Positions 1-64,000 of a DNA stretch of 64,000 nucleotides are shown here, piece by piece. The stretch is taken from assembly GCA_026391835.1 (NCBI GenBank), contig JAPLDF010000034.1, forward strand, positions 1 to 64,000. Direction: 5' to 3'. How positions within the stretch are numbered: the stretch's first letter is position 1; every line of letters begins with the position of its first letter. The notes beneath the pieces are model-generated. The model was given only the letters and a program-made list of their open reading frames with translations, searched no databases and was not told the origin of the DNA. The stretch is from Bacteroidota bacterium (GTDB taxonomy: Bacteria > Bacteroidota > Bacteroidia > Bacteroidales > FEN-979). A program made the translations under genes and the position numbers.

Positions 1-149
1 TCAATGCAATAAGAAATAAAATATTGCATAGACTTTGCGCAGTAATCAAAAGAGAAACTCCTTTTTACACGAATTTCCAAATTGCTTAGTATTTATTTCA
101 AAGAACATTTGTTTTAATCATAGAAATCTCTGTGTAACAAATAATTACA

Positions 150-185
150 CTGAACCACGGAGAAGACACTGAGGGCCACTGAGGA
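150..185. repeat. CCACTGAGG-type short repeat upstream of a GxxExxY gene
   Basis: The 197 bases before the first gene are AT-rich and hold no open frame that I would call. Just before the gene there is a run of related words, AACCACGGAG, GACACTGAGG and CCACTGAGG. The same type of word (CCACTAAGG) forms inverted repeats around the second GxxExxY gene near 22.6-23.1 kb. No matching inverted partner is visible downstream of this first gene, so this may be one end of an old element. Confidence 0.4.
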
Positions 186-197
186 AAATAAACTGTC

Positions 198-569
198 ATG
201 GAACTTAACAGGATTACTGAGAAAATCATCGGATGTGCAATCGAAGTGCATAAACATCTCGGGCCAGGGTTATTGGAATCGGCTTATGAAGAATGTCTGT
301 TTTTCGAGTTACAACATGCCGGATTAAAGGCAGAAAGGCAAAAGCCTGTGCCGGTGGTTTATAAGGAGGTTCATCTGGATTGTGGCTATAGGATAGACGT
401 CCTTGTTGAAAATCTAGTTATTATTGAATTAAAAACAGTTGAGCTATACTCCCCTGTTCATGAGGCTCAAATATTGACTTACATGAAGTTTGCACAAAAA
501 AGTATTGGCCTGTTGATCAACTTTAATGTAACACAACTCAAAAATGGAATAAGAAGATACAAAATATAG
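198..569 (+). CDS. GxxExxY family protein
   Basis: A 123-residue protein of the GxxExxY family, named after the motif seen here as GLLESAY (residues 25-31) after an N-terminal IGCAIEVHKHLGPG. Members are placed in the PD-(D/E)XK nuclease-like group; DVLVEN and VIIELKTVE (about residues 67-83) fit the D...ExK core of that fold. The biological role of the family is unknown. The gene stands alone between AT-rich sequence and a convergent dehydrogenase gene. A paralogue lies at 22611-23018 on the other strand. Such genes are often scattered, repeat-flanked singletons in environmental genomes, which suggests a small mobile or selfish unit, but that is inference. Confidence 0.85.
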   Translation: MELNRITEKIIGCAIEVHKHLGPGLLESAYEECLFFELQHAGLKAERQKPVPVVYKEVHLDCGYRIDVLVENLVIIELKTVELYSPVHEAQILTYMKFAQKSIGLLINFNVTQLKNGIRRYKI

Positions 570-615
570 ACTCCATGGTCCTTTCTTAAAAGGAGGAGGC
601 ATTTGCCCGGTGGTG

Positions 616-1761
616 TTATTCAATGGTTTCGTGGTAGATTACGCCTCGTTGTTTGAGGCCGGAGAGCATGTATTCGACGCATTCGGGCTGTTTGCCGATG
701 AATTCAGGCACCGAGATGCCTTTCCGGGCGTAGAGGCCGTCGGCGATCATCCGCAGTGCCACGGTGGCTGAATAGCCGGTTGTACGGGCCATGGAGTGGA
801 TCCGGGTTGCCGGGTCGTATTTGTCGAACAGGTCCCAGGTATAGGTGACCTTTTTCCCCTCTTTTTTCCCTGACACCATCACCTGCATCACCGTGATGTC
901 GACCTCTCCCTCTTTCAGCTTCCATTTCGGGAAAAGCAGTCTGGCAGTCAGGTCCATGGGTTTGATCCGGATTCCGTTCACTTCGATCTCTTCCTGGCTG
1001 AAGAAGCCGGTTTCGCGTAACACGCGCATTTTTTCGATGTGGCCCGGGTAACGCAGCGTCTTCTCCTTCATGTTGGAGCATGTCACGGTATGGGCCAGCG
1101 AACGCAGTCCATCGGTGTTGAAGGCTTCGAGGGTGCCGATTCCTTTGAAGTTCAGCAATTCGGGATCGGAAAGGGCCGGTTTGACGATGAATTTCCCGTT
1201 TTCGATGTAGCGTGCAGGGCGGGTGTACTCTTCGATCACATCGACCGGCGAAAACACGGCTTTATATTCGTAGGGCCATTCGCGGACCTCGGGGAGACCG
1301 CCGACCATATACAGGATGTTGTCTGTTTCGTCGAGCAGATGATCTGCATAGCCGATGAGCACATTGCACATCCCGGGGGCAACCCCCATGTCCATGATGG
1401 CGGTGACATTGTTCCGGATGGCAAGTTCGTCGAGTTCAAAGGGATCTTCGATGAAAAAGGCTATGTCGACCACGTTCTTCCCCGCCCCGATGATGGCCTT
1501 GAGCGTCTGAAACCCCATAAACCCGGGCACGGCGTTGATGACCATGTCGAACCCGGATACAAGTTGTGCCACCCTGGCCGGATCGCCAAGGTCAGCCTCG
1601 ATTGTTTTCAGCCGGCCGGTCCCAGGGTTCTGGCGTTCCACCAGGGTTTGAAGGGCTGAAGGGTTGATGTCGGCAATGGTGACATCGAATTTCGGGTCGT
1701 TTGTGAGGTCGAGGGCCATCGGACCGCCGACCAGGCCTGCGCCAAGGACAATAATTTTCAT
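616..1761 (-). CDS. Saccharopine dehydrogenase family NAD(P)-binding enzyme
   Basis: A 381-residue cytosolic oxidoreductase. The N-terminus MKIIVLGAGLVGGPMALDL is a Rossmann dinucleotide-binding motif, followed by a strand ending in DIN (residues about 33-35) that would select the cofactor. GVAPGMCNVLIGY (about 125-137) is typical of the saccharopine dehydrogenase / lysine 6-dehydrogenase group. I chose the ATG at 1761 because the glycine-rich loop starts right there; the frame stays open upstream to a TTG at 1785. It lies 57 bp downstream of the GH16-like lipoprotein gene and could be the last gene of that operon, but its metabolic role does not match the neighbours. The substrate cannot be told: saccharopine, lysine or carboxynorspermidine-type reactions are all possible. 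Confidence 0.8.
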   Translation of the reverse strand: MKIIVLGAGLVGGPMALDLTNDPKFDVTIADINPSALQTLVERQNPGTGRLKTIEADLGDPARVAQLVSGFDMVINAVPGFMGFQTLKAIIGAGKNVVDIAFFIEDPFELDELAIRNNVTAIMDMGVAPGMCNVLIGYADHLLDETDNILYMVGGLPEVREWPYEYKAVFSPVDVIEEYTRPARYIENGKFIVKPALSDPELLNFKGIGTLEAFNTDGLRSLAHTVTCSNMKEKTLRYPGHIEKMRVLRETGFFSQEEIEVNGIRIKPMDLTARLLFPKWKLKEGEVDITVMQVMVSGKKEGKKVTYTWDLFDKYDPATRIHSMARTTGYSATVALRMIADGLYARKGISVPEFIGKQPECVEYMLSGLKQRGVIYHETIE

Positions 1762-1818
1762 GATGTTGATTTTTAGTTCTGTCAAATCCTCAAAATCAAA
1801 CCTTCCAGGTTTTTGAGG

Positions 1819-3741
1819 TTATTCAATGGTCAGTTCCTGGATCTCACCCACGTAATCCACCTTTGGAAACGGAATGTTATCCTGCGAATAAGCAGAGCCG
1901 ATCCACCATTTGGTGTTGTGAAATTCCTGGGTGATGATGAGCAGCATCTGGTTGTTGGGGATTGACGTGATCTTGTCGTCCATGTATCCAACCACGTGCA
2001 TCTTATCCTTTGACGGCCCGATGCGCCAGATGATCTTGTCGGGCTGCCAGTCGATCTGGAAATAATAAAAGGGCGATCCGAAAAGCTCATCGTCGCGTTC
2101 GGGTGTTTTTTCGGTCAGGGCACGGTAATTTTTATCCCAGCGGTGCGCCCAGAAGGTTTTATCCTCATACCTGACGGGATCGCAGCCATCCCGGAAGCCT
2201 GTGGGCTGCCAGCAGGCCATGTCCCAGTTGGTGCATGAAACCATGATCTTGTCATCGTCGGCCAGGATTTCCTCGGGGAACGGCACATTCCAGTTCTGAA
2301 CATTTTTCTGGTCATCAATGCCATTGCTGTAAGCAGGCGGCAACTGCCACGAGGGACAGTAGGGCACGGTTTTCAGAATCTCAAAATCTATTTCGGAATA
2401 CCCGACATTCTTTACCCGCTGGTCCTGGTGCCCGCCGTAATAGTTGGCCATGTAGCCGTTGTTGCTGCAGTCGCGGCGGAAGTTCCATTCGGCCTGGCTC
2501 TGGGTGATGAGCCAGATGGCGTTGGTGAGCCCGTTCCACATGTTGTTTTTATTCAGCAACTCGGTAAGCTTGCATTTGACGGTATATTTCCCGAAGGTCA
2601 TCCCGTGGCGGGTGATCACCCCCACATTTTGCTTCTGCCATTTACCGAATTCCGCCTTCGGGTTCCGGAGGGTGATCTTATGGTTCACCGGGTCGGAAAT
2701 GACGGTTTCACACGGGTGGGCCGTGACCGTTGCCGTGATGGCCACCAGCTCCTCCTTGCGGTAATAACGTTTGTTCCAGTTATAGTCCATCCGCGAGTAG
2801 TTATCGTTGAGCACATCGGCAATCACCGGGATGTTGTTCATTTTCGTTGAAGGATCAATAAAATGGACAAACTGTTCAAATGCGGCCTTGTTATAGACCA
2901 GCGGGTCCTGTCCGCACACATCTGTTTTTGTTTTCTCCGTAACTTCTTTGGAATAGGCGTTGGGATTGATGTAGATCCCTGCCCCCGGGTCGGGCATGGC
3001 GATAACTTTGAGCATGCCGGCATATTTCTGCACGATGGTATTTTTCAACAACCTGCCGGGTCCGTAGAGGAAATAAAAATATGGATTCACAAATCCCGAT
3101 TCATTTTTAAGGCTGATGTCCTGCACCGCGTCCGCGATCTGTTTCTCCCGTATGCCGGCCTCCGTGGTCACCACCAGCAGGAAACTATAGTTGCCTACCC
3201 GCGGGTTGCGTTTCCAGCGGTCATTTTTGCCCTGGTCGTAATAGAGTTGTTCATTCCTGGGGTTTCCGACGATGCGGAACTTGCTTTTCACAAGATGAAA
3301 TTCCTGGTTGTTTTCGATGATCCCGGTTTCAGCGAATTTAGTGCCTGTATCCTCCCAGCTTCCATAAAAATTCTCCCCCGCGTTCTGGTGCTGCCTGGTG
3401 CTGTCGGGACTGTCATGTTCCGGGAATTTATAAGATTCGTTCTGGTAATAGATCTTGTACGAAAAATTCTGCGGTGCTTTCCCGGTATTTTTAAGTTTGA
3501 ACTCCAGGTCGAAAAAACCGCCCTCAACCTGCCGCATGCCGGGAATCACAAACCCGTGTACGATCGCCTCTTCATAATCGAGAAAAAGGGTTTGATCCTG
3601 CTTCCAGTTGACGGTCGGGTTGAAATCTTTCACCACGAACTGATCGCTCACCACTTCCGGCGACCTGGCCGGTTGCCCGCATGAAATGAACAGACAGGGA
3701 AGGAACAGGATGATGAGGATATAGCGCAGGGAACAGTTCAT
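1819..3741 (-). CDS. Lipoprotein with C-terminal GH16-like glucanase fold
   Basis: A 640-residue predicted lipoprotein: hydrophobic leader followed by the lipobox LFISC (Cys21). Residues about 30-200 look like beta-rich repeats; the middle region mentions no motif I know. The C-terminal part contains GKYTVKCKL, then SEIDFEIL with E450, D452 and E454 in the spacing of the GH16 catalytic signature (ExDxE form), then a Trp-rich stretch and DWQPDKIIWRIG, as in GH16 laminarinase or carrageenase folds. This suggests hydrolysis or transglycosylation of a beta-glycan at the outer membrane. It is the eighth gene of the right-to-left glycan operon, 10 bp after the preceding anchored protein. The general fold call is good; the substrate is unknown. 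Confidence 0.7.
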   Translation of the reverse strand: MNCSLRYILIILFLPCLFISCGQPARSPEVVSDQFVVKDFNPTVNWKQDQTLFLDYEEAIVHGFVIPGMRQVEGGFFDLEFKLKNTGKAPQNFSYKIYYQNESYKFPEHDSPDSTRQHQNAGENFYGSWEDTGTKFAETGIIENNQEFHLVKSKFRIVGNPRNEQLYYDQGKNDRWKRNPRVGNYSFLLVVTTEAGIREKQIADAVQDISLKNESGFVNPYFYFLYGPGRLLKNTIVQKYAGMLKVIAMPDPGAGIYINPNAYSKEVTEKTKTDVCGQDPLVYNKAAFEQFVHFIDPSTKMNNIPVIADVLNDNYSRMDYNWNKRYYRKEELVAITATVTAHPCETVISDPVNHKITLRNPKAEFGKWQKQNVGVITRHGMTFGKYTVKCKLTELLNKNNMWNGLTNAIWLITQSQAEWNFRRDCSNNGYMANYYGGHQDQRVKNVGYSEIDFEILKTVPYCPSWQLPPAYSNGIDDQKNVQNWNVPFPEEILADDDKIMVSCTNWDMACWQPTGFRDGCDPVRYEDKTFWAHRWDKNYRALTEKTPERDDELFGSPFYYFQIDWQPDKIIWRIGPSKDKMHVVGYMDDKITSIPNNQMLLIITQEFHNTKWWIGSAYSQDNIPFPKVDYVGEIQELTIE

Positions 3742-3751
3742 GAAGAGATGG

Positions 3752-5536
3752 TTATTTGTTTACCGGGAACGAATAAAGATGAACAAAATCAGGAAGAACG
3801 GATTGATAGTGCCGCGACTTTGCAACACGCCCCATGGCAAGAACGGATCCCGGGGAGGCGTTCAGAAAGCACCCGGTAACGAGTTTCAGTGATTCATAAT
3901 ACTTGGGGTTCTGGTCTTTGTCATAGCCGTGAAAATCAACCGCCGATACAATGGTGAATGCCGTGTCGCTGAACTGGATTTCCTTCAGGTCATACCGCCA
4001 GTCGCGGTTATACCTGAAGACAGCTGTTTTGTTTCCATGGGCCGGGATCGCAAAAAAGGTGTCTTCCGGTTTCAGGGTATCCAGACCGATGGTCTTTCCA
4101 AAATGGTTCTGTTTGTTGCCTGTAAGATTATCCCAGGCCGCTTGGGAAAGGTTCAGTTTCCGCAGGGAATATGCGTATTTTCCGTCACTTTTGCTCCTTG
4201 TCACTGTCAGCAACACATCGCAAGCAACACCCTGCAGAAAATGCCCTGCCGAGATGCCGGCCTCCTGCAGGCTGCGGTCCCACTCTTTGACCGGGTTGCT
4301 TTCATCCGATGCCATGACCTTCCAGGTACCGCCGGTTTTACCATCCGTTTCAAACGACATCACTTTCCAGGTGCCGTTGCCGGCAACCCCGAGGATTTCG
4401 GACCGCCCGTCGCCATTGAAATCGCCTGCGAAGATGGAAGCTGCGGGAGCATCCGATTTAGAAAGTAGTTTCAGGCTGGTTTGCAAAGCCCCGTCGTTGC
4501 TGCAAAGGTTTGCCGGTGGGGCGAGCGCTCCGAGCATCCAGCCTTTTTCGGCCATCACAATGAACTGCTCTGTTTGCCCCGGGATGAATTTCCCTTTTAC
4601 TATTTTTTTTACCGCACCCAGTGATGCCAGGATGGCCGGGTTGTTGAGGCTGAGTTTCCTGAATTCACGGCTTCCCTGGCAGTATGCATATATTGCCGGT
4701 TTACCGGCTTTACTCACAACGAGCAGGGCGTCATTGCCGGTGGCCAGAAAGTTGCCGGCGATTGCATGGTCTTCAGGATCGATATCCGCAGGATTTATAT
4801 TCCTGCCAAGGGATTCCTTTTCAAGCACCGAAACCGGGAATGGCGGGTAGTTGAACTTTGGGATGAACCCTTCGGGCTTCGTCATGTCAACTCTTGCCGA
4901 ATCACCCCGGCGGTCGACCGCGCCGCCAAAAGAGATAAAATAATCATCGATGAGGATATCCGTGCCGCTGTTGTTCCAGAAGTAGACCTGGAGTTTGTAG
5001 GAGGGTTTGAAGGTGATTTTAGACAGGTCAAAGTAGGTGCTGATCTTAAACCACTTTCCCCTCGGCACTTCCGGATCGGAAAGCCCCACCCCCTGCCAGA
5101 ACACATTGACACCCACCTCGTTGGAGGCTGTAAACACAAGGCTACCCTTCACATTGGTTTTCGTGGGAAATACATAGATCCATGCACTCAAGGCCACCGC
5201 CCTGAGGTTTTCGACGCCCACCTCCCCGGCGGTCCGCTCCACGACCACGCTGAAACTGTTCTGCCCGAAAGCCTTTACCGAGTATTGTCCCGAATGGGCC
5301 AGTCCTTTATAAAATCCACCCGGCATCTCTTTCCCGGCGGCAACTTCGAAATCGTAATAGAGGGTGTGCGGAGAGAGGTTGTGCGCTTTTTCGGGGTTTA
5401 CAAACTCGGATTCAGAAACCGCCGGCATCTTGACCACCTTTGTAAAGGGAAAATATTTCAGTCCCAAAGCAAGCACAACGGCAGACAATAAAAATACCAG
5501 GCTAAAAATGAGCAGTCTCTTGTTCTTCCTCTTCAT
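3752..5536 (-). CDS. Membrane-anchored protein with jelly-roll-like module and FG-GAP-like repeats
   Basis: A 594-residue protein with one N-terminal membrane anchor (residues about 8-29) and the rest outside the cytoplasm. Residues about 60-205 form the recurring module of this window: it opens with LYYDFE, and closes with LQVYFWNNSG and ILIDDYFISF. After it come segments such as FAGDFNGDGRSEILGVAGNGTW (shortened: DFNGDGRSEIL), which match the FG-GAP/VCBS calcium-loop style of beta-propeller blades. The gene lies 10 bp after the C1-like peptidase gene and 10 bp before the GH16-like lipoprotein gene, so the three are probably co-transcribed. The function is not known; a glycan-binding periplasmic or surface role is inferred. 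Confidence 0.6.
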   Translation of the reverse strand: MKRKNKRLLIFSLVFLLSAVVLALGLKYFPFTKVVKMPAVSESEFVNPEKAHNLSPHTLYYDFEVAAGKEMPGGFYKGLAHSGQYSVKAFGQNSFSVVVERTAGEVGVENLRAVALSAWIYVFPTKTNVKGSLVFTASNEVGVNVFWQGVGLSDPEVPRGKWFKISTYFDLSKITFKPSYKLQVYFWNNSGTDILIDDYFISFGGAVDRRGDSARVDMTKPEGFIPKFNYPPFPVSVLEKESLGRNINPADIDPEDHAIAGNFLATGNDALLVVSKAGKPAIYAYCQGSREFRKLSLNNPAILASLGAVKKIVKGKFIPGQTEQFIVMAEKGWMLGALAPPANLCSNDGALQTSLKLLSKSDAPAASIFAGDFNGDGRSEILGVAGNGTWKVMSFETDGKTGGTWKVMASDESNPVKEWDRSLQEAGISAGHFLQGVACDVLLTVTRSKSDGKYAYSLRKLNLSQAAWDNLTGNKQNHFGKTIGLDTLKPEDTFFAIPAHGNKTAVFRYNRDWRYDLKEIQFSDTAFTIVSAVDFHGYDKDQNPKYYESLKLVTGCFLNASPGSVLAMGRVAKSRHYQSVLPDFVHLYSFPVNK

Positions 5537-5546
5537 GCGGCGGTCG

Positions 5547-8500
5547 TTAGCGAATCATGATCATTTTCAGGCTCCCGGCGTAGTTGCCGGATTTCATCCG
5601 GCAAGTATAAACGCCGGCCGGCAGGATGTTCCCCGCTTCATCCCTTCCGTCCCACTCCATGGAATAAGATCCCGGCTGCAACGCATCCCGGTTCCAGGTC
5701 CGTAACTTAAGGCCCTGCATGGAGTATATTTCGAGGGTGACATCGCGGGTTGATGACACTTCAAACCTGATTTGGGTCGCCCCTGAAAACGGGTTGGGGG
5801 TGTTTCCCAGCAGCGTGGTTTCGGTGTATGATTTCCTGTCGCCGACTTCAACCGGGTAGGTCACGTGCAGTGTAACCGGGATCACAACCTTGTTGTTGTA
5901 AAGGTCCCTGACGATCAGGCTGCACTGGTAGGTAGCGGGAGCAAGGCCTGCAGCATCGATGGTTGCCGTAACGGTTCCCGTTTGATTGTTCATCAGGCTG
6001 CCCGATGCACCGGTGAGCGAAACCCAGGAGTTGGCCAGTCCGAAATTTTTAATTTTCATGCTGCCAGTCTGGGCATGCGGCATGATTCCCGTGCTGTCGC
6101 CGTGCAGCTGGTAAACCACGAAAACATCATTCATAAAGGGTTCGCCGATGATACCCGTCACCGAAGCAATGGCTGTTTCACCGGGTTTCAGCACTCCCCT
6201 GCCGCCGGTACTCTCTCCGTGCCAGCTGAGCGATGCGCCGTTGCCCACGGTTCCCTGGAAAACAAGTTCTCCCAGCGATCCGCCCGAAAAATTGGTGGCA
6301 CTGCTGATCACCACACCCGGCGGGAAATCAAGCCTGACATTTTTGATGTATTCGTTGTCGGGGCTTGTGTTGTGCACCGTGAACATCCAGCTGACGGCCT
6401 GCCCGGGCACAAACCCTTCGCTGCCGCAGGTTACGTAGGACCCGGAAAGGTTGTCGGTCTGAAGCTCCTTTTTATTTGCAGTCGTATCAAAAACAAGTAC
6501 CGAGTAGTCGAGGATGCCGCCACCCAGGTTGGTTATATAGACAGGCTCTGTCGTATTCTGGCCGGTGGGCAATGTTTTTTCAATTGAGAGCGGCGTGACA
6601 GAAAGGCTTGGAATGGCACCCTCAATGAGTGGGAGCTTGATAAAATCGACCAGGCATCCGTCCCACCCGGTTGAAACTGAATAATCCTTGTGGTAAACCC
6701 ACGACAAGGTGTGATATCCTTCGGATACCCAGAATGTCTCGGGGCTCCAGGGAATTTCGCCGTCCCAGCGGGCCACTTCAAAATTGTCGATAAAAAAGAC
6801 CAGGTAGTCGTAATCGTTGTTCCCGCTGGGGTCGTGTTCGCAGGATACATATTTATAGAACGAGATGGGGCCATCGGTGAGGACATGCACGTTGATCAGA
6901 AGTTTGCTCTCCATGTTGTCGCCCAGCCAGCCGGAACGCGCGCTGTAGTTCCCTTCGTATTTCACGCCTGATTCAATAAGCCAGGGAGCCATTCCCGCGG
7001 TATACCACGGAAATTTGGTTAAGGTACCCGTCTCAAAATCTTCAACAATCTCCCCGGAAAAAAGGTAGATCGTATCTGTATTTGCGTAGTTGTTATTGGC
7101 GGTAAGACCCGACCTGATCTGGTAGAGGTGCTCAATGGAAGCCGAATTGCCGGCTGTTGCATGGAACGTGAGGGTTTTGACCGAATCGGGTTTCAGCAGG
7201 CTGATACTTGCTGTATTTACATTGAGGGTGAGGTTGGTATCCAGTGAAGTGAGCAGCACATTGATTGCCGAAGCCCTGGCACTTCCGCCATTCCTGAAGG
7301 TAACCAGCAGGTCTGCATTCTCGCCCGGTTCAGGCCGGCCGTTGTCGCCATCCATGAATTGCGTTCCGGTAATGCGGAATACGGGTGCATGGGCCATCAG
7401 CGGAAGGGGCCGCTGGAACCCCTGTTCCATGGACTGAACATGAAGCATGAGCGTAAACGCATGGTTATCTGGAACTGCCGGGGAAATTTTAAATGAGAGG
7501 GCATCGGTAAGCGTCAGGTTCTGGCCGCCGGTGATCACAGCAACGGTTTCGGTACTGTCGACCAGGGTAACATACGGATCGGTTTCGGTGATGGAAAAGA
7601 CGATCTGGTTCATTGTCTGGGTGCCGACATTGTTTACATTGAGGGTGATTTTTGCAGTCTCCCCGAATTCGATCAGGCTGTCGCTGCCCGAAACGATCGT
7701 CTGGCTGATCAGCAGGCCAACCGTGTTAAACAGCAGCACTTTTGTTGAAGAGATGTTGTTGTTGTCGGTTACCCTGAACTTAACCGGCAAATTCTGGTAC
7801 GAATAGGTTGGCGTCCCGGTAAAATGGCCGTCTTCGGAGATCTGCATTTCGGGCGGGAAACCGCAGGTGGTAAATTTATCAAGGGTGTTGCTGGTAACGG
7901 TCGCCCCGTTGTTCAGGGCAGAAAACTGGTAATTCTTGTTATCTCCCGACGACAATCCCCCGGTCCATGTCGTACCGGCCGGAAAGGTCATATCGCCGTA
8001 ATAATATTCAATGGTCCCGTTTGGAAACAGTTTCACGGCAAAGTTCAGGTTGGTGCTACCCTGCATGCCCGAAAGAGAGGTTTTCCAGCGGATGATCGCA
8101 TAGTTTGCGTTGCCTTCATACCAGATTCCCTGGCCGGCAGATGGATAGACCGCCAGGTCGCACATGAACGGCGAAATGATGCCGGTTTGTTTGAACAACA
8201 GCATTTTATCAACGAGGTAGGGCCATGTGTAGGGCTGATCGTCGAACAGCATATAGCCATCGGCATAAATATAAACCTTGCTGATGTTTTTCTTATAGAA
8301 GGGGAAATTGAAATCGAGTGTTTTGACGGCATAGCCGGTATTGTTGTTGGTAAGCGCCAGCTGCTGCGCGGTAACCGAAGGGAACGCAGCCGGGATGGTG
8401 GATTCGGGATAGTCGAGTTTTGCGTCCCACAGGTATGGCTGGGTTCCGCCGCTGGCGGTGAGGGTTGCGGAATATGGCTGGTACAGCTGTGCGGGCGGCA

Positions 8501-9971
8501 GGGTTGCATTGGTAATGGATGGCTTGATGACGCCCAGGGTATAGTTGAGGCCCAGGCGGGTAAGTGTATTGTTCTGGATCGGCACGTTTGAGCCGGCATA
8601 GGTGGTCGTGATTGCAGGAGTTCCGGTATAGTCGATGAGCGACCAGCTTACGATCTCCCCGGTTGCAGCGCCGGAAGGATCCGTTTCCTGTACCTGCAGG
8701 AAAAATTTCGCAGGCTGGTTGGGGGTAATCTGGTTGACCAATGGAGCCAGGTCGAGCCCGAACTCGATGGTTTTATCCGCTTCGGTGGTGCCACCCTGCA
8801 TGTACAGGTCGCCGCCCTGGTTGTTGAAGATCGGGAATTCCTGGACATACGATGGTGTTGTGGCCGCAATATCCGTATTCACGCCGGCCGTGATCTTAAG
8901 TTTGTTCCGGGAAGTATGTTTCAGGGTAACCTTCATGGTAAGGGCCGGGGAACAGGTACTCTTGACATCGAGCACATAAACGGTATGGTTCCATATGCCG
9001 CCGTAGCCAATGTTATCGGCCAGGTTTTTATACATGGTGTAGCAGAACCCGGCGTCGCACCACCCTGGCCCGGCATACCCGTTGGCAAATTTAAGACCTC
9101 CCTTTTCCCAGTCGTGCATGTCAACCACACCGTCGTTGTTGATGTCGATGTTGTTTGTATACTGACCGTCGCCATTGAAATCGTAACGGATGGAGTCGTT
9201 GTACCCGCAGATGGTCCAGGCATGCGACGGGCTTCCGCCCCAGTAGGTCATCACATATTTGCCGGCGAGGGGTGTGTTGGCGGGCAGGGTTGTGGTGGGC
9301 GTTCCAAAGTACTGGCCGTAAATGTTGGCCACTCCGCCCACGGATGCACCGGTAAGATGGTCATAAAGCCAGTATTTAAGGGTTTGGAGTCCTTCGGGGG
9401 TATCAACCCGGATGGCTTTCACCGAATTGATGCGGTTGTGCATCCCGCTGTAGTACATGTCATAGCCCGATATCCACCGGGTATATCCGCCGGTATTCTG
9501 GGCTCCGCCATACTCCGTGATGTTCATGTTCCCGCAGGCCTTCACGATTTCCCAGGAATCAAAAAAGCTGGCGCCCTGGTAGTTGTTGGCGTTGTTTAAA
9601 AAGTCCCACGAAAAATGGGTGGGATATTGTGTCGAAGTCTGGTTTGCGGCAATACCGCGCAAACGATCGATCTCATAGGTAAAGTTGAACGCGATGCCTG
9701 CCGACTGTCCGCATTCGTAGCCTGACTGGTAGGTGATGGGGCGGAAATAGGGTTGCGTGGAGTTGTCGAGGGAGAACGGCAGGAGCGGCGCATCCATCCC
9801 TTTGTACAATTCAGGCACCTGCAATTCCGGTATATTGGACAGGACAAACAGTTCATCCGGTTTCAGGGAAACGGGCTCGAGGCCCTTCTGATACGGAAGA
9901 TCCTGTGAAAACGTGCGGCCGGACAGTAGGATAAGAAACAGAATGGCGGCAAAACCTAGGGTTCTTTTCAT
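5547..9971 (-). CDS. Secreted papain-like (C1-type) peptidase with T9SS sorting tail
   Basis: A 1474-residue secreted protein. MKRTLGFAAILFLILL...FSQ is a signal peptide; I chose the ATG at 9971 because it starts that peptide and clears the upstream gene (another ATG is at 9983, a TTG at 10043). The N-terminal 330 residues look like a papain-clan peptidase: YECGQSAGIAF with Cys87, PSHAWTICGYND with His250, and ANGYAGPGWCDAGFCYTMY where the Asn sits in the place of the usual NSWG. A DFNGDG / DINNDGVVDMHDW pair of calcium-loop motifs is inserted between His and Asn. Ig-like repeats follow, and the last 85 residues (NPFSGATQIRFEV ... LPAGVYTCRM) are a FlgD-like T9SS type A tail. It is encoded amid O-acylation genes, 28 bp after the AlgJ-like gene. 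Confidence 0.75.
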   Translation of the reverse strand: MKRTLGFAAILFLILLSGRTFSQDLPYQKGLEPVSLKPDELFVLSNIPELQVPELYKGMDAPLLPFSLDNSTQPYFRPITYQSGYECGQSAGIAFNFTYEIDRLRGIAANQTSTQYPTHFSWDFLNNANNYQGASFFDSWEIVKACGNMNITEYGGAQNTGGYTRWISGYDMYYSGMHNRINSVKAIRVDTPEGLQTLKYWLYDHLTGASVGGVANIYGQYFGTPTTTLPANTPLAGKYVMTYWGGSPSHAWTICGYNDSIRYDFNGDGQYTNNIDINNDGVVDMHDWEKGGLKFANGYAGPGWCDAGFCYTMYKNLADNIGYGGIWNHTVYVLDVKSTCSPALTMKVTLKHTSRNKLKITAGVNTDIAATTPSYVQEFPIFNNQGGDLYMQGGTTEADKTIEFGLDLAPLVNQITPNQPAKFFLQVQETDPSGAATGEIVSWSLIDYTGTPAITTTYAGSNVPIQNNTLTRLGLNYTLGVIKPSITNATLPPAQLYQPYSATLTASGGTQPYLWDAKLDYPESTIPAAFPSVTAQQLALTNNNTGYAVKTLDFNFPFYKKNISKVYIYADGYMLFDDQPYTWPYLVDKMLLFKQTGIISPFMCDLAVYPSAGQGIWYEGNANYAIIRWKTSLSGMQGSTNLNFAVKLFPNGTIEYYYGDMTFPAGTTWTGGLSSGDNKNYQFSALNNGATVTSNTLDKFTTCGFPPEMQISEDGHFTGTPTYSYQNLPVKFRVTDNNNISSTKVLLFNTVGLLISQTIVSGSDSLIEFGETAKITLNVNNVGTQTMNQIVFSITETDPYVTLVDSTETVAVITGGQNLTLTDALSFKISPAVPDNHAFTLMLHVQSMEQGFQRPLPLMAHAPVFRITGTQFMDGDNGRPEPGENADLLVTFRNGGSARASAINVLLTSLDTNLTLNVNTASISLLKPDSVKTLTFHATAGNSASIEHLYQIRSGLTANNNYANTDTIYLFSGEIVEDFETGTLTKFPWYTAGMAPWLIESGVKYEGNYSARSGWLGDNMESKLLINVHVLTDGPISFYKYVSCEHDPSGNNDYDYLVFFIDNFEVARWDGEIPWSPETFWVSEGYHTLSWVYHKDYSVSTGWDGCLVDFIKLPLIEGAIPSLSVTPLSIEKTLPTGQNTTEPVYITNLGGGILDYSVLVFDTTANKKELQTDNLSGSYVTCGSEGFVPGQAVSWMFTVHNTSPDNEYIKNVRLDFPPGVVISSATNFSGGSLGELVFQGTVGNGASLSWHGESTGGRGVLKPGETAIASVTGIIGEPFMNDVFVVYQLHGDSTGIMPHAQTGSMKIKNFGLANSWVSLTGASGSLMNNQTGTVTATIDAAGLAPATYQCSLIVRDLYNNKVVIPVTLHVTYPVEVGDRKSYTETTLLGNTPNPFSGATQIRFEVSSTRDVTLEIYSMQGLKLRTWNRDALQPGSYSMEWDGRDEAGNILPAGVYTCRMKSGNYAGSLKMIMIR

Positions 9972-9999
9972 GACAACGATCATTTGATATGCTACAAAT

Positions 10000-11460
10000 T
10001 TACTGTTTCTTTTTCGATTGATCGTAGGAATAAATTGCGTCAAGAAGCATCATCGAATCGAGTGAAATCTTCCGGTCTTTTGCTTTCTGCGTGACCTGTG
10101 CGAACCATTCGGGATTGAACCGGATACCATAGGTGAGGTGGTAAATGCTATCCCAGTATGTCTTCCCCGGCAGGTTGTCGTAACCGGAACAAAAGGTATA
10201 ACCGGCATCCTCGCGGATAAGTTCATCCAGTGGCCTACCCTGGAACCGCGCCTTTTTCACCATAAACCGGAACCATGACCTGTCGTTCCTGATATCGTTC
10301 TCAAAACCGTAAACGAATGGATCCTTCACTTCGGGATGAAATGCAATGAAAGCCTCATCGGCGAAATTCCAGAAGCCGCAGTGAAGGTTGATCTCCGAAA
10401 CCATCAGCACCACCGCATCGTAGTTCTCCAGCTTGTCGAGCAGGTTCGACTTGTCGGCGTAAACCGGGGGGTCAAAATTCAGGTAGGGATAGAGATTTTT
10501 ATTGTAATACCAGTAATCCTGGCTTTTAAAGATGTGCTTCCCGTAATCTTCCACAATGCTCCCGTAGTAACTGTCGGCAATCACCAGCAGTTTTACGGTT
10601 TTGGGTGTACTGTCGAACGCTACCAGCGGATACACGCCAAGCACCTTGTTCAGCGGTAGGACGAGGTTCAGCAATTCGCCGATGTCGTTGTCCGTTCCGA
10701 GCGGGGAGTCAGAGTGGATGAGCTGTGTTGTTTTAAAGCGGGGCAATTTTGTTCCGGACAATTTTTCGATCGACTTTGCCAGGGTGTCCACCGCAAATGG
10801 CACCGCGTACAAACTCCAGTGCATGCCGTTCCGCGGGAAAAGCGCATAGCGGGAGGTGTCCTTCATCTTCATAAAGTAGCCCTGCAGGTCGAGGTAGTCA
10901 AGCCCCAGTTCCTTTGACCGCTGCAGCATGTAATCGTAGTTGGTCTGGGTCCGTTTGCCGGGGTGGAAATAGCCGGGGATGTACTCGGGGTAGAAGCTTG
11001 CCTTGCCCGGTTCAAAAACCAGCAGCAGCGGAACGCCATGGGCCCTGAGGCTGTCCCTCACGTTCCTGAGCCGCGACAATTTCTTGTCAATGGCCGTTGC
11101 CCCGATAAAAAATTCCCCGGTATACTCATGAATGTAATCCTCTTCGTACAGGCACTGCTGCCTGCCCATTACAAAACCTTCGGCATGGATGATCCCGAAA
11201 AAGGTATAGTCATACTGGTTCCTGATGCGGATAAGTGAATTGCGAAATCCAAGATGTTCGTTGGCCCGTGCCTGGTATACCTGCTGGAAATCCTGTGAAA
11301 ACCACCGTTTCCAGGTAAAATATTTCAGTTCCGGCGGGGGTGTTTTACTGAAAAACCCTTTCAGCTTCGATTCCCTTACGACAGGAAAGCGGTACTGCAC
11401 GGCGGAGACGGCCAGTGTGGCCAGGATGAAAATAAAAATTGTGTATTTCAACTTATGCAT
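10000..11460 (-). CDS. AlgJ/AlgX-like SGNH O-acyltransferase, copy 1
   Basis: A 486-residue protein with an N-terminal membrane anchor (IFIFILATLAVSAV) and a periplasmic SGNH-hydrolase-like domain of the AlgJ/AlgX/DHHW type. Seen motifs: FEPGKASFYPEY, the catalytic-type GMHWS with His214, and VIADSYYGS with Asp296 and Ser297 in the place of the GDS nucleophile elbow. In alginate and similar systems such proteins take acyl groups exported by an MBOAT protein and put them on the polysaccharide. The MBOAT partner (AlgI-like) is two genes upstream, and a second AlgJ-like protein is encoded at 14997-16127. The acceptor glycan is unknown. About 90 C-terminal residues extend beyond the core and have no match I recognise. 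Confidence 0.75.
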   Translation of the reverse strand: MHKLKYTIFIFILATLAVSAVQYRFPVVRESKLKGFFSKTPPPELKYFTWKRWFSQDFQQVYQARANEHLGFRNSLIRIRNQYDYTFFGIIHAEGFVMGRQQCLYEEDYIHEYTGEFFIGATAIDKKLSRLRNVRDSLRAHGVPLLLVFEPGKASFYPEYIPGYFHPGKRTQTNYDYMLQRSKELGLDYLDLQGYFMKMKDTSRYALFPRNGMHWSLYAVPFAVDTLAKSIEKLSGTKLPRFKTTQLIHSDSPLGTDNDIGELLNLVLPLNKVLGVYPLVAFDSTPKTVKLLVIADSYYGSIVEDYGKHIFKSQDYWYYNKNLYPYLNFDPPVYADKSNLLDKLENYDAVVLMVSEINLHCGFWNFADEAFIAFHPEVKDPFVYGFENDIRNDRSWFRFMVKKARFQGRPLDELIREDAGYTFCSGYDNLPGKTYWDSIYHLTYGIRFNPEWFAQVTQKAKDRKISLDSMMLLDAIYSYDQSKKKQ

Positions 11461-11557
11461 CGACCTTGTAGATTCTTGAATTGTCCTGTAAAACCAGGAT
11501 TATAAATAAACATTGCTTTTACCCGCGGGCATTTGAACTCAATCACAACTTAGCCAA

Positions 11558-13441
11558 TCAATGTGTAAGCGCCCTGTATGATATCCTGAAATCATCCATT
11601 CCAAGCCTTTTCTTTTCGGGATTCCACAGGTAGACCTTCAGCAGGTTCGCCGGATCGGTACTCCTGACAATGCCGGAAACCGTGATCGTGTTCCATTGCC
11701 TGAGTTTCAGGGAATCGGCAGGCTGAACCCCGGCAATGTAGTATTCCAGCACGACATTTTTCTGTTCTTTGGAGATGACCAGCGTCAGCCATTTTGGATT
11801 CAGGGATTCCATCGGGTACACCCTCACGGTAGCGGTGATCATGATGGCAGGATTTTTGGTGATTCCCGCCAGCAGCCCGTAAAACCCGGGGCTGAACTCG
11901 GAACCCGTTTCAAACCAGGTATTGCCTGAACTGTCGGTGCGGCAGCTGTCGTTGCCCGAATGATAGGTACGATCGTCGAACGTGTTGGTGTACACCACCA
12001 CATCCTTTCCCTGGAGGAGATCCTGGTCGGTAAGCACCCGGTAGGTGGAATTGTCAAGGTTGAAATAGCGTTTGTCCAGCCTCCGCACATCGAGGTTTTT
12101 CGCCCAGGGAGCGCAGATATACAACATCGGATCGTTGAAGTTGATCCCTGCCTCAATTTTTCCGTACGTATCGTTGATATACATCGAAACCGAAGAATCG
12201 GGGCCTTCGAGGGAACTCAGGATCAGGGTTTCGGGCGCAAAGCCCCAGTATACATTTACCTGGTTGCGGTCGACCATCGATTCGGCGAGGATGAACTTCT
12301 TTTCGGGATATTTCCTGACGGTTTTTACAAGATTACTGATGTAAGCCTCGCGGTTTTTATAAAATCGTGATGCATCCGCCACCCGGAATACACCGGCAAA
12401 GAATACCAGGACCAGGATCACCTGTAAGATAAGTTTCTTCTTTTCGCCCGGAAAAATCACATCCTTCAGGAAGGGGATCAACAGGAGGATATTCAATCCC
12501 ATGAGGTTTTTCTCCTGGATGAATGGATAATACCAGATGTTGAACGTTGTGAACAGGACCAGTGAAAAGAGCACCATAAAAACCAGGTAGTAGGCAAGCT
12601 TCAGGTACTGTTTCATCATGATATACCAGGCCGTGGTGGCCAGGAACAGCAGCAGCGAGAAAAAATATACCCCCAGGGCATGCGTCTTCAGGAATTTATA
12701 ACTTTCGGAATAGGATACCACCCCGATCCGTTCAAAAAATTCGCCGAACCCCTTGAAGAAAAAACTCTCGTAGCCCGAGGAACTGGTTAAAAATTTAAAG
12801 AGCGCGAGTGCGACAATGATCACGCCCAGCAGGTACCCCTCGGGTTTGAACCACAGTTTGTTGTCGATGACGAAAAAACCCAGCACGAAGAGCACGGTAA
12901 ACATCGACACCGGGTGTGAATAAAAGCAGAGAAAAAGGATTGCCGTTGCCACCGCAAGCCGGATGATCCAGAACAAGGCACCGGGCTTAAACCGCATCGA
13001 CCAGGTTAAAAAAGCGTAGAAGAGGATCGTGTAAACCAACGCCTGGTGTGTTTCTGTTGAAATCCAGAAAAAGCTGTATTTCACCCCCAGCAGCAGCACG
13101 AGTGGTACGGCCAGCGCGAGGCGGTCAAGTTTGAACCCATAGGCGATCAGCAGGTATATCAGGTAATAGAGGAGGACAAATGAGAAGGAATAGACCATGA
13201 GGATGGCTTTCAGCGGCAGGTGCAGCTTTATGGCCACCAGTGCAAGGGATTGCGGGAGGACCGCTGCGATGCGGCCTGCTTCAATCACATAGTCGTGGTA
13301 ATAGAGCAGGTTGAATACAGCATAACAGGGGTCTACAAAACAGGTCCGTTCCAGGTAAAACAGGAGCGACAGGACGAACAGTACCAGGAACATCAGTTGT
13401 CCCAGCAGTTTATTATTCAATATCAATGATTTCGCCGACAT
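11558..13441 (-). CDS. Polytopic GT-C-like membrane protein with C-terminal jelly-roll-like module
   Basis: A 627-residue integral membrane protein. The ATG at 13441 (MSAKSLILNN) is preferred: the longer GTG-started frame would run deep into the MBOAT gene. About ten hydrophobic segments occupy residues 10-400, in the manner of GT-C glycosyltransferases or O-antigen-type membrane proteins, but no sequence signature identifies a donor. The C-terminal part (about 490-627) is a version of the recurring module: YTNTFDD, EFSPGFY, then LRQWNTITVSG, LKVYLWNPEKK and MDDFRISY. It begins 11 bp after the AlgI-like gene, so the two are surely co-transcribed. A role in building or exporting the glycan that AlgI/AlgJ modify is inferred from position only. 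Confidence 0.6.
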   Translation of the reverse strand: MSAKSLILNNKLLGQLMFLVLFVLSLLFYLERTCFVDPCYAVFNLLYYHDYVIEAGRIAAVLPQSLALVAIKLHLPLKAILMVYSFSFVLLYYLIYLLIAYGFKLDRLALAVPLVLLLGVKYSFFWISTETHQALVYTILFYAFLTWSMRFKPGALFWIIRLAVATAILFLCFYSHPVSMFTVLFVLGFFVIDNKLWFKPEGYLLGVIIVALALFKFLTSSSGYESFFFKGFGEFFERIGVVSYSESYKFLKTHALGVYFFSLLLFLATTAWYIMMKQYLKLAYYLVFMVLFSLVLFTTFNIWYYPFIQEKNLMGLNILLLIPFLKDVIFPGEKKKLILQVILVLVFFAGVFRVADASRFYKNREAYISNLVKTVRKYPEKKFILAESMVDRNQVNVYWGFAPETLILSSLEGPDSSVSMYINDTYGKIEAGINFNDPMLYICAPWAKNLDVRRLDKRYFNLDNSTYRVLTDQDLLQGKDVVVYTNTFDDRTYHSGNDSCRTDSSGNTWFETGSEFSPGFYGLLAGITKNPAIMITATVRVYPMESLNPKWLTLVISKEQKNVVLEYYIAGVQPADSLKLRQWNTITVSGIVRSTDPANLLKVYLWNPEKKRLGMDDFRISYRALTH

Positions 13442-13452
13442 AGCTGTTTTGG

Positions 13453-14910
13453 TTAAAACCTGAAATAGATAAACGGGCTGAACCCCGAGGATGTGATGGT
13501 CGCCTCGTTCAGGATGAACAGCAGCACCGCGATGATGGAAAAGGTGATGATCACTGCATTTCCAGGGTTGAAGTAGAATTTTTCGATGCGTGTTTCTGCC
13601 TGTTTCCACAATCCCCCGAACGAAAATGCAACCGCAATGGCAAGCATGGTCCAGAATTTCGGGTTGAGCCACACCACGTTTTCTGCAGCCTGGAACATGA
13701 ACATCCTGCGGATGTAAAACCAGGCATCAACCAGCGTGGCAGACCGGAAAAGCACCCACCCGATGGTGATCAGCAGGAATGTAAGCATGACGGAGGGTAT
13801 CCTGCCTGCCTTTTTCAGGTATTTCAGCAGGATGAGCCGGTCGAGGATGAGGAACAGGCCCATGTAGGCACCCCATACGATGAAGGTCCAGGCAGCACCG
13901 TGCCAGAATCCGCAAAGCAGGAAGGTGACGGTGGTGGCGATGAGGTAGATGATCTTGTCGGCCCGCAGCCCGAGGTAGCGTTCCGCAGGAAGTTTCCTGG
14001 AAGTTGCATAAGCCAGTGGCAGGAAGATATAATCGCGGAACCACATCGAGAGGGTGATGTGCCACCTCCGCCAGAACTCCGTAATATTCCGGGACACATA
14101 GGGGAAATTGAAATTCTCGGGCAGCCTGAATCCCAGCATGCGGGCAAGCCCGATGGCCATATCGGAATAGCCCGAAAAATCAAAATAAATCTGGAACGTA
14201 TAGGCGATTGCGCCGATCCATGCAATGCCGCTCGACAGTTCATGGGGTGCCAGGGCAAAGATCTCATCCACCGTGGTGCCAAGCACATCGGCGATCAGCA
14301 CTTTTTTCGACAACCCGATCATGAAACGGATAAAACCGGTGAGTCGGTAATCTACGTTTTCCTGGCTTGAACGGTCGGTAATCTGGCCGGCGATCTGCCC
14401 CGGACGCACGATCGGGCCGGAGAGCATCTGCGGGAACATGAAAATATACAGAGCAAAATCCTGCAGCTTTGCAAAAACCGGCTGCTGCCTCTTGTAAACA
14501 TCAAGCGTATAGGCCAGTTTCTGGAAGGTGATGAATGAAATCCCGACAGGAAGGGCGATCTGGGTCCACCCCATCGGCTTTGCGCCCAAATGGGTCATGA
14601 CCACCTGGAACTGGTCGAAAAAAAAGTTCATGTACTTGAAATAGAGCAGCAGGGCCAGGTTCAGAAACACAGACAGGAAAAAGAGTGCGCGGCGCAGGTT
14701 CTTCTCTTTCCTGTCCATCAGGCTGATCAGAAAATAATCGACGACTACTGAACCCATCACAAAGAACACAAATTTCGGCGCTCCCCACGCATAAAATAAA
14801 ACGCTGGCCAGCAGTAAAAACCAATTGCGGAATCTCCCGGGAATTAGGTAATAAACCAGCAGGAACAATGGCAGGAAATAGAGGAGGAACAGACTGGTAC
14901 TAAAAATCAT
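13453..14910 (-). CDS. AlgI-type MBOAT family O-acyltransferase
   Basis: A 485-residue polytopic membrane protein of the membrane-bound O-acyltransferase family. It starts MIFSTSLFLLYFLPLFLLVYY, typical of AlgI/DltB/PatA relatives. Diagnostic stretches are LPVGISFITFQ, YFDFSGYSDMAIGLA, FWRRWHITLSMWFRDYIFLPL (His284) and LLCGFWHGAAWTF, whose His337 is the invariant catalytic histidine. Family members move acetyl or other acyl groups from a cytoplasmic donor across the inner membrane. The two AlgJ/AlgX-like proteins flanking it are the expected periplasmic transferases. The length and motifs are complete, so it should be active. It is 86 bp downstream of AlgJ-like copy 2 and 11 bp upstream of the next polytopic gene. 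Confidence 0.9.
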   Translation of the reverse strand: MIFSTSLFLLYFLPLFLLVYYLIPGRFRNWFLLLASVLFYAWGAPKFVFFVMGSVVVDYFLISLMDRKEKNLRRALFFLSVFLNLALLLYFKYMNFFFDQFQVVMTHLGAKPMGWTQIALPVGISFITFQKLAYTLDVYKRQQPVFAKLQDFALYIFMFPQMLSGPIVRPGQIAGQITDRSSQENVDYRLTGFIRFMIGLSKKVLIADVLGTTVDEIFALAPHELSSGIAWIGAIAYTFQIYFDFSGYSDMAIGLARMLGFRLPENFNFPYVSRNITEFWRRWHITLSMWFRDYIFLPLAYATSRKLPAERYLGLRADKIIYLIATTVTFLLCGFWHGAAWTFIVWGAYMGLFLILDRLILLKYLKKAGRIPSVMLTFLLITIGWVLFRSATLVDAWFYIRRMFMFQAAENVVWLNPKFWTMLAIAVAFSFGGLWKQAETRIEKFYFNPGNAVIITFSIIAVLLFILNEATITSSGFSPFIYFRF

Positions 14911-14996
14911 GTGATCAGCTATTTAATGAAGAAGATTCAAATTTTTCGGGAATCAGGTGCAGGACTGGTTTCATCTTTTGCAAAAGTAAGAAGTTT

Positions 14997-16127
14997 TCAG
15001 CGAATCATTGCACGCTGCAGCCTGTCGATGAATCCGTATCCAAGGTTTCCGTACCCGCCATTTGTCTGCATGATGACGATCACATCCTGCCGCAGGATGG
15101 TTGCCACCAGGTCTTCGTTTGCGGCGCGCCGGCCGGTATCATAGGAACCGCTGTAAACGTAGTAGTCATAGTACCAGAAATCCCTGTTCCTGAACACATT
15201 CGCAATGTAACCCGCCTCCGACCATGTAAAATAGAAACTGTCGCCGATGAAAAGTGCCGATGGCTTTTTCGCGCCGGACGGCTGGTCGTAGTGCACATGC
15301 GGATAGGCCATGGGCGGTTGAGGAATGTCCCATAACAGGTTCATCCCCTTACCAAGATCGCCATCACGGCCCCTGATTTCATTGGAGACAAGGATGCTGC
15401 CGGCCTCAAACCGGGGAAGGTTGCATGCTTTCCTTGCCCGGATATAGCGCACCAGGGAGTCGAACGCGATGCAGGCCCCGTAACTGCTCCAGTGGATGCC
15501 TGTTTTCGGAAACAGCCGGTAAGTTGATGTATCTTTCATCTTCAGGAACCAGTCGTTGAAATCAATGAAACTCACGTTTTTCTCCGCAAGTTTCTTTTTG
15601 TACCACTGGTAGTTGGAGATCCTGACCGGGTATTTCTGATAACGTTCGGGAAAATATTCATGAAAAAAAGTGCCTTTGTCGGGAGATAAAGCGATCACAA
15701 GCAATATTCCCCGCTCCTTCCAGAGCTGGTCCTGCAACTGTTTCAACTGGCCGGTGCGCGCCTCAACATTTCGCTTGCCGATGAAATCGAGCCCGTACCA
15801 GGATTTGATGTATGGTTCTTCAAAAAGATACCCGTTTTTCCCAACCACAACCTTGCGGGCATGCGGAAGGCTGAACAACGAATAGTCTACCTGGTTATTT
15901 ACCCGTACCAAGGCATTCCTGAAACCGGTGCTGTGATCGAGGTGCCGCATAAACTTGTCCTGGTATGTCCCGTTCCGGAATGAATTCCACGATAATTCCA
16001 GGGATGTTTCGGGTTCGGAATATCCATCCAGGGGAGCCAGCCAGATGACCCGGGTGGCTTTTTGAAAGGCGGGTAAAAGAAGGACGGCAACAAGGACGCC
16101 GAGAATCACTTTCTTAATGGTAACCAT
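14997..16127 (-). CDS. AlgJ/AlgX-like SGNH O-acyltransferase, copy 2
   Basis: A 376-residue anchored periplasmic protein of the same family as the copy at 10000-11460, but shorter. Start: the ATG at 16127 gives MVTIKKVILGVLVAVLLLPA, a clean signal anchor; a TTG at 16172 would overlap the upstream stop. The motifs are GYLFEEPYI, IALSPDKGTFFHEYFPE, GIHWSSYG with His212 and FIGDSFYFTW with Asp296-Ser297. It keeps the canonical GDS elbow that copy 1 has as ADS. It lies between the large GT-C-like gene and the MBOAT gene. Two AlgJ-like proteins beside one MBOAT suggest either two acceptor positions or a relay, like AlgJ and AlgX in alginate acetylation; this is inference. Confidence 0.8.
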   Translation of the reverse strand: MVTIKKVILGVLVAVLLLPAFQKATRVIWLAPLDGYSEPETSLELSWNSFRNGTYQDKFMRHLDHSTGFRNALVRVNNQVDYSLFSLPHARKVVVGKNGYLFEEPYIKSWYGLDFIGKRNVEARTGQLKQLQDQLWKERGILLVIALSPDKGTFFHEYFPERYQKYPVRISNYQWYKKKLAEKNVSFIDFNDWFLKMKDTSTYRLFPKTGIHWSSYGACIAFDSLVRYIRARKACNLPRFEAGSILVSNEIRGRDGDLGKGMNLLWDIPQPPMAYPHVHYDQPSGAKKPSALFIGDSFYFTWSEAGYIANVFRNRDFWYYDYYVYSGSYDTGRRAANEDLVATILRQDVIVIMQTNGGYGNLGYGFIDRLQRAMIR

Positions 16128-16168
16128 AAACGTACAAGCTATGACAGGCAGCCACCCGGATAAGTTCT

Positions 16169-18028
16169 TCAATCAAATTCAAACAGTTTAACTTCGATGT
16201 CATCCACCAGCACCTCTTTTTCGCCATGCCACCAGAAATAGACCTGGACCGTGCCTGACTGGTCTTCGAGGTAGGGTGTCTTGTAGTCGAGGCACACTTT
16301 GTTCCATGTAAAAGGTTTCAGGCTGGCTTTTTCGAGCGGCAGGATCCGGTATTTGTAGGATTTTCCATCCTGGTTGCATGTCACGACCAGTCCACATACA
16401 ACCTCTTCGGGTTTGCAGGTAAAATAGATATAACCGCAAGCCTGTATCCAGGCAAAATCCCTTTTCGACAACTCCTTATAGGCGATGTTGATCCCCGGCG
16501 AGAAAGCCCTGTCCTGATTCATCCGGATTGAGTAAGTCCCGCTGTTTGCAGTATCCCTGCAAAATCCTGCAAGTTCTTCCTTTGACGGGTGCTCAAAGTC
16601 ATAAGATGCCAGTACCCGGGAGGTGAATTTTTCTGCTGCCGGCAATCCTTCCTTTTCCTCATTGTCAAGCGAAGGCACCAGGTAGCGGCGGTCAGCGTCC
16701 TTTACGCTGGTTTTTCCAAAGATCCGCCAGTAATAACCCTTTGTCATCCCCGAGGAATCGAGAATATAATTGTAGTATTGCCACGTCTGGAACAGGTTGA
16801 GGGCGGCCAGGAGCAGGATCGTGGTGAAAAACAGTCCCTGAAGCACTTTATTTTTTCCTGTCACCCACTCAAGGAATGTGCATAGCGGAAAAGCCAGGAT
16901 CATGTAAGATTCCATAAGCGCCCGTTGCCCGAAACTGCCGCCATACCACCATGTTGGCCAGCTTGAAACAAGAAGCAGGTTAACCAGGAAAAAAACAAAA
17001 ACGGCGGTGAATATCCTGCGATATTTGATAGCCAGCGGGAGAAAGCCCGCCAGGGCGAATACCATCACCGGCGTATAGAGCAGCCAGCCTTTCCTGTATG
17101 AAAACAACACTTTTCCAAGGTATGGGGCGATCCATTCGAGTTGTTCCCCCTTTTCGTAGCTGTAATAGATCCATTTCCCGGTATGTGCTTTCCAGTAGAG
17201 CAACTGCAGCCCGACCACCAGGCAAAATGTCACGACCATCAACACGACCTGGAGATAATTTCCGGTCACAAGACGCCATTTCTTCTTCCATTCCGGGCTG
17301 CCCCATACTCCCCACAAAACGGGTACGAGCACGATCACACCAGCGGTCGGCCTCACAAGGGTGGCGAGGCCGCATAATAAACCGATCGCAAGTGCGTATT
17401 TCCACCGCTGATTATCATGCCACCGGATTGTATACCAGGTGATCATGGCGTAGAGCGTAAACAGGTAATTGTGCGGCATCACCCCGTCGAAGGCTGTAAG
17501 GTGCATGTAGTTTGTCCCGAAAACAATGATGATCATGCATATGGCAACAACCATGTCGCTGAAGAAACAACGCAGCACTTTCCTGAGGAACCAGAGCCCT
17601 GCCAGGGCGTAGATGATGCTGCCAAAGGCAATTGACACCTGGTATGGCATCGTAAAACCATCGGCGGCATAACCAAATATATGCGCGGCCAGGTGACCTA
17701 TTGCAAAAAACGGGAAATAGAGGATGGCCAGTCCCATCGGGTACTTCATCACATAATCTCCTGCAGGGCCCATGTAAGCCTGGTAAAAACCGATGGTCGG
17801 GTGATAGTTGTCAAGCACCTGCTGAACCCACAAAAAATTCCTGAGTCCCAGGTCATGGTGGATGAATGTTGCCGGGAGGTAGAGGTAGTAGCCAAAAATA
17901 TCCCAGCTGAGGATGGAAAGGACATCGTGGGTATCGAACCGGGGAAGCATGAACCGGCATACCACCATCACAAGGCAAAGCAGGTAAAACACTTTTTTTG
18001 AAACCGACTGGCCCTTTATCAGGTTCAT
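16169..18028 (-). CDS. GT-C-like glycosyltransferase with C-terminal jelly-roll-like module
   Basis: A 619-residue polytopic protein, first gene of the long minus-strand operon. The first extracytoplasmic loop holds FDTHDVLSILSWDIFGYYLYLPATF, broken here as SWDIFGYYLYLPA with an acidic residue typical of GT-C enzymes that use lipid-linked sugars. About eleven hydrophobic segments follow to residue 440. The C-terminal 140 residues are the clearest copy of the recurring module: LASYDFE, AFSPGINI, GYIYFTCKPEEV, VQVYFWWHGEKEVLVDDIEV, ending LFEFD. Paralogues are at 43573-45180 and, more distant, 20580-22376. A Bacteroidota-type promoter lies about 85 nt upstream. It probably transfers a sugar to a surface glycan or protein at the periplasmic face. 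Confidence 0.7.
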   Translation of the reverse strand: MNLIKGQSVSKKVFYLLCLVMVVCRFMLPRFDTHDVLSILSWDIFGYYLYLPATFIHHDLGLRNFLWVQQVLDNYHPTIGFYQAYMGPAGDYVMKYPMGLAILYFPFFAIGHLAAHIFGYAADGFTMPYQVSIAFGSIIYALAGLWFLRKVLRCFFSDMVVAICMIIIVFGTNYMHLTAFDGVMPHNYLFTLYAMITWYTIRWHDNQRWKYALAIGLLCGLATLVRPTAGVIVLVPVLWGVWGSPEWKKKWRLVTGNYLQVVLMVVTFCLVVGLQLLYWKAHTGKWIYYSYEKGEQLEWIAPYLGKVLFSYRKGWLLYTPVMVFALAGFLPLAIKYRRIFTAVFVFFLVNLLLVSSWPTWWYGGSFGQRALMESYMILAFPLCTFLEWVTGKNKVLQGLFFTTILLLAALNLFQTWQYYNYILDSSGMTKGYYWRIFGKTSVKDADRRYLVPSLDNEEKEGLPAAEKFTSRVLASYDFEHPSKEELAGFCRDTANSGTYSIRMNQDRAFSPGINIAYKELSKRDFAWIQACGYIYFTCKPEEVVCGLVVTCNQDGKSYKYRILPLEKASLKPFTWNKVCLDYKTPYLEDQSGTVQVYFWWHGEKEVLVDDIEVKLFEFD

Positions 18029-18110
18029 GAATTTTTTCTAAAATTACGGCGTAAAAACCAATTGCCCGGCCCGGCATACCCGTCATCAGGGAAATGTACC
18101 ATCCGGTCAG

Positions 18111-18139
18111 CAAATATAGGAAAAAGGGAATACATCAAA
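18111..18139 (-). promoter_or_regulatory. Predicted promoter of the glycan/O-acylation operon
   Basis: On the minus strand a TTTG (18139-18136) is followed after 17 nt by TATATTTG (18118-18111), a perfect match to the Bacteroidota -7 box TAnnTTTG. It points at the gene starting at 18028 and leaves an untranslated leader of about 75 nt. The 17-nt spacer is slightly shorter than the usual 19-20. Confidence 0.5.
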
Positions 18140-18178
18140 ATTGTGCTGATTCTGCTATGTTATCAATTGAAAATATAT

Positions 18179-18186
18179 TATGTTTG
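18179..18186 (+). promoter_or_regulatory. Predicted -7 box (TATGTTTG) of the T9SS cargo gene
   Basis: TATGTTTG fits TAnnTTTG and lies about 70 nt before the ATG at 18256. No good -33 TTTG is seen at the right distance. The 227-bp gap 18029-18255 thus seems to hold two divergent promoters and nothing else that I can see. Confidence 0.4.
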
Positions 18187-18255
18187 TATTGGGTTTTCTT
18201 TATTTAATGACACCAGGATATTTGATATTGTTGTTTCATTTAAAGACCAAATCTC

Positions 18256-19143
18256 ATGAGAACAATCCCGGTGAGGAAAATTACACTCCTGGTAGTTTTT
18301 GCGCTATTGCTGGCAGGCAACAACGGATTCAGCCAGTTTATCATGGCCGGAGTGGCCGGCAATGATGACATATATACCGATGTGACTCCCGACTCATCCA
18401 TGTGTGCGTCCATGTTTGATCCGTTCATTCCGCAGTACAATATGAAAATTGACCTCGACAAGGACGGGTCTTACGATTTGAACATTCATGTTGTCGGGGG
18501 TGGAGGGCTGGGCGGCGGGTCAAGTTCCTGTACGGCTATTCCGCTCCTGCCGCACACCTCGCTTGTTGCGCGGTACGATTCAGTCCCCGGAAATATAAGC
18601 CCGTGGTATGTCCCAGTTATGGACACCCTGAATCCAGGAGATTCAATATCACCGGCGAACGGGTTTGTCAATGCGTATTGTTACATATGGTCGCAGTCAT
18701 TTGGCGGGCAAAACGGGCCCAGTGTCGTTCAATGGACCAATACCGGCGAACACTACATCGGGGTGCGGCTGACGCTGACCGGGGAGACACTTTATGGCTG
18801 GGTCAGGGTTGCCGCCACCGACCAGTCCTGCATCAGCGTTAAGGACTACGCCTGCAACAAGGGCATACATAGCGCCATCAAGGGACAGGCAGCAGCAGAA
18901 GCACCGCTCCTGTTTCCGAACCCTGCCCGGTCCACCGTGAGGTTAACCTGGAGCGGGGCCCGGAGGGAAGCGAAACAACTCAAGGTATTCTCATGCATTG
19001 GAAAACTATGTTACCAGGCTACCTGCCCCCCGGCAGAATCCACCACTTCCCTGGATGTTTCCGCGTGGCCGGCAGGCATATACCTTCTGCAGACCGAATC
19101 GGGGGGCCTGCATTCAACCCAACGGCTGGAGGTAATCCACTGA
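18256..19143 (+). CDS. Secreted protein with T9SS type A sorting tail
   Basis: A 295-residue exported protein. Signal peptide: ITLLVVFALLLAGNNGFSQ. A DLDKDGSYDLNI segment (about residues 57-68) resembles a calcium-binding loop, followed by a glycine-rich linker. The last 75 residues, from LLFPNPARSTVRLTW through WPAGIYLLQTE, are a T9SS type A sorting domain, which directs the protein through the SprA channel and usually leads to anchoring on A-LPS. The middle part has no family I recognise. It is divergent from the glycan operon and 52 bp upstream of a polytopic membrane gene. Confidence 0.75.
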   Translation: MRTIPVRKITLLVVFALLLAGNNGFSQFIMAGVAGNDDIYTDVTPDSSMCASMFDPFIPQYNMKIDLDKDGSYDLNIHVVGGGGLGGGSSSCTAIPLLPHTSLVARYDSVPGNISPWYVPVMDTLNPGDSISPANGFVNAYCYIWSQSFGGQNGPSVVQWTNTGEHYIGVRLTLTGETLYGWVRVAATDQSCISVKDYACNKGIHSAIKGQAAAEAPLLFPNPARSTVRLTWSGARREAKQLKVFSCIGKLCYQATCPPAESTTSLDVSAWPAGIYLLQTESGGLHSTQRLEVIH

Positions 19144-19169
19144 CAGTAAATTGTAAGATTATTTTTCCT

Positions 19170-19177
19170 TACTTTTG
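19170..19177 (+). promoter_or_regulatory. Predicted -7 box (TACTTTTG)
   Basis: TACTTTTG matches TAnnTTTG and ends 18 nt before the ATG at 19196. An ATTG is at 19150-19153, slightly too close for a standard -33 element. It suggests that the membrane protein gene can be transcribed independently of the cargo gene. Confidence 0.4.
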
Positions 19178-19195
19178 AAAAAATAATTTCGATTT

Positions 19196-20608
19196 ATGAA
19201 CTGGAAAGCTTCACTGAAAGCTCCTTCCGCTCAGTTTTTCGCGGATTCGCTACTCATTTTTTTATCAGCCATTGTTTTGTGCAACATGGCTTTCTATAAC
19301 CAGTTCCCCCTTTTTTTTTCCGACACGGGTACACATTTATGGACGGCGTTCTGGGAATATAAACCCATCGACCGGCCGCTCTTTTACGGTGTGTTCATGA
19401 AACATGCGAGCCTGATGACTTCGCTCTGGCTCATCGTACTTGCACAGGCACTCGCAGTGGCCATCCCGCTTTTTTACTGCTTCAAATATTTCTCCGGCAC
19501 GCCCAAATTCAGGGTTTATTACCTGGCCTATATTTTCCTGATCACCTTTTTTACTGGTGCCTCCATCAATGTTGGCCAGCTCATCCCCGATGTGTTTACC
19601 CCAGTCGCCGTGCTTTGCATTGCCCTGTTCCTGTTTGCACCTAAATTGAAGGTCGTTGAAACGATTGTGACCTCATGTATATTCATCCTTGCAGTCGGTG
19701 TCCACAATTCACATTTTATCATAACCACACTGATCCTGCTGATATTTCTTTCGGCCTTCATCTTTAAAAAGACCAGGCTTGTCCTGCAAAGAGCACAGGT
19801 AAAGTTAATGAGGATCCTGTTTGCGCTGATGCTCGTGGCCTCCTCCTATGTGCTCGTTTCGACCATCCAGTACAATGCCGGGTTAAAGTTCGCAGTTTCA
19901 CGGTATGGCCATGTTTTTTTCATGGCCCGCCTTTACGATTGCGGCATCCTTGAACAATACCTGCAGGATGCCTGCCCGAAATATCATTTCCATCTTTGCA
20001 GTGAACAGGGCAAATTCCCGTGGGATTTTGTGTGGGATTATACAAACAGCCCGCTGTATAAAAATGGCGGATGGGAAGGCAACCGCGATGAGTTCAATGC
20101 GATCATCCGCGATATCCTCACAACGCCAAAGTACTGGCCCAGGCTGATCTCCCGTGAGGTGGAAGCTACTGTAAAACAATTCTTTTCTTTCCGCACGGGC
20201 GACACCGGTCCCGAATTGGAAGGATCCTCCTCCATCACCGCCATACGAAGCCACTGGCCCGAAAGCGTCAAAGAATTTTTCCAGGGGAAACAACAGCGGA
20301 AGTACCTCGACTGGACCATGTTGAATTTGTTCCAGTCGTACCTGATATATTTCTTGTTTTTTTGTACCATGCTGGTTTACTTTGTCCCGGGATTCAATCC
20401 GAAATACAAAATGTTCCTGACCTATGTGCTGATTGCCTTGCTGGTCAACGCGTTTGCCTGCGGGGCCATTTCCGGCGTTGTCGAGCGGTACCAGTCGCGG
20501 GTGATCTGGCTGCTTCCGCTGCCGTTCATGCTTTATCTTGCCAACCGCGGGGTTTCCTTTTCCAGGTTGAAAAATTTTTTCAGTGATCCCAATCGTAGTG
20601 AAACCTGA
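19196..20608 (+). CDS. Polytopic membrane protein of unknown function
   Basis: A 470-residue protein with about ten hydrophobic segments. The first loop (about residues 40-65) reads FFSDTGTHLWTAFWEYKPIDRP, whose first aspartate is placed as in GT-C proteins. A soluble stretch at about 250-375 (DACPKYHFHLCSEQGKF ... REVEATVKQFF) lies between the membrane blocks. I do not recognise the family. It sits between a T9SS cargo gene and a convergent GT-C-like gene whose 3' end overlaps it by 29 bp. A role in envelope glycan metabolism is only guilt by association. Confidence 0.6.
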   Translation: MNWKASLKAPSAQFFADSLLIFLSAIVLCNMAFYNQFPLFFSDTGTHLWTAFWEYKPIDRPLFYGVFMKHASLMTSLWLIVLAQALAVAIPLFYCFKYFSGTPKFRVYYLAYIFLITFFTGASINVGQLIPDVFTPVAVLCIALFLFAPKLKVVETIVTSCIFILAVGVHNSHFIITTLILLIFLSAFIFKKTRLVLQRAQVKLMRILFALMLVASSYVLVSTIQYNAGLKFAVSRYGHVFFMARLYDCGILEQYLQDACPKYHFHLCSEQGKFPWDFVWDYTNSPLYKNGGWEGNRDEFNAIIRDILTTPKYWPRLISREVEATVKQFFSFRTGDTGPELEGSSSITAIRSHWPESVKEFFQGKQQRKYLDWTMLNLFQSYLIYFLFFCTMLVYFVPGFNPKYKMFLTYVLIALLVNAFACGAISGVVERYQSRVIWLLPLPFMLYLANRGVSFSRLKNFFSDPNRSET

Positions 20609-22376
20609 TTGCCAGGTCATCAACATAAAAAAGCGCCCCGTCAGGGTTGTCGATAAACACATTGATGCGCAACGAGGAGTCGTTCACATCCGGGATGATG
20701 AATTTTTCCGATACATGGGTCCATACCAGGGGTGCGGCAAAAGGAGCTGAAAGGTCCCTGCTGTCGCTGAAAACAGGGTTGTCGCCCCTGGCAGTGTTGC
20801 AGGAGAGTGTTGTCCGTCCCGATCGCCGCCCGGGCGACAGGATCCACAAATCCACATCCATCTGCTTTGGCCACGGGTATTTGAATTCATACATCCCGGC
20901 CGAATACAGCGGCGTTCTTTTACTTTTACCATCGCACGGAATGCTGTATTCCCCCGAATGTGTAAAGATCATCGAAGGATGCCTGACCGGGCATAGTGCG
21001 AGATTTTCGAAATCATTCTGGTAAGAGTTAATCCTGCTCACCGGTGAAATTACCCCCGACCGCTCAACCGTCCGCAGGTAGTGATCCCAGTCCCAGGTTG
21101 ATCCGAAATAGCACCGGTCGAGGCGGTACAGGACCGCCGAATGGCGCAGGTTGGCATACACCGTAAAGAATACAAGGAAAAGCACAATGGTTTTAACAAC
21201 CAGGCTGCGGTTGCTGAACACCCCGGTAACCAGCCAGGCCAGCGGTACCGACAGGATGGTATAATATTCAACGTAAGAACGCTGGCCATAGCTGCAGCCG
21301 AAATACCACATGTTCCATGAGGCGCATACCAGGGTGACAAGGATGAAAACCGCCGCGATGAGCCACCCGTTCGATCTCCGGCGCAAAATCATCATGAAAG
21401 TCCCGGTCAAGAAGAAAAAGACCATGGGCGTATATGTGAGCAGGCCGTTCACCGGTGAAAAAAGAACTTCGGCAATGCGAGGATGGGACCAGTTGGTAAA
21501 TCCTTCTTTCCCGTACGAAAAATGAAGCCAGTTCCCCGAGAGGTATTTCCAGTAGATGAGCTGTGGTAAAAAAACGATAAACAGGATCAATGGGAAATAG
21601 AGGGCATACGGCGATTTCAGGAGAAGCTTAAGCCGTTTCAGCCATTCGGCTGGGCTTGCAGCATCCCATGTAAAAAACAGCAACCCCAGCAGGATATTCG
21701 TGGGACGGATCAGGATGGCCAGTGAAAGGGCGAAGCTGACCAGCAAAAAGTATGTACCTGATTGTGATACCCGGAATTTCTTCAAGGCAAACAGGAACAA
21801 AGCAAACAGGAAAAAGGAATAAACATGCGACATCATCCCGTCGATGAGTGCGTAATAGAAGAGGTTGGTCCCCAGGAAAACCAGGATTATGACGAAAAAA
21901 TTGACAACAGGCTTAAAGTAGTTGTCCAGGAACTTTTTCAGGAACCACAATCCAAGGACCAGGTAAATGACAGCCGCAAGGCTCATCATCCGCATGTACA
22001 GCATGGAAAACCCGCTTTCGCTGTCAAAGCCGGCAATGCGCGAAACAAGACCCGAAGCAAGAAAGAACGGGGATGCCAGCAGGGCCACGCCATACGTATA
22101 TTTGGTGCTGATTTTTTTGTTCAGGGTGTCGATGCTGAATCCGCCGCCGGTCTGGATGTCAAGATCAGCCGGCATCCGGCGGGTATCGAACCGGTAAAAA
22201 AATGTGGCGGGAAGGTAAATGTAATAGCCGGCACGGTCGGAGCATAGTTCGCTGGGATCGGTAAAACGGGTGGCATCCTTGTGAAAAAACCAGGAAAGCG
22301 CCAGGGAAGCGCAAAACACCACATAGAAAAACCAGCTTCCGGCGATGTGGGATTTCTTCACATGAATTGTTTTCAT
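20580..22376 (-). CDS. GT-C-like glycosyltransferase with divergent C-terminal beta module
   Basis: A 598-residue polytopic protein related in plan to the protein at 16169-18028: the first loop has SDRAGYYIYLPATFFY, the membrane part runs to about residue 430 and includes VLFSPVNGLLTYTPMVFFFL and SWNMWYFGCSYGQRSYVEYY, all with counterparts in the paralogue. The tail (about 450-598) begins YQNDFEN and ends INVFIDNPDGALFYVDDLAIRFHY; it is a diverged form of the recurring module. The last 29 bp overlap, tail to tail, the gene at 19196-20608. Probably a periplasmic-side sugar transferase; donor and acceptor unknown. Confidence 0.65.
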   Translation of the reverse strand: MKTIHVKKSHIAGSWFFYVVFCASLALSWFFHKDATRFTDPSELCSDRAGYYIYLPATFFYRFDTRRMPADLDIQTGGGFSIDTLNKKISTKYTYGVALLASPFFLASGLVSRIAGFDSESGFSMLYMRMMSLAAVIYLVLGLWFLKKFLDNYFKPVVNFFVIILVFLGTNLFYYALIDGMMSHVYSFFLFALFLFALKKFRVSQSGTYFLLVSFALSLAILIRPTNILLGLLFFTWDAASPAEWLKRLKLLLKSPYALYFPLILFIVFLPQLIYWKYLSGNWLHFSYGKEGFTNWSHPRIAEVLFSPVNGLLTYTPMVFFFLTGTFMMILRRRSNGWLIAAVFILVTLVCASWNMWYFGCSYGQRSYVEYYTILSVPLAWLVTGVFSNRSLVVKTIVLFLVFFTVYANLRHSAVLYRLDRCYFGSTWDWDHYLRTVERSGVISPVSRINSYQNDFENLALCPVRHPSMIFTHSGEYSIPCDGKSKRTPLYSAGMYEFKYPWPKQMDVDLWILSPGRRSGRTTLSCNTARGDNPVFSDSRDLSAPFAAPLVWTHVSEKFIIPDVNDSSLRINVFIDNPDGALFYVDDLAIRFHYDWDH

Positions 22377-22422
22377 TCGATCAGATTAATTATGCGTTGT
22401 CCTGGGGACCTCAGTGGTTTTT

Positions 22423-22575
22423 AACCACTAAGGCACTTAGAACACAAAGAAACACTAAGGTTGTTATGAACCTTCAATTGTACAACCAACAAATTTATAC
22501 GCAACATCATTGATATCCTTATGTGTCATCATTTTTTTCTAAGTTCTTCTTCGTGTCCTTAGTGTCTCAGTGGTT
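22423..22575. repeat. Decayed GxxExxY mini-element (MITE-like)
   Basis: A 153-bp unit bounded by AACCACTAAGGCACTTAG (22423-22440) and an inverted variant ending CTCAGTGGTT (22566-22575). Inside lies only the 5' end of a GxxExxY gene. A 32-nt word starting CTCAGTGGTT occurs at 22410-22441 and again at 22566-22597, so the remnant is bracketed by a direct repeat shared with the neighbouring intact unit. Tandem duplication followed by internal deletion would explain this. Confidence 0.65.
22464..22529 (-). pseudogene. GxxExxY gene remnant (21 codons)
   Basis: On the minus strand an ATG at 22529 opens MTHKDINDVAYKFVGCTIEG and then meets a stop at 22464-22466. The intact neighbour starts MTQRHINEVAYKIVGCAIEV. 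The sequence before the ATG is also alike (CTAAGGACACGAAG in both). After the stop the sequence passes directly into the 3' CTAAGTGCCTTAGTGG flank, so about 340 bp of the gene body are missing. Confidence 0.7.
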
Positions 22576-22578
22576 TTT

Positions 22579-23068
22579 AACCACTAAGGCACTTAGAGCA
22601 CTTAGATACACTAAGATTTTGGAAGTGCTGCAAATACGTCTGTGACCAGAGGAACCATCGACTCAACAATGTTCTCGCAATGAAAATTTATCAGCAATCC
22701 CTTGGGTTTCCCGGTAAGCTTCAGGTAGGATAAAAGTTGTGCTTTAAAGAGTGGTATCATAATATCAACCGCTTTCAGTTCGACAATCACCAGGTTTTCA
22801 ACCAATAAATCCAGTTTAAGCGTTCCACCCAAATCTTTTCCCTTGTAAATTAAGGGAACATAGACCTGAGATTTGACTTCCAGGCCGAAATTTGTCAGCT
22901 CCTCAATCAGGCAGGTGTGATAAACAGATTCCAGTAAACCCGGCCCCAGATTTTTATGAACTTCAATTGCACAACCGACAATCTTATATGCAACCTCATT
23001 GATATGCCTCTGTGTCATTATTTTTTCTTTTCTAAGTGCTACTTCGTGTCCTAAGTGCCTTAGTGGTT
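22579..23068. mobile_element. GxxExxY cassette with 18-bp terminal inverted repeats
   Basis: A 490-bp unit whose ends are perfect 18-bp inverted repeats: AACCACTAAGGCACTTAG at 22579-22596 and its reverse complement at 23051-23068. The only gene inside is the GxxExxY gene. The right end overlaps the TAA stop codon (23068-23070) of the gene at 23068-23700. No target-site duplication is evident. It has no transposase, so if mobile it must be moved in trans; it may instead be a recombinational repeat. Confidence 0.6.
22611..23018 (-). CDS. GxxExxY family protein (repeat-flanked)
   Basis: A 135-residue protein with the family signature GPGLLESVYHTC after VGCAIEVHKNL. LKLDLLVENLVIVELKAVD (about residues 64-82) carries the D...ExK residues expected of a PD-(D/E)XK-like core. 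It is close in pattern to the copy at 198-569 but clearly diverged. It is the sole gene inside a unit with perfect terminal inverted repeats and has a deleted sibling just downstream. The cellular function is not known for the family. Confidence 0.85.
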   Translation of the reverse strand: MTQRHINEVAYKIVGCAIEVHKNLGPGLLESVYHTCLIEELTNFGLEVKSQVYVPLIYKGKDLGGTLKLDLLVENLVIVELKAVDIMIPLFKAQLLSYLKLTGKPKGLLINFHCENIVESMVPLVTDVFAALPKS

Positions 23069-23700
23069 TATTTCAACTTGGCAGGCATAAAAAATTCAAC
23101 CTCCACATCATCCACCAGCATCACACCGCTCCCTCGGTACCAGAAATAGGCCTGCACCACATCTTCCTTACCTGCCGCAGCCGGAACACGGTAGTCGATG
23201 CTCACCCTGTTCCACTGGTTTGGTTTCAGTTGCTCGTTTTCTAGCGCCACAAACATATATTTGAAATTAACCCCCGAACGGTTGCACGTGGCAACCAGGT
23301 TGCATCTCACCTCTTCAGGCTGACAGGAAAACCAGACATACCCGGTTGCCCGGATCCAGGTGGAGTCGGTGTTGAGATCTTTGCATTTGATCCAGAGACC
23401 TGGTGAAAACGGGACATGTGAACTCATGACCAGGGATAGTTTTCCGCCATGCCCCCTGGCGGCAAGGTGCGCGCCGGTATCGAGGGCGTTGCCCGATTCA
23501 AAATCATAAAAGGCAAAGCGCTTTCCTGTTCCTTCGAGGCCAACGGGAAGCCGTTCCCGCCCGTTTTGTGCCTTCGGATCAAGGGTTTGATGGGTATCCC
23601 TGAAGTTCCTGAAGTCATTCACCAGTATGAATACCGCGAGCAGGGCCGTTGCCAAAATTCCGGCAACAATTGTTTTCCGGGAACGACCGTTGTCAAACAT
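23068..23700 (-). CDS. Membrane-anchored single-domain protein (free-standing jelly-roll-like module)
   Basis: A 210-residue protein: short cytoplasmic start, one membrane anchor (IVAGILATALLAVFILV, about residues 11-27), then almost only the module seen at the end of the GT-C-like proteins. It opens FAFYDFE, has PFSPGLWI, GYVWFSCQPEEV, LVATCNRSG, LKPNQWNRVSIDY, VVQAYFWYRGSG and VMLVDDVEVEFF. It resembles the tail of the protein at 16169-18028 over its whole length. It stands 63 bp downstream of the GT2 gene. As a stand-alone copy it may act as a partner for transferases that lack the module, or be a remnant of a longer gene that lost its membrane part. Function unknown. Confidence 0.6.
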   Translation of the reverse strand: MFDNGRSRKTIVAGILATALLAVFILVNDFRNFRDTHQTLDPKAQNGRERLPVGLEGTGKRFAFYDFESGNALDTGAHLAARGHGGKLSLVMSSHVPFSPGLWIKCKDLNTDSTWIRATGYVWFSCQPEEVRCNLVATCNRSGVNFKYMFVALENEQLKPNQWNRVSIDYRVPAAAGKEDVVQAYFWYRGSGVMLVDDVEVEFFMPAKLK

Positions 23701-23763
23701 ATCCTGGCAAGGTTATGGGAATTTAATCATCAGGCCGGCTCAATTGAGCTGTTGTGGCCGAAA

Positions 23764-24498
23764 TCACTTCAGGTATTTTCTGTCGAACACGTTGTATTTC
23801 AACAGGCACCAGACCGCTCGAAACGCATCTTTCAGCGCGATTTTCTTTCCCTCCTCGTAGGTCCGGCCATAATAGGATATCCCCACTTCGTAGATCCGTA
23901 TTTTTGGAAAGCGTGCAATTTTGGACGTCACTTCAGGTTCAAATCCGAAACGTTTCTCTTTGAAGTAGATTTGTTGCAGCATTTCGGCGCGGAAAAGTTT
24001 GTAACAGGTCTCCATGTCCGTGAGATTCAGGTTGGTGAACATGTTGGAGATAAAGGTCAGGAGCTTATTTCCAATGGAGTGCCAGAAGAACAGGATCCTG
24101 TGCGGTTTCCCACCCATGAACCGAGAACCGTAAACCACATCGGCAAAGCCGTCGAGCACAGGCTTCAGCAACACATTGTATTCGGCAGGATCATATTCGA
24201 GGTCGGCATCCTGGATGATGATGAAATCGCCCGTGGCTTCCGCGATGCCGCGGTGCAACGCCGCGCCTTTGCCCTGGTTCACCGGCTGGTTGAATATCCT
24301 GATGTCACTTCCCGGGTGATCTGTGATATATTTTTCAACAACGCCAACGGTGCCATCACTGCTGAAATCATTGACGATGATAATCTCCCTGGTCACTGCT
24401 TCTATCAGGTCGACTGCAAGGACTTTGTCAAGGATGCGGTGAATCGTTGCCGCTTCATTGTAGGCGGGAATTAAAATACTTAGCTTGCGGGATTCCAT
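23764..24498 (-). CDS. GT2 family glycosyltransferase (dolichyl-phosphate mannose synthase-like)
   Basis: A 244-residue GT-A fold transferase. [39 protein letters not shown] and [11 protein letters not shown] (the DxD-type metal site) are diagnostic of the polyprenyl-phosphate sugar synthases. No C-terminal membrane hairpins are present. Such enzymes make polyprenyl-phosphate-linked sugars, the donors that GT-C transferases use, which fits the GT-C-like genes nearby. I chose the ATG at 24498; a TTG at 24519 is the only upstream alternative. A TATTTTTG box lies at 24517-24524. Confidence 0.85.
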
Positions 24499-24516
24499 AA
24501 AACACGGTTCAAAAGG

Positions 24517-24524
24517 CAAAAATA
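24517..24524 (-). promoter_or_regulatory. Predicted -7 box (TATTTTTG) of the GT2 gene
   Basis: Minus-strand TATTTTTG fits TAnnTTTG and lies 18 nt before the ATG at 24498, in the 48-bp gap after murF-alr. No clear -33 element was found. Confidence 0.35.
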
Positions 24525-24546
24525 AGAGAAAATATCAAGGAATACC

Positions 24547-27171
24547 CTATTCGTAATAATAGATGCGTTTAACCCGCCGCGAAATCCCTGTCAGCACTTC
24601 ATACGGGATCGTGCCGATCTCCCTTGCCAGTTCGGCAACGGGATGCTGATCGCCGAAGATGATCACCTCGTCGCCTTCGTGAATAACGGAAGGATTTACG
24701 ATTGACGATTTACGATTTACGATTTGAGAATAGCTATCATCTTGCCGGTACAATTCTGAAATATCAACCATGGTCAAATCCATGCAGATATTTCCGATCA
24801 CGGGGGCAGGCATGCCATGGATATACAGCTTTCCGTTTCCGTTGCCAAGCCTGCGGTTCAACCCGTCGGCATAGCCAATCGGGACGATGGCGATGACGGT
24901 ATCCTTTACGGTGTGACCTTTCCGGTTATAGCCAATGGTTTCGCCGGCAGGAATATTTTTGATTTGGGTGATCACCGATTTCAAGGTACTGACGTTCCGC
25001 AGCATCAGTTGCTCCGCGGCACTGCTGCCAACACCGTAGAGGCCGATGCCCAGTCGTACCATGTCGAACTGCGCCTCCGGAAACCGGGTGATGCCTGCAG
25101 AATTGAGCATGTGGCGCAATACCGGATAATCCAGAACCGCTGTAATCCTAGTGCTCATCTCCCCGAAAAGCCGGATCTGGAAACGGGTGAAATCATCTTC
25201 TTCCGGGTCTTCGCTGGCTGCAAGGTGCGAAAACACCGACTGAACACGAAGGGACGGGTTGCGTTTCAGCCGTTCAATCAAAGGTTCAAGCTCTTCCGTG
25301 ACAAACCCAAGGCGATGCATCCCGGTATCAAGTTTGAGATGTATCCGTACTTCCTGCTGGATAGAGGTCTGGTTGCGCACAACGGCCTCTTCAAGCAGGG
25401 TGAGAATGTGAAGGTTGTAAATTTCGGGTTCCAGGTTGTATTTCAAAAGGGTGTCGAGGCTTTGTTCTTCGGGACTCATCACCATGATGGGCAAATGGAT
25501 ACCGGCCCTGCGCAGCTCCACCCCTTCGTCGGCATACGCCACGGCGAGGTAATCGGCCCGGTGGAACTGCAATACGTTGGCAATTTCGTAACTTCCGCTG
25601 CCATACGAAAATGCCTTGACCATGGCCATCGTCCTGGTTCCGGGCTTTAAACCCGACCTGAAATGGTTGAGGTTGTGTATCAGCGCATCCAGGTTGATCT
25701 CCATGACCGTTTCGTGTGCCTTCTGCTGCAACAGCTGGCTGATTTTCTCAAATTCGAACATTCGTGCGCCCTTCAGCAGGATGGTCTCATTCTGAAATGA
25801 AGAAACCGGGAAATGCAGGAGAAATTCATCCGTGGTCGGGAAAAAAGCCTTGTTCATGGGAAAAGCATCCGCATGTTTCACCATGTCGCGGCCAATGCCA
25901 ATGATGCGGCCGACATTTCGTGATACCAGCATTGATGCGATTTCGTTGTACAATTCATTCTTGTCACGGCCGGTCTGGAGGATGTCGGAAAGGATGATTG
26001 TCTTTTTCTGCTGCTGGTTCTGCTGGTTAAGAAAATCGAGGGCGATGATGAGCGAGTTGATGTCTGAATTATAGCTGTCGTTGATCAGCGAACAGTGGTT
26101 GATGGCCTCTTTGAGTTCGAGGCGCATGGCAATGGGGGCCAGGGAATTGTAAAGTGACGAATGACGAATGACGAATGACGAATAAATGGTGGGCAGGGAA
26201 GATTCGCTGAGGACAATGTCTGTGGCAAAACAGTGGATGGCGTTTTCGATGGAGGCTTCGTCGGTAAAGGGGATGGTAAAGTTGTACAGTTCCGATTTGT
26301 ACCGGGCCTTGATGCAGGTTTTCGCGTTTTCCTTCAACACCCCGGAAATCACCAGGTCGGCTTCATGGTTTCGGCTCCATGTAAAGGTTTTCAGGTTGCG
26401 GTAGGCGGAATCCGCAAGCAGGCCTTCGGTGATCAGTGGATAATCGGAGCAGTAAACAAGTGTTTCGGCATTTGCGAAGAGCTTGAGCTTCTCCCTGACT
26501 TTCTGTTGCTGGTTTTCAAAATATTCGTCATGGGCATGGCCAATGTTGGTGAAGACCCCGATGGTGGGATCGATGATGGGGGCCAGGTGTTCCATCTCCC
26601 CCGGGCGGGAGATCCCCGCTTCAAAAATGGCCAGGTTGTGTTCTGGCGCCATTTTCCACACCGAGAGCGGCACGCCGATCTGCGAATTATAGCTTTTCGG
26701 GCTGCGGATGATCCGGTAGTCGCGGTTCAGCAACTGGAAGAGCCACTCCTTGACGATCGTTTTTCCATTGCTCCCGGTGATCCCGATCACGGGTATGTTG
26801 AACAGCCTGCGATGGTATGCGCCTAATTGCTGCAGGGCGGCAAGGGTATCGCTGACAAGGATGAAGGTAGCACCTTCAAAAGGGGGGACAAGCGGACTGG
26901 CGGACAGGCGGACCGGGGGATCGTATGGTAGATTCCCAGGAAGTACTGAAACCATAAAACTCCTCACGCCCTGGTCGTACAGTTCAGCGATGTATTTGTG
27001 CCCGTCGTTGCGATCGGAAACCAACGCCACAAAAAGGCAATGTTCGGGATGAATCAGCCGGCGGCTGTCAATCAGCAGGTCGTGGATTACAGGATTGTGG
27101 CTGCTGGCAGGGTGAACAGATCCGCCACAGATGGAAGCAATTTTTGAAACCGTGCAGGCCGGTTCTGTCAT
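24547..27171 (-). CDS. murF-alr: Bifunctional MurF / alanine racemase fusion
   Basis: An 874-residue cytosolic fusion. The N-terminal half (to about 485) is UDP-MurNAc-tripeptide:D-Ala-D-Ala ligase, with the ATP loop ITGSNGKTIVKEW. The second half is PLP-dependent alanine racemase: TMAMVKAFSYGSG carries the Schiff-base lysine, and GLYGVG, AGETIGYNRKGHTV and PIGYADG are typical. Together they would make D-Ala and use its dipeptide in peptidoglycan precursors. This fusion is known in Bacteroidota. Odd: three stretches coded by short tandem repeats lie in frame, at residues about 86-95 (RLSASPLV), 330-340 (SFVIRHSS) and 815-826 (IVNRKSSIVN). The start ATG overlaps the pdxA stop as ATGA, which implies translational coupling. 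Confidence 0.93.
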   Translation of the reverse strand: MTEPACTVSKIASICGGSVHPASSHNPVIHDLLIDSRRLIHPEHCLFVALVSDRNDGHKYIAELYDQGVRSFMVSVLPGNLPYDPPVRLSASPLVPPFEGATFILVSDTLAALQQLGAYHRRLFNIPVIGITGSNGKTIVKEWLFQLLNRDYRIIRSPKSYNSQIGVPLSVWKMAPEHNLAIFEAGISRPGEMEHLAPIIDPTIGVFTNIGHAHDEYFENQQQKVREKLKLFANAETLVYCSDYPLITEGLLADSAYRNLKTFTWSRNHEADLVISGVLKENAKTCIKARYKSELYNFTIPFTDEASIENAIHCFATDIVLSESSLPTIYSSFVIRHSSLYNSLAPIAMRLELKEAINHCSLINDSYNSDINSLIIALDFLNQQNQQQKKTIILSDILQTGRDKNELYNEIASMLVSRNVGRIIGIGRDMVKHADAFPMNKAFFPTTDEFLLHFPVSSFQNETILLKGARMFEFEKISQLLQQKAHETVMEINLDALIHNLNHFRSGLKPGTRTMAMVKAFSYGSGSYEIANVLQFHRADYLAVAYADEGVELRRAGIHLPIMVMSPEEQSLDTLLKYNLEPEIYNLHILTLLEEAVVRNQTSIQQEVRIHLKLDTGMHRLGFVTEELEPLIERLKRNPSLRVQSVFSHLAASEDPEEDDFTRFQIRLFGEMSTRITAVLDYPVLRHMLNSAGITRFPEAQFDMVRLGIGLYGVGSSAAEQLMLRNVSTLKSVITQIKNIPAGETIGYNRKGHTVKDTVIAIVPIGYADGLNRRLGNGNGKLYIHGMPAPVIGNICMDLTMVDISELYRQDDSYSQIVNRKSSIVNPSVIHEGDEVIIFGDQHPVAELAREIGTIPYEVLTGISRRVKRIYYYE
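24694..24728. repeat. Heptamer repeat (ATTTACG) inside alr, about 5 units
   Basis: Units ATTTACG, ATTGACG, ATTTACG, ATTTACG and ATTTGAG stand head to tail. The read-through peptide is IVNRKSSIVN in the racemase half, placed just before the conserved GDEVIIFG strand. The same heptamer fills 63710-63780 in an intergenic setting. Confidence 0.75.
26155..26182. repeat. Heptamer repeat (TGACGAA), four exact units inside murF
   Basis: Four perfect copies of TGACGAA. The coding strand reads SSFVIRHSSL, between blocks that look like normal MurF sequence. Twenty-eight bases is not a multiple of three, so flanking bases must have compensated. Confidence 0.8.
26890..26916. repeat. Octamer repeat (GCGGACNG), three units inside murF
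   Basis: Units GCGGACTG, GCGGACAG and GCGGACCG code for VRLSASPL in the N-terminal domain of MurF. The same octamer forms the long intergenic array at 40903-41046. Confidence 0.75.
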
Positions 27172-28247
27172 GAACGGTTGTTTTCGTGTTGCGCACCAGC
27201 TGGCTTCAATTGATTTGCATGAAGCTCGTCATATTCAAGGCGGTGAATAAAGATATCTCCGGCCAGGTAGAGGGCGTTGCGGAATGCTTCAGGTGAGGCT
27301 TCATTTTTCCCGGCAAGGTCGTAGGCTGTTCCGTGTGCCGGTGATGTTCGTATGACAGGCAATCCGGCCGTAAAGTTGACACCTTCGTCGAACGACATCA
27401 ACTTAAACGGAACCATTCCCTGGTCGTGGTACATGGCGAGGATGCCATCAAAATTCTTAAAATTCGACGCCCCGAAAAAACCATCTGCGGGGTAGGGTCC
27501 AAACGCAAGGATATTCTGATCATACGCCTTTTCAATGGCAGGCCGGATAACGGTCTGCTCCTCATGGCCGATCAACCCGTCGTCGCTGGCATGAGGATTC
27601 AGTGCCAGTATAGCGATGCGTGGTTTGACAATGCCGAAGTCGCGCATCAGCGAAAGGTTCATCACCTGGATTTTACTCAGGATCAAATCAGTGGTGAGCG
27701 TTTCGCTGACTTTGTCCAATGGAATGTGCCCGGTCACAACCCCGATGCGCAACACGTTGTTGATCATGAGCATGAGGTAATTTTCGGTGTTGAATTTCCG
27801 CGCAAAGTATTCGGTATGCCCGGGAAAGGCAAATCCCGGAGATTGAATGTTCTTTTTATTGATCGGGGCAGTAACCACGACATCAATATTATTTTTTTGC
27901 AGGTCCTCAACTGCGGCTTCCAGCGAAAGAAGCGCCAGTTCGCCTGCAATGGCAGTCGATTTCCCGAGGTCAATCTTAACCTCTTCATCATGGATGTTGA
28001 CAATATTCGGCCTGCGCGGGTGCGCCTGGTCAGCCTTTTTTACAAGGTTGAAATTGAATTCATTGACATTCAATGCTTTCCTATGATAGGATGCAACTTT
28101 CGAAGAACCATAAACCACCATGGTATACAATTCCATCAGCCGTTGATCCTGCAGGGTTTTTATAATTACCTCATAACCAATGCCATTCATGTCGCCATGG
28201 GTGATCCCGATGCGTACGCGTCTTTCTTTATCAACAGGTTGTTCCAT
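27168..28247 (-). CDS. pdxA: 4-hydroxythreonine-4-phosphate dehydrogenase
   Basis: A 359-residue enzyme of pyridoxal 5'-phosphate synthesis (DXP-dependent route). It begins ITHGDMNGIGYEVIIKT after a short lead, has FPGHTEYFA, ALNPHASDDG and the strongly conserved MYHDQGMVPFKLM and SPAHGTAYDLAGK near the C-terminus, including the metal-binding histidines. It is coupled by a 4-bp ATGA overlap to murF-alr, whose racemase half needs PLP; this functional link is inference. A TATTTTTG box is 16 nt upstream. Confidence 0.93.
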   Translation of the reverse strand: MEQPVDKERRVRIGITHGDMNGIGYEVIIKTLQDQRLMELYTMVVYGSSKVASYHRKALNVNEFNFNLVKKADQAHPRRPNIVNIHDEEVKIDLGKSTAIAGELALLSLEAAVEDLQKNNIDVVVTAPINKKNIQSPGFAFPGHTEYFARKFNTENYLMLMINNVLRIGVVTGHIPLDKVSETLTTDLILSKIQVMNLSLMRDFGIVKPRIAILALNPHASDDGLIGHEEQTVIRPAIEKAYDQNILAFGPYPADGFFGASNFKNFDGILAMYHDQGMVPFKLMSFDEGVNFTAGLPVIRTSPAHGTAYDLAGKNEASPEAFRNALYLAGDIFIHRLEYDELHANQLKPAGAQHENNRS

Positions 28248-28263
28248 CTATGCTGGTTTTTTG

Positions 28264-28271
28264 CAAAAATA
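28264..28271 (-). promoter_or_regulatory. Predicted -7 box (TATTTTTG) of pdxA/murF-alr
   Basis: Minus-strand TATTTTTG matches the Bacteroidota -7 element and lies 16 nt before the pdxA ATG. The -33 position lacks a clear TTTG. Confidence 0.4.
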
Positions 28272-28320
28272 ACAATATTCCGGGGAACATTGCTGATTGT
28301 TGTGTGGGGCGGCGGCGGTT

Positions 28321-28372
28321 GCAGGGACGCATTATAATGCGTCCCTGCATCAGGACACATCATGATGTGTCC
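28321..28372. repeat. Two palindromes directly after the aminopeptidase stop codon
   Basis: 28321-28348 is a perfect 28-nt palindrome (half-site GCAGGGACGCATTA) and 28353-28372 a perfect 20-nt palindrome (half-site GGACACATCA). Both share the GGGACGCAT/GGACACAT pattern. The second one touches the TAG stop (28373-28375) of the gene to its right. As RNA they would form strong hairpins at the 3' end of that transcript; there is no T-run, so they may protect the 3' end or be REP-like elements rather than terminators. Confidence 0.75.
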
Positions 28373-29833
28373 CTACACGCCGGTACCCGCAATTTTTTGA
28401 ATGTAATCAAACAACAGGCGCACACCGAACCCGGTACCACCCTGCCCGCGGTATGCATCGCGTTTTTCGATGAATGCCGGACCGGCTATATCGAGATGGA
28501 TATAGGGGTAGGCGGTAAATTGTTCAAGGAATTTACCGGCGGTGATCATACCGGCCTCCGGCGGGCCCAGGTTTTTCAGGTCGGCGAGGTCCGATTTCAC
28601 CTGCTCGCCATATTCATCCCACATCGGGAATTCAACCAAGCGTTCATACACCTCGTATCCTGAACTTTTTAGGGTTTCCAGTTCTTTTGCAGCTTTTGCC
28701 TGCATGGCCACAGCGCCGAACTTGCCGATGGCGCGGACGGAGGCACCCGTGAGGGTGGCCAGGTCGATCACCAGCGAGGGATCGTACTGCGTTGCATAGC
28801 TCAGGGCATCTGCCAGGATCAGGCGCCCTTCGGCATCGGTATTGAGCACTTCAACGGTCATGCCATTGTGCATGGTGATGATGTCGCCCGAAACAAGCGC
28901 CTTTTCGCCGGGACGGTTGTCGGTGGCGGGCATGAGGCCCACGACATAAATCGGGAGGCGGGCCTTTGCAATGGCATAAAGTGTCGCAGCAACCGCAGCG
29001 GCTCCCGACATATCATCCTTCATGTTCAGCATCGAATCGCCCGGTTTGAGATTCATTCCCCCGGTATCGTAAACCACCCCTTTCCCGACAAGCACGATGG
29101 GTTTTTTGTTTTTCGCCCCGGCAGGATGCCATTCCATTACCGTAAAAGTGGGGGGCTCATGGCTGCCAAGGTTAACGCCGAGCAGTCCGCCCATTTTCAG
29201 GGCCGTAAGTTTTTGCTTGTTCAGCACCTCCGATTTTGCACCCGATTCAACAGCCATTTTTTCAACCTCTTTGGAAAAAACGGTGGCAGTCAGAAAGGAG
29301 TTGGGTTCGTTGATAAGGTCGCGGCAGCGTGCCACCGAATCGAGGAGGATGTTCAGCCGGGTGATGCGGGTTTCCTCTTCCCCTGCTTCTTCCGGCATGT
29401 TGGTGTATATTTCAATCGTCTCCAGGGTGTTTTCCTTTTCCCTGTCTTTTTTATATTTCAGGAACTGATAGGATCCAAGCACCATTCCTTCAGCAAAGGC
29501 AAGCACTTCGTCACTTTTCCCTTCAGGGTCAAACAGCGCGACCCTGGCGGCCTTCTGGGCGTTGAGGAAGCCTGCGACCTTGTCACCGGCCTTGCGGGAT
29601 TCTTCCAGCCTTTTTGACCGGTCCTTTTCATCCTTTATAAAATAAACGTACACCCAATAGCTGAGCCGGTTGAACGAAACAACGTCCTGCTTTAAGGTTT
29701 CAACCTGGCCTTTCAGGTAGGTTTTCTCTGCTGCATTGAAAATGCCGGCCGGCAATTTCGAAAATTTTGTCACAATGACAACCAGGTGGCCGAGTTCCTG
29801 TTCTTTATTGGTAAGGATTATGGATGGGATCAT
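28373..29833 (-). CDS. Leucyl aminopeptidase family (M17) peptidase
   Basis: A 486-residue cytosolic metallo-aminopeptidase. The C-terminal catalytic domain shows VLVGKGVVYDTGGMNLKPG (lysine and aspartate zinc ligands), DDMSGAAAV and the family signature VLNTDAEGRLILADAL. The N-terminal domain is weakly conserved, as usual. It removes N-terminal residues from peptides; the enzyme forms hexamers in characterised members. The gene is divergent from mqnC, with its own TAAATTTG box. Its stop codon abuts two palindromes. Confidence 0.92.
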   Translation of the reverse strand: MIPSIILTNKEQELGHLVVIVTKFSKLPAGIFNAAEKTYLKGQVETLKQDVVSFNRLSYWVYVYFIKDEKDRSKRLEESRKAGDKVAGFLNAQKAARVALFDPEGKSDEVLAFAEGMVLGSYQFLKYKKDREKENTLETIEIYTNMPEEAGEEETRITRLNILLDSVARCRDLINEPNSFLTATVFSKEVEKMAVESGAKSEVLNKQKLTALKMGGLLGVNLGSHEPPTFTVMEWHPAGAKNKKPIVLVGKGVVYDTGGMNLKPGDSMLNMKDDMSGAAAVAATLYAIAKARLPIYVVGLMPATDNRPGEKALVSGDIITMHNGMTVEVLNTDAEGRLILADALSYATQYDPSLVIDLATLTGASVRAIGKFGAVAMQAKAAKELETLKSSGYEVYERLVEFPMWDEYGEQVKSDLADLKNLGPPEAGMITAGKFLEQFTAYPYIHLDIAGPAFIEKRDAYRGQGGTGFGVRLLFDYIQKIAGTGV

Positions 29834-29866
29834 GATTTTAAGTAATTTTGAACCGGATTACGAATA

Positions 29867-29874
29867 CAAATTTA
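29867..29874 (-). promoter_or_regulatory. Predicted -7 box (TAAATTTG) of the aminopeptidase gene
   Basis: Minus-strand TAAATTTG is 34 nt before the ATG at 29833, within the 92-bp divergent gap to mqnC. No convincing -33 box was found. Confidence 0.4.
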
Positions 29875-29925
29875 GTCAAATTTTGTTGCCCTGAATACAC
29901 AAATCCTCAGGGACACCTGTTTCCT

Positions 29926-31014
29926 ATGAAAACTGAAAACCTTATATATAAAGCCCTTCACGCTGAATTCCTGACCATAGACGAAGGAAAAGTTCTTTTT
30001 GAAACCCTTCCCCTGGCCGATCTGATGCTGGCAGGCAATGAATTGCGAAAAAAACTGCACCCCGGGAAAACAGTGACCTGGATCATCGACCGCAATGTAA
30101 ACATCACCAACGTTTGCATCTCAGGGTGCAAATTTTGCAACTTTTACCGGACGAGCGGCAGCAGCGATGCCTACATCACTACAATACCTGAATATTGCAA
30201 CAAGATCGAGGAGATGAAGCGGCTCGGAGGCAACCAGCTGTTGTTGCAGGGAGGGCTGCATCCCAAGCTGAGTCTCGAATTTTACGAAAAACTCTTTTCC
30301 GACCTGAAAGGGCACTATCCCGACGTCCGCCTTCATGCCCTTGGCCCGCCTGAGATTGCATGGCTGGCAAAAAAAAGCAAACTTCCCTTTAAAACGGTCC
30401 TGGAACGCCTGGTCGCTGCAGGCCTTGACAGTCTGCCCGGCGCAGGCGCGGAGATTCTGGTGTCGAGGGTGCGCAAAGTCCTCTCCCCGGCGAAATGTAC
30501 CGCCCGGGAATGGCTTGATGTAATGCATGCAGCCCATGAACTGAACCTTACCACCTCCGCCACCATGATGTTCGGACACATCGAAACCATTGAAGAACGC
30601 CTTGAACACATGGTCGCACTCCGTGAGCTGCAAGGGCGGAAACCTGAAGGTCATAAAGGGTTCCTGTCGTTCATCCCCTGGCCTTTCCAGGATGACCGGA
30701 CCGTGCTGAAGGAACAATCCGGTGTGTTCAATACCGTAACGCCTGAGGAGTATATCCGCATGATTGCCATCAGCCGGATCATGATGCCCAATATTCCAAA
30801 CATCCAGGCATCCTGGCTTACGGTCGGGAAAGAAACGGCTCAGCTATGCCTTCACGCGGGGGCCAATGATTTCGGAAGCATCATGATCGAAGAGAATGTT
30901 GTCAGTGTGGCCGGCGCCAACCATAAATTTGATGCCGCGGGCATTCAGCAGGCAATCAGCGAAGCAGGGTTTGAACCGAGGCAGCGGGACCAGGATTTTA
31001 TTTTACAGGCATGA
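29926..31014 (+). CDS. mqnC: Cyclic dehypoxanthinyl futalosine synthase (radical SAM)
   Basis: A 362-residue radical SAM enzyme of the futalosine route to menaquinone. CISGCKFCNFYR carries the CxxxCxxC cluster ligands. TSATMMFGHIET, FLSFIPWPFQ, QASWLTVGKETAQL and GANDFGSIMIEENVVS separate it from MqnE and point to MqnC, which closes the ring of dehypoxanthine futalosine. I chose the ATG at 29926 (MKTENLIYKAL) instead of the upstream one at 29848 because the extra 26 residues lie in the promoter region and are unlike the family. No other mqn gene is near. The 3' end overlaps the convergent esterase gene by 17 bp. Confidence 0.9.
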   Translation: MKTENLIYKALHAEFLTIDEGKVLFETLPLADLMLAGNELRKKLHPGKTVTWIIDRNVNITNVCISGCKFCNFYRTSGSSDAYITTIPEYCNKIEEMKRLGGNQLLLQGGLHPKLSLEFYEKLFSDLKGHYPDVRLHALGPPEIAWLAKKSKLPFKTVLERLVAAGLDSLPGAGAEILVSRVRKVLSPAKCTAREWLDVMHAAHELNLTTSATMMFGHIETIEERLEHMVALRELQGRKPEGHKGFLSFIPWPFQDDRTVLKEQSGVFNTVTPEEYIRMIAISRIMMPNIPNIQASWLTVGKETAQLCLHAGANDFGSIMIEENVVSVAGANHKFDAAGIQQAISEAGFEPRQRDQDFILQA

Positions 31015-31840
31015 GTTTCCGGTATATGGCAAAGTACCGTCGTCCCATTTCCCGCTGACCATTTGCATCGAAATGAACGGCAACATAATCGTTGTCGGGC
31101 TTTACGATGACAAACGGCAGCCTCGGATCGGCAAAACCTGTGTTTGCAACCCTGTTTACAGTGTTTTCAATGATCTTAGCCAGCAAAACCCGGTTGCTGT
31201 CCTGGTCCACCCAGTATGGCACCATTCCGCCAAGGATAAAAGGCACGCTGGCATTGTCACCGGTAATATCCCTCCGCAATTGCACGATCATGCTGTCGAG
31301 TTTTTCACGGTATGCGGGGTTGCCGATATCGCTTTCTCCCTGGTGCCAGAGAATTGCAACCAGTTTGCTGTTAAAATGTTCCAGGATATAGTTTGTACGT
31401 TCCACTGCATCATTATACAGGGTATCCCCGGGATTCCAGTAGTTTGATGAAAACCCGGTCGAACCCATGCCCCCGGGAATGATGACGACTTTCCGGCCCT
31501 TTTGCAAATATTCATTCCGGTATTCTTTGGCAAATGTCAGTGCAAAACCAATGCAATCACTCAGGCTTGAAAAGTGTTCCAGCGGCTCGGTTGCCGGGAT
31601 TATTTTATAATTGTTATCATTAAACCGGCCAAATTGTTTGATCTCACTGGCAGGTGCATCGAGTTTACGGTTATAGCCCAGTCCCTGGTGGGTATTGGAT
31701 TGCCCGATTACCAGGATGACATCAAAATAGTTGACCAGTTCCGACCGGGTTGCGGCATCCTCTTTCTTACAGGAAAACAACAGGTAGATCAGCAGCAACC
31801 CGATCAATTCCAAAATGAAAATCCATGATTTGATTCGCAT
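30998..31840 (-). CDS. SGNH/sialate O-acetylesterase-like lipoprotein
   Basis: A 280-residue predicted lipoprotein: LIGLLLIYLLFSC ends in a lipobox cysteine (Cys24). The catalytic pattern of the carbohydrate esterase family 6 / sialate esterase group is present: VIGQSNTHQG (Ser nucleophile), PGGMGSTGF, LWHQGESD and a terminal VHFDANGQREMG with Asp and His. It likely removes acetyl groups from glycans in the periplasm or at the surface. It is 16 bp downstream of the isochorismatase-like gene, so the two form an operon. It might act on the O-acetylated glycan built by the AlgI/AlgJ operon, but nothing direct shows this. Confidence 0.8.
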   Translation of the reverse strand: MRIKSWIFILELIGLLLIYLLFSCKKEDAATRSELVNYFDVILVIGQSNTHQGLGYNRKLDAPASEIKQFGRFNDNNYKIIPATEPLEHFSSLSDCIGFALTFAKEYRNEYLQKGRKVVIIPGGMGSTGFSSNYWNPGDTLYNDAVERTNYILEHFNSKLVAILWHQGESDIGNPAYREKLDSMIVQLRRDITGDNASVPFILGGMVPYWVDQDSNRVLLAKIIENTVNRVANTGFADPRLPFVIVKPDNDYVAVHFDANGQREMGRRYFAIYRKLMPVK

Positions 31841-31856
31841 ACCTGAATGGTTTCAA

Positions 31857-32486
31857 CTATTGCTTTTTTAACTCCCGGAACAGGAACTTATCCGGGTCTT
31901 CCCTGAAGATTCCCAGGTCGGTCACCGTTCCGTATCCGCCTTCGCTGATGGTCGACAGCACAGCGGTATGAACATTTTCCGCTTTTACGGTCTTGCCTCC
32001 GTACTTTAGATCCCTGGTGGCGCAGGCATCCTGCACGACGATGCATTCGAAACCGAAGTCATGCCCGGCCCGCACGGCCGCCTCCAGGCACATCTGCGTC
32101 TGCATGCCGATCACAAGCAGCCTGTTAATCTTGTTATGCTTCAGGTATTCAAGCAAATCTGTCCCCAGGAAACTGTTGACCTCTTCCTTGGTGATCACTT
32201 TTTCATTTGCCAAAGGCGCCACATTTTTATGGATCCCGAAACCCTTGCCCGACTTATGGCGGACATGTACAACGAGCTGTTTCTTTTCCCTGAAGATCCG
32301 GAGAATCTCCCCGGCATTCAAACTTGCCGCTTCGGCGTTAACCAGGCCCGGTCCGTCACCCGGGAAATAGAAATCCTGGATATCCACGATTACCAGGGCC
32401 GTTTTTATGGTGTCGTGCGGCAGTTGGGATACGGCGGCATTCTGAAAAAGAAAAACCGTTAAAATTATGCTCAATACTGTTTTCAT
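31857..32486 (-). CDS. Exported isochorismatase-family hydrolase
   Basis: A 209-residue protein. The fold family is clear: ALVIVDIQDFYFPGD with the catalytic Asp, ITKEEVNSF with the catalytic Lys, and GMQTQMCLEAAVRAG with the catalytic Cys, so a nicotinamidase/isochorismatase-like triad is complete. Odd for this group is the N-terminal signal peptide (VLSIILTVFLFQNAAVSQ), which predicts a periplasmic or secreted place. Substrate unknown; amide hydrolysis is typical. It leads a two-gene operon with the esterase. Confidence 0.85.
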   Translation of the reverse strand: MKTVLSIILTVFLFQNAAVSQLPHDTIKTALVIVDIQDFYFPGDGPGLVNAEAASLNAGEILRIFREKKQLVVHVRHKSGKGFGIHKNVAPLANEKVITKEEVNSFLGTDLLEYLKHNKINRLLVIGMQTQMCLEAAVRAGHDFGFECIVVQDACATRDLKYGGKTVKAENVHTAVLSTISEGGYGTVTDLGIFREDPDKFLFRELKKQ

Positions 32487-32798
32487 GACTATTTATTTTG
32501 CAATCACCGGCTTTTTTCTGAAAGTGAATAAAAATACGAAAACATCGATCCACAGCGCTGCGAAACGGCGCCAGAATCCAACCCTGGGATTGTTGCTTGT
32601 TGTTTCCATTGCAGAAGGACATGACAGATTGCGTGGCAGAATTAAAAGCCGAAATTATTGATAATATCAATTGAAAACAAACTTTCGTGATTTGTTTTCC
32701 GGGGAACTCCAATGCCGGAATGGCTGACGGGACAGACGCTGAAATTCTCAACTTGTGAGTTATTAGTTGTAATTTTGTTCTTTGAACATTGCACTGAT
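32487..32798. other. 312-bp intergenic region between divergent genes
   Basis: No open frame with coding character is seen. It must hold the promoters of the isochorismatase-like gene (minus) and thiL (plus). At 32714-32758 the sequence resembles the 5' half of a tRNA-Leu (GCCGGAATGGCTGAC, then CAGACGCTGAAATTCTCA), but no T-arm or matching acceptor strand follows, so I do not call a tRNA. A TAATTTTG box is at 32770-32777. Confidence 0.5.
32770..32777 (+). promoter_or_regulatory. Predicted -7 box (TAATTTTG) of thiL
   Basis: TAATTTTG fits TAnnTTTG and lies 22 nt before the ATG at 32799. A CTTG at 32752 is a weak -33 candidate. No TPP riboswitch pattern was noticed. Confidence 0.35.
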
Positions 32799-33869
32799 AT
32801 GTACGAGAAAAAAGATAAAAAAACAGGTGATGCCAGATCAGGGCTTACATCCCTTGCCGAGCTGGGTGAATTTGGGTTGATCGACCGGCTGACAAAGAAT
32901 GTGAAACACTATCATCCCGATACCCTGAAAGGCATAGGAGATGATGCAGCGGTGATCGATGCCGGAACGCGGGTGATGCTGCTTTCAACCGACCTGCTGA
33001 TCGAAGGGATCCATTTCGACCTGACCTATATGCCCTTCAGGCACCTTGGGTACAAGGCTGCCGTGGTAAATATTTCAGACATTGCCGCGATGAACGGCAT
33101 TCCCAAACAAATGACCGTTTCACTGGCCGTGTCGAGCAGGTTTTCGGCCGAAGCCCTCGATGAGTTGTATGCCGGTGTCCTGATGGCCTGTGAAAAATAC
33201 AAGGTCGACCTGGTGGGAGGCGACACCAGCTCGAATGTAAAGGGGATGATGATCTCGGTTTCAATTGTCGGTGAAGCGAAAAAAGAGGAGGTCATCTATC
33301 GCAGCGGGGCCGGGACGGGAGACCTGCTTTGTGTTACGGGCGACCTGGGAAGTGCCTATATCGGGCTGCTTATCCTGGAACGTGAAAAGTCGGTATTCCA
33401 GGTTGATCCGAACATGCAGCCGGAACTGTCGGGGTTCGATTACCAGATCGGCCGCCAGCTGAGGCCTGAAGCGAGGACCGATATCCGCAACCTGCTCCTC
33501 GGCATCGGGGTGATGCCCACCTCCATGATCGACATTTCAGACGGACTGGCTTCGGAAGTGCTGCATATCTGCAAACAGTCCGGTGTCGGATGCAAAATTT
33601 TCGAGGGGAAAATCCCCATGGATGAACATACCCGCGAACTTGCCAAGGAGTACAAGATCATCCCGAGCGTTGCCGCGCTGAGCGGCGGGGAAGATTACGA
33701 ACTCCTTTTCACCGTGAAACAGGAGGATTACGAAAAGATCAAGGATATTGCCGGGATTGCCATCATCGGGCACATGACCCCGGCATCCGAAGGGAAATAC
33801 ATGATCACCCCCGACGGGAAATCCATCCCGCTTACGGCGCAGGGATGGGATGGGATGAAGGGGAGGTGA
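32799..33869 (+). CDS. thiL: Thiamine-monophosphate kinase
   Basis: A 356-residue cytosolic kinase making thiamine diphosphate from thiamine monophosphate. It has the family blocks KGIGDDAAVID, STDLLIEGIHFDL, VNISDIAAM, LVGGDTS, SMIDISDGLASEV and SGGEDYELLF, which cover the Mg-ATP and substrate sites. The ATG at 32799 is chosen: the frame is open to 32712 but the extra 29 residues run through promoter-like DNA. It is a monocistronic gene, convergent with the threonine aldolase gene, and a heptamer repeat starts 4 nt after its stop codon. Confidence 0.93.
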   Translation: MYEKKDKKTGDARSGLTSLAELGEFGLIDRLTKNVKHYHPDTLKGIGDDAAVIDAGTRVMLLSTDLLIEGIHFDLTYMPFRHLGYKAAVVNISDIAAMNGIPKQMTVSLAVSSRFSAEALDELYAGVLMACEKYKVDLVGGDTSSNVKGMMISVSIVGEAKKEEVIYRSGAGTGDLLCVTGDLGSAYIGLLILEREKSVFQVDPNMQPELSGFDYQIGRQLRPEARTDIRNLLLGIGVMPTSMIDISDGLASEVLHICKQSGVGCKIFEGKIPMDEHTRELAKEYKIIPSVAALSGGEDYELLFTVKQEDYEKIKDIAGIAIIGHMTPASEGKYMITPDGKSIPLTAQGWDGMKGR

Positions 33870-33872
33870 AAG

Positions 33873-33907
33873 AATATCGAATATCGAATAATGAATATCG
33901 AATAATG
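33873..33907. repeat. Heptamer repeat (AATATCG/AATAATG), 5 units after thiL
   Basis: Units AATATCG, AATATCG, AATAATG, AATATCG and AATAATG are joined without spacers in the 41-bp gap between thiL and the convergent aldolase gene, beginning 4 nt after the thiL stop and ending 4 nt before the aldolase stop. Confidence 0.8.
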
Positions 33908-33910
33908 AAG

Positions 33911-34924
33911 TTAAAGGGTTTTTAGGACGGATTCAGTTTGGGAGAGCATTGAATCGCTGAAATCGAGGTGTGTGACAAAACGCACGGTTTGCGGATCAAT
34001 CGTGATGGCATGGATGTCGTGCTCCTTCAGCCTGGCCAGGAAGTCCATTGCGCCATTTTTTTTCTTCAGGGTAAAAATTACGATGTTTGTCTCAACCGGT
34101 ATCACCGATTCAACCAGCGGATGGGTTGCCAGCAAACCACCAAGATGGCGGGCCCGGTCGTTATCCATCTTCAGCCGGCCGACATTATGTTCGAGGGCAT
34201 AAAGTCCTGCTGCAGCCAGGTACCCGGCCTGTCGCATGGCTCCGCCAAATGCTTTGCGCACCCGGCGGGCCTTCCTGATGAAGGATTTTTCGCCGAGGAG
34301 CAACGAACCGACGGGAGCACCCAGCCCCTTTGACAAACAAATGGACACAGAGTCGAACAACCTTCCGTAAATCCCGGGCTTCTCACCCGTTTCAGCAAGT
34401 GCATTGAACAGCCGCGCCCCGTCGAGGTGGAACTTAAGCCCGTGGCGACGGCAAACCTCTGAAATGGCCTCAAGGTCAGCATATTTGTAAATCGTGCCAC
34501 CACCCTTGTTCATGGTATTTTCTGCCTCAACCAGCGATGTCACCGGCCGGTGGATGTCATCAGGGTTGATATGGGTTTCAACCTCTCCGGCAGTGATCTG
34601 TCCCCGCGGACCATCGAGCAGGCACACCGATGCGCCTGAATTGCGCATGATGGCCCCGCCTTCATAATAATAAACATGTGAAAATTTGTGGCAGATCACC
34701 TCATCCCCGGGCCTGGTATGAACGTTGATGGCAACCTGGTTGGTCATGGTCCCGGATGGACAAAAGAGTGCAGCTTCTTTCCCAAACATCGCTGCGGCGT
34801 GCTCTTCCAGCGCAATCACTGTCGGGTCATCACCAAAAACATCATCGCCTACCCTGGCCGAAAACATGGCTTCAAGCATCTCCCTGGATGGCCTTGTTAC
34901 CGTATCGCTTCTTAAGTCTATCAT
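33911..34924 (-). CDS. Low-specificity L-threonine aldolase-like PLP enzyme
   Basis: A 337-residue fold-type I PLP enzyme. MIDLRSDTVTRPS, GDDVFGDDPTV, FCPSGTMTNQVAI, FHLDGARLFNA and ICLSKGLGAPVGS (the Schiff-base lysine) are the classical blocks of threonine aldolases, which split L-threonine or allo-threonine to glycine and acetaldehyde. The start codon shares one base with the TAA of the preceding beta-propeller gene (TAATG), suggesting coupled translation, although the two products have no obvious common pathway. Confidence 0.9.
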   Translation of the reverse strand: MIDLRSDTVTRPSREMLEAMFSARVGDDVFGDDPTVIALEEHAAAMFGKEAALFCPSGTMTNQVAINVHTRPGDEVICHKFSHVYYYEGGAIMRNSGASVCLLDGPRGQITAGEVETHINPDDIHRPVTSLVEAENTMNKGGGTIYKYADLEAISEVCRRHGLKFHLDGARLFNALAETGEKPGIYGRLFDSVSICLSKGLGAPVGSLLLGEKSFIRKARRVRKAFGGAMRQAGYLAAAGLYALEHNVGRLKMDNDRARHLGGLLATHPLVESVIPVETNIVIFTLKKKNGAMDFLARLKEHDIHAITIDPQTVRFVTHLDFSDSMLSQTESVLKTL

Positions 34925-35931
34925 TATTTCGATATCACAACGATTCCAAATGAACCCGGGACAACTGTCCGCTTGTCATTATCCATTGTTACCTCCCCCG
35001 AAGGCAGGTACATCCGGTTTGTAGTTTCGTCATAGGTGATGGTGCGTGCACCCTTCCTGGTGGCAAGCGCTTGTATCACGAGGCAGTTGTCAGGGCCATT
35101 CTGGCGGATTACGGTAATGGAACCTTCGCCATTGGATGAAACGACCTTGTGTTCGTCAGGGATAAAAAGGAGGCCATCGCATCCTTCGCCCATGGGCAGG
35201 CTGGCGACAATCCTGCCGCTTTTGGCATCCATGACAACCACCTGGTTCGATTCGCTGCATGCCGAAAACAACCGGTTGTTCTTCAGATCGAGGGCCAGTC
35301 CCGTTGGTTCTTTTGCCGGATCAAGCGGCCATTCGGCATCAATTTTCAAGGTGATGGCGTCAAACTTCACCACGGTGGACTTGTCCTCGATGTTGCAGAA
35401 TATTTTTCCGTTCCCGTCCGACACTGCGGCTTCCGGCTTGCCCGAAACAGGCAGCGTGCCAACAACCTTGTTGGTCGTTGCATCAATGGCAGTGACGGAG
35501 TTTCCCTTGCCATTGAAGGTAAAGACCCGGTTGCTGAACGCATCATACAGGATAAAATCGGGATTTTTGCCTGTAATGACCTTATCGAGTACTTTTAATG
35601 TTTTCAGATCGAATATGATGACCGAATCAAGTTTGCCTGCACTGATAAAACCCTTGTTCAGGTCCGGCACAAGGGCAATCCCGTGAACCCCGGTGGTATT
35701 TGGTATCTGGCCGATAAGTTTTTCTGTTTTCAGATCAACCACCTCCACGCAGGTGGCATGTGAAACGAATAACCGCTGGGTTTGCTTGTCAACGGTAAGG
35801 TAATCCCAGCTGCCGTTCCCTTCGACGGGGATGGTTTTAATTACTTTGAATTCGCCGGATCCGGCCTGCGCGAATGACATGTGCGTTACAAAAATGAAAG
35901 TTGCAACAAGGAAGAGAGACAGGTATTTCAT
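34924..35931 (-). CDS. Exported YncE-like beta-propeller protein
   Basis: A 335-residue protein with a signal peptide (YLSLFLVATFIFVTHMSFAQ). Repeats of about 40 residues (HATCVEVVDLKTEKLIGQIP, SVIIFDLKTLKVLDKV, SVTAIDATTNKVVGTLP, QVVVMDAKSGRIVASLP) match seven-bladed YVTN/YncE-type propellers. Such proteins are periplasmic; some bind DNA or act in redox systems, but the role is mostly unknown. It is upstream of, and overlaps by one base, the threonine aldolase gene. Confidence 0.85.
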   Translation of the reverse strand: MKYLSLFLVATFIFVTHMSFAQAGSGEFKVIKTIPVEGNGSWDYLTVDKQTQRLFVSHATCVEVVDLKTEKLIGQIPNTTGVHGIALVPDLNKGFISAGKLDSVIIFDLKTLKVLDKVITGKNPDFILYDAFSNRVFTFNGKGNSVTAIDATTNKVVGTLPVSGKPEAAVSDGNGKIFCNIEDKSTVVKFDAITLKIDAEWPLDPAKEPTGLALDLKNNRLFSACSESNQVVVMDAKSGRIVASLPMGEGCDGLLFIPDEHKVVSSNGEGSITVIRQNGPDNCLVIQALATRKGARTITYDETTNRMYLPSGEVTMDNDKRTVVPGSFGIVVISK

Positions 35932-36061
35932 GGTTTAATTTTTTATCAAAGGTCGGAAAAAACCGGAATCAATTATAACTGATGGAAAATTCCCGGTAAA
36001 TAATCTTATGAAAATGTTCCAGGCTGCCATGGCTTAATTTTCAGTGCCTGCTTTTATTGTG

Positions 36062-36069
36062 TAAATTTG
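36062..36069 (+). promoter_or_regulatory. Predicted -7 box (TAAATTTG) of the LruC lipoprotein gene
   Basis: TAAATTTG lies 21 nt before the ATG at 36091. TTTT at 36038-36041 is 20 nt further upstream and may serve as a weak -33 element. The 159-bp gap 35932-36090 shows nothing else. Confidence 0.45.
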
Positions 36070-36090
36070 TAAGGTTACAACCTGATAAGC

Positions 36091-38361
36091 ATGAAAAAAA
36101 CTGTTCTGCTGGTATCCATCGCCTGGTTGATGATCATGATGCTGAACAGCTGTCACAAAACAGTGGCACCGGAAGTGATTCCGACCACCATGGACAACCT
36201 GGTTGTTCCGCCCGGGTTTGACTGGGAATCGAGCCGCCTGGTCAATTTAACCATCGGGATTGATTTGCTTGCAGTAAATATCGGATCACTTTGCCGGATT
36301 TCGGTTTACGACAATTATCCTGATCAGGATGGAAGCCTTTTAATTACGGGAGCTGCCGGGTACGAATCTCCTTTTGAATACGGACTGAGAGTTCCGGCAT
36401 CACTCCGGAAAATCTACCTCCTGGCAGAAGACGGAACGGGATTTTCAAGGATCGACAGTGTGGCCGTATCTGCGACTGTCCATTATACGTTCACCCAGGC
36501 TTCGCTGAAAAACAGCCAGGGCATGTCATCCGATCCCGACTGCAGCGGGGCGACACCGGCGAAAACGCTTTCCGGGGACCAAACCTACACCATCAACAAC
36601 GGAACCTGGTATGTGACCGGAACCTTTACCGGGACGATCAATTTTGGCTCCGCGGGGGCATCCATCAATGTTTGCGGGACCTTTCATCCGCAAAACGTTA
36701 ACAACATGGGCACCGGGTGCTTCATCGCAGTAACCCAGGGAGGCACCTTCCAGATGGACAACACCCTGGTGATGGGGAATGGCTCCAGGCTGACCTTGTT
36801 CAGCAATTCGCATATCCTGCTCGGCGGGCTGAACATGAACGGAACAACGCCCAGGATTATCAACTATGGCAATGATTTTGTCATCAATTCACAATTTTCG
36901 CCAGGCGGTTCACTCGAGAATTACGGTTCAATGGTCATGAACAACGGACTCAATGTAAATTCCAATGCCAGCCTTTTTGTGACAACCGGTTCCCTCACCA
37001 TCAACGGCAACTTCAACCTGAACACCTCCATTACCAACAACGGGGCTATTGAGGTATTCGGACAGTTTAACCTGAACAACGGAACGTTGTATCACAACTG
37101 CAAGCTGATTGTGCACCAGGATATGAACCTGGGCAGCGGGAACCTTACGATGAACGGAGCTTATTTAAAAGAAACCGGGTCCCTGCAGGTCAATTCGGGA
37201 GCTACCGTGTTGCTGAAAAACAACTCGATGATATCAACTTCCACTTACCAGCAAAACACCGACATCCAGGGTACAGGAGGAAGAAGCACCATCAAGGTAA
37301 GCAATTCGGGTTTGATCAACGGGCAAAACAAGGTCACAGGCTCAATAGAAATGGTAACCCCTTCGGGAACACTCAGTACCGGAGGCAGCGCCAACTTTGT
37401 CAACGGGGCGAAGCTTACAAAAATATCGACCGCCACCAATATCATCCCGGTCTCGAACTGCAATCCCGAAGGAATCGGGGGCACTCCCCCTCCTGCCGAT
37501 GCCGACGCGGATGGCGTTCCCGACATCCTTGACAATTATCCTTCGGATGCGACACGTGCGTTCGACAATTACTACCCGTCAAAATCTGCGTACGGATCCC
37601 TTGCATTTGAAGATCTCTGGCCATCAAAAGGCGATTACGACCTGAATGACCTGGTGGTCGACTACCGGTACAGGATCGTGACCAATGCCCAGAACAAGGT
37701 GGTGGACCTAAAACCCAATTTTTATGTGCGTGCAGCTGGCGCAGGCTTAAGCAATGGTTTTGGCTTCCAGGTCGACGGCGTACTTCCGGGACAGGTAGCA
37801 TCGGTTACAGGATCATCGCTCCTGAATGGATACATCTCTGTTGCCTCCAATGGTGTTGAAAATGGCCAGGCAAAAGCCGTGATCATCGTTTTTGACAATT
37901 TCAACAATGTCATTCACCGTGCCGGCACGGGTTTTTACAACACCGATCCGGCCAAACCCAAAGGATATGGGGATACCGTGAAGATCACCATTCATTTTAC
38001 CTCCCCGCTTGCACAGTCGGTGGTTGGGTCCCCTCCCTACAACCCTTTCCTGATAAAAAACAAGGACCGCCCGATGGAAGTGCACCTTGCGGACCACCCT
38101 CCGACATCGCTCGCCAATATTGGTTTATTTGGCACAGGCAGTGATAATTCGAACCCTGCAACAGGACGTTATTACAAATCATCCTCCAACCTTCCCTGGG
38201 CATTGAACCTGCCGGCGCAATATGATTATACAGCCGAACAGATTCCCGTTATCGAAGGTTACACCCATTTTGCCGCATGGTCGCAATCATCAGGCGGCCA
38301 ATACCCCGACTGGTACATCAATCAATCGGGATACCGCAATGTCGCAAAAATTTTCCAGTAG
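36091..38361 (+). CDS. LruC domain-containing lipoprotein
   Basis: A 756-residue predicted lipoprotein (IAWLMIMMLNSC, Cys21). The middle (about 155-460) is Asn/Gly-rich with short repeats such as NGTWYVTGTFTGTINFGSAG and NLNNGTLYHN, a pattern of a right-handed beta-helix or adhesin-like stalk. A DADADGVPDILDNYPSD calcium loop leads to the LruC domain, recognised by YGSLAFEDLWPSKGDYDLNDLVVDY. LruC proteins are envelope proteins of unknown role in Bacteroidota, Leptospira and others. The TAG stop is the first part of a palindrome. It may be co-transcribed with the three genes after it. Confidence 0.85.
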   Translation: MKKTVLLVSIAWLMIMMLNSCHKTVAPEVIPTTMDNLVVPPGFDWESSRLVNLTIGIDLLAVNIGSLCRISVYDNYPDQDGSLLITGAAGYESPFEYGLRVPASLRKIYLLAEDGTGFSRIDSVAVSATVHYTFTQASLKNSQGMSSDPDCSGATPAKTLSGDQTYTINNGTWYVTGTFTGTINFGSAGASINVCGTFHPQNVNNMGTGCFIAVTQGGTFQMDNTLVMGNGSRLTLFSNSHILLGGLNMNGTTPRIINYGNDFVINSQFSPGGSLENYGSMVMNNGLNVNSNASLFVTTGSLTINGNFNLNTSITNNGAIEVFGQFNLNNGTLYHNCKLIVHQDMNLGSGNLTMNGAYLKETGSLQVNSGATVLLKNNSMISTSTYQQNTDIQGTGGRSTIKVSNSGLINGQNKVTGSIEMVTPSGTLSTGGSANFVNGAKLTKISTATNIIPVSNCNPEGIGGTPPPADADADGVPDILDNYPSDATRAFDNYYPSKSAYGSLAFEDLWPSKGDYDLNDLVVDYRYRIVTNAQNKVVDLKPNFYVRAAGAGLSNGFGFQVDGVLPGQVASVTGSSLLNGYISVASNGVENGQAKAVIIVFDNFNNVIHRAGTGFYNTDPAKPKGYGDTVKITIHFTSPLAQSVVGSPPYNPFLIKNKDRPMEVHLADHPPTSLANIGLFGTGSDNSNPATGRYYKSSSNLPWALNLPAQYDYTAEQIPVIEGYTHFAAWSQSSGGQYPDWYINQSGYRNVAKIFQ

Positions 38362-38395
38362 GGGCAATTCCAGAATTGCCCCAATTCCAGAATTG
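38361..38395. repeat. Palindromic repeat at the stop codon of the LruC gene
   Basis: 38361-38382 is a 10-bp stem (GGGGCAATTC with GAATTGCCCC) around a 2-nt centre, and 38382-38395 is a second shorter copy (CAATTCCAGAATTG). The first base lies in the stop codon of the preceding gene. Two further related words follow up to 38410. Confidence 0.7.
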
Positions 38396-38501
38396 CCCTC
38401 ATTCCGGGATTATCCCGATTGTCCACCCGCGAATTTTCCAACCCCTCCCAATCTTCAACCAGGGAATAAAAGGAATTTTCCTATTTTTACAAAAAAAAAT
38501 C

Positions 38502-39143
38502 ATGAAACATCTTTTTCTCTCACTCTTTATATTCTTGTGGGCAACCCCCTGCCTTCTGGCGCAAAACCCCGCCGGTCCCGATACCCTGCTCAAAAAGAGC
38601 GAGGGAGCCCGCATTGATTCAACGGTTAAAACCGAAGCAGCAGCAACGAAGCAACAGGAGCAGCCTGCCAAAGCACATGTCCGCAGGGATACACGCCCCC
38701 TGAAGGACCGGATCAATTTCGACCTGCCTGCCAGCTTCTGGGTGAACCCCAGCCAGATTTTCGGGGAGATCTCCATCCTTGTTTCATACCGTTTTCCGAA
38801 GATCCTGAGCATCGGGACCGGCCCGACATATATCTTTAATTACCAACGTGGTGCAAATAAATACCTGAACGGTTTTGGAGGCAAGGTCTTTGTAAAAGCC
38901 CAGCTGCTTAAATTTTTATATGCATTTACAGAGTACCAGGGGATCAACAACCAGTATATCAGCAACTGGACCCCGGTTACAGTCAGCAAGGAATACACCG
39001 ATTCGTGGTTCGTCGGTGCCGGATTCAACATCAGGCTTGGACGCCGGTCCGGCATCAATATGTCGGTGCTGTACGACCTCCTCCATGATTCACACTCACC
39101 TTACAATAGTGCAACCACCTATCGTTTTGGATTTTCCTTTTAA
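38502..39143 (+). CDS. Predicted outer-membrane beta-barrel protein
   Basis: A 213-residue exported protein. HLFLSLFIFLWATPCLLAQ is the signal peptide; this ATG at 38502 is preferred to one at 38277, whose extra residues come from the palindromic repeats. After a Thr/Gln/Ala-rich linker (residues 25-60) alternating hydrophobic strands end in aromatic residues, e.g. FGEISILVSYRF, ILSIGTGPTYIF, FVKAQLLKFLYAF, and the C-terminus YRFGFSF, typical of small outer-membrane barrels. Its stop TAA shares a base with the next start codon. Confidence 0.65.
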   Translation: MKHLFLSLFIFLWATPCLLAQNPAGPDTLLKKSEGARIDSTVKTEAAATKQQEQPAKAHVRRDTRPLKDRINFDLPASFWVNPSQIFGEISILVSYRFPKILSIGTGPTYIFNYQRGANKYLNGFGGKVFVKAQLLKFLYAFTEYQGINNQYISNWTPVTVSKEYTDSWFVGAGFNIRLGRRSGINMSVLYDLLHDSHSPYNSATTYRFGFSF

Positions 39144-39664
39144 TGATGACGGCAATTTCAGAAATACTCTCCGATAAACTTATAAAACCAGGGGCGAAGA
39201 CCGGGCTGTTAAGCAAAATGATCCTTGCAGGCGACCTCGGTGTTGAACAGCTCCTGCAATTTGCTTCAACCGCAAAAGATCCTTCCCTGGCCACCTGCAT
39301 TGAAGCCCTTGAATTCGTTTCGGCAAGTCAACCCGGATTGATCACCAAAACCTGTTTTGAATTCGTTACTGGCCAGCTCAAAAGCAAGGCACCCCGTGTG
39401 AGGTGGGAATCGGCGAGGGTGGTTGCAAATACAGCGTTTCTTTACCCTGCGAGGCTCGATGCTGCCATCACCAACCTGCTTGCAAATACGGAGCATACAG
39501 GAACTGTTGTCAGGTGGAGTGCCGCCGGAGCCCTGGCAGCGATCCTGAAGTTAAAGACCTCCCGCAATACCGGGCTGATCCCCGCAGTGGAGGCAATTAT
39601 GGAGCGGGAAGAAAAGAACAGCATCCGGAAAATCTATGCGGCGGCTTTAAAAAAAACTGTCTGA
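39143..39664 (+). CDS. HEAT-repeat-like protein
   Basis: A 173-residue soluble, alpha-helical protein without signal peptide. Helix pairs such as SKAPRVRWESARVVANTAF and GTVVRWSAAGALAAILKL resemble HEAT repeats, which serve as protein-binding scaffolds. The start overlaps the previous stop (TAATG), so it is translationally coupled to the barrel protein, and a beta-lactamase fusion gene follows after 16 bp. The partner is not known. Confidence 0.65.
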   Translation: MMTAISEILSDKLIKPGAKTGLLSKMILAGDLGVEQLLQFASTAKDPSLATCIEALEFVSASQPGLITKTCFEFVTGQLKSKAPRVRWESARVVANTAFLYPARLDAAITNLLANTEHTGTVVRWSAAGALAAILKLKTSRNTGLIPAVEAIMEREEKNSIRKIYAAALKKTV

Positions 39665-39680
39665 AATCATCATTCATCAT

Positions 39681-40898
39681 ATGAAACAAGTACGACTTTT
39701 ATACTTGCCGGTCCTGTTCATCATGATGGGGCATGTGGCGTTATTTGCCCAGCCGGCGGCTGATACCCTGAAAATCCACCTGGGCATGATCCTTGACCAG
39801 TGGCACCGTGATGCTGCTGAAAGCAACCACGATGCCTACATAGGAGCCATGACCACCAACGGGGTATTCATTGGCACCGATGCCACGGAATACTGGACCA
39901 CCGCAGAATTCCGGGCATGGAGCAAACCCTATTTCGACAGGAAAAAAACATGGCACTTTAAACCGTTCAGCAGGAATATATATATCGGTGACACAGGGAG
40001 CACTGCCTGGTTTGATGAGTTGCTCGACACGCAGATGGGAATTTGCCGGGGCAGCGGATTGCTTGAAAAACAGCACGGGCAGTGGAAGATCGCACAGTAT
40101 GTCCTCTCGGCAACCATCCCCAATGATATCATGAAAAAGGTTACCGGCATGAAGTCGGCAGCCGACTCCGCACTGGTCCTCAAGAGCATCTTCGACAAGT
40201 ACCACATGACCGGGACCATCCTGCTTCTCGATCCATTGAAAAACAAACTCTTCGGGTACAACCCTGCACGATGGGACAGCGGCTATCTCCCTGCTTCCAC
40301 CTTTAAAATACCGAACGCGCTCATCGCCCTGGAAACCGGTGCAATCGACACCGGCTATGTATTCAGGTGGCACGGCGAAAAACGCAGGCTTCCGCAATGG
40401 GAAAAGGATCTCAGCCTGGGTGAAGCATTCCGGGTTTCATGTGTTCCATGTTTCCAGGAACTTGCCAGGAAAACCGGCGCAGCAAAGATGAATTCCTTCC
40501 TCAAACAAATGAATTACCCCGGCATGGATGTTCGCGCCGACAACATCGACATCTTCTGGCTGGAAGGAAATTCACGGATTACGCCCCGGCAGCAGGTGGA
40601 TTTTGTCCGACGGCTGCATGAAGAGAAACTGCCTTTGAAAAAATCCGTGATGCAGGCGATGAAATCCATCATGGTCATTGAAGTTACCCCGGAAAATACG
40701 CTGGGCGGCAAAACAGGATGGGCCATCCGGAACGGGAACAATTACGGGTGGTTCACAGGCTGGCTCGAAACGAAAGACGGTGTATTCTATATCGCTGCCC
40801 TCGTTGAGCCCAAAGACCAGGATAAGGTCGACGACTTTGCCGCTGCGCGGAAGACGGTCACCATGGAGGTGCTGCGGTTTTATGGGATAATCAGATAA
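39681..40898 (+). CDS. SnoaL/NTF2-like domain fused to class D beta-lactamase
   Basis: A 405-residue exported protein (signal LLYLPVLFIMMGHVALFAQ). Residues about 28-150 resemble a SnoaL-like NTF2 fold (MILDQWHRDAAESNHDAYIGAM ... HGQWKIAQYVLS; first block shortened in meaning to the DAAESNHDAYI helix). Residues 160-405 are an OXA-type serine hydrolase: S206-T-F-K209, S253-C-V255, FWLEGNSRI and K344-T-G346, with the right spacing. The usual YGN motif is replaced (NYPGM). So it has the key residues for beta-lactam hydrolysis, but resistance cannot be concluded. Beta-lactamase domains of this type alone are about 260 residues, hence the fusion is unusual. An octamer array begins right after the stop. 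Confidence 0.85.
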   Translation: MKQVRLLYLPVLFIMMGHVALFAQPAADTLKIHLGMILDQWHRDAAESNHDAYIGAMTTNGVFIGTDATEYWTTAEFRAWSKPYFDRKKTWHFKPFSRNIYIGDTGSTAWFDELLDTQMGICRGSGLLEKQHGQWKIAQYVLSATIPNDIMKKVTGMKSAADSALVLKSIFDKYHMTGTILLLDPLKNKLFGYNPARWDSGYLPASTFKIPNALIALETGAIDTGYVFRWHGEKRRLPQWEKDLSLGEAFRVSCVPCFQELARKTGAAKMNSFLKQMNYPGMDVRADNIDIFWLEGNSRITPRQQVDFVRRLHEEKLPLKKSVMQAMKSIMVIEVTPENTLGGKTGWAIRNGNNYGWFTGWLETKDGVFYIAALVEPKDQDKVDDFAAARKTVTMEVLRFYGIIR

Positions 40899-40902
40899 AC
40901 AA

Positions 40903-41046
40903 GCGGACGGGCGGACAGGCGGACAGGCGGACAGGCGGACAGGCGGACAGGCGGACAGGCGGACAGGCGGACAGGCGGACAGGCGGACGGGCGGACAGGC
41001 GGACAGGCGGACAAGCGGACGGGCGGACGGGCGGACGGGCGGACGG
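40903..41046. repeat. Octamer tandem array (GCGGACAG), about 18 units
   Basis: Eighteen head-to-tail units of 8 bp, mostly GCGGACAG with GCGGACGG variants at both ends, start 4 nt after the beta-lactamase stop and end about 20 nt before a TAAATTTG promoter box of the TonB-type receptor gene. The array is far richer in G+C than the DNA around it. Three units of the same word lie inside murF. Copy number may vary between strains. Confidence 0.9.
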
Positions 41047-41067
41047 GGAAATGATGGTATTTTATTA

Positions 41068-41075
41068 TAAATTTG
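41068..41075 (+). promoter_or_regulatory. Predicted -7 box (TAAATTTG) of the receptor gene
   Basis: TAAATTTG lies 38 nt before the ATG at 41114. The -33 position falls at the very end of the octamer array (near 41045) and lacks TTTG. Confidence 0.4.
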
Positions 41076-41113
41076 CAGTCGTTTCTTTTGCCTCCATTAT
41101 TTCCTGATATTTT

Positions 41114-43534
41114 ATGCTTCGATACTTCCTGCTCCTGGTTTTTCTTTCCCTTGCACAGTTAACCCTTTTTTCACAGACCCGGAATCCCGGAATTGTTTCC
41201 GGCAGGGTGGTTGATGCACAGAACCAGAAACCGGTTGAATATGCCAACATGGTGCTGCTCGATTCACTGACCGGGAAAATGGTTGCAGGCGTTGTGTCCG
41301 ATAGCAACGGGTTTTTTCGGATAGCCAATGTGCCGTTTGGTTCCTATGTGATGGAATACACGTTTATTGGTTATGAAAAACAGCGCTCCAAACCCATTGC
41401 GATATCAAGAAAGCATCCGAAAGCCGACCTTGGGGTGCTGAACCTGGGCGCATCATCCATCACCATGAATGAAGTGACCATCACCGCCGAAAAATCGATG
41501 ATGATCAACAAGATCGACCGGAAAGTTTTCAATGTGCAGAAGGATATCCAGGCTCAAACCGGTACGGTAACCGATGTGCTGCAAACCATCCCCTCCGTTT
41601 CGGTGGATATGGATGGGAATATCAGTCTACGGGGTTCCGGGAGCGTGACCATCCTGATCAACGGCAGACCTTCGGTGATGAGCGGTGCGGCAAACCTTGA
41701 GCAGATGCCTGCTTCGCTGGTCGAAAAAATTGAAGTGATTACCAACCCCTCAGCAAAGTACAAGCCCGATGGCACCGGCGGAATCATCAACATAATCCTG
41801 AAAAAAGAGCGGAAATCGGGGTTTAACACCATCCTCGGGGCCAATGTTGGAAACAACAGCCGCTTTAACACCAACCTGCAGCTCAACTACAATACCGGGA
41901 CAATAAATGTATTCGGAAGTTACGGCTTCAGGCAGGATTACCGGTACAGGACCAGTGAACTGAAATCACAGGCAATCGACACCTCATCCGGGAAATCGAC
42001 CTGGCTGTTTCAGAATGGTGCCGGCTATGCCCGCCCCATCTCCCACCTTGCCCAGCTGGGTTTCGACTTGGGTATGAGCAACAAAGATGTAGCAGGTATT
42101 TCAGGGACATACAACTACCGCCAGGTCAAACGGCACGACACAACATCAAACCTCTACGAGGATGCGGACCTGCAACCCACCGAGAAATTCACCCGTTTTC
42201 ACAACGGGAAAGAGACACAGAACAGCGCCGGGATCACTGCATTTTACGAACACACCTTCAACAAGGAGGACGAACACCAGCTGCGGGCCGGTTTTGAATA
42301 CGAAAGCGACAAGGAGTCAGAAAACGACTACTATACAAATAAATACACCATACCAGCATTGCCTGATACATCCGACCAGTCCCTCACAGCCAACCAGGAG
42401 CAAACCATCAATATCACGCTCGATTACAGCCGCCCGCTCTGGGAGGATGCCAGCCTGGAGGCAGGTTATGAAGGCGATATCCAGATCACCGACCAGAACC
42501 AGGATGTCGGCCACCTTGATCCCGAAACGGGACAATGGATCCTTTACCAGGGAGAGAGCAATAAATTCCATGCCAACCAAACCGTGCATGCCTTTTTCGC
42601 CACGCTAAGCTGCATATGGAAGAAATTCAGTGTGATGGGTGGCCTGCGTGCCGAAGAGACCCTGTTAAACCTCGATTTTAAAACCCTCGATACCACGGCA
42701 AAAAATGATTATTTTGCCCTCTACCCGACCATCCACCTGCGGTATGAGGCCGGAAAAAACGAATGGCAACTCAATTACAGCCGCAGGGTAAACCGCCCGG
42801 ACGGGGAGGATATGAACCCCGTTCCCGAATACCGCGACCCCCGCAACATTTTCGTCGGCAACCCGCACCTGAAGCCGGAGGACATCCATTCGCTGGAATT
42901 CGGGTATGCTGTAAAATTTAAGAATGTGAGCCTCGTCCCGACACTTTTTTACCGGCAGAAAGTAAATGGCTTCACCATGGTCACAAACAGTCTCAACGAC
43001 TCCGTTCTTGTTACCACCATCGACAACCTGGCAAAGGACCAGTCGGCCGGGCTCGACCTCAGCGGAACAGCCCAGGTTGCGAAGATCATCAGCCTGAACT
43101 TCAGCGCTTCAGGTTTCTACAGCCAGATCGATGCATCGAACATCGGGTACAGCAGCGCCAAATCAACATTTTCATGGAATGCCAAGCTGAATGCCTCGGT
43201 GAGCATCACAAAGACTACCCTGTTCCAGGTGAACGGCCAGTACCGCTCGGAGGTTCTTACCGCACAGGGATTCCGCAAACCAACATGGGTGGTTAACCTC
43301 GGATTCCGGCAGGATTTCTGGAAGAAGAAACTGTCGCTGATCGCCACCGTTTCCGACCTGTTCAACTCCCAGTCGATGAAAAACAGGATCAATACCCCAA
43401 CCCTAGTCCAGGAAACAACCCGCCGCCGCGATGCCCGGGTAATCTATTGCGGTTTTGTATTCAATTTTGGAACAACCAATAAAAAAAACAAAGAGGCAAA
43501 GTTCGAGTTTGACAACGGGATGGACCGCAATTGA
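41114..43534 (+). CDS. TonB-dependent receptor / outer-membrane beta-barrel protein
   Basis: An 806-residue outer-membrane protein. A signal peptide (YFLLLVFLSLAQLTLFSQ) is followed by a carboxypeptidase-regulatory-like domain (VSGRVVDAQNQKPVEYANM, about 28-105), a plug domain (VLQTIPSVSVDMDGNISLRG, LINGRPSVM, IEVITNPSAKYKPDGTGGI) and a large barrel ending RVIYCGFVFNFG plus a charged tail. This is the plan of the Bacteroidota OMP_b-brl_3 group. No SusD-like partner follows, so it is not a typical starch-utilisation pair; the ligand is unknown. It is 38 bp upstream of a GT-C-like gene. Confidence 0.9.
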   Translation: MLRYFLLLVFLSLAQLTLFSQTRNPGIVSGRVVDAQNQKPVEYANMVLLDSLTGKMVAGVVSDSNGFFRIANVPFGSYVMEYTFIGYEKQRSKPIAISRKHPKADLGVLNLGASSITMNEVTITAEKSMMINKIDRKVFNVQKDIQAQTGTVTDVLQTIPSVSVDMDGNISLRGSGSVTILINGRPSVMSGAANLEQMPASLVEKIEVITNPSAKYKPDGTGGIINIILKKERKSGFNTILGANVGNNSRFNTNLQLNYNTGTINVFGSYGFRQDYRYRTSELKSQAIDTSSGKSTWLFQNGAGYARPISHLAQLGFDLGMSNKDVAGISGTYNYRQVKRHDTTSNLYEDADLQPTEKFTRFHNGKETQNSAGITAFYEHTFNKEDEHQLRAGFEYESDKESENDYYTNKYTIPALPDTSDQSLTANQEQTINITLDYSRPLWEDASLEAGYEGDIQITDQNQDVGHLDPETGQWILYQGESNKFHANQTVHAFFATLSCIWKKFSVMGGLRAEETLLNLDFKTLDTTAKNDYFALYPTIHLRYEAGKNEWQLNYSRRVNRPDGEDMNPVPEYRDPRNIFVGNPHLKPEDIHSLEFGYAVKFKNVSLVPTLFYRQKVNGFTMVTNSLNDSVLVTTIDNLAKDQSAGLDLSGTAQVAKIISLNFSASGFYSQIDASNIGYSSAKSTFSWNAKLNASVSITKTTLFQVNGQYRSEVLTAQGFRKPTWVVNLGFRQDFWKKKLSLIATVSDLFNSQSMKNRINTPTLVQETTRRRDARVIYCGFVFNFGTTNKKNKEAKFEFDNGMDRN

Positions 43535-43572
43535 TGGAATTTCTATCTTTACACGCTAAATAAACCCTGCCA

Positions 43573-45180
43573 GTGAGGTTGAAAACCCGGCATTCTGAAA
43601 CTGTTTCGCTGAAAACCTTCTGGGTTTTACTTGCAGGGATCATCGTCCTGCGGTTCCTTTTTCCCCGTTTTGCGACGCACGATGTCACTGCATTTCTTTC
43701 GTGGGATGTTTTTTCTCATTATCTATGGCTCCCGGCATTCTTCATCCATGACGACCTCGGCATTCATGATTTTTATTGGGTGGAACAACTTCTCAGGAAC
43801 TATCAGCCAATCATCGGCTACCGGCAGGCCATCCTCCAATCCGGTACATCCGACGAGGTTCTCTCCTCCACCATGGGCATGGCGGTGATGTTCGCCCCAT
43901 TTTTCATGCAGGGGCACCTCGCTGCCATCATCCTTGGGTTTCCTGCCGACGGCCTTTCTGCACCATACCAGGTCGCCATGGCTGCCGGCGGATTGTGCTG
44001 GAGCATCCTGGGGATCTGGCTCCTCCGTAAGATCCTGCTATCATTCTTTACAGATAAAATCGCGGCCATTGCCATGGTCCTGATCATTTTCACAACCGGT
44101 TATTTCAACCTTGCCGCCTTTCATGGCGCCACCCCCGAAAACCTCCTGTTTTCCCTCTACCTCCTGCTTCTTATTTTTACCATCCGGCTTATACCCGGCC
44201 CCTCCTATGGAATTGCTGCCGGTATCGGGCTGATAGCCGGGCTCATCGTTCTCAGCCGGCCGTTCGACATCATCGTGGTCGTGCCCTGGCTGCTATACCT
44301 TGCCATCCGGCTTTCGGGCAAACATGCCCACCTCACTGCCTTCATGGTCCTGTTTTTTCTCTTCCCCGCCTCCCTGCAGTTTATTTACTGGAAGATCTTT
44401 GCGGGAAATTTCTATTTCAACACAGGGACACTTGTTCCCCGGCCGTTGCAGGCATTCACGCCATATATAGCCCTGGGGGTGATACCCGTAGGTTATTTCA
44501 TTCAATACCTGTCGCAAAAGAAACTTTTTTTAAAAAGCGTGTTTTTGGTGGTTTTTTGTTGCATTTCGGGGTGGAGCGTTTGGCATGCAGTAAATGAACA
44601 GGCAGCACTCCGCCAGTACAGCGAGGCTCCCGCAATATATTTTTACAGGTACAACGCAGAAGCGGCGATCCCCCGTCCAGAAAGATATGCTGCCAGGACA
44701 TACCAGGCATCGGAAACGGAGGTTTTAAACCACCCGGAATGGTTCCAAACACGCAGGATATTTTCGCTTAAACCCGGCCTGGTCAGGCTGAATGGCGGAT
44801 GCCGGTTTTCTCCGGGGATCAATGCCCCGCTGGCGGACTTTTCGCGCGACACCCTGATCGGGCTGAAGGCCCGGGCAAAGGTTTTTTGCGAGGGACCTGT
44901 CCGGGATAACCCCGGGCATCTCGTAGTAACACTCCTGAGGGATCGGCAGGTTGTCAACTGGCAGGGAACTCCCTTCGACGCTAAAAGCCTGAAAACAGGA
45001 CAATGGAACGATATCACCCTTAATTACATGATCCATAACCCGCAGAAAAATGACATCCTCCAGGTTTATGCATGGTACACCGGCAGCCGCCAGGTGCTCA
45101 TCGGGGTGATGTCGGTCACGCTATTCGAACTTAAAAAGGATGAGTCTCCGGAAAAAACTTCCGGGTTTGTATTTAATTGA
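43573..45180 (+). CDS. GT-C-like glycosyltransferase with C-terminal jelly-roll-like module
   Basis: A 535-residue polytopic protein with a GTG start. It is a paralogue of the protein at 16169-18028: [28 protein letters not shown] here against the same pattern there (key words [13 protein letters not shown] and HDDLGIHDF). The tail (about 395-520) holds [37 protein letters not shown] and VTLFEL; the usual VDD is changed to GVM, so the module has lost its aspartates. First gene of the second glycan cluster, 26 bp before the next GT-C gene. Likely transfers sugars from a lipid donor on the periplasmic side. Confidence 0.7.
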
Positions 45181-45206
45181 TTTCAACAATTTATCTGACT
45201 GTTAAA

Positions 45207-47030
45207 ATGTTAATCAGCAAAAAACCGGCAGGGTCGACGGGAAATAACAACATCCTCCGGCAGGGATCATGGGCCATTTATATCCTGGCGCTGCTGTATT
45301 ACCTGGCCTTTATCATCCGGACAGGTTTCCCCGTTGGAGATGTCACCTTCTTCTCATTGTTCGACGATGCCATGATCGCCATGCGTTATGCGCGGAACAT
45401 GGCTGAAGGCCATGGACTGGTGTGGAATACCGGTGAATACATCGAAGGGTATACCAACTTCCTCTGGACTTTGTGGATGGCGGTGATCCACCTGTTCCCG
45501 GTTGCAGAAAGCAAAACTTCGCTCCTCGTCGCCCTGTCAGGGGCGCTGATCCTGCTTGTCAATATTCACATTATCCGGAAGATCGCGTCGGAATTCACCG
45601 CCAACCCGTTTGTCATCCTCTCGTCCATGGCCCTGGTTGCTTTCAGTTACAGCCTGATCTACTGGACGCTCCGGGGTATGGAAGTGGGCATCATCTGCCT
45701 GTTTTTAAACTATGCCATCCTCCTTGCCCTGCAGCTTCAACGGAAGTTCACCAATAGAAAGTTTGTTTTATTGCTGGCAGTAGGCGGCCTCATGCTGCTC
45801 ACACGCACCGACTGTCTCCTCCTTTTCATGATTACCGGAAGCTGGGTCGCTTTCAGTGTCGACGCTCCCCGGAAGCGCACAACCATCCTCTTATTTGCCG
45901 GGACCCTGGTATTATTCCTGGGCGGGCATACCATTTTCCGCCTGCTTTATTATCACGATCCGTTGCCCAACACGTTTTACCTGAAGGTAAGCGGCACGCC
46001 GATGACCGACAGGGTACTCCGCGGCCTGCTCGTATATTTCAAATGGCTTGTCTCATTTTTCATCCCGGTCCTGATCATCCTGCTGACGGGGATCGTCACC
46101 CAACTGAGAAAAATGATGGACACCCGTTACCTCCTTCTTGTAACACCTTTCCTCATGATGTCGGCCTATTCGGTATATGTGGGCGGTGATGCCTGGGAAT
46201 GGATGCCATATGCCAACCGGTATATTACCCTCACGATCCCTGTGCTGCTTGTATTCACGGTGATCGTGCTCCAAAAGACCGTTGCCGGCATGAATTCTAT
46301 GCGGTTGCTGCTGATCCTCACGGGTTCCTTCTGCCTGCTCTGGTATGGCTATATGATGATTCTCCTCCCTTCGGCGGGCGCCACCCTTTCGGGGTTCTAC
46401 CCCACGGTCATCTGGCTTTGGGGCAGCCTCAGGTACCCTGCCGGGGTACTGGTTTTATGCCTGGTCCTGACCATGGCCCTCTTCTATTTTAAAACTGATC
46501 ATGAGAAGAAAGCCAGGCTGTTTGCACCGGGCGTCATGTTGACCGTGCTGATCATCGTTTTCCTGGGCCTCGAAGGACTTTCGTACATTCACTGGTGCAG
46601 GTACAATGCCCTGCATGTTTCCGACGACCGCAAGATGGTGAAGACCGGCCTGATAATTCAAAGTCTGACGACACCTCAAACCACCATCGCGGTGGTGTGG
46701 GGCGGGGCAATTCCCTATTTTGCACACCGCTATACCGTTGACCTGATGGGAAAAATGGACCGGACCATTGCAAAAAGCAATTCCCGGCTGAAGGAATTTT
46801 TTCCCGGCCATACAAAATGGAATTACGGCTTCAGCCTGTTTAAGTACCATCCCGACCTTGTTTTACAGCTGTTTTACAAGACACCCATCGACGACCGGCG
46901 GATCGAAGCCATGGGCTACGACCATATCAGGGAAGATCTATTTATCCGCAAGGGCAGCTATGGGAAAATGCGCATCCCGTATGCGCGGACAAACCCGCAG
47001 CGACTCTACGAACTTATCATTCAAAAATGA
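45207..47030 (+). CDS. GT-C glycosyltransferase, AftB-like pattern
   Basis: A 607-residue polytopic protein. [21 protein letters not shown] and [19 protein letters not shown] match the first-loop signature of GT-C enzymes like the mycobacterial arabinofuranosyltransferase AftB and many bacterial relatives, where the double Asp takes part in catalysis. About eleven hydrophobic segments reach residue 465, followed by a soluble periplasmic domain ([19 protein letters not shown]). The ATG at 45207 is chosen instead of a TTG at 45177. It overlaps the next GT2 gene as ATGA. Donor sugar not known. Confidence 0.75.
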
Positions 47031-47755
47031 ATATGAATTTTGGACTTGTGTTGCCTTTGGCAAATGAAGAAAACGACTTTCAACCTTTTTTTGGCGACCT
47101 TGCTGCAGCCCTGAAACCTTATCCCGATGCACGGGCCTACCTCGTTCTTGATCATGTATCCATAGACCGCACCATGGATCTTTGCCGCGATTTTACACTA
47201 AAAAACCCACAGTTCATCATCGTTTTTGAACCAAAGAACAGGAATGTCGTGGATGCCTATATCCGCGGATACAGGGAAGCCTTGTCGCACGGGCATGATA
47301 TCATCATCGAGATGGATGCAGGTTATTCACACGATCCCGCGGCGATCCCGGAGATCCTGGCCGCTTTTTCGGAAGGATGCGCGTGTGTGTTCGGAAGCAG
47401 GTTCATCCGGGGAGGCTCCATGGAAGATGCTTCGCTGAAACGGCGTTTCCTTTCGAGGGGTGGCACCTTCCTGGCAAACCTGCTGCTCGGCACAAGGTTG
47501 AACGACATGACATCAGGTTACCAGGGATTTACAAAAGATGTAGTTGCGCGGTTCGCCTCGTACCCGCTTCGTTCCAGGGCCCATTTTTACCAGACCGAAC
47601 TGCGTTACCTCCTCCGGAATTACAAAAGCAGGGAGATTCCGATAAGGTACAGAACCCCCTCTCCTTCGGTCAGGGCCGGATCGGTGCTGAATTCACTGGG
47701 GACGCTCTGGTATTATTTTGTCAGAAGGGCAACCGGGAATTCAATATCTTTGTGA
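47027..47755 (+). CDS. GT2 family glycosyltransferase
   Basis: A 242-residue GT-A protein like the polyprenol-phosphate sugar synthases: [44 protein letters not shown] (metal site), [18 protein letters not shown]. It has no membrane segments. The start codon overlaps the previous stop (ATGA) and the following STELLO-like gene begins 2 bp after its stop, so it is in the middle of a tight operon and may supply the lipid-linked sugar to the GT-C enzymes. Confidence 0.85.
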
Positions 47756-47757
47756 CG

Positions 47758-48777
47758 ATGAACCCTGAAATCTCTCTCGTCATTACAACCATAAGCCCTC
47801 CCAACGAGGTGTTGATTACGTATGCCACGGAGTGCCGGGCCAGAAACATCAGCTTTATTGTTGTCGGGGATCAGAAATCCCCTGCGGATTTTTCACTTGA
47901 CGGGTGCTCCTTTATGAACGTGGAGGAGCAAGCGCAATCGGGATTCGGCCTTGCCCCGTTGCTGCCGCTGAATCACTATTCGCGCAAGAACCTTGGATAT
48001 CTCCATGCGATGCGCCTGGGTTCGACGGTGATCATGGAAACGGATGATGACAATGCTCCCAAACCAGGTTTTTTTGACCTCAAACCGGTGAAGCGGATCG
48101 TCAACATGTTCAGTGGTGAAGGCTGGATGAATGTTTACAGGTATTTCAGCGACGGGTTCCTCTGGCCCAGGGGTTATCCGCTGCAGCTGATCCGGGAACC
48201 CGCGCCACCCAACGCGGGTTTCAGTGAATCGATGGTCAGCTGCCCGATCCAGCAGGGCATGGCCGACGGGGCTCCTGATGTTGACGCAATTTTCAGGTTA
48301 ACCCGGCCCGAACCCGCTGTTTTTTTGTCAAGGCCCGACCTGGCACTGGGAGAACATGTGTGGTGCCCGTTCAACAGCCAGAATACCGTGTGGGCGGAGC
48401 CGGCGTTCATGCTGCTCTACCTGCCATCCACCTGCAGTTTCCGGATGACCGACATATGGCGAAGTTTCATTGCCCAGCGCATTGCATGGTCCTGCGGATG
48501 GAACATCCTGTTCCGGGAAAGTACGGTTGTTCAGAAAAGAAACCCCCATTCGCTCATGCACGATTTCGAAGATGAAATCCCCGGGTACCTGAATAATTTC
48601 AGCATAGCGGCTGCACTTTCGGCCTTGCCGCTGTCGCCGGGAGAAGAAAATATCTCCGCGAACCTGGTAAAGTGCTATGAAGTTTTCATCGCCATGGGTT
48701 TGATGGACCCCTCTGAACTGAAGATGGTTCTGGCGTGGATTGCTGATGTAAACAACCGGGCATGGCAGGATCGTTAA
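47758..48777 (+). CDS. STELLO-like (DUF288) glycosyltransferase
   Basis: A 339-residue protein of the STELLO group, first known from plant Golgi proteins that act in cellulose synthesis and also found in bacteria and nematodes. Seen: SLVITTISPPNEVL, FIVVGDQKSPADF, VEEQ, LLPLNHYSRKNLGYLHAM and METDDDNAPKP, a metal-binding acidic motif. No membrane segment, so cytoplasmic here. The ATG at 47758 follows the GT2 stop by 2 bp; the last 16 bp overlap uvrC. Substrate unknown; surface glycan synthesis is inferred from the operon. Confidence 0.85.
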   Translation: MNPEISLVITTISPPNEVLITYATECRARNISFIVVGDQKSPADFSLDGCSFMNVEEQAQSGFGLAPLLPLNHYSRKNLGYLHAMRLGSTVIMETDDDNAPKPGFFDLKPVKRIVNMFSGEGWMNVYRYFSDGFLWPRGYPLQLIREPAPPNAGFSESMVSCPIQQGMADGAPDVDAIFRLTRPEPAVFLSRPDLALGEHVWCPFNSQNTVWAEPAFMLLYLPSTCSFRMTDIWRSFIAQRIAWSCGWNILFRESTVVQKRNPHSLMHDFEDEIPGYLNNFSIAAALSALPLSPGEENISANLVKCYEVFIAMGLMDPSELKMVLAWIADVNNRAWQDR

Positions 48778-50624
48778 ACAAATATTTCTCTCATCTCGAG
48801 CCCATTGTAAAGAACCTTCCGCACAAACCGGGGGTATACCAGTATTTTGACGATAAAGGCAAGATCATCTATGTCGGGAAAGCCAAAGATCTCAGGAAAC
48901 GCGTGAGATCCTATTTCGCCAAGATCAACTCCATCAGCGGGAAAGTGCAGATGCTGGTACGCAGGATCGCCGACATCAGGTACATCGTGGTGGAGACGGA
49001 GCAGGATGCGCTGCTGCTCGAAAACAACCTGATCAAGAAGTACCAGCCGCACTACAATGTGGCACTCAAGGATGACAAGACATTTCCCTGGATATGCATA
49101 AAAAACGAGCCCTTCCCGCGAATTTTCCCCACGCGGCATGTGATCCGCGACGGATCGACCTATTTCGGGCCCTATGCCAACGTACGACTCATGCATACCC
49201 TGCTGGATCTGAGCCGCCAGCTTTACCCGCTGCGCAACTGTCCGCTGGTACTGGCTGAAAAAAGCATCCGGGCACATAAATTCAAAGTATGCCTTGAATA
49301 CCATATCGGCAATTGCAAAGGGCCCTGCGAAGGACACCAAACAGCTGAGGATTACGACAAGTCGATCGCGGCGATCAAGGAAATCATCAAGGGCAACATC
49401 ACCACCGTTGCAAGGCAGCTCAGGGAACTCATGATGAGTTATGCCGCCACGCAGGAATTCGAAAAAGCCCATTATGTGAAGGAAAAACTGGCTTTGCTCG
49501 ACAAGTACCAGAGCAAATCAACGGTGGTCAGCCCGACAATCAACGATGTCGATGTGTTTTCCATTGTTTCGGATGGATTGCACGCCTATGTCAACTTTAT
49601 GAAGGTAATGAACGGCGCCATCATCCAGGTTCACACCATTGAAATGATCAAAAAGCTTGATGAGAGCCCCGAAGAGCTTCTTGAGATTGCCATAACCGAG
49701 ATCAGGCAACGCTTTGAAAGCGTTTCGCCCGAAATCATCGTACCGTTTTTAATGGGGTATGAGATCCCCGGCATCACTTTTACGGTTCCCAAAATCGGCG
49801 ATAAAAAGAAGCTGCTGGAACTTTCGGAACGCAATGTGAAATATTACCAGCTTGAACGGGAGAAGCAGAAGGAACTTGTGGATCCTGAACACAAAACGCG
49901 ACGCATCCTCGATACGATGATGAAGGACCTGCGCATGCCGGAACTGCCTGTACACATCGAATGCTTTGATAATTCCAACATCCAGGGCGACAGTCCTGTT
50001 GCAGCCATGGTGTGTTTTAAAAATGCCAAAGCCGACAAGAGCGAATATCGGCATTTCAACATCAAAACTGTGGAAGGCCCCAACGATTTTGCCTCCATGG
50101 AGGAGATCATTTTCAGGCGGTACAGGCGCCTGCTCGACGAAGAGAAGCCTTTGCCCCAGCTGATCATTGTCGACGGGGGCAAGGGACAGCTGAGCGCCGC
50201 GTTGAAAAGCCTCCACAAGCTGGGGCTCACGGGAAAAATGACCGTTATCGGAATCGCAAAGAAACTGGAAGAGATCTACTATCCCAACGACTCATTTCCA
50301 ATGTACCTGGATAAAAAATCTGAAACGCTGAGGATCATCCAGCAGATGCGTGACGAAGCGCACCGGTTCGGAATCACCCATCATCGCCGTCGCCGTGAAA
50401 AGGCAACCATGGCGCCTCAGCTGGTCGAAATCGCCGGCATCGGGGAAAACATCAACCAAAAACTGCTCTGGAAATTCAAGTCGGTAAAAAATATCAGGCT
50501 TGCATCCCTTGAAGAGATCCAGGCGGTGATTGGTAAAGCAAAAGGAGCCATCGTATTCAATCATTTCCAGGAAGAAAATAACAGGAAAAATCAGTCCAGG
50601 GATAAAGGAAGTTCCCCTGCGTAA
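48762..50624 (+). CDS. uvrC: Excinuclease ABC subunit C
   Basis: A 620-residue nucleotide-excision repair nuclease. The GIY-YIG domain is at the start (PGVYQYFDDKGKIIYVGKAKDLRKR), then the Cys-rich linker (CLEYHIGNCKGPCEG), a UvrB-binding segment around 210-245, the RNase H-like second nuclease domain (IECFDNSNIQGDSPVAAMVCF, IIVDGGKGQLSAA) and a helix-hairpin-helix end (EIAGIGENINQKLL). Length and order are normal. It overlaps the STELLO-like gene by 16 bp although unrelated in function. Confidence 0.97.
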   Translation: MAGSLNKYFSHLEPIVKNLPHKPGVYQYFDDKGKIIYVGKAKDLRKRVRSYFAKINSISGKVQMLVRRIADIRYIVVETEQDALLLENNLIKKYQPHYNVALKDDKTFPWICIKNEPFPRIFPTRHVIRDGSTYFGPYANVRLMHTLLDLSRQLYPLRNCPLVLAEKSIRAHKFKVCLEYHIGNCKGPCEGHQTAEDYDKSIAAIKEIIKGNITTVARQLRELMMSYAATQEFEKAHYVKEKLALLDKYQSKSTVVSPTINDVDVFSIVSDGLHAYVNFMKVMNGAIIQVHTIEMIKKLDESPEELLEIAITEIRQRFESVSPEIIVPFLMGYEIPGITFTVPKIGDKKKLLELSERNVKYYQLEREKQKELVDPEHKTRRILDTMMKDLRMPELPVHIECFDNSNIQGDSPVAAMVCFKNAKADKSEYRHFNIKTVEGPNDFASMEEIIFRRYRRLLDEEKPLPQLIIVDGGKGQLSAALKSLHKLGLTGKMTVIGIAKKLEEIYYPNDSFPMYLDKKSETLRIIQQMRDEAHRFGITHHRRRREKATMAPQLVEIAGIGENINQKLLWKFKSVKNIRLASLEEIQAVIGKAKGAIVFNHFQEENNRKNQSRDKGSSPA

Positions 50625-50692
50625 TTTTTAATAAAATATTTGCCCAGGTTCCTGCGTTCATGTATAATTATGAACCTAAAAAACACACACAT

Positions 50693-51088
50693 ATGAATCC
50701 TGTAGTTCACTTTGAGATGCCCGCAGAAGACCGGAACCGTATGGCCGGTTTTTACACCGACGCATTTGGCTGGAAGATGCACATGATGGGCGCAGAAATG
50801 GGCGACTATGTTGTTGTCCATACCAGCGAAACCGATGAAAACGGAATGGTAAAAAACCCGGGAACGATCAACGGCGGATTTTATCCCAAACTGGCAGACG
50901 GTTCCGGAGATCACCCGTCGGTAGTCATCGCTGTAGATGATATCCGGGAATCCATGGAGAAGATCGTAAGGGCGGGTGGTAAACTGCTCGGCGAGCCGGT
51001 CGACATCCCCATGGTAGGCAAGTACCTGTCGTTCATTGATACCGAGGGGAACAGGGTGAGTATCCTCCAGCCGTCGATGCCGGGGTAA
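50693..51088 (+). CDS. VOC family (glyoxalase/bleomycin-resistance-like) protein
   Basis: A 131-residue cytosolic protein with two beta-alpha-beta-beta-beta units: PVVHFEMPAEDRNRMAGFY at the start and VVIAVDDIRESMEKIVRAGG and FIDTEGNRVSILQP in the second half. Metal ligands H (in VVHFEM) and E are in place for the family, but the substrate is not predictable. An ATG at 50660 would add 11 residues; the one at 50693 starts directly at the first strand and follows an A-rich leader (AAAAAACACACACAT). Confidence 0.85.
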   Translation: MNPVVHFEMPAEDRNRMAGFYTDAFGWKMHMMGAEMGDYVVVHTSETDENGMVKNPGTINGGFYPKLADGSGDHPSVVIAVDDIRESMEKIVRAGGKLLGEPVDIPMVGKYLSFIDTEGNRVSILQPSMPG

Positions 51089-51136
51089 TTGAAGTGCTTT
51101 GTGTCGCAATGCCACCCAAACAATTACTGGAATCTT

Positions 51137-51296
51137 GAGTCTGCTCCGAAAAACTATAAAACAAGAACATGCCACTAAGGCACCAGGACACTAAGATACA
51201 CAAAGTGTTAAATATCTGTACTATATACCTGGTGAACCTTTGTGACTTTGTGACTTTGTGACTTGGTGGCGAATTAATACGTTTCGGAGTGGACTC
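51137..51296. repeat. Non-coding element with nested inverted repeats (CCACTAAGG type)
   Basis: Outer arms GAGTCTGCTCCGAAA (51137-51151) and TTTCGGAGTGGACTC (51282-51296) pair with two mismatches. Inner arms GCCACTAAGGCAC (51171-51183) and GTGACTTGGTGGC (51258-51270) also pair with two mismatches. Three CTTTGTGA units stand at 51239-51262. The inner words are like the ends of the GxxExxY cassette, but no gene is inside. The right arm overlaps the stop codon of the vanZ-like gene. Confidence 0.65.
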
Positions 51297-51723
51297 AGTC
51301 CTTTATTTTTAATTTTACTCTCCCGGCAATCCCCCACCCGATCAGGCACCCCGCCGCATTGGCTATGAAATCATAGATTGATGCGAACCGCATTGGAATA
51401 CAGCAGGCCTGAAGCAGTTCCGTGCCCACTGCAAGGAACAGCCCAATCAACAGGGATATCAATACGGCATGCCGCCTGAACAACGGGAAAACAGGCTGCA
51501 TGGTGAATCCTTTGATCTGAAGGAACACATACACGCTGAAGATAAACAGGTGAATTAACTTATCGGGATGGACCAACTCCAGCAGCCCCGGCAGTTTTGG
51601 AAAACTTTGTCCCGGTATGGATGTAAGCAGTATGATGAACAATCCCCACAGGAACGCCCACCGGTTATATTTCAGGAATGTTCGCAAAAAATCCGGTTGA
51701 TGAAACCGAAGGTCAGGCTCCAA
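51295..51723 (-). CDS. VanZ family membrane protein
   Basis: A 142-residue protein with four hydrophobic segments. It has the VanZ-like pattern: [10 protein letters not shown] after the first segment, [24 protein letters not shown] and [19 protein letters not shown]. VanZ-like proteins are linked with low-level teicoplanin resistance in one case, otherwise function unknown. The only start in the right place is a TTG at 51723, which overlaps the gcvH 3' end by 11 bp. The order sprA-gcvH-vanZ is known in Bacteroidota. Confidence 0.8.
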
Positions 51724-52093
51724 TCAAAGCCTGGTATTGCGCCGGATCCAGGAGGTCGGACATTTCGCCTGCATCTGAAAGCCTGATCCTGATCACCCAG
51801 CCTTTTTCATAAGGATCCTGGTTGATGATCTCGGGGTTTGTCGTCAGGTTTTCATTGAACTCCAATACTTCGCCGCCAACAGGCATGAACATGTCTGAAA
51901 CCGTCTTGACGGCCTCAATGGTACCAAAGGATTCGTGTTTCCCTAGTGTCTCCCCAACGGTTTCCACTTCAATAAAAACAATGTCACCCAGCTCATGCTG
52001 TGCATGGTCGGTAATCCCGATGTAGGCATTTTCGCCTTCTACCTTCAGCCATTCATGGTCCTTTGTGTACTTGAGATTTGCAGGAACGTTCAT
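51713..52093 (-). CDS. gcvH: Glycine cleavage system H protein
   Basis: A 126-residue lipoyl carrier protein. [20 protein letters not shown] opens it and [23 protein letters not shown] contains the lysine that receives lipoate. It shuttles the aminomethyl group between the P, T and L proteins of glycine cleavage. None of those genes is nearby. It is 44 bp downstream of sprA and has its own TATTTTTG box in that gap. Confidence 0.95.
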
Positions 52094-52117
52094 AGATCGT
52101 GTGTTTTAATGTTTGTT

Positions 52118-52125
52118 CAAAAATA
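52118..52125 (-). promoter_or_regulatory. Predicted -7 box (TATTTTTG) of gcvH
   Basis: Minus-strand TATTTTTG, 25 nt before the gcvH ATG and inside the sprA-gcvH gap. It suggests that gcvH can be expressed without sprA. The -33 site would fall in the last codons of sprA (TTGG). Confidence 0.4.
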
Positions 52126-52137
52126 CAATCTTTTTTT

Positions 52138-55100
52138 CTAATTGCCAAGGGTAAACCGCAACGCGATGCCGCCCTTTGTATTGGAGGTACGATACTGGTT
52201 TGATACATAGGGCGTATTGATCACCTTGTCAAAATAGAACCTGACATTGAAACGGGCACTCAGGTTGTAGTCGGCCGAGAAGTTGAGTGACAGCACCTGT
52301 TGCCCGACCGAAATCTGGTTGATATCCTGGTCAACACGGCGCAACACCGTTTTATTTCTGCGAACGGAGAAATCGAGCTTGAGGTTCAGGTCGCTGTTGG
52401 TCTTTGTTTTTTTACCTCCGCCAAGCACACCGGACAGGTTGAACCGGATCCCCTTTAACCTGTATCCCAGTCCAACGATGAATTCATTGCTGGTAATTTC
52501 GGTAAGCTGGTTGTTTGAAAAACTGAGGGAGATATTCCGCGAACGGCGCATTTCGGCACTGGCAAGCAGACTGTTGAGAAAACCCATGTCAATTTTAAAC
52601 AGCGGGTTGAACTGTTCAGTGATTGAGACAACCGTGGTTTGATAAAGCGGGATGAAATTTCCTGCATCATCCGGGGCTGAAGGCATTCCATTGGCTTCAC
52701 GGTAAAGGATATTCGAAGTAAACGTGCCGACATTGTATGTTGACAAATATGCATGCGACAACGTGAGGGTACGAAGCCATGTTTTGAAGAACTTTAATTT
52801 GACCAGCCCGTCGTATGTGATCCGCCAGTTGGGTAACGGGATGCTTGGGAAGGCGGTCAGTTTGATTTTACCGGGATCTTTCCCCGCGTATGCAGCCAGG
52901 AATGCGCTTGTAAGCACCTCCTGGTCGGTGGGGCCATATCCCTGCGGGAATCCGGTAGAGTCGGTGATGGTCCTGGAATTCGGGTTAAGCTCAGCATATC
53001 GCTGGGCGATCTGCAACCTGTACCGCTTCATGTCCTCAAAAGTGGGTGAATGGCCTGAACCGTCATCACTCTTAAATGAGGTACCGATGATGATATATGA
53101 CATTGTAAAGCTACCCTGGTCGGTGGGAGAATAGGAATTGAATTTGCCCTGTGCATCTGCTTTGAAATACTCCTGGTGCGATTTCGAGTATTGTTTTGTG
53201 GCAATCAACTCAATGCGCAGGTCTTTGATGGGTTCAATGCTCATTGAGACACTGAGGTTTTCGGTAAACTTTTTATAATATGCACTGTTCAGCATGGTGT
53301 CGACACTGATCCAGCCGCGGTCGGCAGCGGTATAACGGATGTCATTCTGACTGCCAAAAACGAAGCCGAGCCCGGGGGCATTGTCACTCCAGTCATTTCC
53401 CAGTGCTACCGGTTTTGGTTTGAAGCCTGGCAACATGGTTCCGTTTCCCTGGGTATAGGTAAATTTGGCCGTGCGGATCCCCATAAGAAAACGGAGTGTC
53501 CCGTCAAGAATGATTTTGCCTACTTTCGGACGGTTCGGTTGAATCTTCAGACTGTCCTGCTTATCAAGGTTCTTGTTTTTCGGTGGTTCAGGCTTATTTC
53601 CCCGTGGATTGGTTGAGGCCTGGTTGATCTTTTTAAGGTATGGGATTTTATTGTAGAGCGTCACCAGGTTCAATCCCCCGTTAAGTGATTTTGAATTGCC
53701 GTTTTCGATTGAATTTCCGCGTTTCTGCTGGATGGAAATCGGAGAGCCGATCCAGTGATAGTTTCCCACATACCCGGTTTGAAGCGTGATAAAATCGAGC
53801 ATCGGGATTTTTCCGATGGGAACGTCCCACGAAACATTAAGGGCCTGGTTGTAATTGCTTGTTGTTCCGAATGAGAAGATCTCACTCCACACCTGGTCGC
53901 GGTTGGAACGGTCGATCTGTCCTGGGGGTTCGTTCACAAATGCCTGGGTGTTGGCAACAAGTGTGATCCTGAACGATTTTGCCAGGTCATATTTGAGGTC
54001 GTAGATACGGTTCCAGTCCCAGCGCTTGATAAAGAAGGTTTCCATGGGAACAATGGCCTGGCTCTTATTCCTGAACTGCCGCTGGTTGAATTCACGGTTC
54101 ATATCTGTGCGGAATGAAAAGGATTTTGGCAGGTAGTAGAAATTAAAATCCTTTATCAAAGTGAATGCCTTTGACCTGGTCAAACCCCTGACACGCTGGA
54201 ATGGCATTATATTTTTCGGCTGGCCGGCAAATATATAGCCGAACCCGCCGGAGTACTTTTTCTTCAGATCGTAAGCGATATCGACATCCCTGTGAAATAT
54301 TTCGGTATAGGCATAGCTTACATTGAAATTTTCGATATCGTAAATTTTCGGCTTTTTTGACCCTGTCCGATCCTTCCTGACATTCATCAGGTTGAAGTTC
54401 TTGGTCTGGGTATAGCCCTGTGTGATCTGTTTGATAGAATCCTGCTGCCGTTTTGTATCAAAGGCATTGATGACATCCTTCAGATAGAGATCGGGATTCA
54501 GCGGGTCGTACTTGGGACTGATCTGCATCATTGAATAGTCAAAATGCATGGGGATACGTATCCCCGATTTGGCCGGGAAAAATTTCCCCAGTTCAATATC
54601 GGTATCGAATCCGAACGTCAATACCGACTCCATCGGACGCTGGGTCTGTTTTTGTTCAAGGGTTCCGAAACCCGAACTGCTGTATGTGCCGGTCATCTGA
54701 ACCCTCCCGATATCGGCAAGCTCGACGGCAACCCTTGCGGTGGCAGCAAATCCTCCGTTTTTATTAAAATCGGAAAGACGTAATTCATCCACCCAGATTT
54801 CAGCACACTTTGCCTGCCCGTCATCATCAGATGCCTGGATGCTTTTTTTAGGGTTTCGGATACCGATCATAATGGCCCTGACATCACTGATTGTAGGAGA
54901 TCCGACGACCGTAATTTTATTTTTCCCGTCATATTCCGTATAGGGCGTGGAGGAGGTAAGGTCAATTCCCTTGTCGCGCATGGCGACCAGCCGGTCATAT
55001 TTCACCTGTACCAGCCGTTCAAGATCGATGTCAAAATCGTTGCTTGACAGCCAGATTTCATCCGGATTACCCGAAGGAGTACCCCATGGTGTGAAATCCA

Positions 55101-58100
55101 GGGGGATTTCATATTCATAGTAATTCTCCGTAAAATCGGAACCGATACGCATCAGGATGGTGAGGTCGCCCGATTTAAGGTTTTGGTTGCGGATCGATTG
55201 CTCGGCATGAACAAACATCTTCAGCCGTTTGAACTGGCGGAAGTCGAATTCCGTGGTTTTATAGGCAGCGCGCGCATCCCCGTCAACAAGGTTGCATACC
55301 TTGAATGACATCGACTGCTCATTGAGTTTCTGCATGTTGGTTGAACCCCAGTTGGTTTCGCGTTCAATACCCGGGGGCATGACGTACGGGATGGGTTGCT
55401 TGCTGCCGTTTTCTTCGATACTTACGGTTGCAATGTCGAACTGTGTCTGGTTCTGGGTAGCTTCAGGAATATATTCACCGGGTGAAAGCAGGCTGTAGTT
55501 GTATTTTCTCCATTCACCGCGGGTTAGTTCCAGGGTGGCAAAACGGCAGACAACCGGACGCTGGAAATTCTTGAAAAACATCCTCATAAACCGGATGGAG
55601 GTGAAATCGTTGATGGTGCCGATGGTCTGATCCGGGGTACGGATGGGAATTTTAAACTGGTACCAGTTCACATTGCCACGTGTGCCGTCGGCAAGCGGAA
55701 TGTCGGTGGCATGATAAACATTGGTAATGTAATTCATGCCGGGCTTCATCTGTTCACGGTTTAAATTAACCACATACTGGTAGTACCGTTCAGTTTCACT
55801 CAGCGTATTGTCTTTGTTGATGTCCTCCATGTTTGGGATGGTGGTGGCAATGGTCTGGTAGCTTTCGTTTGATTGCGATGTCGTCGGGCTGTTTCCTTCA
55901 GGCCCGTTGTATTTTTTATACCGGTTCAGCACACTGCCGAATGCCGGAAGTTTGTCGTAATCAGAGCCCCTGAAATAATGATAATCATCTGCGGAAGGAT
56001 CGACCGATACATTCTGATAGGCCGTTGAATTTGCGCCGAATGCGTTTCTTACCCGTGTTACGTAGGATGAGTCAAAAAAAGACAATTCATCATTGTCAGA
56101 CAGTCCGTCATAACCTACATCCTGGAAAGGACGTGAAGCAGGGGTGTTGTCGAAGGCATCCACCAAAGCCTGGAGTTGCGGCACGCGTCCCCAGATGGTG
56201 GTATCAACATCTTTTATCAGTGAAGAGGTTGGCAACCCGTTCTCATAACTTTTCCGTCCGTCACGTAAAATATCCTCCGAAACATCTCCAAGGTTGAAAT
56301 ACATCTGCCCGCTGTTCAGGGAGTCGTAGATAAAGGGATCCATCATCCAGAATTCGATATACTGGATATTCGTGGCGTCGAAATCGGTTGTTTCAACCTT
56401 CCGCATCACGCCTCCCCAGCGGGTTTCAGGATAATCGAGGGTTCCATCGGCTTTCAGCCCTTTTGAAAAGGAAGTGGGGCTGATATCATAGTTATAGGGA
56501 CCGCGCTCACCCGGGTAATAAGCCAGGTTGAGGACCGACAGGTTGACTGGCACCCCGTTCAACGGTTGCTTGTTCGGGAATATTTCCGTTTCCCATACCT
56601 GGCGTACATATTGATTTGACAACTCCTGGTTGGAAATATTCGGAGGAAGCAGGCTGGTGTTTTTATCATAAAACAACGGGTCGATGCTGTACCAGGCAAG
56701 TTTGGCCCGGTTGTACCCATAAGACATGCCGGTGCCGGGGGCTGCTTCCGGGAACATGCGCATGGTGGTTTGCCCCTGCGGGGTGCTGGCCATAAACCAG
56801 TTTCCCATGCTTTTCAGGTCGATGGTTGATTTGGCTCCCTCAAAATCATCGATATAGGTGGTTCCGGCCTTCCCGATGGCCTTGGAATGACCCGGGATAA
56901 ACTGGGCAAACTCAACATCCACCGCAATGGATGAAGGTGCCTTGGTGGTAAGAAGCGGCAAGGCATCGATGAAACGCGTGATCAGCCTCGACTGTGTACG
57001 GTATGAAAGATTCAACCCCCAGATGGTGTTCGACATCGGCTCATCACCGTAGTTCACCTTTTGTGTCAGCGGCCGTTCGTTCAGGTTTAAAATGGTCGCA
57101 CCGACAACGAAATCCTTGTTTATTTTATAGTCGATGTGCGCCCCCATGAGCCGTTTGGTTTGCACATTGAACATCTCGTTGCTTTCAAGGGAGATGTTGA
57201 TCACCGTCCCGGAATTGAGGATTCCTTCATTGATGATCCTGACCCTGCCCAAAGTATAATCGACCGTATAATGCACATTCTCCTGGAGCAGGATGCCCCC
57301 TGCGGTTACCTTTACCGAGCCGGGAGGGACATTCAGCGCGTTCAGGGAAATCTCGGAACCTGCAGAAGATTTGTAAAAACCATCGAGGACAAATTTGTTT
57401 TTATCAGGGTACTGCCGTGCATTTGATTTGGTCATGGTATACAACGAATCAAAGCAGTATTTATCAGCCAGTTCGAGCGATGCTTTCGGGTTGGCCGGAT
57501 CATAAATGGAATCGCGCAGATCCTTTCCGAAAGGTTCAAGCACCGGGAAGAATATCCTGCCGTTCGATGACTGGATGGTGCCTCCCTGGGTAGCAGCCTG
57601 GTCAATAAAGTCAAACATTCCGTCGCCGGGAGGATTGAATTGCTGGTTGACGTTGTCGAGGCTGAGCACACGCAACAGCGGAACCCCCTTGATACGGCCT
57701 TCGGAGATATAAGCGGTGGGAACCCCGTTCGCGTTACCCGAATACAACACGTTGATGGTAAAGTCGCTTGGCTGCAACTGGTAGGCTCCCAGCGCATACA
57801 CATTTTTCATCATGAGGTTCCAGATAGGGATCCTCGTATTCAGCGAAGTGCTCTTCAGCAGTTTAACAACCAGGCTCCGCGGTGAAGTAATCCCCTGGTC
57901 GGAAAATTCACCGACCTGGTGAACGGCTGTATCTCCGACTACCTGGTACTGATAGGCAACAGCAAGCGTCTGATCGGAGTTAAGGACCGAGTTCAGGGAG
58001 ATAAAACCAAGCTTTGGATTGAAGGTATATTCCGAAGGCAGTAATTTACGTGCGCTTTCCACCTTTTCAAAGTCCTCACCCGAAACCATGAAAAAGGGGT

Positions 58101-59373
58101 TGCCCTTCAGGTAACTGGTAACCGTGTTTATACCGCGAACCTTGGCTGAATCAGTTGCATTTGGCATCAGCACCTGGAACAGGTTGTTCGATTTGTTCGA
58201 GGTGAATTTTCCGCCGGGATCACCGGTAAACAACCGGGTATTGTAGGGCTTGTATTCGCCAAGGTCCATGAATGCAACAATGTTCCTGTTCTCGGTCACT
58301 GCGGCGCCGATGTTGGTCACCCATACTTCGATTTTTACAATGTTCACATTTGAAGAAACGACCGGCAACTCACTCGTCCCTTTTTTATAGTTGTCCCTGA
58401 AATACTGTCCCAGGAAGAAATGCTTGTTCTCTTCATATTCGTCGGCACGGATCCTGAATTTTTGCGTTTGGGCATTGCCCTGTACGACAATATTTTTGGT
58501 CTCACTCTTCTGTTGTGAATAGATTGCCGTTACTGTGACCCTTCCGAACCGAAGTTTTGTTTTAATACCAAACAAACTTTCGGTACCGCGGATAAGATTT
58601 GTACTGAGCGGCATGTTCACATCCCCTGCCTCGATCAGCTGGATGATGTCGTCCTCTTTGCCTTCATATTTCAATTTCAGCTTGTTCTCGAAATCAAAAG
58701 TAGCCTGGGTATTGTAGTTGATTTTAAATTCGATCTTGTCGCCAATCTTGGCGATCACATTCATCTGGATTTTCTCAGTAAAATCGAAGTTGGTCTGCCT
58801 CCGCTGACGGGTGCTGAGCATGGGGTCATCGCGCCGGTTCGAAACAATGCCGAAGTCGACCTCGGCAGATCCCTGCGGCCTGATATCCACGGTATTGTTG
58901 CCGAAAATCGTCTCAAAAACTTTTCCCGGAATATGTATCTTCGGGATAATGCCCTTTGCATTATCCATGGTGGCAGCCTCCGACCGTTCTTTCCAGTACT
59001 GGTTGATCATCGACTGCATGTCCTGGTTCTGAAACTCGTCGAATGACAACGTGGTAGGTATCCGGTAAACCGTTTCGCCAATCTTGTAGGTGTAGTAGTA
59101 CTGACGTGTTATCGGGTCATACTCGATATTTGTCTTGATGTTTGAGGGATTCTTCAGGTAAATGGGATTTTCCTTCCCGGATCCGGGCATAACCGTTTCA
59201 TCCTCAAACGGGTACCTGAGTCCGGGGGGTTCGCCTTTTTTCAGACTGTCGGGGGGAGACAAGAATAGAGAATAGGGCCCAAAGCTACCCTGCGTTTCTC
59301 GGGAAAAAACCGGGAAACGGATGGTAACCAGGACGGCCAGGCAGATAAGAGTATATAAATCGTGTTTCTTCAC
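52138..59373 (-). CDS. sprA: SprA, outer-membrane translocon of the type IX secretion system
   Basis: A giant outer-membrane protein of about 2411 residues, the usual size of SprA (SOV in Porphyromonas). SprA forms a huge 36-strand barrel through which folded T9SS cargo leaves. The N-terminal part shows EVDFGIVSNRRDDPMLSTRQ (residues shortened), FEFKINYNTQATFDFENKLKL-type repeats and PLSTNLIRGTESLFGIKTKL; repeated motifs with YEWRV-type EFWMMDP and ISDVRAIMIGIRNP follow. Start: no ATG is available. The frame opens with TTG at 59385, right after a stop codon; GTG at 59373 gives MKKHDLYTLICLAVLVTIRF, a good signal peptide, and is preferred. It lies 39 bp after ruvA. Confidence 0.93.
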   Translation of the reverse strand: MKKHDLYTLICLAVLVTIRFPVFSRETQGSFGPYSLFLSPPDSLKKGEPPGLRYPFEDETVMPGSGKENPIYLKNPSNIKTNIEYDPITRQYYYTYKIGETVYRIPTTLSFDEFQNQDMQSMINQYWKERSEAATMDNAKGIIPKIHIPGKVFETIFGNNTVDIRPQGSAEVDFGIVSNRRDDPMLSTRQRRQTNFDFTEKIQMNVIAKIGDKIEFKINYNTQATFDFENKLKLKYEGKEDDIIQLIEAGDVNMPLSTNLIRGTESLFGIKTKLRFGRVTVTAIYSQQKSETKNIVVQGNAQTQKFRIRADEYEENKHFFLGQYFRDNYKKGTSELPVVSSNVNIVKIEVWVTNIGAAVTENRNIVAFMDLGEYKPYNTRLFTGDPGGKFTSNKSNNLFQVLMPNATDSAKVRGINTVTSYLKGNPFFMVSGEDFEKVESARKLLPSEYTFNPKLGFISLNSVLNSDQTLAVAYQYQVVGDTAVHQVGEFSDQGITSPRSLVVKLLKSTSLNTRIPIWNLMMKNVYALGAYQLQPSDFTINVLYSGNANGVPTAYISEGRIKGVPLLRVLSLDNVNQQFNPPGDGMFDFIDQAATQGGTIQSSNGRIFFPVLEPFGKDLRDSIYDPANPKASLELADKYCFDSLYTMTKSNARQYPDKNKFVLDGFYKSSAGSEISLNALNVPPGSVKVTAGGILLQENVHYTVDYTLGRVRIINEGILNSGTVINISLESNEMFNVQTKRLMGAHIDYKINKDFVVGATILNLNERPLTQKVNYGDEPMSNTIWGLNLSYRTQSRLITRFIDALPLLTTKAPSSIAVDVEFAQFIPGHSKAIGKAGTTYIDDFEGAKSTIDLKSMGNWFMASTPQGQTTMRMFPEAAPGTGMSYGYNRAKLAWYSIDPLFYDKNTSLLPPNISNQELSNQYVRQVWETEIFPNKQPLNGVPVNLSVLNLAYYPGERGPYNYDISPTSFSKGLKADGTLDYPETRWGGVMRKVETTDFDATNIQYIEFWMMDPFIYDSLNSGQMYFNLGDVSEDILRDGRKSYENGLPTSSLIKDVDTTIWGRVPQLQALVDAFDNTPASRPFQDVGYDGLSDNDELSFFDSSYVTRVRNAFGANSTAYQNVSVDPSADDYHYFRGSDYDKLPAFGSVLNRYKKYNGPEGNSPTTSQSNESYQTIATTIPNMEDINKDNTLSETERYYQYVVNLNREQMKPGMNYITNVYHATDIPLADGTRGNVNWYQFKIPIRTPDQTIGTINDFTSIRFMRMFFKNFQRPVVCRFATLELTRGEWRKYNYSLLSPGEYIPEATQNQTQFDIATVSIEENGSKQPIPYVMPPGIERETNWGSTNMQKLNEQSMSFKVCNLVDGDARAAYKTTEFDFRQFKRLKMFVHAEQSIRNQNLKSGDLTILMRIGSDFTENYYEYEIPLDFTPWGTPSGNPDEIWLSSNDFDIDLERLVQVKYDRLVAMRDKGIDLTSSTPYTEYDGKNKITVVGSPTISDVRAIMIGIRNPKKSIQASDDDGQAKCAEIWVDELRLSDFNKNGGFAATARVAVELADIGRVQMTGTYSSSGFGTLEQKQTQRPMESVLTFGFDTDIELGKFFPAKSGIRIPMHFDYSMMQISPKYDPLNPDLYLKDVINAFDTKRQQDSIKQITQGYTQTKNFNLMNVRKDRTGSKKPKIYDIENFNVSYAYTEIFHRDVDIAYDLKKKYSGGFGYIFAGQPKNIMPFQRVRGLTRSKAFTLIKDFNFYYLPKSFSFRTDMNREFNQRQFRNKSQAIVPMETFFIKRWDWNRIYDLKYDLAKSFRITLVANTQAFVNEPPGQIDRSNRDQVWSEIFSFGTTSNYNQALNVSWDVPIGKIPMLDFITLQTGYVGNYHWIGSPISIQQKRGNSIENGNSKSLNGGLNLVTLYNKIPYLKKINQASTNPRGNKPEPPKNKNLDKQDSLKIQPNRPKVGKIILDGTLRFLMGIRTAKFTYTQGNGTMLPGFKPKPVALGNDWSDNAPGLGFVFGSQNDIRYTAADRGWISVDTMLNSAYYKKFTENLSVSMSIEPIKDLRIELIATKQYSKSHQEYFKADAQGKFNSYSPTDQGSFTMSYIIIGTSFKSDDGSGHSPTFEDMKRYRLQIAQRYAELNPNSRTITDSTGFPQGYGPTDQEVLTSAFLAAYAGKDPGKIKLTAFPSIPLPNWRITYDGLVKLKFFKTWLRTLTLSHAYLSTYNVGTFTSNILYREANGMPSAPDDAGNFIPLYQTTVVSITEQFNPLFKIDMGFLNSLLASAEMRRSRNISLSFSNNQLTEITSNEFIVGLGYRLKGIRFNLSGVLGGGKKTKTNSDLNLKLDFSVRRNKTVLRRVDQDINQISVGQQVLSLNFSADYNLSARFNVRFYFDKVINTPYVSNQYRTSNTKGGIALRFTLGN

Positions 59374-59412
59374 TAAGTCCAGCAAGGTCTATGTAACTCC
59401 GGAACTGTCACG

Positions 59413-59997
59413 CTATAAAACCTTGAGCGCGTGTTTGATCAGTTGTTCCACTGTCAAGCCTGTTCCTTCCGATTCGATGATTTTAATCAATGCTTTGTCA
59501 GCAAGCATCTTTGGGAAGCCCAGAATGATCAATCCTGATAACGCTTCTTCCTTCTTTGTATTGTGTAAAATTCCTGATTTTTCATAGGGGATTAGCTCTT
59601 TTGAAACTTTATCTTTCAAATCAATAATGATGCGTTGCGCAGTTTTTGCCCCGATGCCCTTGATCCGCTGAAGCAATGGTGCATTGCCTTCGCCGATGGC
59701 CCTGACAACTTCGTTGGGGGAAAGGGAAGACAAAATGATGCGTGCCGTATTCACCCCAACGCCGGAAACACTGATCAGTAGCCGGAAAAGTTCACGTTCA
59801 CCCTTTTCGTAAAAGCCATAGAGCAACATATCATCCTCACGCACCACGAGATGGGTGTATAAGGTACACTTTTCATCTTCGCGGAGCTGTGCATAGGTGT
59901 GAATGGAAATATTCAGTAAATAGCCTATACCATTGGCATCAACAACCGCATAGGCGGGATTTTTTTCAACCAGCTTTCCCTGAATATAATCGTACAT
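59413..59997 (-). CDS. ruvA: Holliday junction ATP-dependent DNA helicase subunit RuvA
   Basis: A 194-residue protein that binds four-way junctions and guides RuvB. MYDYIQGKLVEKNPAYAVVDANG starts the OB-fold domain I, LISVSGVGVNTARIIL and IKGIGAKTAQRIIIDLKDK are the two helix-hairpin-helix motifs of domain II, and the last 50 residues form domain III. I set the start at the ATG at 59997; the frame is open to 60234 but the extra 79 residues cross a promoter. The neighbour sprA downstream is a known arrangement in Bacteroidota. Confidence 0.96.
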   Translation of the reverse strand: MYDYIQGKLVEKNPAYAVVDANGIGYLLNISIHTYAQLREDEKCTLYTHLVVREDDMLLYGFYEKGERELFRLLISVSGVGVNTARIILSSLSPNEVVRAIGEGNAPLLQRIKGIGAKTAQRIIIDLKDKVSKELIPYEKSGILHNTKKEEALSGLIILGFPKMLADKALIKIIESEGTGLTVEQLIKHALKVL

Positions 59998-60044
59998 GTG
60001 TGCTGCTAACTGTAAAATTTTCCCGGTTTTGCCCCGGAAAAGTG

Positions 60045-60073
60045 CAAAGATAAAAAATTCACCCGAATACAAA
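60045..60073 (-). promoter_or_regulatory. Predicted promoter of ruvA-sprA
   Basis: Minus-strand TTTG (60073-60070), 17-nt spacer, then TATCTTTG (60052-60045), an exact TAnnTTTG box. It would give a leader of about 40 nt before the ruvA ATG. Confidence 0.5.
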
Positions 60074-60248
60074 AACCCGCGAATGCCCCTGAATTTCACC
60101 CTTTCATATTTGCCTGAAGATGGTTGACCTTTTTTTTTCTTACGGAGATCGTACCTGTAAACTTTAAACAACAAAGAATACAATGAGTTGCACAAATATA
60201 CCCAATGTAAATCTATGCCGACGGCGGGTTCCATCCTGTCTTTGTGTT

Positions 60249-60268
60249 AAAAAAAGCCCCCGCAGGGG
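60249..60268 (-). terminator. Possible intrinsic terminator on the minus strand
   Basis: Read on the minus strand: CCCC, loop TGCG, GGGG, then C and seven T. The stem is only 4-5 bp. No minus-strand gene lies to its right that it could end, so it may stop an antisense transcript from the next promoter region, or be chance. Confidence 0.3.
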
Positions 60269-60313
60269 AATAGCCTTCACAACTATTAATTCAGGAATTA
60301 TTATACTTCAATG

Positions 60314-60344
60314 TTTGTTAATTTGATTTTCCCTTTTATCTTTG
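60314..60344 (+). promoter_or_regulatory. Bacteroidota-type promoter (TTTG-N19-TATCTTTG)
   Basis: TTTG at 60314-60317, a spacer of exactly 19 nt, and TATCTTTG at 60337-60344. This is the best match in the window to the -33/-7 pattern TTTG / TAnnTTTG. It lies 64 nt before the ATG at 60409 and should drive the two secreted-protein genes. Confidence 0.7.
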
Positions 60345-60408
60345 CCTTGTAATTTTCATATTTCTGTATAACAATACTCATTTAAACCTCCCTTAAAATC
60401 ACCTTGTC

Positions 60409-61479
60409 ATGAGAAAACTTTTTACCTTTTTTGCCCTCTGCGTGCTTGGGATGAGTTCCCTTTCAGCCCAGGAATTGATAGCCGTTAACCATGTTGCCGG
60501 CGGAAGTGAATTTTTTACCCGGCTGGATTCAGCGGTGATCCATTCAGCGAATGGCGATTATATTTACCTGCCGGGAACTGCGCTGATGAACATCGGGAAC
60601 CTTGTCATCAACAAAGGGGTCCACATCATTGGCGCCGGAATCTTCCCCGACTCCTGCTATGCCACCGGTACCACCTTTCTCACAGGAAACATCACCATCG
60701 TTTCAGGCGCCGACAACGGGAGCCTCCAGGGCTTCATGCTCAACGGGGTACTCACGTTTGGCACCAGCCAGGCTAACCAGCATGTTTCATCCTATTATGT
60801 TTCGCGTTGCAACCTCAGCACCGTCTACCTTTCCAACAATGGCACCGACACCACCACCACTTCATTCCTTTTCCGTGAAAACATCATCCGCGGGCACGTG
60901 TATGGCGGCCACTCCAATGCAAGTTTCAGGAACAATATCCTGGAAGGCCAGCTGAATTACTTCTACGGAGCCACCTTTTTACACAACGACTTCTTATGGG
61001 GAAGCAGTAAAACACTTAACTTTTTTGTAAAGAATTCAACCTTTTCCAACAATATTTTTAAAAATCCATGTGTCGCCTATTATGGTTATATCCCGGTATA
61101 CTGTGTTGACAACAATTATTACTACAACCTCTTTAACGGACCGATTGGGTTTTTCTACGACTATTATGGCTACTGTGTAGCAAACCTGAACGGGTTTGGC
61201 AACATGTCGGGGAACCATGAAAGTGTGCCCAATGAGCAGATTTATACCAGCCAGGTTGGCAATGCCTATGATATTCATCACAATTACCACCTGGTTGCCG
61301 GCAGCCCGGGCATTAACGGAGGCAGTGATGGCACCGACTGCGGAATTTACGGTGGCGAACCGTTCAAGGACGGCATGCTGCCAGTGAACCCGCATATCCA
61401 GTTCAAATATGTGGCCGGATCGACAAACCCCGCTGGCACCCTCAACATCCATTTCAAAGTTGCCGCCCAGGAAAAATAA
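60409..61479 (+). CDS. Secreted parallel beta-helix-like protein
   Basis: A 356-residue exported protein (signal LFTFFALCVLGMSSLSAQ). The start of the mature part (AVNHVAGGSEFFTRLDSAV ... GDYIYLPGTALMNIGNLVI) resembles the pectate-lyase-like beta-helix entry where a list of events per element is given, followed by turns with NN and SN pairs (FRENIIRGHVYGG, FRNNILEGQL, FSNNIFKN). INGGSDGTDCGIYGG near the end is frequent at the close of such helices in Bacteroidota. No T9SS tail is visible. It is 6 bp before the next gene, so they are an operon. Tyr-rich loops between 225 and 260 are unusual. Function unknown. Confidence 0.65.
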   Translation: MRKLFTFFALCVLGMSSLSAQELIAVNHVAGGSEFFTRLDSAVIHSANGDYIYLPGTALMNIGNLVINKGVHIIGAGIFPDSCYATGTTFLTGNITIVSGADNGSLQGFMLNGVLTFGTSQANQHVSSYYVSRCNLSTVYLSNNGTDTTTTSFLFRENIIRGHVYGGHSNASFRNNILEGQLNYFYGATFLHNDFLWGSSKTLNFFVKNSTFSNNIFKNPCVAYYGYIPVYCVDNNYYYNLFNGPIGFFYDYYGYCVANLNGFGNMSGNHESVPNEQIYTSQVGNAYDIHHNYHLVAGSPGINGGSDGTDCGIYGGEPFKDGMLPVNPHIQFKYVAGSTNPAGTLNIHFKVAAQEK

Positions 61480-61485
61480 CCCACA

Positions 61486-63708
61486 ATGAGAAAAATATTA
61501 CTCCTCATTTCATGCCTCCTGGTCATCCCGTTGCAGGTTCTGGTAGCCCAGGCACCCAAAATCATCGCATACCAGTACTGGTTCGATGACAATGATGCCG
61601 GGATGATCAGCCAGCCTGTAAGCCCGGCAACTGCGCTGGACCTGACCACTTCTGTGAATGTACCGCCCGTCCTGGTGGGACTTCACCGCTTCAACATCCG
61701 GTTTAAGGATGACTCGCTCCGTTACAGCCCTGTTAGTTCTTCCATGTTCTTTTACCCGGTCTCTACCCTGGTAAATGGCTATGAATACTGGTTCAATGAT
61801 AATTACGCCGGTAAAATTGCAGTCGCTGTGAGCAATACCACCCTGCTTGACCTCACTTCAGCAATCTCCTCCTCCGCACTGACCCCGGGAATGAATACGT
61901 TCCACATCAGGTTTCATGACGTTTCGGGAATATACAGCGCAATCACTTCAGCATATTTCGTCATTATGCCGGAGATGCTGATTTCAGGTTACGAATATTG
62001 GTTCGATAACGATTACGGATCCAAAACGTCGGTGAATGTCGCCAGTACCCGGTTCCTTGATCTTTCTTCAGCTATTTCAGGAACCTCGCTCCAGCTGGGA
62101 TTTCACGCTTTTCACATCAGGTTTAAAAACACCCAGGGTGTATGGTGTTCAACGCAGTCGGACATGTTTTATAAACACGGTACTGAAAATCAGAACAACC
62201 TGACTTCGTATGAATACTGGTTCGACGACAACCCTGCAGCAAAAGTGTCTGTAGCGATAGCACATCAACCGGTTGCCGATTTAGTTGCCACAATCAATGC
62301 AGCTGCCCTGCAGCCGGGGCTTCACAAAGCCCATGTGCGGTTCCAAAGTGGTGACCTTGAGAGTATCGTCTCTTCCGGCTACTTTTATAAAAGCGCAACG
62401 GCAAACATTGCAGAAAATGTCATATCGGGATACCGTTACTGGTTCGACAACGACCAGGCAACCATGCGGGTGATCAGGCTGGCGCAACCCGCAGGCAGTA
62501 TGACCCTGCTTGATTCGGTTGAACTGCCCTACCTGCCCCTTGGAAAACATATGATGAGCATGGAGTTCAGGGATACGGTTGGCAACTACAGCAGTGTTTC
62601 CGGCGATTCGGTGGAGGTTTTCACTTGTCAGCCATACAGGGCCGGGAATATCAGCGGGAACAGCCTGGTTTGCAGCGGCATGAGCGGAGTAGCCTATTCC
62701 ATCCCGGCCATCCTGAACGCCACCGGCTATTCATGGAGCCTGCCTCCGGGTGCAACCATTGTTTCCGGGAACAATACACGGTCAGTTACTGTGAACTTCA
62801 CGCCGGTTGCGGTTTCGGGAATGATCACCGTATTTGGCACCAACCCCTGCGGTAGCGGAATTGGCAGGACACTTGAAATCAGTGTCACTCCTCCTCCTGT
62901 TGCAACCATTTCGGGCGATACCGTTGTATGTTCCGGATCAACCGGGGTTTCATACCGGACGGAGGCCGGGAACACAGGCTATGCATGGACTGTCACACCA
63001 GGCGGGACCATTGCAGGCGGGTCGGGTTCGAATTCAGTCAGCGTCAACTGGACTGCTCCAGGCGGAATTCAAACGCTTACGGTAAGTTATGTAACCAATG
63101 CCGGCTGTTCTGCGACAAAAACGATCCATGTATCCGTGAAGCCTCTTCCTCCTTCAACGCGAACCCTGCCCGGGTATATTATACCAGCCGGACAAACACT
63201 CTGTTCAGATGCTACGGCGACCTTGATTGTTTCGGGTGGCGGCACCAGCCCCTTCCTGGTTCAGAATGGCGGATCAGCGATCCTGGTCGCTGGTGTAAAT
63301 ATAAAAATCAATCCAGGCGTGGTAGTGACACCAGGCGGATTCCTGCACGGCTATATAGCATCTGATTGTTTTTACTGCAATGCAGTTCCCCATACCCTTC
63401 CCCAGGTGCTTAAGGAAGAGTCATTTGCCGGAGTATCCGGTGAAGAACCATTCAAAACCACAGGAGACGGTTTTTTCAAGGTCTATCCGAACCCGACCTC
63501 CGGAAGTTTCACGCTGGAAATGACCGGCGGGGATTACCCTGGGTGTATGGTTGAGATGTATAGCATGCATGGTGAAAAACTGGTTGGCGAACAACTCCCG
63601 GAAGGCCGCAAACATGAACTTTCCCTGCATGACAGACCTGCGGGGATTTACATTATCCGGGTTGTTTCGCCGGAAATGTCAGGTACATCGAGAATAATGA
63701 AATATTGA
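61486..63708 (+). CDS. Secreted repeat protein with YWFDxN modules, PKD-like domains and T9SS tail
   Basis: A 740-residue protein with a signal peptide (ILLLISCLLVIPLQVLVAQ). Five modules of 70-74 residues each open with YQYWFDDN, YEYWFNDN, YEYWFDND, YEYWFDDN or YRYWFDND (residues about 29, 98, 169, 242, 316) and contain LDLTSAI and G.HAFHIRF-like blocks. Two PKD-like or Ig-like domains follow (ISGNSLVCSGMSGVAYSI; ISGDTVVCSGSTGVSYR). The end (VYPNPTSGSFTLEM ... PAGIYIIRVV) is a T9SS type A tail. It is exported by the SprA system and presumably surface-attached; adhesion is a guess. A heptamer repeat begins 1 nt after its stop. Confidence 0.8.
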   Translation: MRKILLLISCLLVIPLQVLVAQAPKIIAYQYWFDDNDAGMISQPVSPATALDLTTSVNVPPVLVGLHRFNIRFKDDSLRYSPVSSSMFFYPVSTLVNGYEYWFNDNYAGKIAVAVSNTTLLDLTSAISSSALTPGMNTFHIRFHDVSGIYSAITSAYFVIMPEMLISGYEYWFDNDYGSKTSVNVASTRFLDLSSAISGTSLQLGFHAFHIRFKNTQGVWCSTQSDMFYKHGTENQNNLTSYEYWFDDNPAAKVSVAIAHQPVADLVATINAAALQPGLHKAHVRFQSGDLESIVSSGYFYKSATANIAENVISGYRYWFDNDQATMRVIRLAQPAGSMTLLDSVELPYLPLGKHMMSMEFRDTVGNYSSVSGDSVEVFTCQPYRAGNISGNSLVCSGMSGVAYSIPAILNATGYSWSLPPGATIVSGNNTRSVTVNFTPVAVSGMITVFGTNPCGSGIGRTLEISVTPPPVATISGDTVVCSGSTGVSYRTEAGNTGYAWTVTPGGTIAGGSGSNSVSVNWTAPGGIQTLTVSYVTNAGCSATKTIHVSVKPLPPSTRTLPGYIIPAGQTLCSDATATLIVSGGGTSPFLVQNGGSAILVAGVNIKINPGVVVTPGGFLHGYIASDCFYCNAVPHTLPQVLKEESFAGVSGEEPFKTTGDGFFKVYPNPTSGSFTLEMTGGDYPGCMVEMYSMHGEKLVGEQLPEGRKHELSLHDRPAGIYIIRVVSPEMSGTSRIMKY

Positions 63709-63709
63709 T

Positions 63710-63780
63710 ATTTACGATCGGACAATTTACGATTTACGATTGATAAGCCTTAATCGTAAATCGTAAATTGTAAATCGTAA
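63710..63780. repeat. Inverted heptamer repeat (ATTTACG / CGTAAAT)
   Basis: Several ATTTACG units (63710-63745) are followed by several CGTAAAT units (63753-63780), so the whole can fold into a hairpin. It fills the space between the stop codon of the secreted protein gene and the stop codon of the convergent thioredoxin-like gene. The same heptamer lies in frame in alr. Confidence 0.8.
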
Positions 63781-63781
63781 A

Positions 63782-64000
63782 TCAATTGATCAGGTTATGA
63801 TCTCTCAATGCCTGCTCCAGTTCCATCAGGGAGATGGGTTTGGCCAGGATTTTTTTCTCGCGGTCGAGTAAAAACATGGTAGGCGTGGCATATATGTTAT
63901 AATCATCGGCCGACTTGCCTGCAAAACCTTTCAGGTCCGAAACATTGATCCAGCTGACCTTCTGCTCCTTTAAAAAATTTGTCCATTCGGTACGGCTGGT
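63782..64000 (-). CDS. Thioredoxin-like (TlpA-type) protein, C-terminal part
   Basis: The last 72 codons of a minus-strand gene whose start lies beyond the window. The translation includes TEWTNFLKEQKVSWINVSDL, YNIYATPTMFLLDREKKIL and ends ELEQALRDHNLIN. The cis-proline strand (ATPTMFLLD) is typical for thioredoxin-fold proteins of the TlpA/ResA type, which reduce or oxidise cysteines in the periplasm. The CxxC motif would be upstream and is not seen. Confidence 0.8.
   Translation of the reverse strand, partial: TSRTEWTNFLKEQKVSWINVSDLKGFAGKSADDYNIYATPTMFLLDREKKILAKPISLMELEQALRDHNLIN

What the first reader, a model, noticed from the sequence alone, without database searches (positions are those of the whole stretch)
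3752..45180. A recurring beta-sandwich-like module in six proteins of two glycan clusters
By eye, six proteins share a module of about 140 residues: 3752-5536 (residues 60-205), 11558-13441 (tail), 16169-18028 (tail), 20580-22376 (tail, diverged), 23068-23700 (stand-alone) and 43573-45180 (tail). Shared marks are an opening [YF]DFE or similar, FSPG near residue 40, a W-N stretch followed by a tyrosine, and the exit VQVYFW-x4-6-LVDD[IV]EV-x-[LF]FE. In four cases it is the C-terminal extracytoplasmic part of a GT-C-like polytopic protein. The strand pattern is like jelly-roll carbohydrate-binding modules. I know of no named family with this exact signature. Six copies in 42 kb suggest a dedicated glycan-assembly system in which transferases carry their own acceptor-binding module.
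Basis: partly seen in the sequence, partly recalled or inferred. Interest (0 to 1): 0.85.

Follow-up and report, generated by a model that had tools for sequence, protein, structure and literature searches.

The report
Sugar-grip module in Bacteroidales glycan transferases
Six genes in one stretch of an uncultured Bacteroidales genome share a small domain predicted to fold like known sugar-binding modules, mostly as the tail of membrane sugar transferases, and some related proteins seem to have lost the enzyme part while keeping the module.

Summary

The newer part is probable non-catalytic partners. Eight C-type relatives lack the presumed catalytic loop but keep the module; all eight lie directly before a D-type gene. 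The single-pass copy E groups with C-type modules. Where E directly precedes D, D has no F/W/Y at two cleft columns (10 of 10). Sugar binding is untested.

The parts
3752..5536 (-). A: N-terminal TM anchor + module (about 4916-5365) + C-terminal FG-GAP-like part
   Evidence: FG-GAP_3 hit below Pfam cut-off
11558..13441 (-). B: polytopic GT-C-like protein with C-terminal module (about 11564-12004); N-terminal part outside the C/D/F blast cluster
   Evidence: no Pfam hit; its fold was not predicted
16169..18028 (-). C: GT-C transferase (PMT_2 above cut-off) with C-terminal module (about 16172-16621); conserved D43 and D59 in first extracytoplasmic loop
20580..22376 (-). D: GT-C-like protein of the C/D/F cluster with diverged module (about 20589-21026) without aromatics at cleft columns 91 and 130
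23068..23700 (-). E: single-pass membrane protein carrying only the module (about 23080-23517)
43573..45180 (+). F: GT-C-like protein with module (about 44701-45132); keeps D43/D59 but lacks most of C positions 291-330 and position R369
23764..24519 (-). GT2, dolichol-phosphate-mannose-synthase-like: likely lipid-phosphate-sugar donor maker
   Evidence: best PDB hit 5mlz, 2.3e-15
13453..14910 (-). MBOAT O-acyltransferase (DltB/AlgI kind)
14997..16172 (-). AlgX/AlgJ-like SGNH protein (AlgX2)
   Evidence: weak AlgJ match (E 0.0046)
10000..11460 (-). AlgX-like SGNH protein (AlgX1)
1819..3741 (-). GH16-like secreted protein (weak; EIDFE motif seen by eye)
   Evidence: Glyco_hydro_16 E 0.049, below cut-off; no clear PDB match; conserved beside A
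45177..47030 (+). second GT-C-like protein without module, in F's cluster
   Evidence: LA_3751 family 8.2e-9, below cut-off; no Pfam hit
47027..47755 (+). GT2 of F's cluster

Best explanation
The module is a diverged CBM4/9/16/22-type jelly roll on the extracytoplasmic side of the membrane. GT-C transferases that use a lipid-phosphate sugar donor (made by the neighbouring DPM-like GT2) carry it at the C terminus to hold the growing acceptor glycan next to the active site; MBOAT and AlgX-like proteins then acylate that glycan. In some lineages the holding job has moved to separate, non-catalytic partners: E (one helix plus module) and GT-C relatives without the first extracytoplasmic loop, which are encoded just upstream of a D-type transferase and probably work with it. 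Shown: common ancestry of the copies, gene linkage, loss of conserved core residues with the module kept. Predicted: jelly-roll fold of the module, GT-C fold of C. Inferred: catalytic role of the loop, sugar binding, acceptor identity, side of the membrane, pairing of proteins.
Against: No binding data. The fold also occurs in proteins with other roles in the same hit list (toxin and meprin domains, indole-alkaloid cyclases). Foldseek TM-scores against CBMs are about 0.45-0.6 with rmsd near 5. Cleft aromatics are not general in D: among the listed residues F/W/Y at column 91 in 11 of 29 rows and W at 130 in 9 of 29; window B and F have R and K at column 64. F has lost the DD pair. In GT136 ORF12 the CBM was not essential under the conditions tested (PMC11127046 section 10). 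The CBM22 residue roles (W53, Y103, Y136, E138) are recalled; the paper that might show them is not held, and passages of two CBM22 papers did not give them.
Confidence: 0.7

Rival explanations
1. The jelly roll is an assembly domain: it glues GT-C subunits to one another or to the MBOAT/AlgX proteins and does not bind sugar.
For: Many D-type modules lack cleft aromatics yet keep the family signature. Module-only and loop-less genes lie directly before D-type genes; in 7 of 8 loop-less cases the first Met codon of D is within 4 bases of the upstream stop codon, as in translational coupling. EmbA/B and PMT enzymes act as dimers (recalled).
Against: Aromatic columns that align with CBM22 cleft residues are kept in most rows of the other types: in 16 of 16 A rows at 64, 91 and 130, and in 17 of 17 short rows at 91, 128 and 130 (three of those 17 are cut C- or A-type rows).
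Confidence: 0.2
2. The acceptor is protein (O-glycosylation of secreted or T9SS cargo proteins), and the module binds glycoprotein sugar chains.
For: The fold core is close to OST and PMT enzymes; PMT_2 is hit in C; two proteins with T9SS-type sorting tails are in the cluster, one below the Pfam cut-off.
Against: The MBOAT/AlgX genes and the weak GH16-like gene point to a polysaccharide, although their acceptor was not tested.
Confidence: 0.25
3. The loop-less GT-C relatives are assembly or gene-calling artefacts of draft genomes.
Against: Eight cases in eight assemblies, all directly before a D-type gene, five of them directly behind the GT2. tblastn with four genuine N termini over up to 900 bases upstream gave no match over the loop better than E 0.3 (the fifth query was the alternative frame itself). 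Core residues are eroded too: R369, R226 and Q275 each kept in 1 of 8, while module W575, D609 and D610 are kept in 8 of 8.
Confidence: 0.05

Closest known systems
Mycobacterial EmbC (and EmbA/B, AftD) arabinosyltransferases
   Same: GT-C core followed by C-terminal lectin-like CBM that binds the acceptor; substitution of conserved Trp residues inhibits extension (PMC3044687, abstract read). Emb chains align to the C model over both parts.
   Different: Module profile finds no Emb chain by sequence at E<=10; relative domain placement differs (rmsd 12.8-13.9 in the Emb rows that span both parts); other phylum; EmbC has two C-terminal subdomains.
GT136 (Citrobacter youngae O1 ORF12)
   Same: GT-C with about 150-residue C-terminal CBM that binds the unmodified O-polysaccharide; lipid-phosphate-sugar donor and linked donor synthase (PMC11127046, passages and section 10 read).
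   Different: Donor is Ribf; CBM described as immunoglobulin-like; no MBOAT/AlgX neighbours in the passages read. Sequence relation not tested.
CBM22 / CBM4_9 carbohydrate-binding modules
   Same: Jelly-roll fold; the only PDB sequence matches below E 0.01; 8 of 115 members hit Pfam CBM_4_9 at E<=1, best 4.3e-5.
   Different: None of the six window proteins hits it; the CBM22 hits here sit on secreted hydrolases.
Pseudomonas AlgI/AlgJ/AlgX alginate O-acetylation and DltB
   Same: MBOAT plus SGNH partners in one cluster.
   Different: I identified no alginate polymerase gene among the window proteins scanned; the glycan is unknown.

Membership tests
GT-C glycosyltransferase superfamily (copy C) | polytopic GT-C fold | tested here: met
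GT-C glycosyltransferase superfamily (copy C) | acidic residue in first extracytoplasmic loop | tested here: met
   D43 in 53 of 54 intact rows (the other, L067, is cut by a contig end); D59 in 53 of 54 (the other, L085:7232, has His). Catalytic role is inferred
GT-C glycosyltransferase superfamily (copy C) | transfer from a polyprenyl-phosphate sugar | not testable with these tools
   Only the linked DPM-like GT2 is seen
Pfam PMT_2 (GT39/83-like) | score above curated cut-off | tested here: inconclusive
   C 33 against cut-off 26.1 (above); F 24.3 (below); B and D no hit
CBM22 | jelly-roll fold of this type | tested here: met
CBM22 | family-level sequence similarity | tested here: inconclusive
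   4xup 7.6e-10 over two domains, single-domain chains 7e-5 and 0.0021; no CAZy library here
CBM22 | cleft residues (W53, Y103, Y136, E138, recalled) | tested here: inconclusive
   Three aligned columns aromatic or His in 78-96% of rows; the E position is mostly W
CBM22 | xylan or beta-glucan binding | not testable with these tools
   none
Pfam CBM_4_9 (PF02018) | hit above curated cut-off | tested here: not met
   0 of 6 window proteins hit it at E<=1; 8 of 115 relatives do, best 4.3e-5 (cut-off not shown there)
EmbC/AftD or GT136 type GT-C + CBM enzymes | CBM-like domain C-terminal to the GT-C core | tested here: met
EmbC/AftD or GT136 type GT-C + CBM enzymes | CBM binds the acceptor glycan | not testable with these tools
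   none
EmbC/AftD or GT136 type GT-C + CBM enzymes | sequence relation to those families | tested here: inconclusive
   A5 and A6 profiles find no Emb chain in the PDB at E<=10 and E<=1; GT136 sequence was not looked for

The most novel reading that the evidence does not exclude
Bacteroidales glycan assembly uses dedicated membrane lectins that evolved from GT-C transferases. By losing the first extracytoplasmic loop (or all but one helix), C-type proteins became non-catalytic partners that keep the CBM and present the nascent glycan in trans to a D-type transferase encoded directly downstream, whose own module has lost two cleft aromatics where E is the partner. This would be a family of GT-C pseudoenzymes with a sugar-holding role.
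Probability: 0.4. Interest if true: 0.78.

Novelty: new variant of a known kind. Interest (0 to 1): 0.6.

Why it matters
It describes a domain that Pfam does not find in these six proteins, links it to many environmental Bacteroidales transferases (138 of 295 genomes of the order), and turns several unannotated proteins of one conserved cluster into a testable glycan-assembly system. Loss of the core loop with the module kept would make the question whether a GT-C enzyme needs its CBM in cis or in trans directly testable.

Tried and rejected
Single-sequence search of the own genome missed B and D; the five-row profile left D at E 0.21. The 59-row alignment was too diverse for the contig scan. 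Pfam and NCBIfam gave no family above cut-off for B, D or E. The idea that modules hop freely between hosts was dropped: they follow host type on the tree, though that tree has few columns, 43 of 112 inner branches open, a bootstrap that had not settled, midpoint rooting, and long end branches for the C41, C72 and C74 copies.

A first count of 7 loop-less GT-C proteins and 4 changes was wrong for L068:2421, whose N terminus is an alternative frame of GT2; corrected to 8 rows and 3 changes (bootstrap 2-4; starred branches force only 1). Several independent losses are likely but not proven. L068:2421 still shows a spurious D at 43 and 59 in the table. A first count of genes upstream of D (28 D genes, 9 with E) left out eight loci by hand; one of them, L075, was not a repeat. 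One search recounts with seven left out (L059, L065, L070, L072, L074, L077, L085, whose contigs match others counted): 29 D genes, 10 with E. Frames run from stop to stop, so frame overlaps are not gene overlaps; only the first-Met distances speak to spacing, and the true start codons are not known. The E-paired D genes are close relatives (14 D rows form one clade), so those 10 are probably about one evolutionary event. L054 and L055 are close relatives too.

Neighbourhood counts come from regions picked because they held hits, so they do not measure genome-wide linkage. The class 'short' (18 of 128) includes proteins cut by contig or region ends (such as L021, L081, L071, L055); one search's 17 short rows include L021, L051 and L055. 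Papers: passages of PMC8280721 and PMC6556019 were searched for CBM22 cleft residues without success. PMC7759382 (PMT with MIR domains) was seen in a listing only. Paper searches for GT-C with CBM in Bacteroidetes or for GT-C pseudoenzymes listed no title describing this system; this says nothing about papers outside that library. No Emb chain is among the 50 rows shown of either module-only fold search, which shows nothing either way.

Full report
Observation. The six segments were cut from the window proteins and compared. C16169 and E23068 are 42% identical. A3752, B11558 and F43573 join them by phmmer and blastp, and D20580 is only marginal. With relatives added, D is recruited in the first round. 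In the whole genome (5.35 Mb, 86 contigs) a profile of five window copies finds three more copies at E<=1e-6 (C41, C72, C74) and D at E 0.21. The 115-row profile, which contains all nine as rows, finds the same nine. Six of the nine are in this window of 1.2% of the genome, so the module is real and clustered here.

Spread. The five-row profile matches 45 of 61 genomes (own included), among them all 37 of the same family, with 2-10 copies each. The 115-row profile (A5) matches 138 of 295 genomes of the order at E<=1e-4 and 5 of 296 sampled across the phylum at E<=1e-5, one of these being the window's own genome. The 27 named loci with close relatives are all labelled as metagenome-assembled: uncultured Bacteroidales or Bacteroidetes, and two labelled Draconibacterium orientale.

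Architectures. Among 128 different module-bearing proteins, 89 carry it as the tail of a polytopic protein, 20 are anchor-module-C-terminal part (type A), 18 are short (type E, some cut by contig ends) and 1 is cut. The polytopic parts form blast clusters of 68 (with C, D and F), 16 (type G, not seen in the window), 3 (with B) and two singletons. Some relatives carry two or three modules in tandem behind one polytopic core (L103 three, L104 three, L107 two).

Cleft. The printed profile-4xup alignment sets columns 64, 91, 128 and 130 of the module on W, Y, Y and E of CBM22. I recall that W53, Y103, Y136 and E138 of a related CBM22 line the ligand cleft; I could not check this. The first three columns are F, W, Y or H in 78%, 82% and 96% of 115 rows, and column 130 is mostly W. 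By type, A has W at columns 64, 91 and 130 in 16 of 16 rows; the short rows have W at 130 in 17 of 17; D has F/W/Y at 91 in 11 of 29 and W at 130 in 9 of 29. The alignment itself favours aromatic matches, so this is suggestive only.

Cluster. In 12 fetched neighbourhoods of the same family, MBOAT is present in 11 and type A in 10; these regions were chosen because they held hits. The order PepA-PdxA-MurF/Alr-GT2-C, or parts of it, persists outside the family in L109, L111, L114, L115 (no GT2 seen) and L116, and MBOAT with an AlgX-like gene lies in L109, L110 and L116, out of 20 further regions. The GT2 is closest to dolichol-phosphate mannose synthase in the PDB, the MBOAT to DltB, AlgX2 weakly to AlgJ. 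The GH16-like protein is weak but conserved beside A.

Evolution. On the module tree, copies group by host type (11 changes, minimum 6, shuffled mean 69.7). Fourteen E modules form a clade (100/100) within a set of C-type and short modules supported at 99/99, so E most likely arose from a C tail; the tree is rooted at its midpoint only.

Loss of the core loop. Of 64 C/D/F-type proteins, 8 lack the first extracytoplasmic loop with both Asp residues. One of them (L068:2421) first looked complete because its stop-to-stop frame begins in another frame of the upstream GT2 gene. These 8 keep R369, R226 and Q275 in 1 case each, against 52, 51 and 53 of 54 intact rows, but keep module W575, D609 and D610 in 8 of 8. 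The best tree needs 3 changes, bootstrap 2-4. F of the window and its relative in L047 keep the loop but lack most of positions 291-330 and position 369.

Pairing. All 8 loop-less genes lie directly before a D-type gene, and 5 of 8 directly behind the GT2; in 7 of 8 the first Met codon of D lies between 4 bases before and 2 bases after the end of the upstream stop codon. Of 29 D-type genes counted, 10 have E directly upstream, 8 a loop-less C, 4 an intact C, 3 a D and 3 none seen; in the window a PD-(D/E)XK gene lies between E and D. In the 10 E-D pairs D has no F, W or Y at columns 91 and 130, while E has Y and W there in 10 of 10; the window pair shows the same. D genes behind a loop-less C have kept more: F or Y at 91 in 7 of 8, W at 130 in 5 of 8. 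The E-paired D genes are close relatives, so this counts as about one event.

Mechanism. I propose that the GT2 makes a lipid-phosphate sugar, GT-C enzymes transfer it outside the cytoplasm, and the module holds the acceptor glycan. This is the role shown for EmbC (PMC3044687, abstract) and, as binding, for GT136 ORF12, where the CBM was not essential (PMC11127046, section 10). In some lineages the holding function may have moved to non-catalytic partners. Binding, acceptor, side of the membrane and pairing are inferred.

Verdict. Observation confirmed. New variant of a known kind.

Noticed in passing
L110:5282-7150: Polytopic C-like core (459 aa) and module (163 aa) lie in the same frame with one stop codon between them, at the linker: a real split or an assembly error.
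   Followed up: no
window 22611-23018: PD-(D/E)XK (GxxExxY) gene between E and D; a close relative (83%) lies in the same cluster of L053, and one follows E in L080.
   Followed up: no
window 39681-40898: Looks by eye like a class D beta-lactamase-type domain (STFKIPNALI) behind a SnoaL-like part; not tested.
   Followed up: no
window 52138-59385: 2415-aa frame between GcvH- and RuvA-like genes, as recalled for T9SS SprA; not tested.
   Followed up: no
window 5547-10043 and 18256-19143: Two secreted proteins with T9SS-type sorting tails inside the glycan cluster (the first below, the second above the Por_Secre_tail cut-off).
   Followed up: partly
L103:6843-9668, L104:8029-10854, L107:4499-6895: Polytopic proteins with three, three and two modules in tandem.
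   Followed up: partly
window 47377-48777: Protein with a STELLO-type glycosyltransferase hit beside the F cluster.
   Followed up: no
L099:6240-10524, L100:6660-13560: In two genomes of the same class but not the same order, several short module proteins lie near each other.
   Followed up: partly
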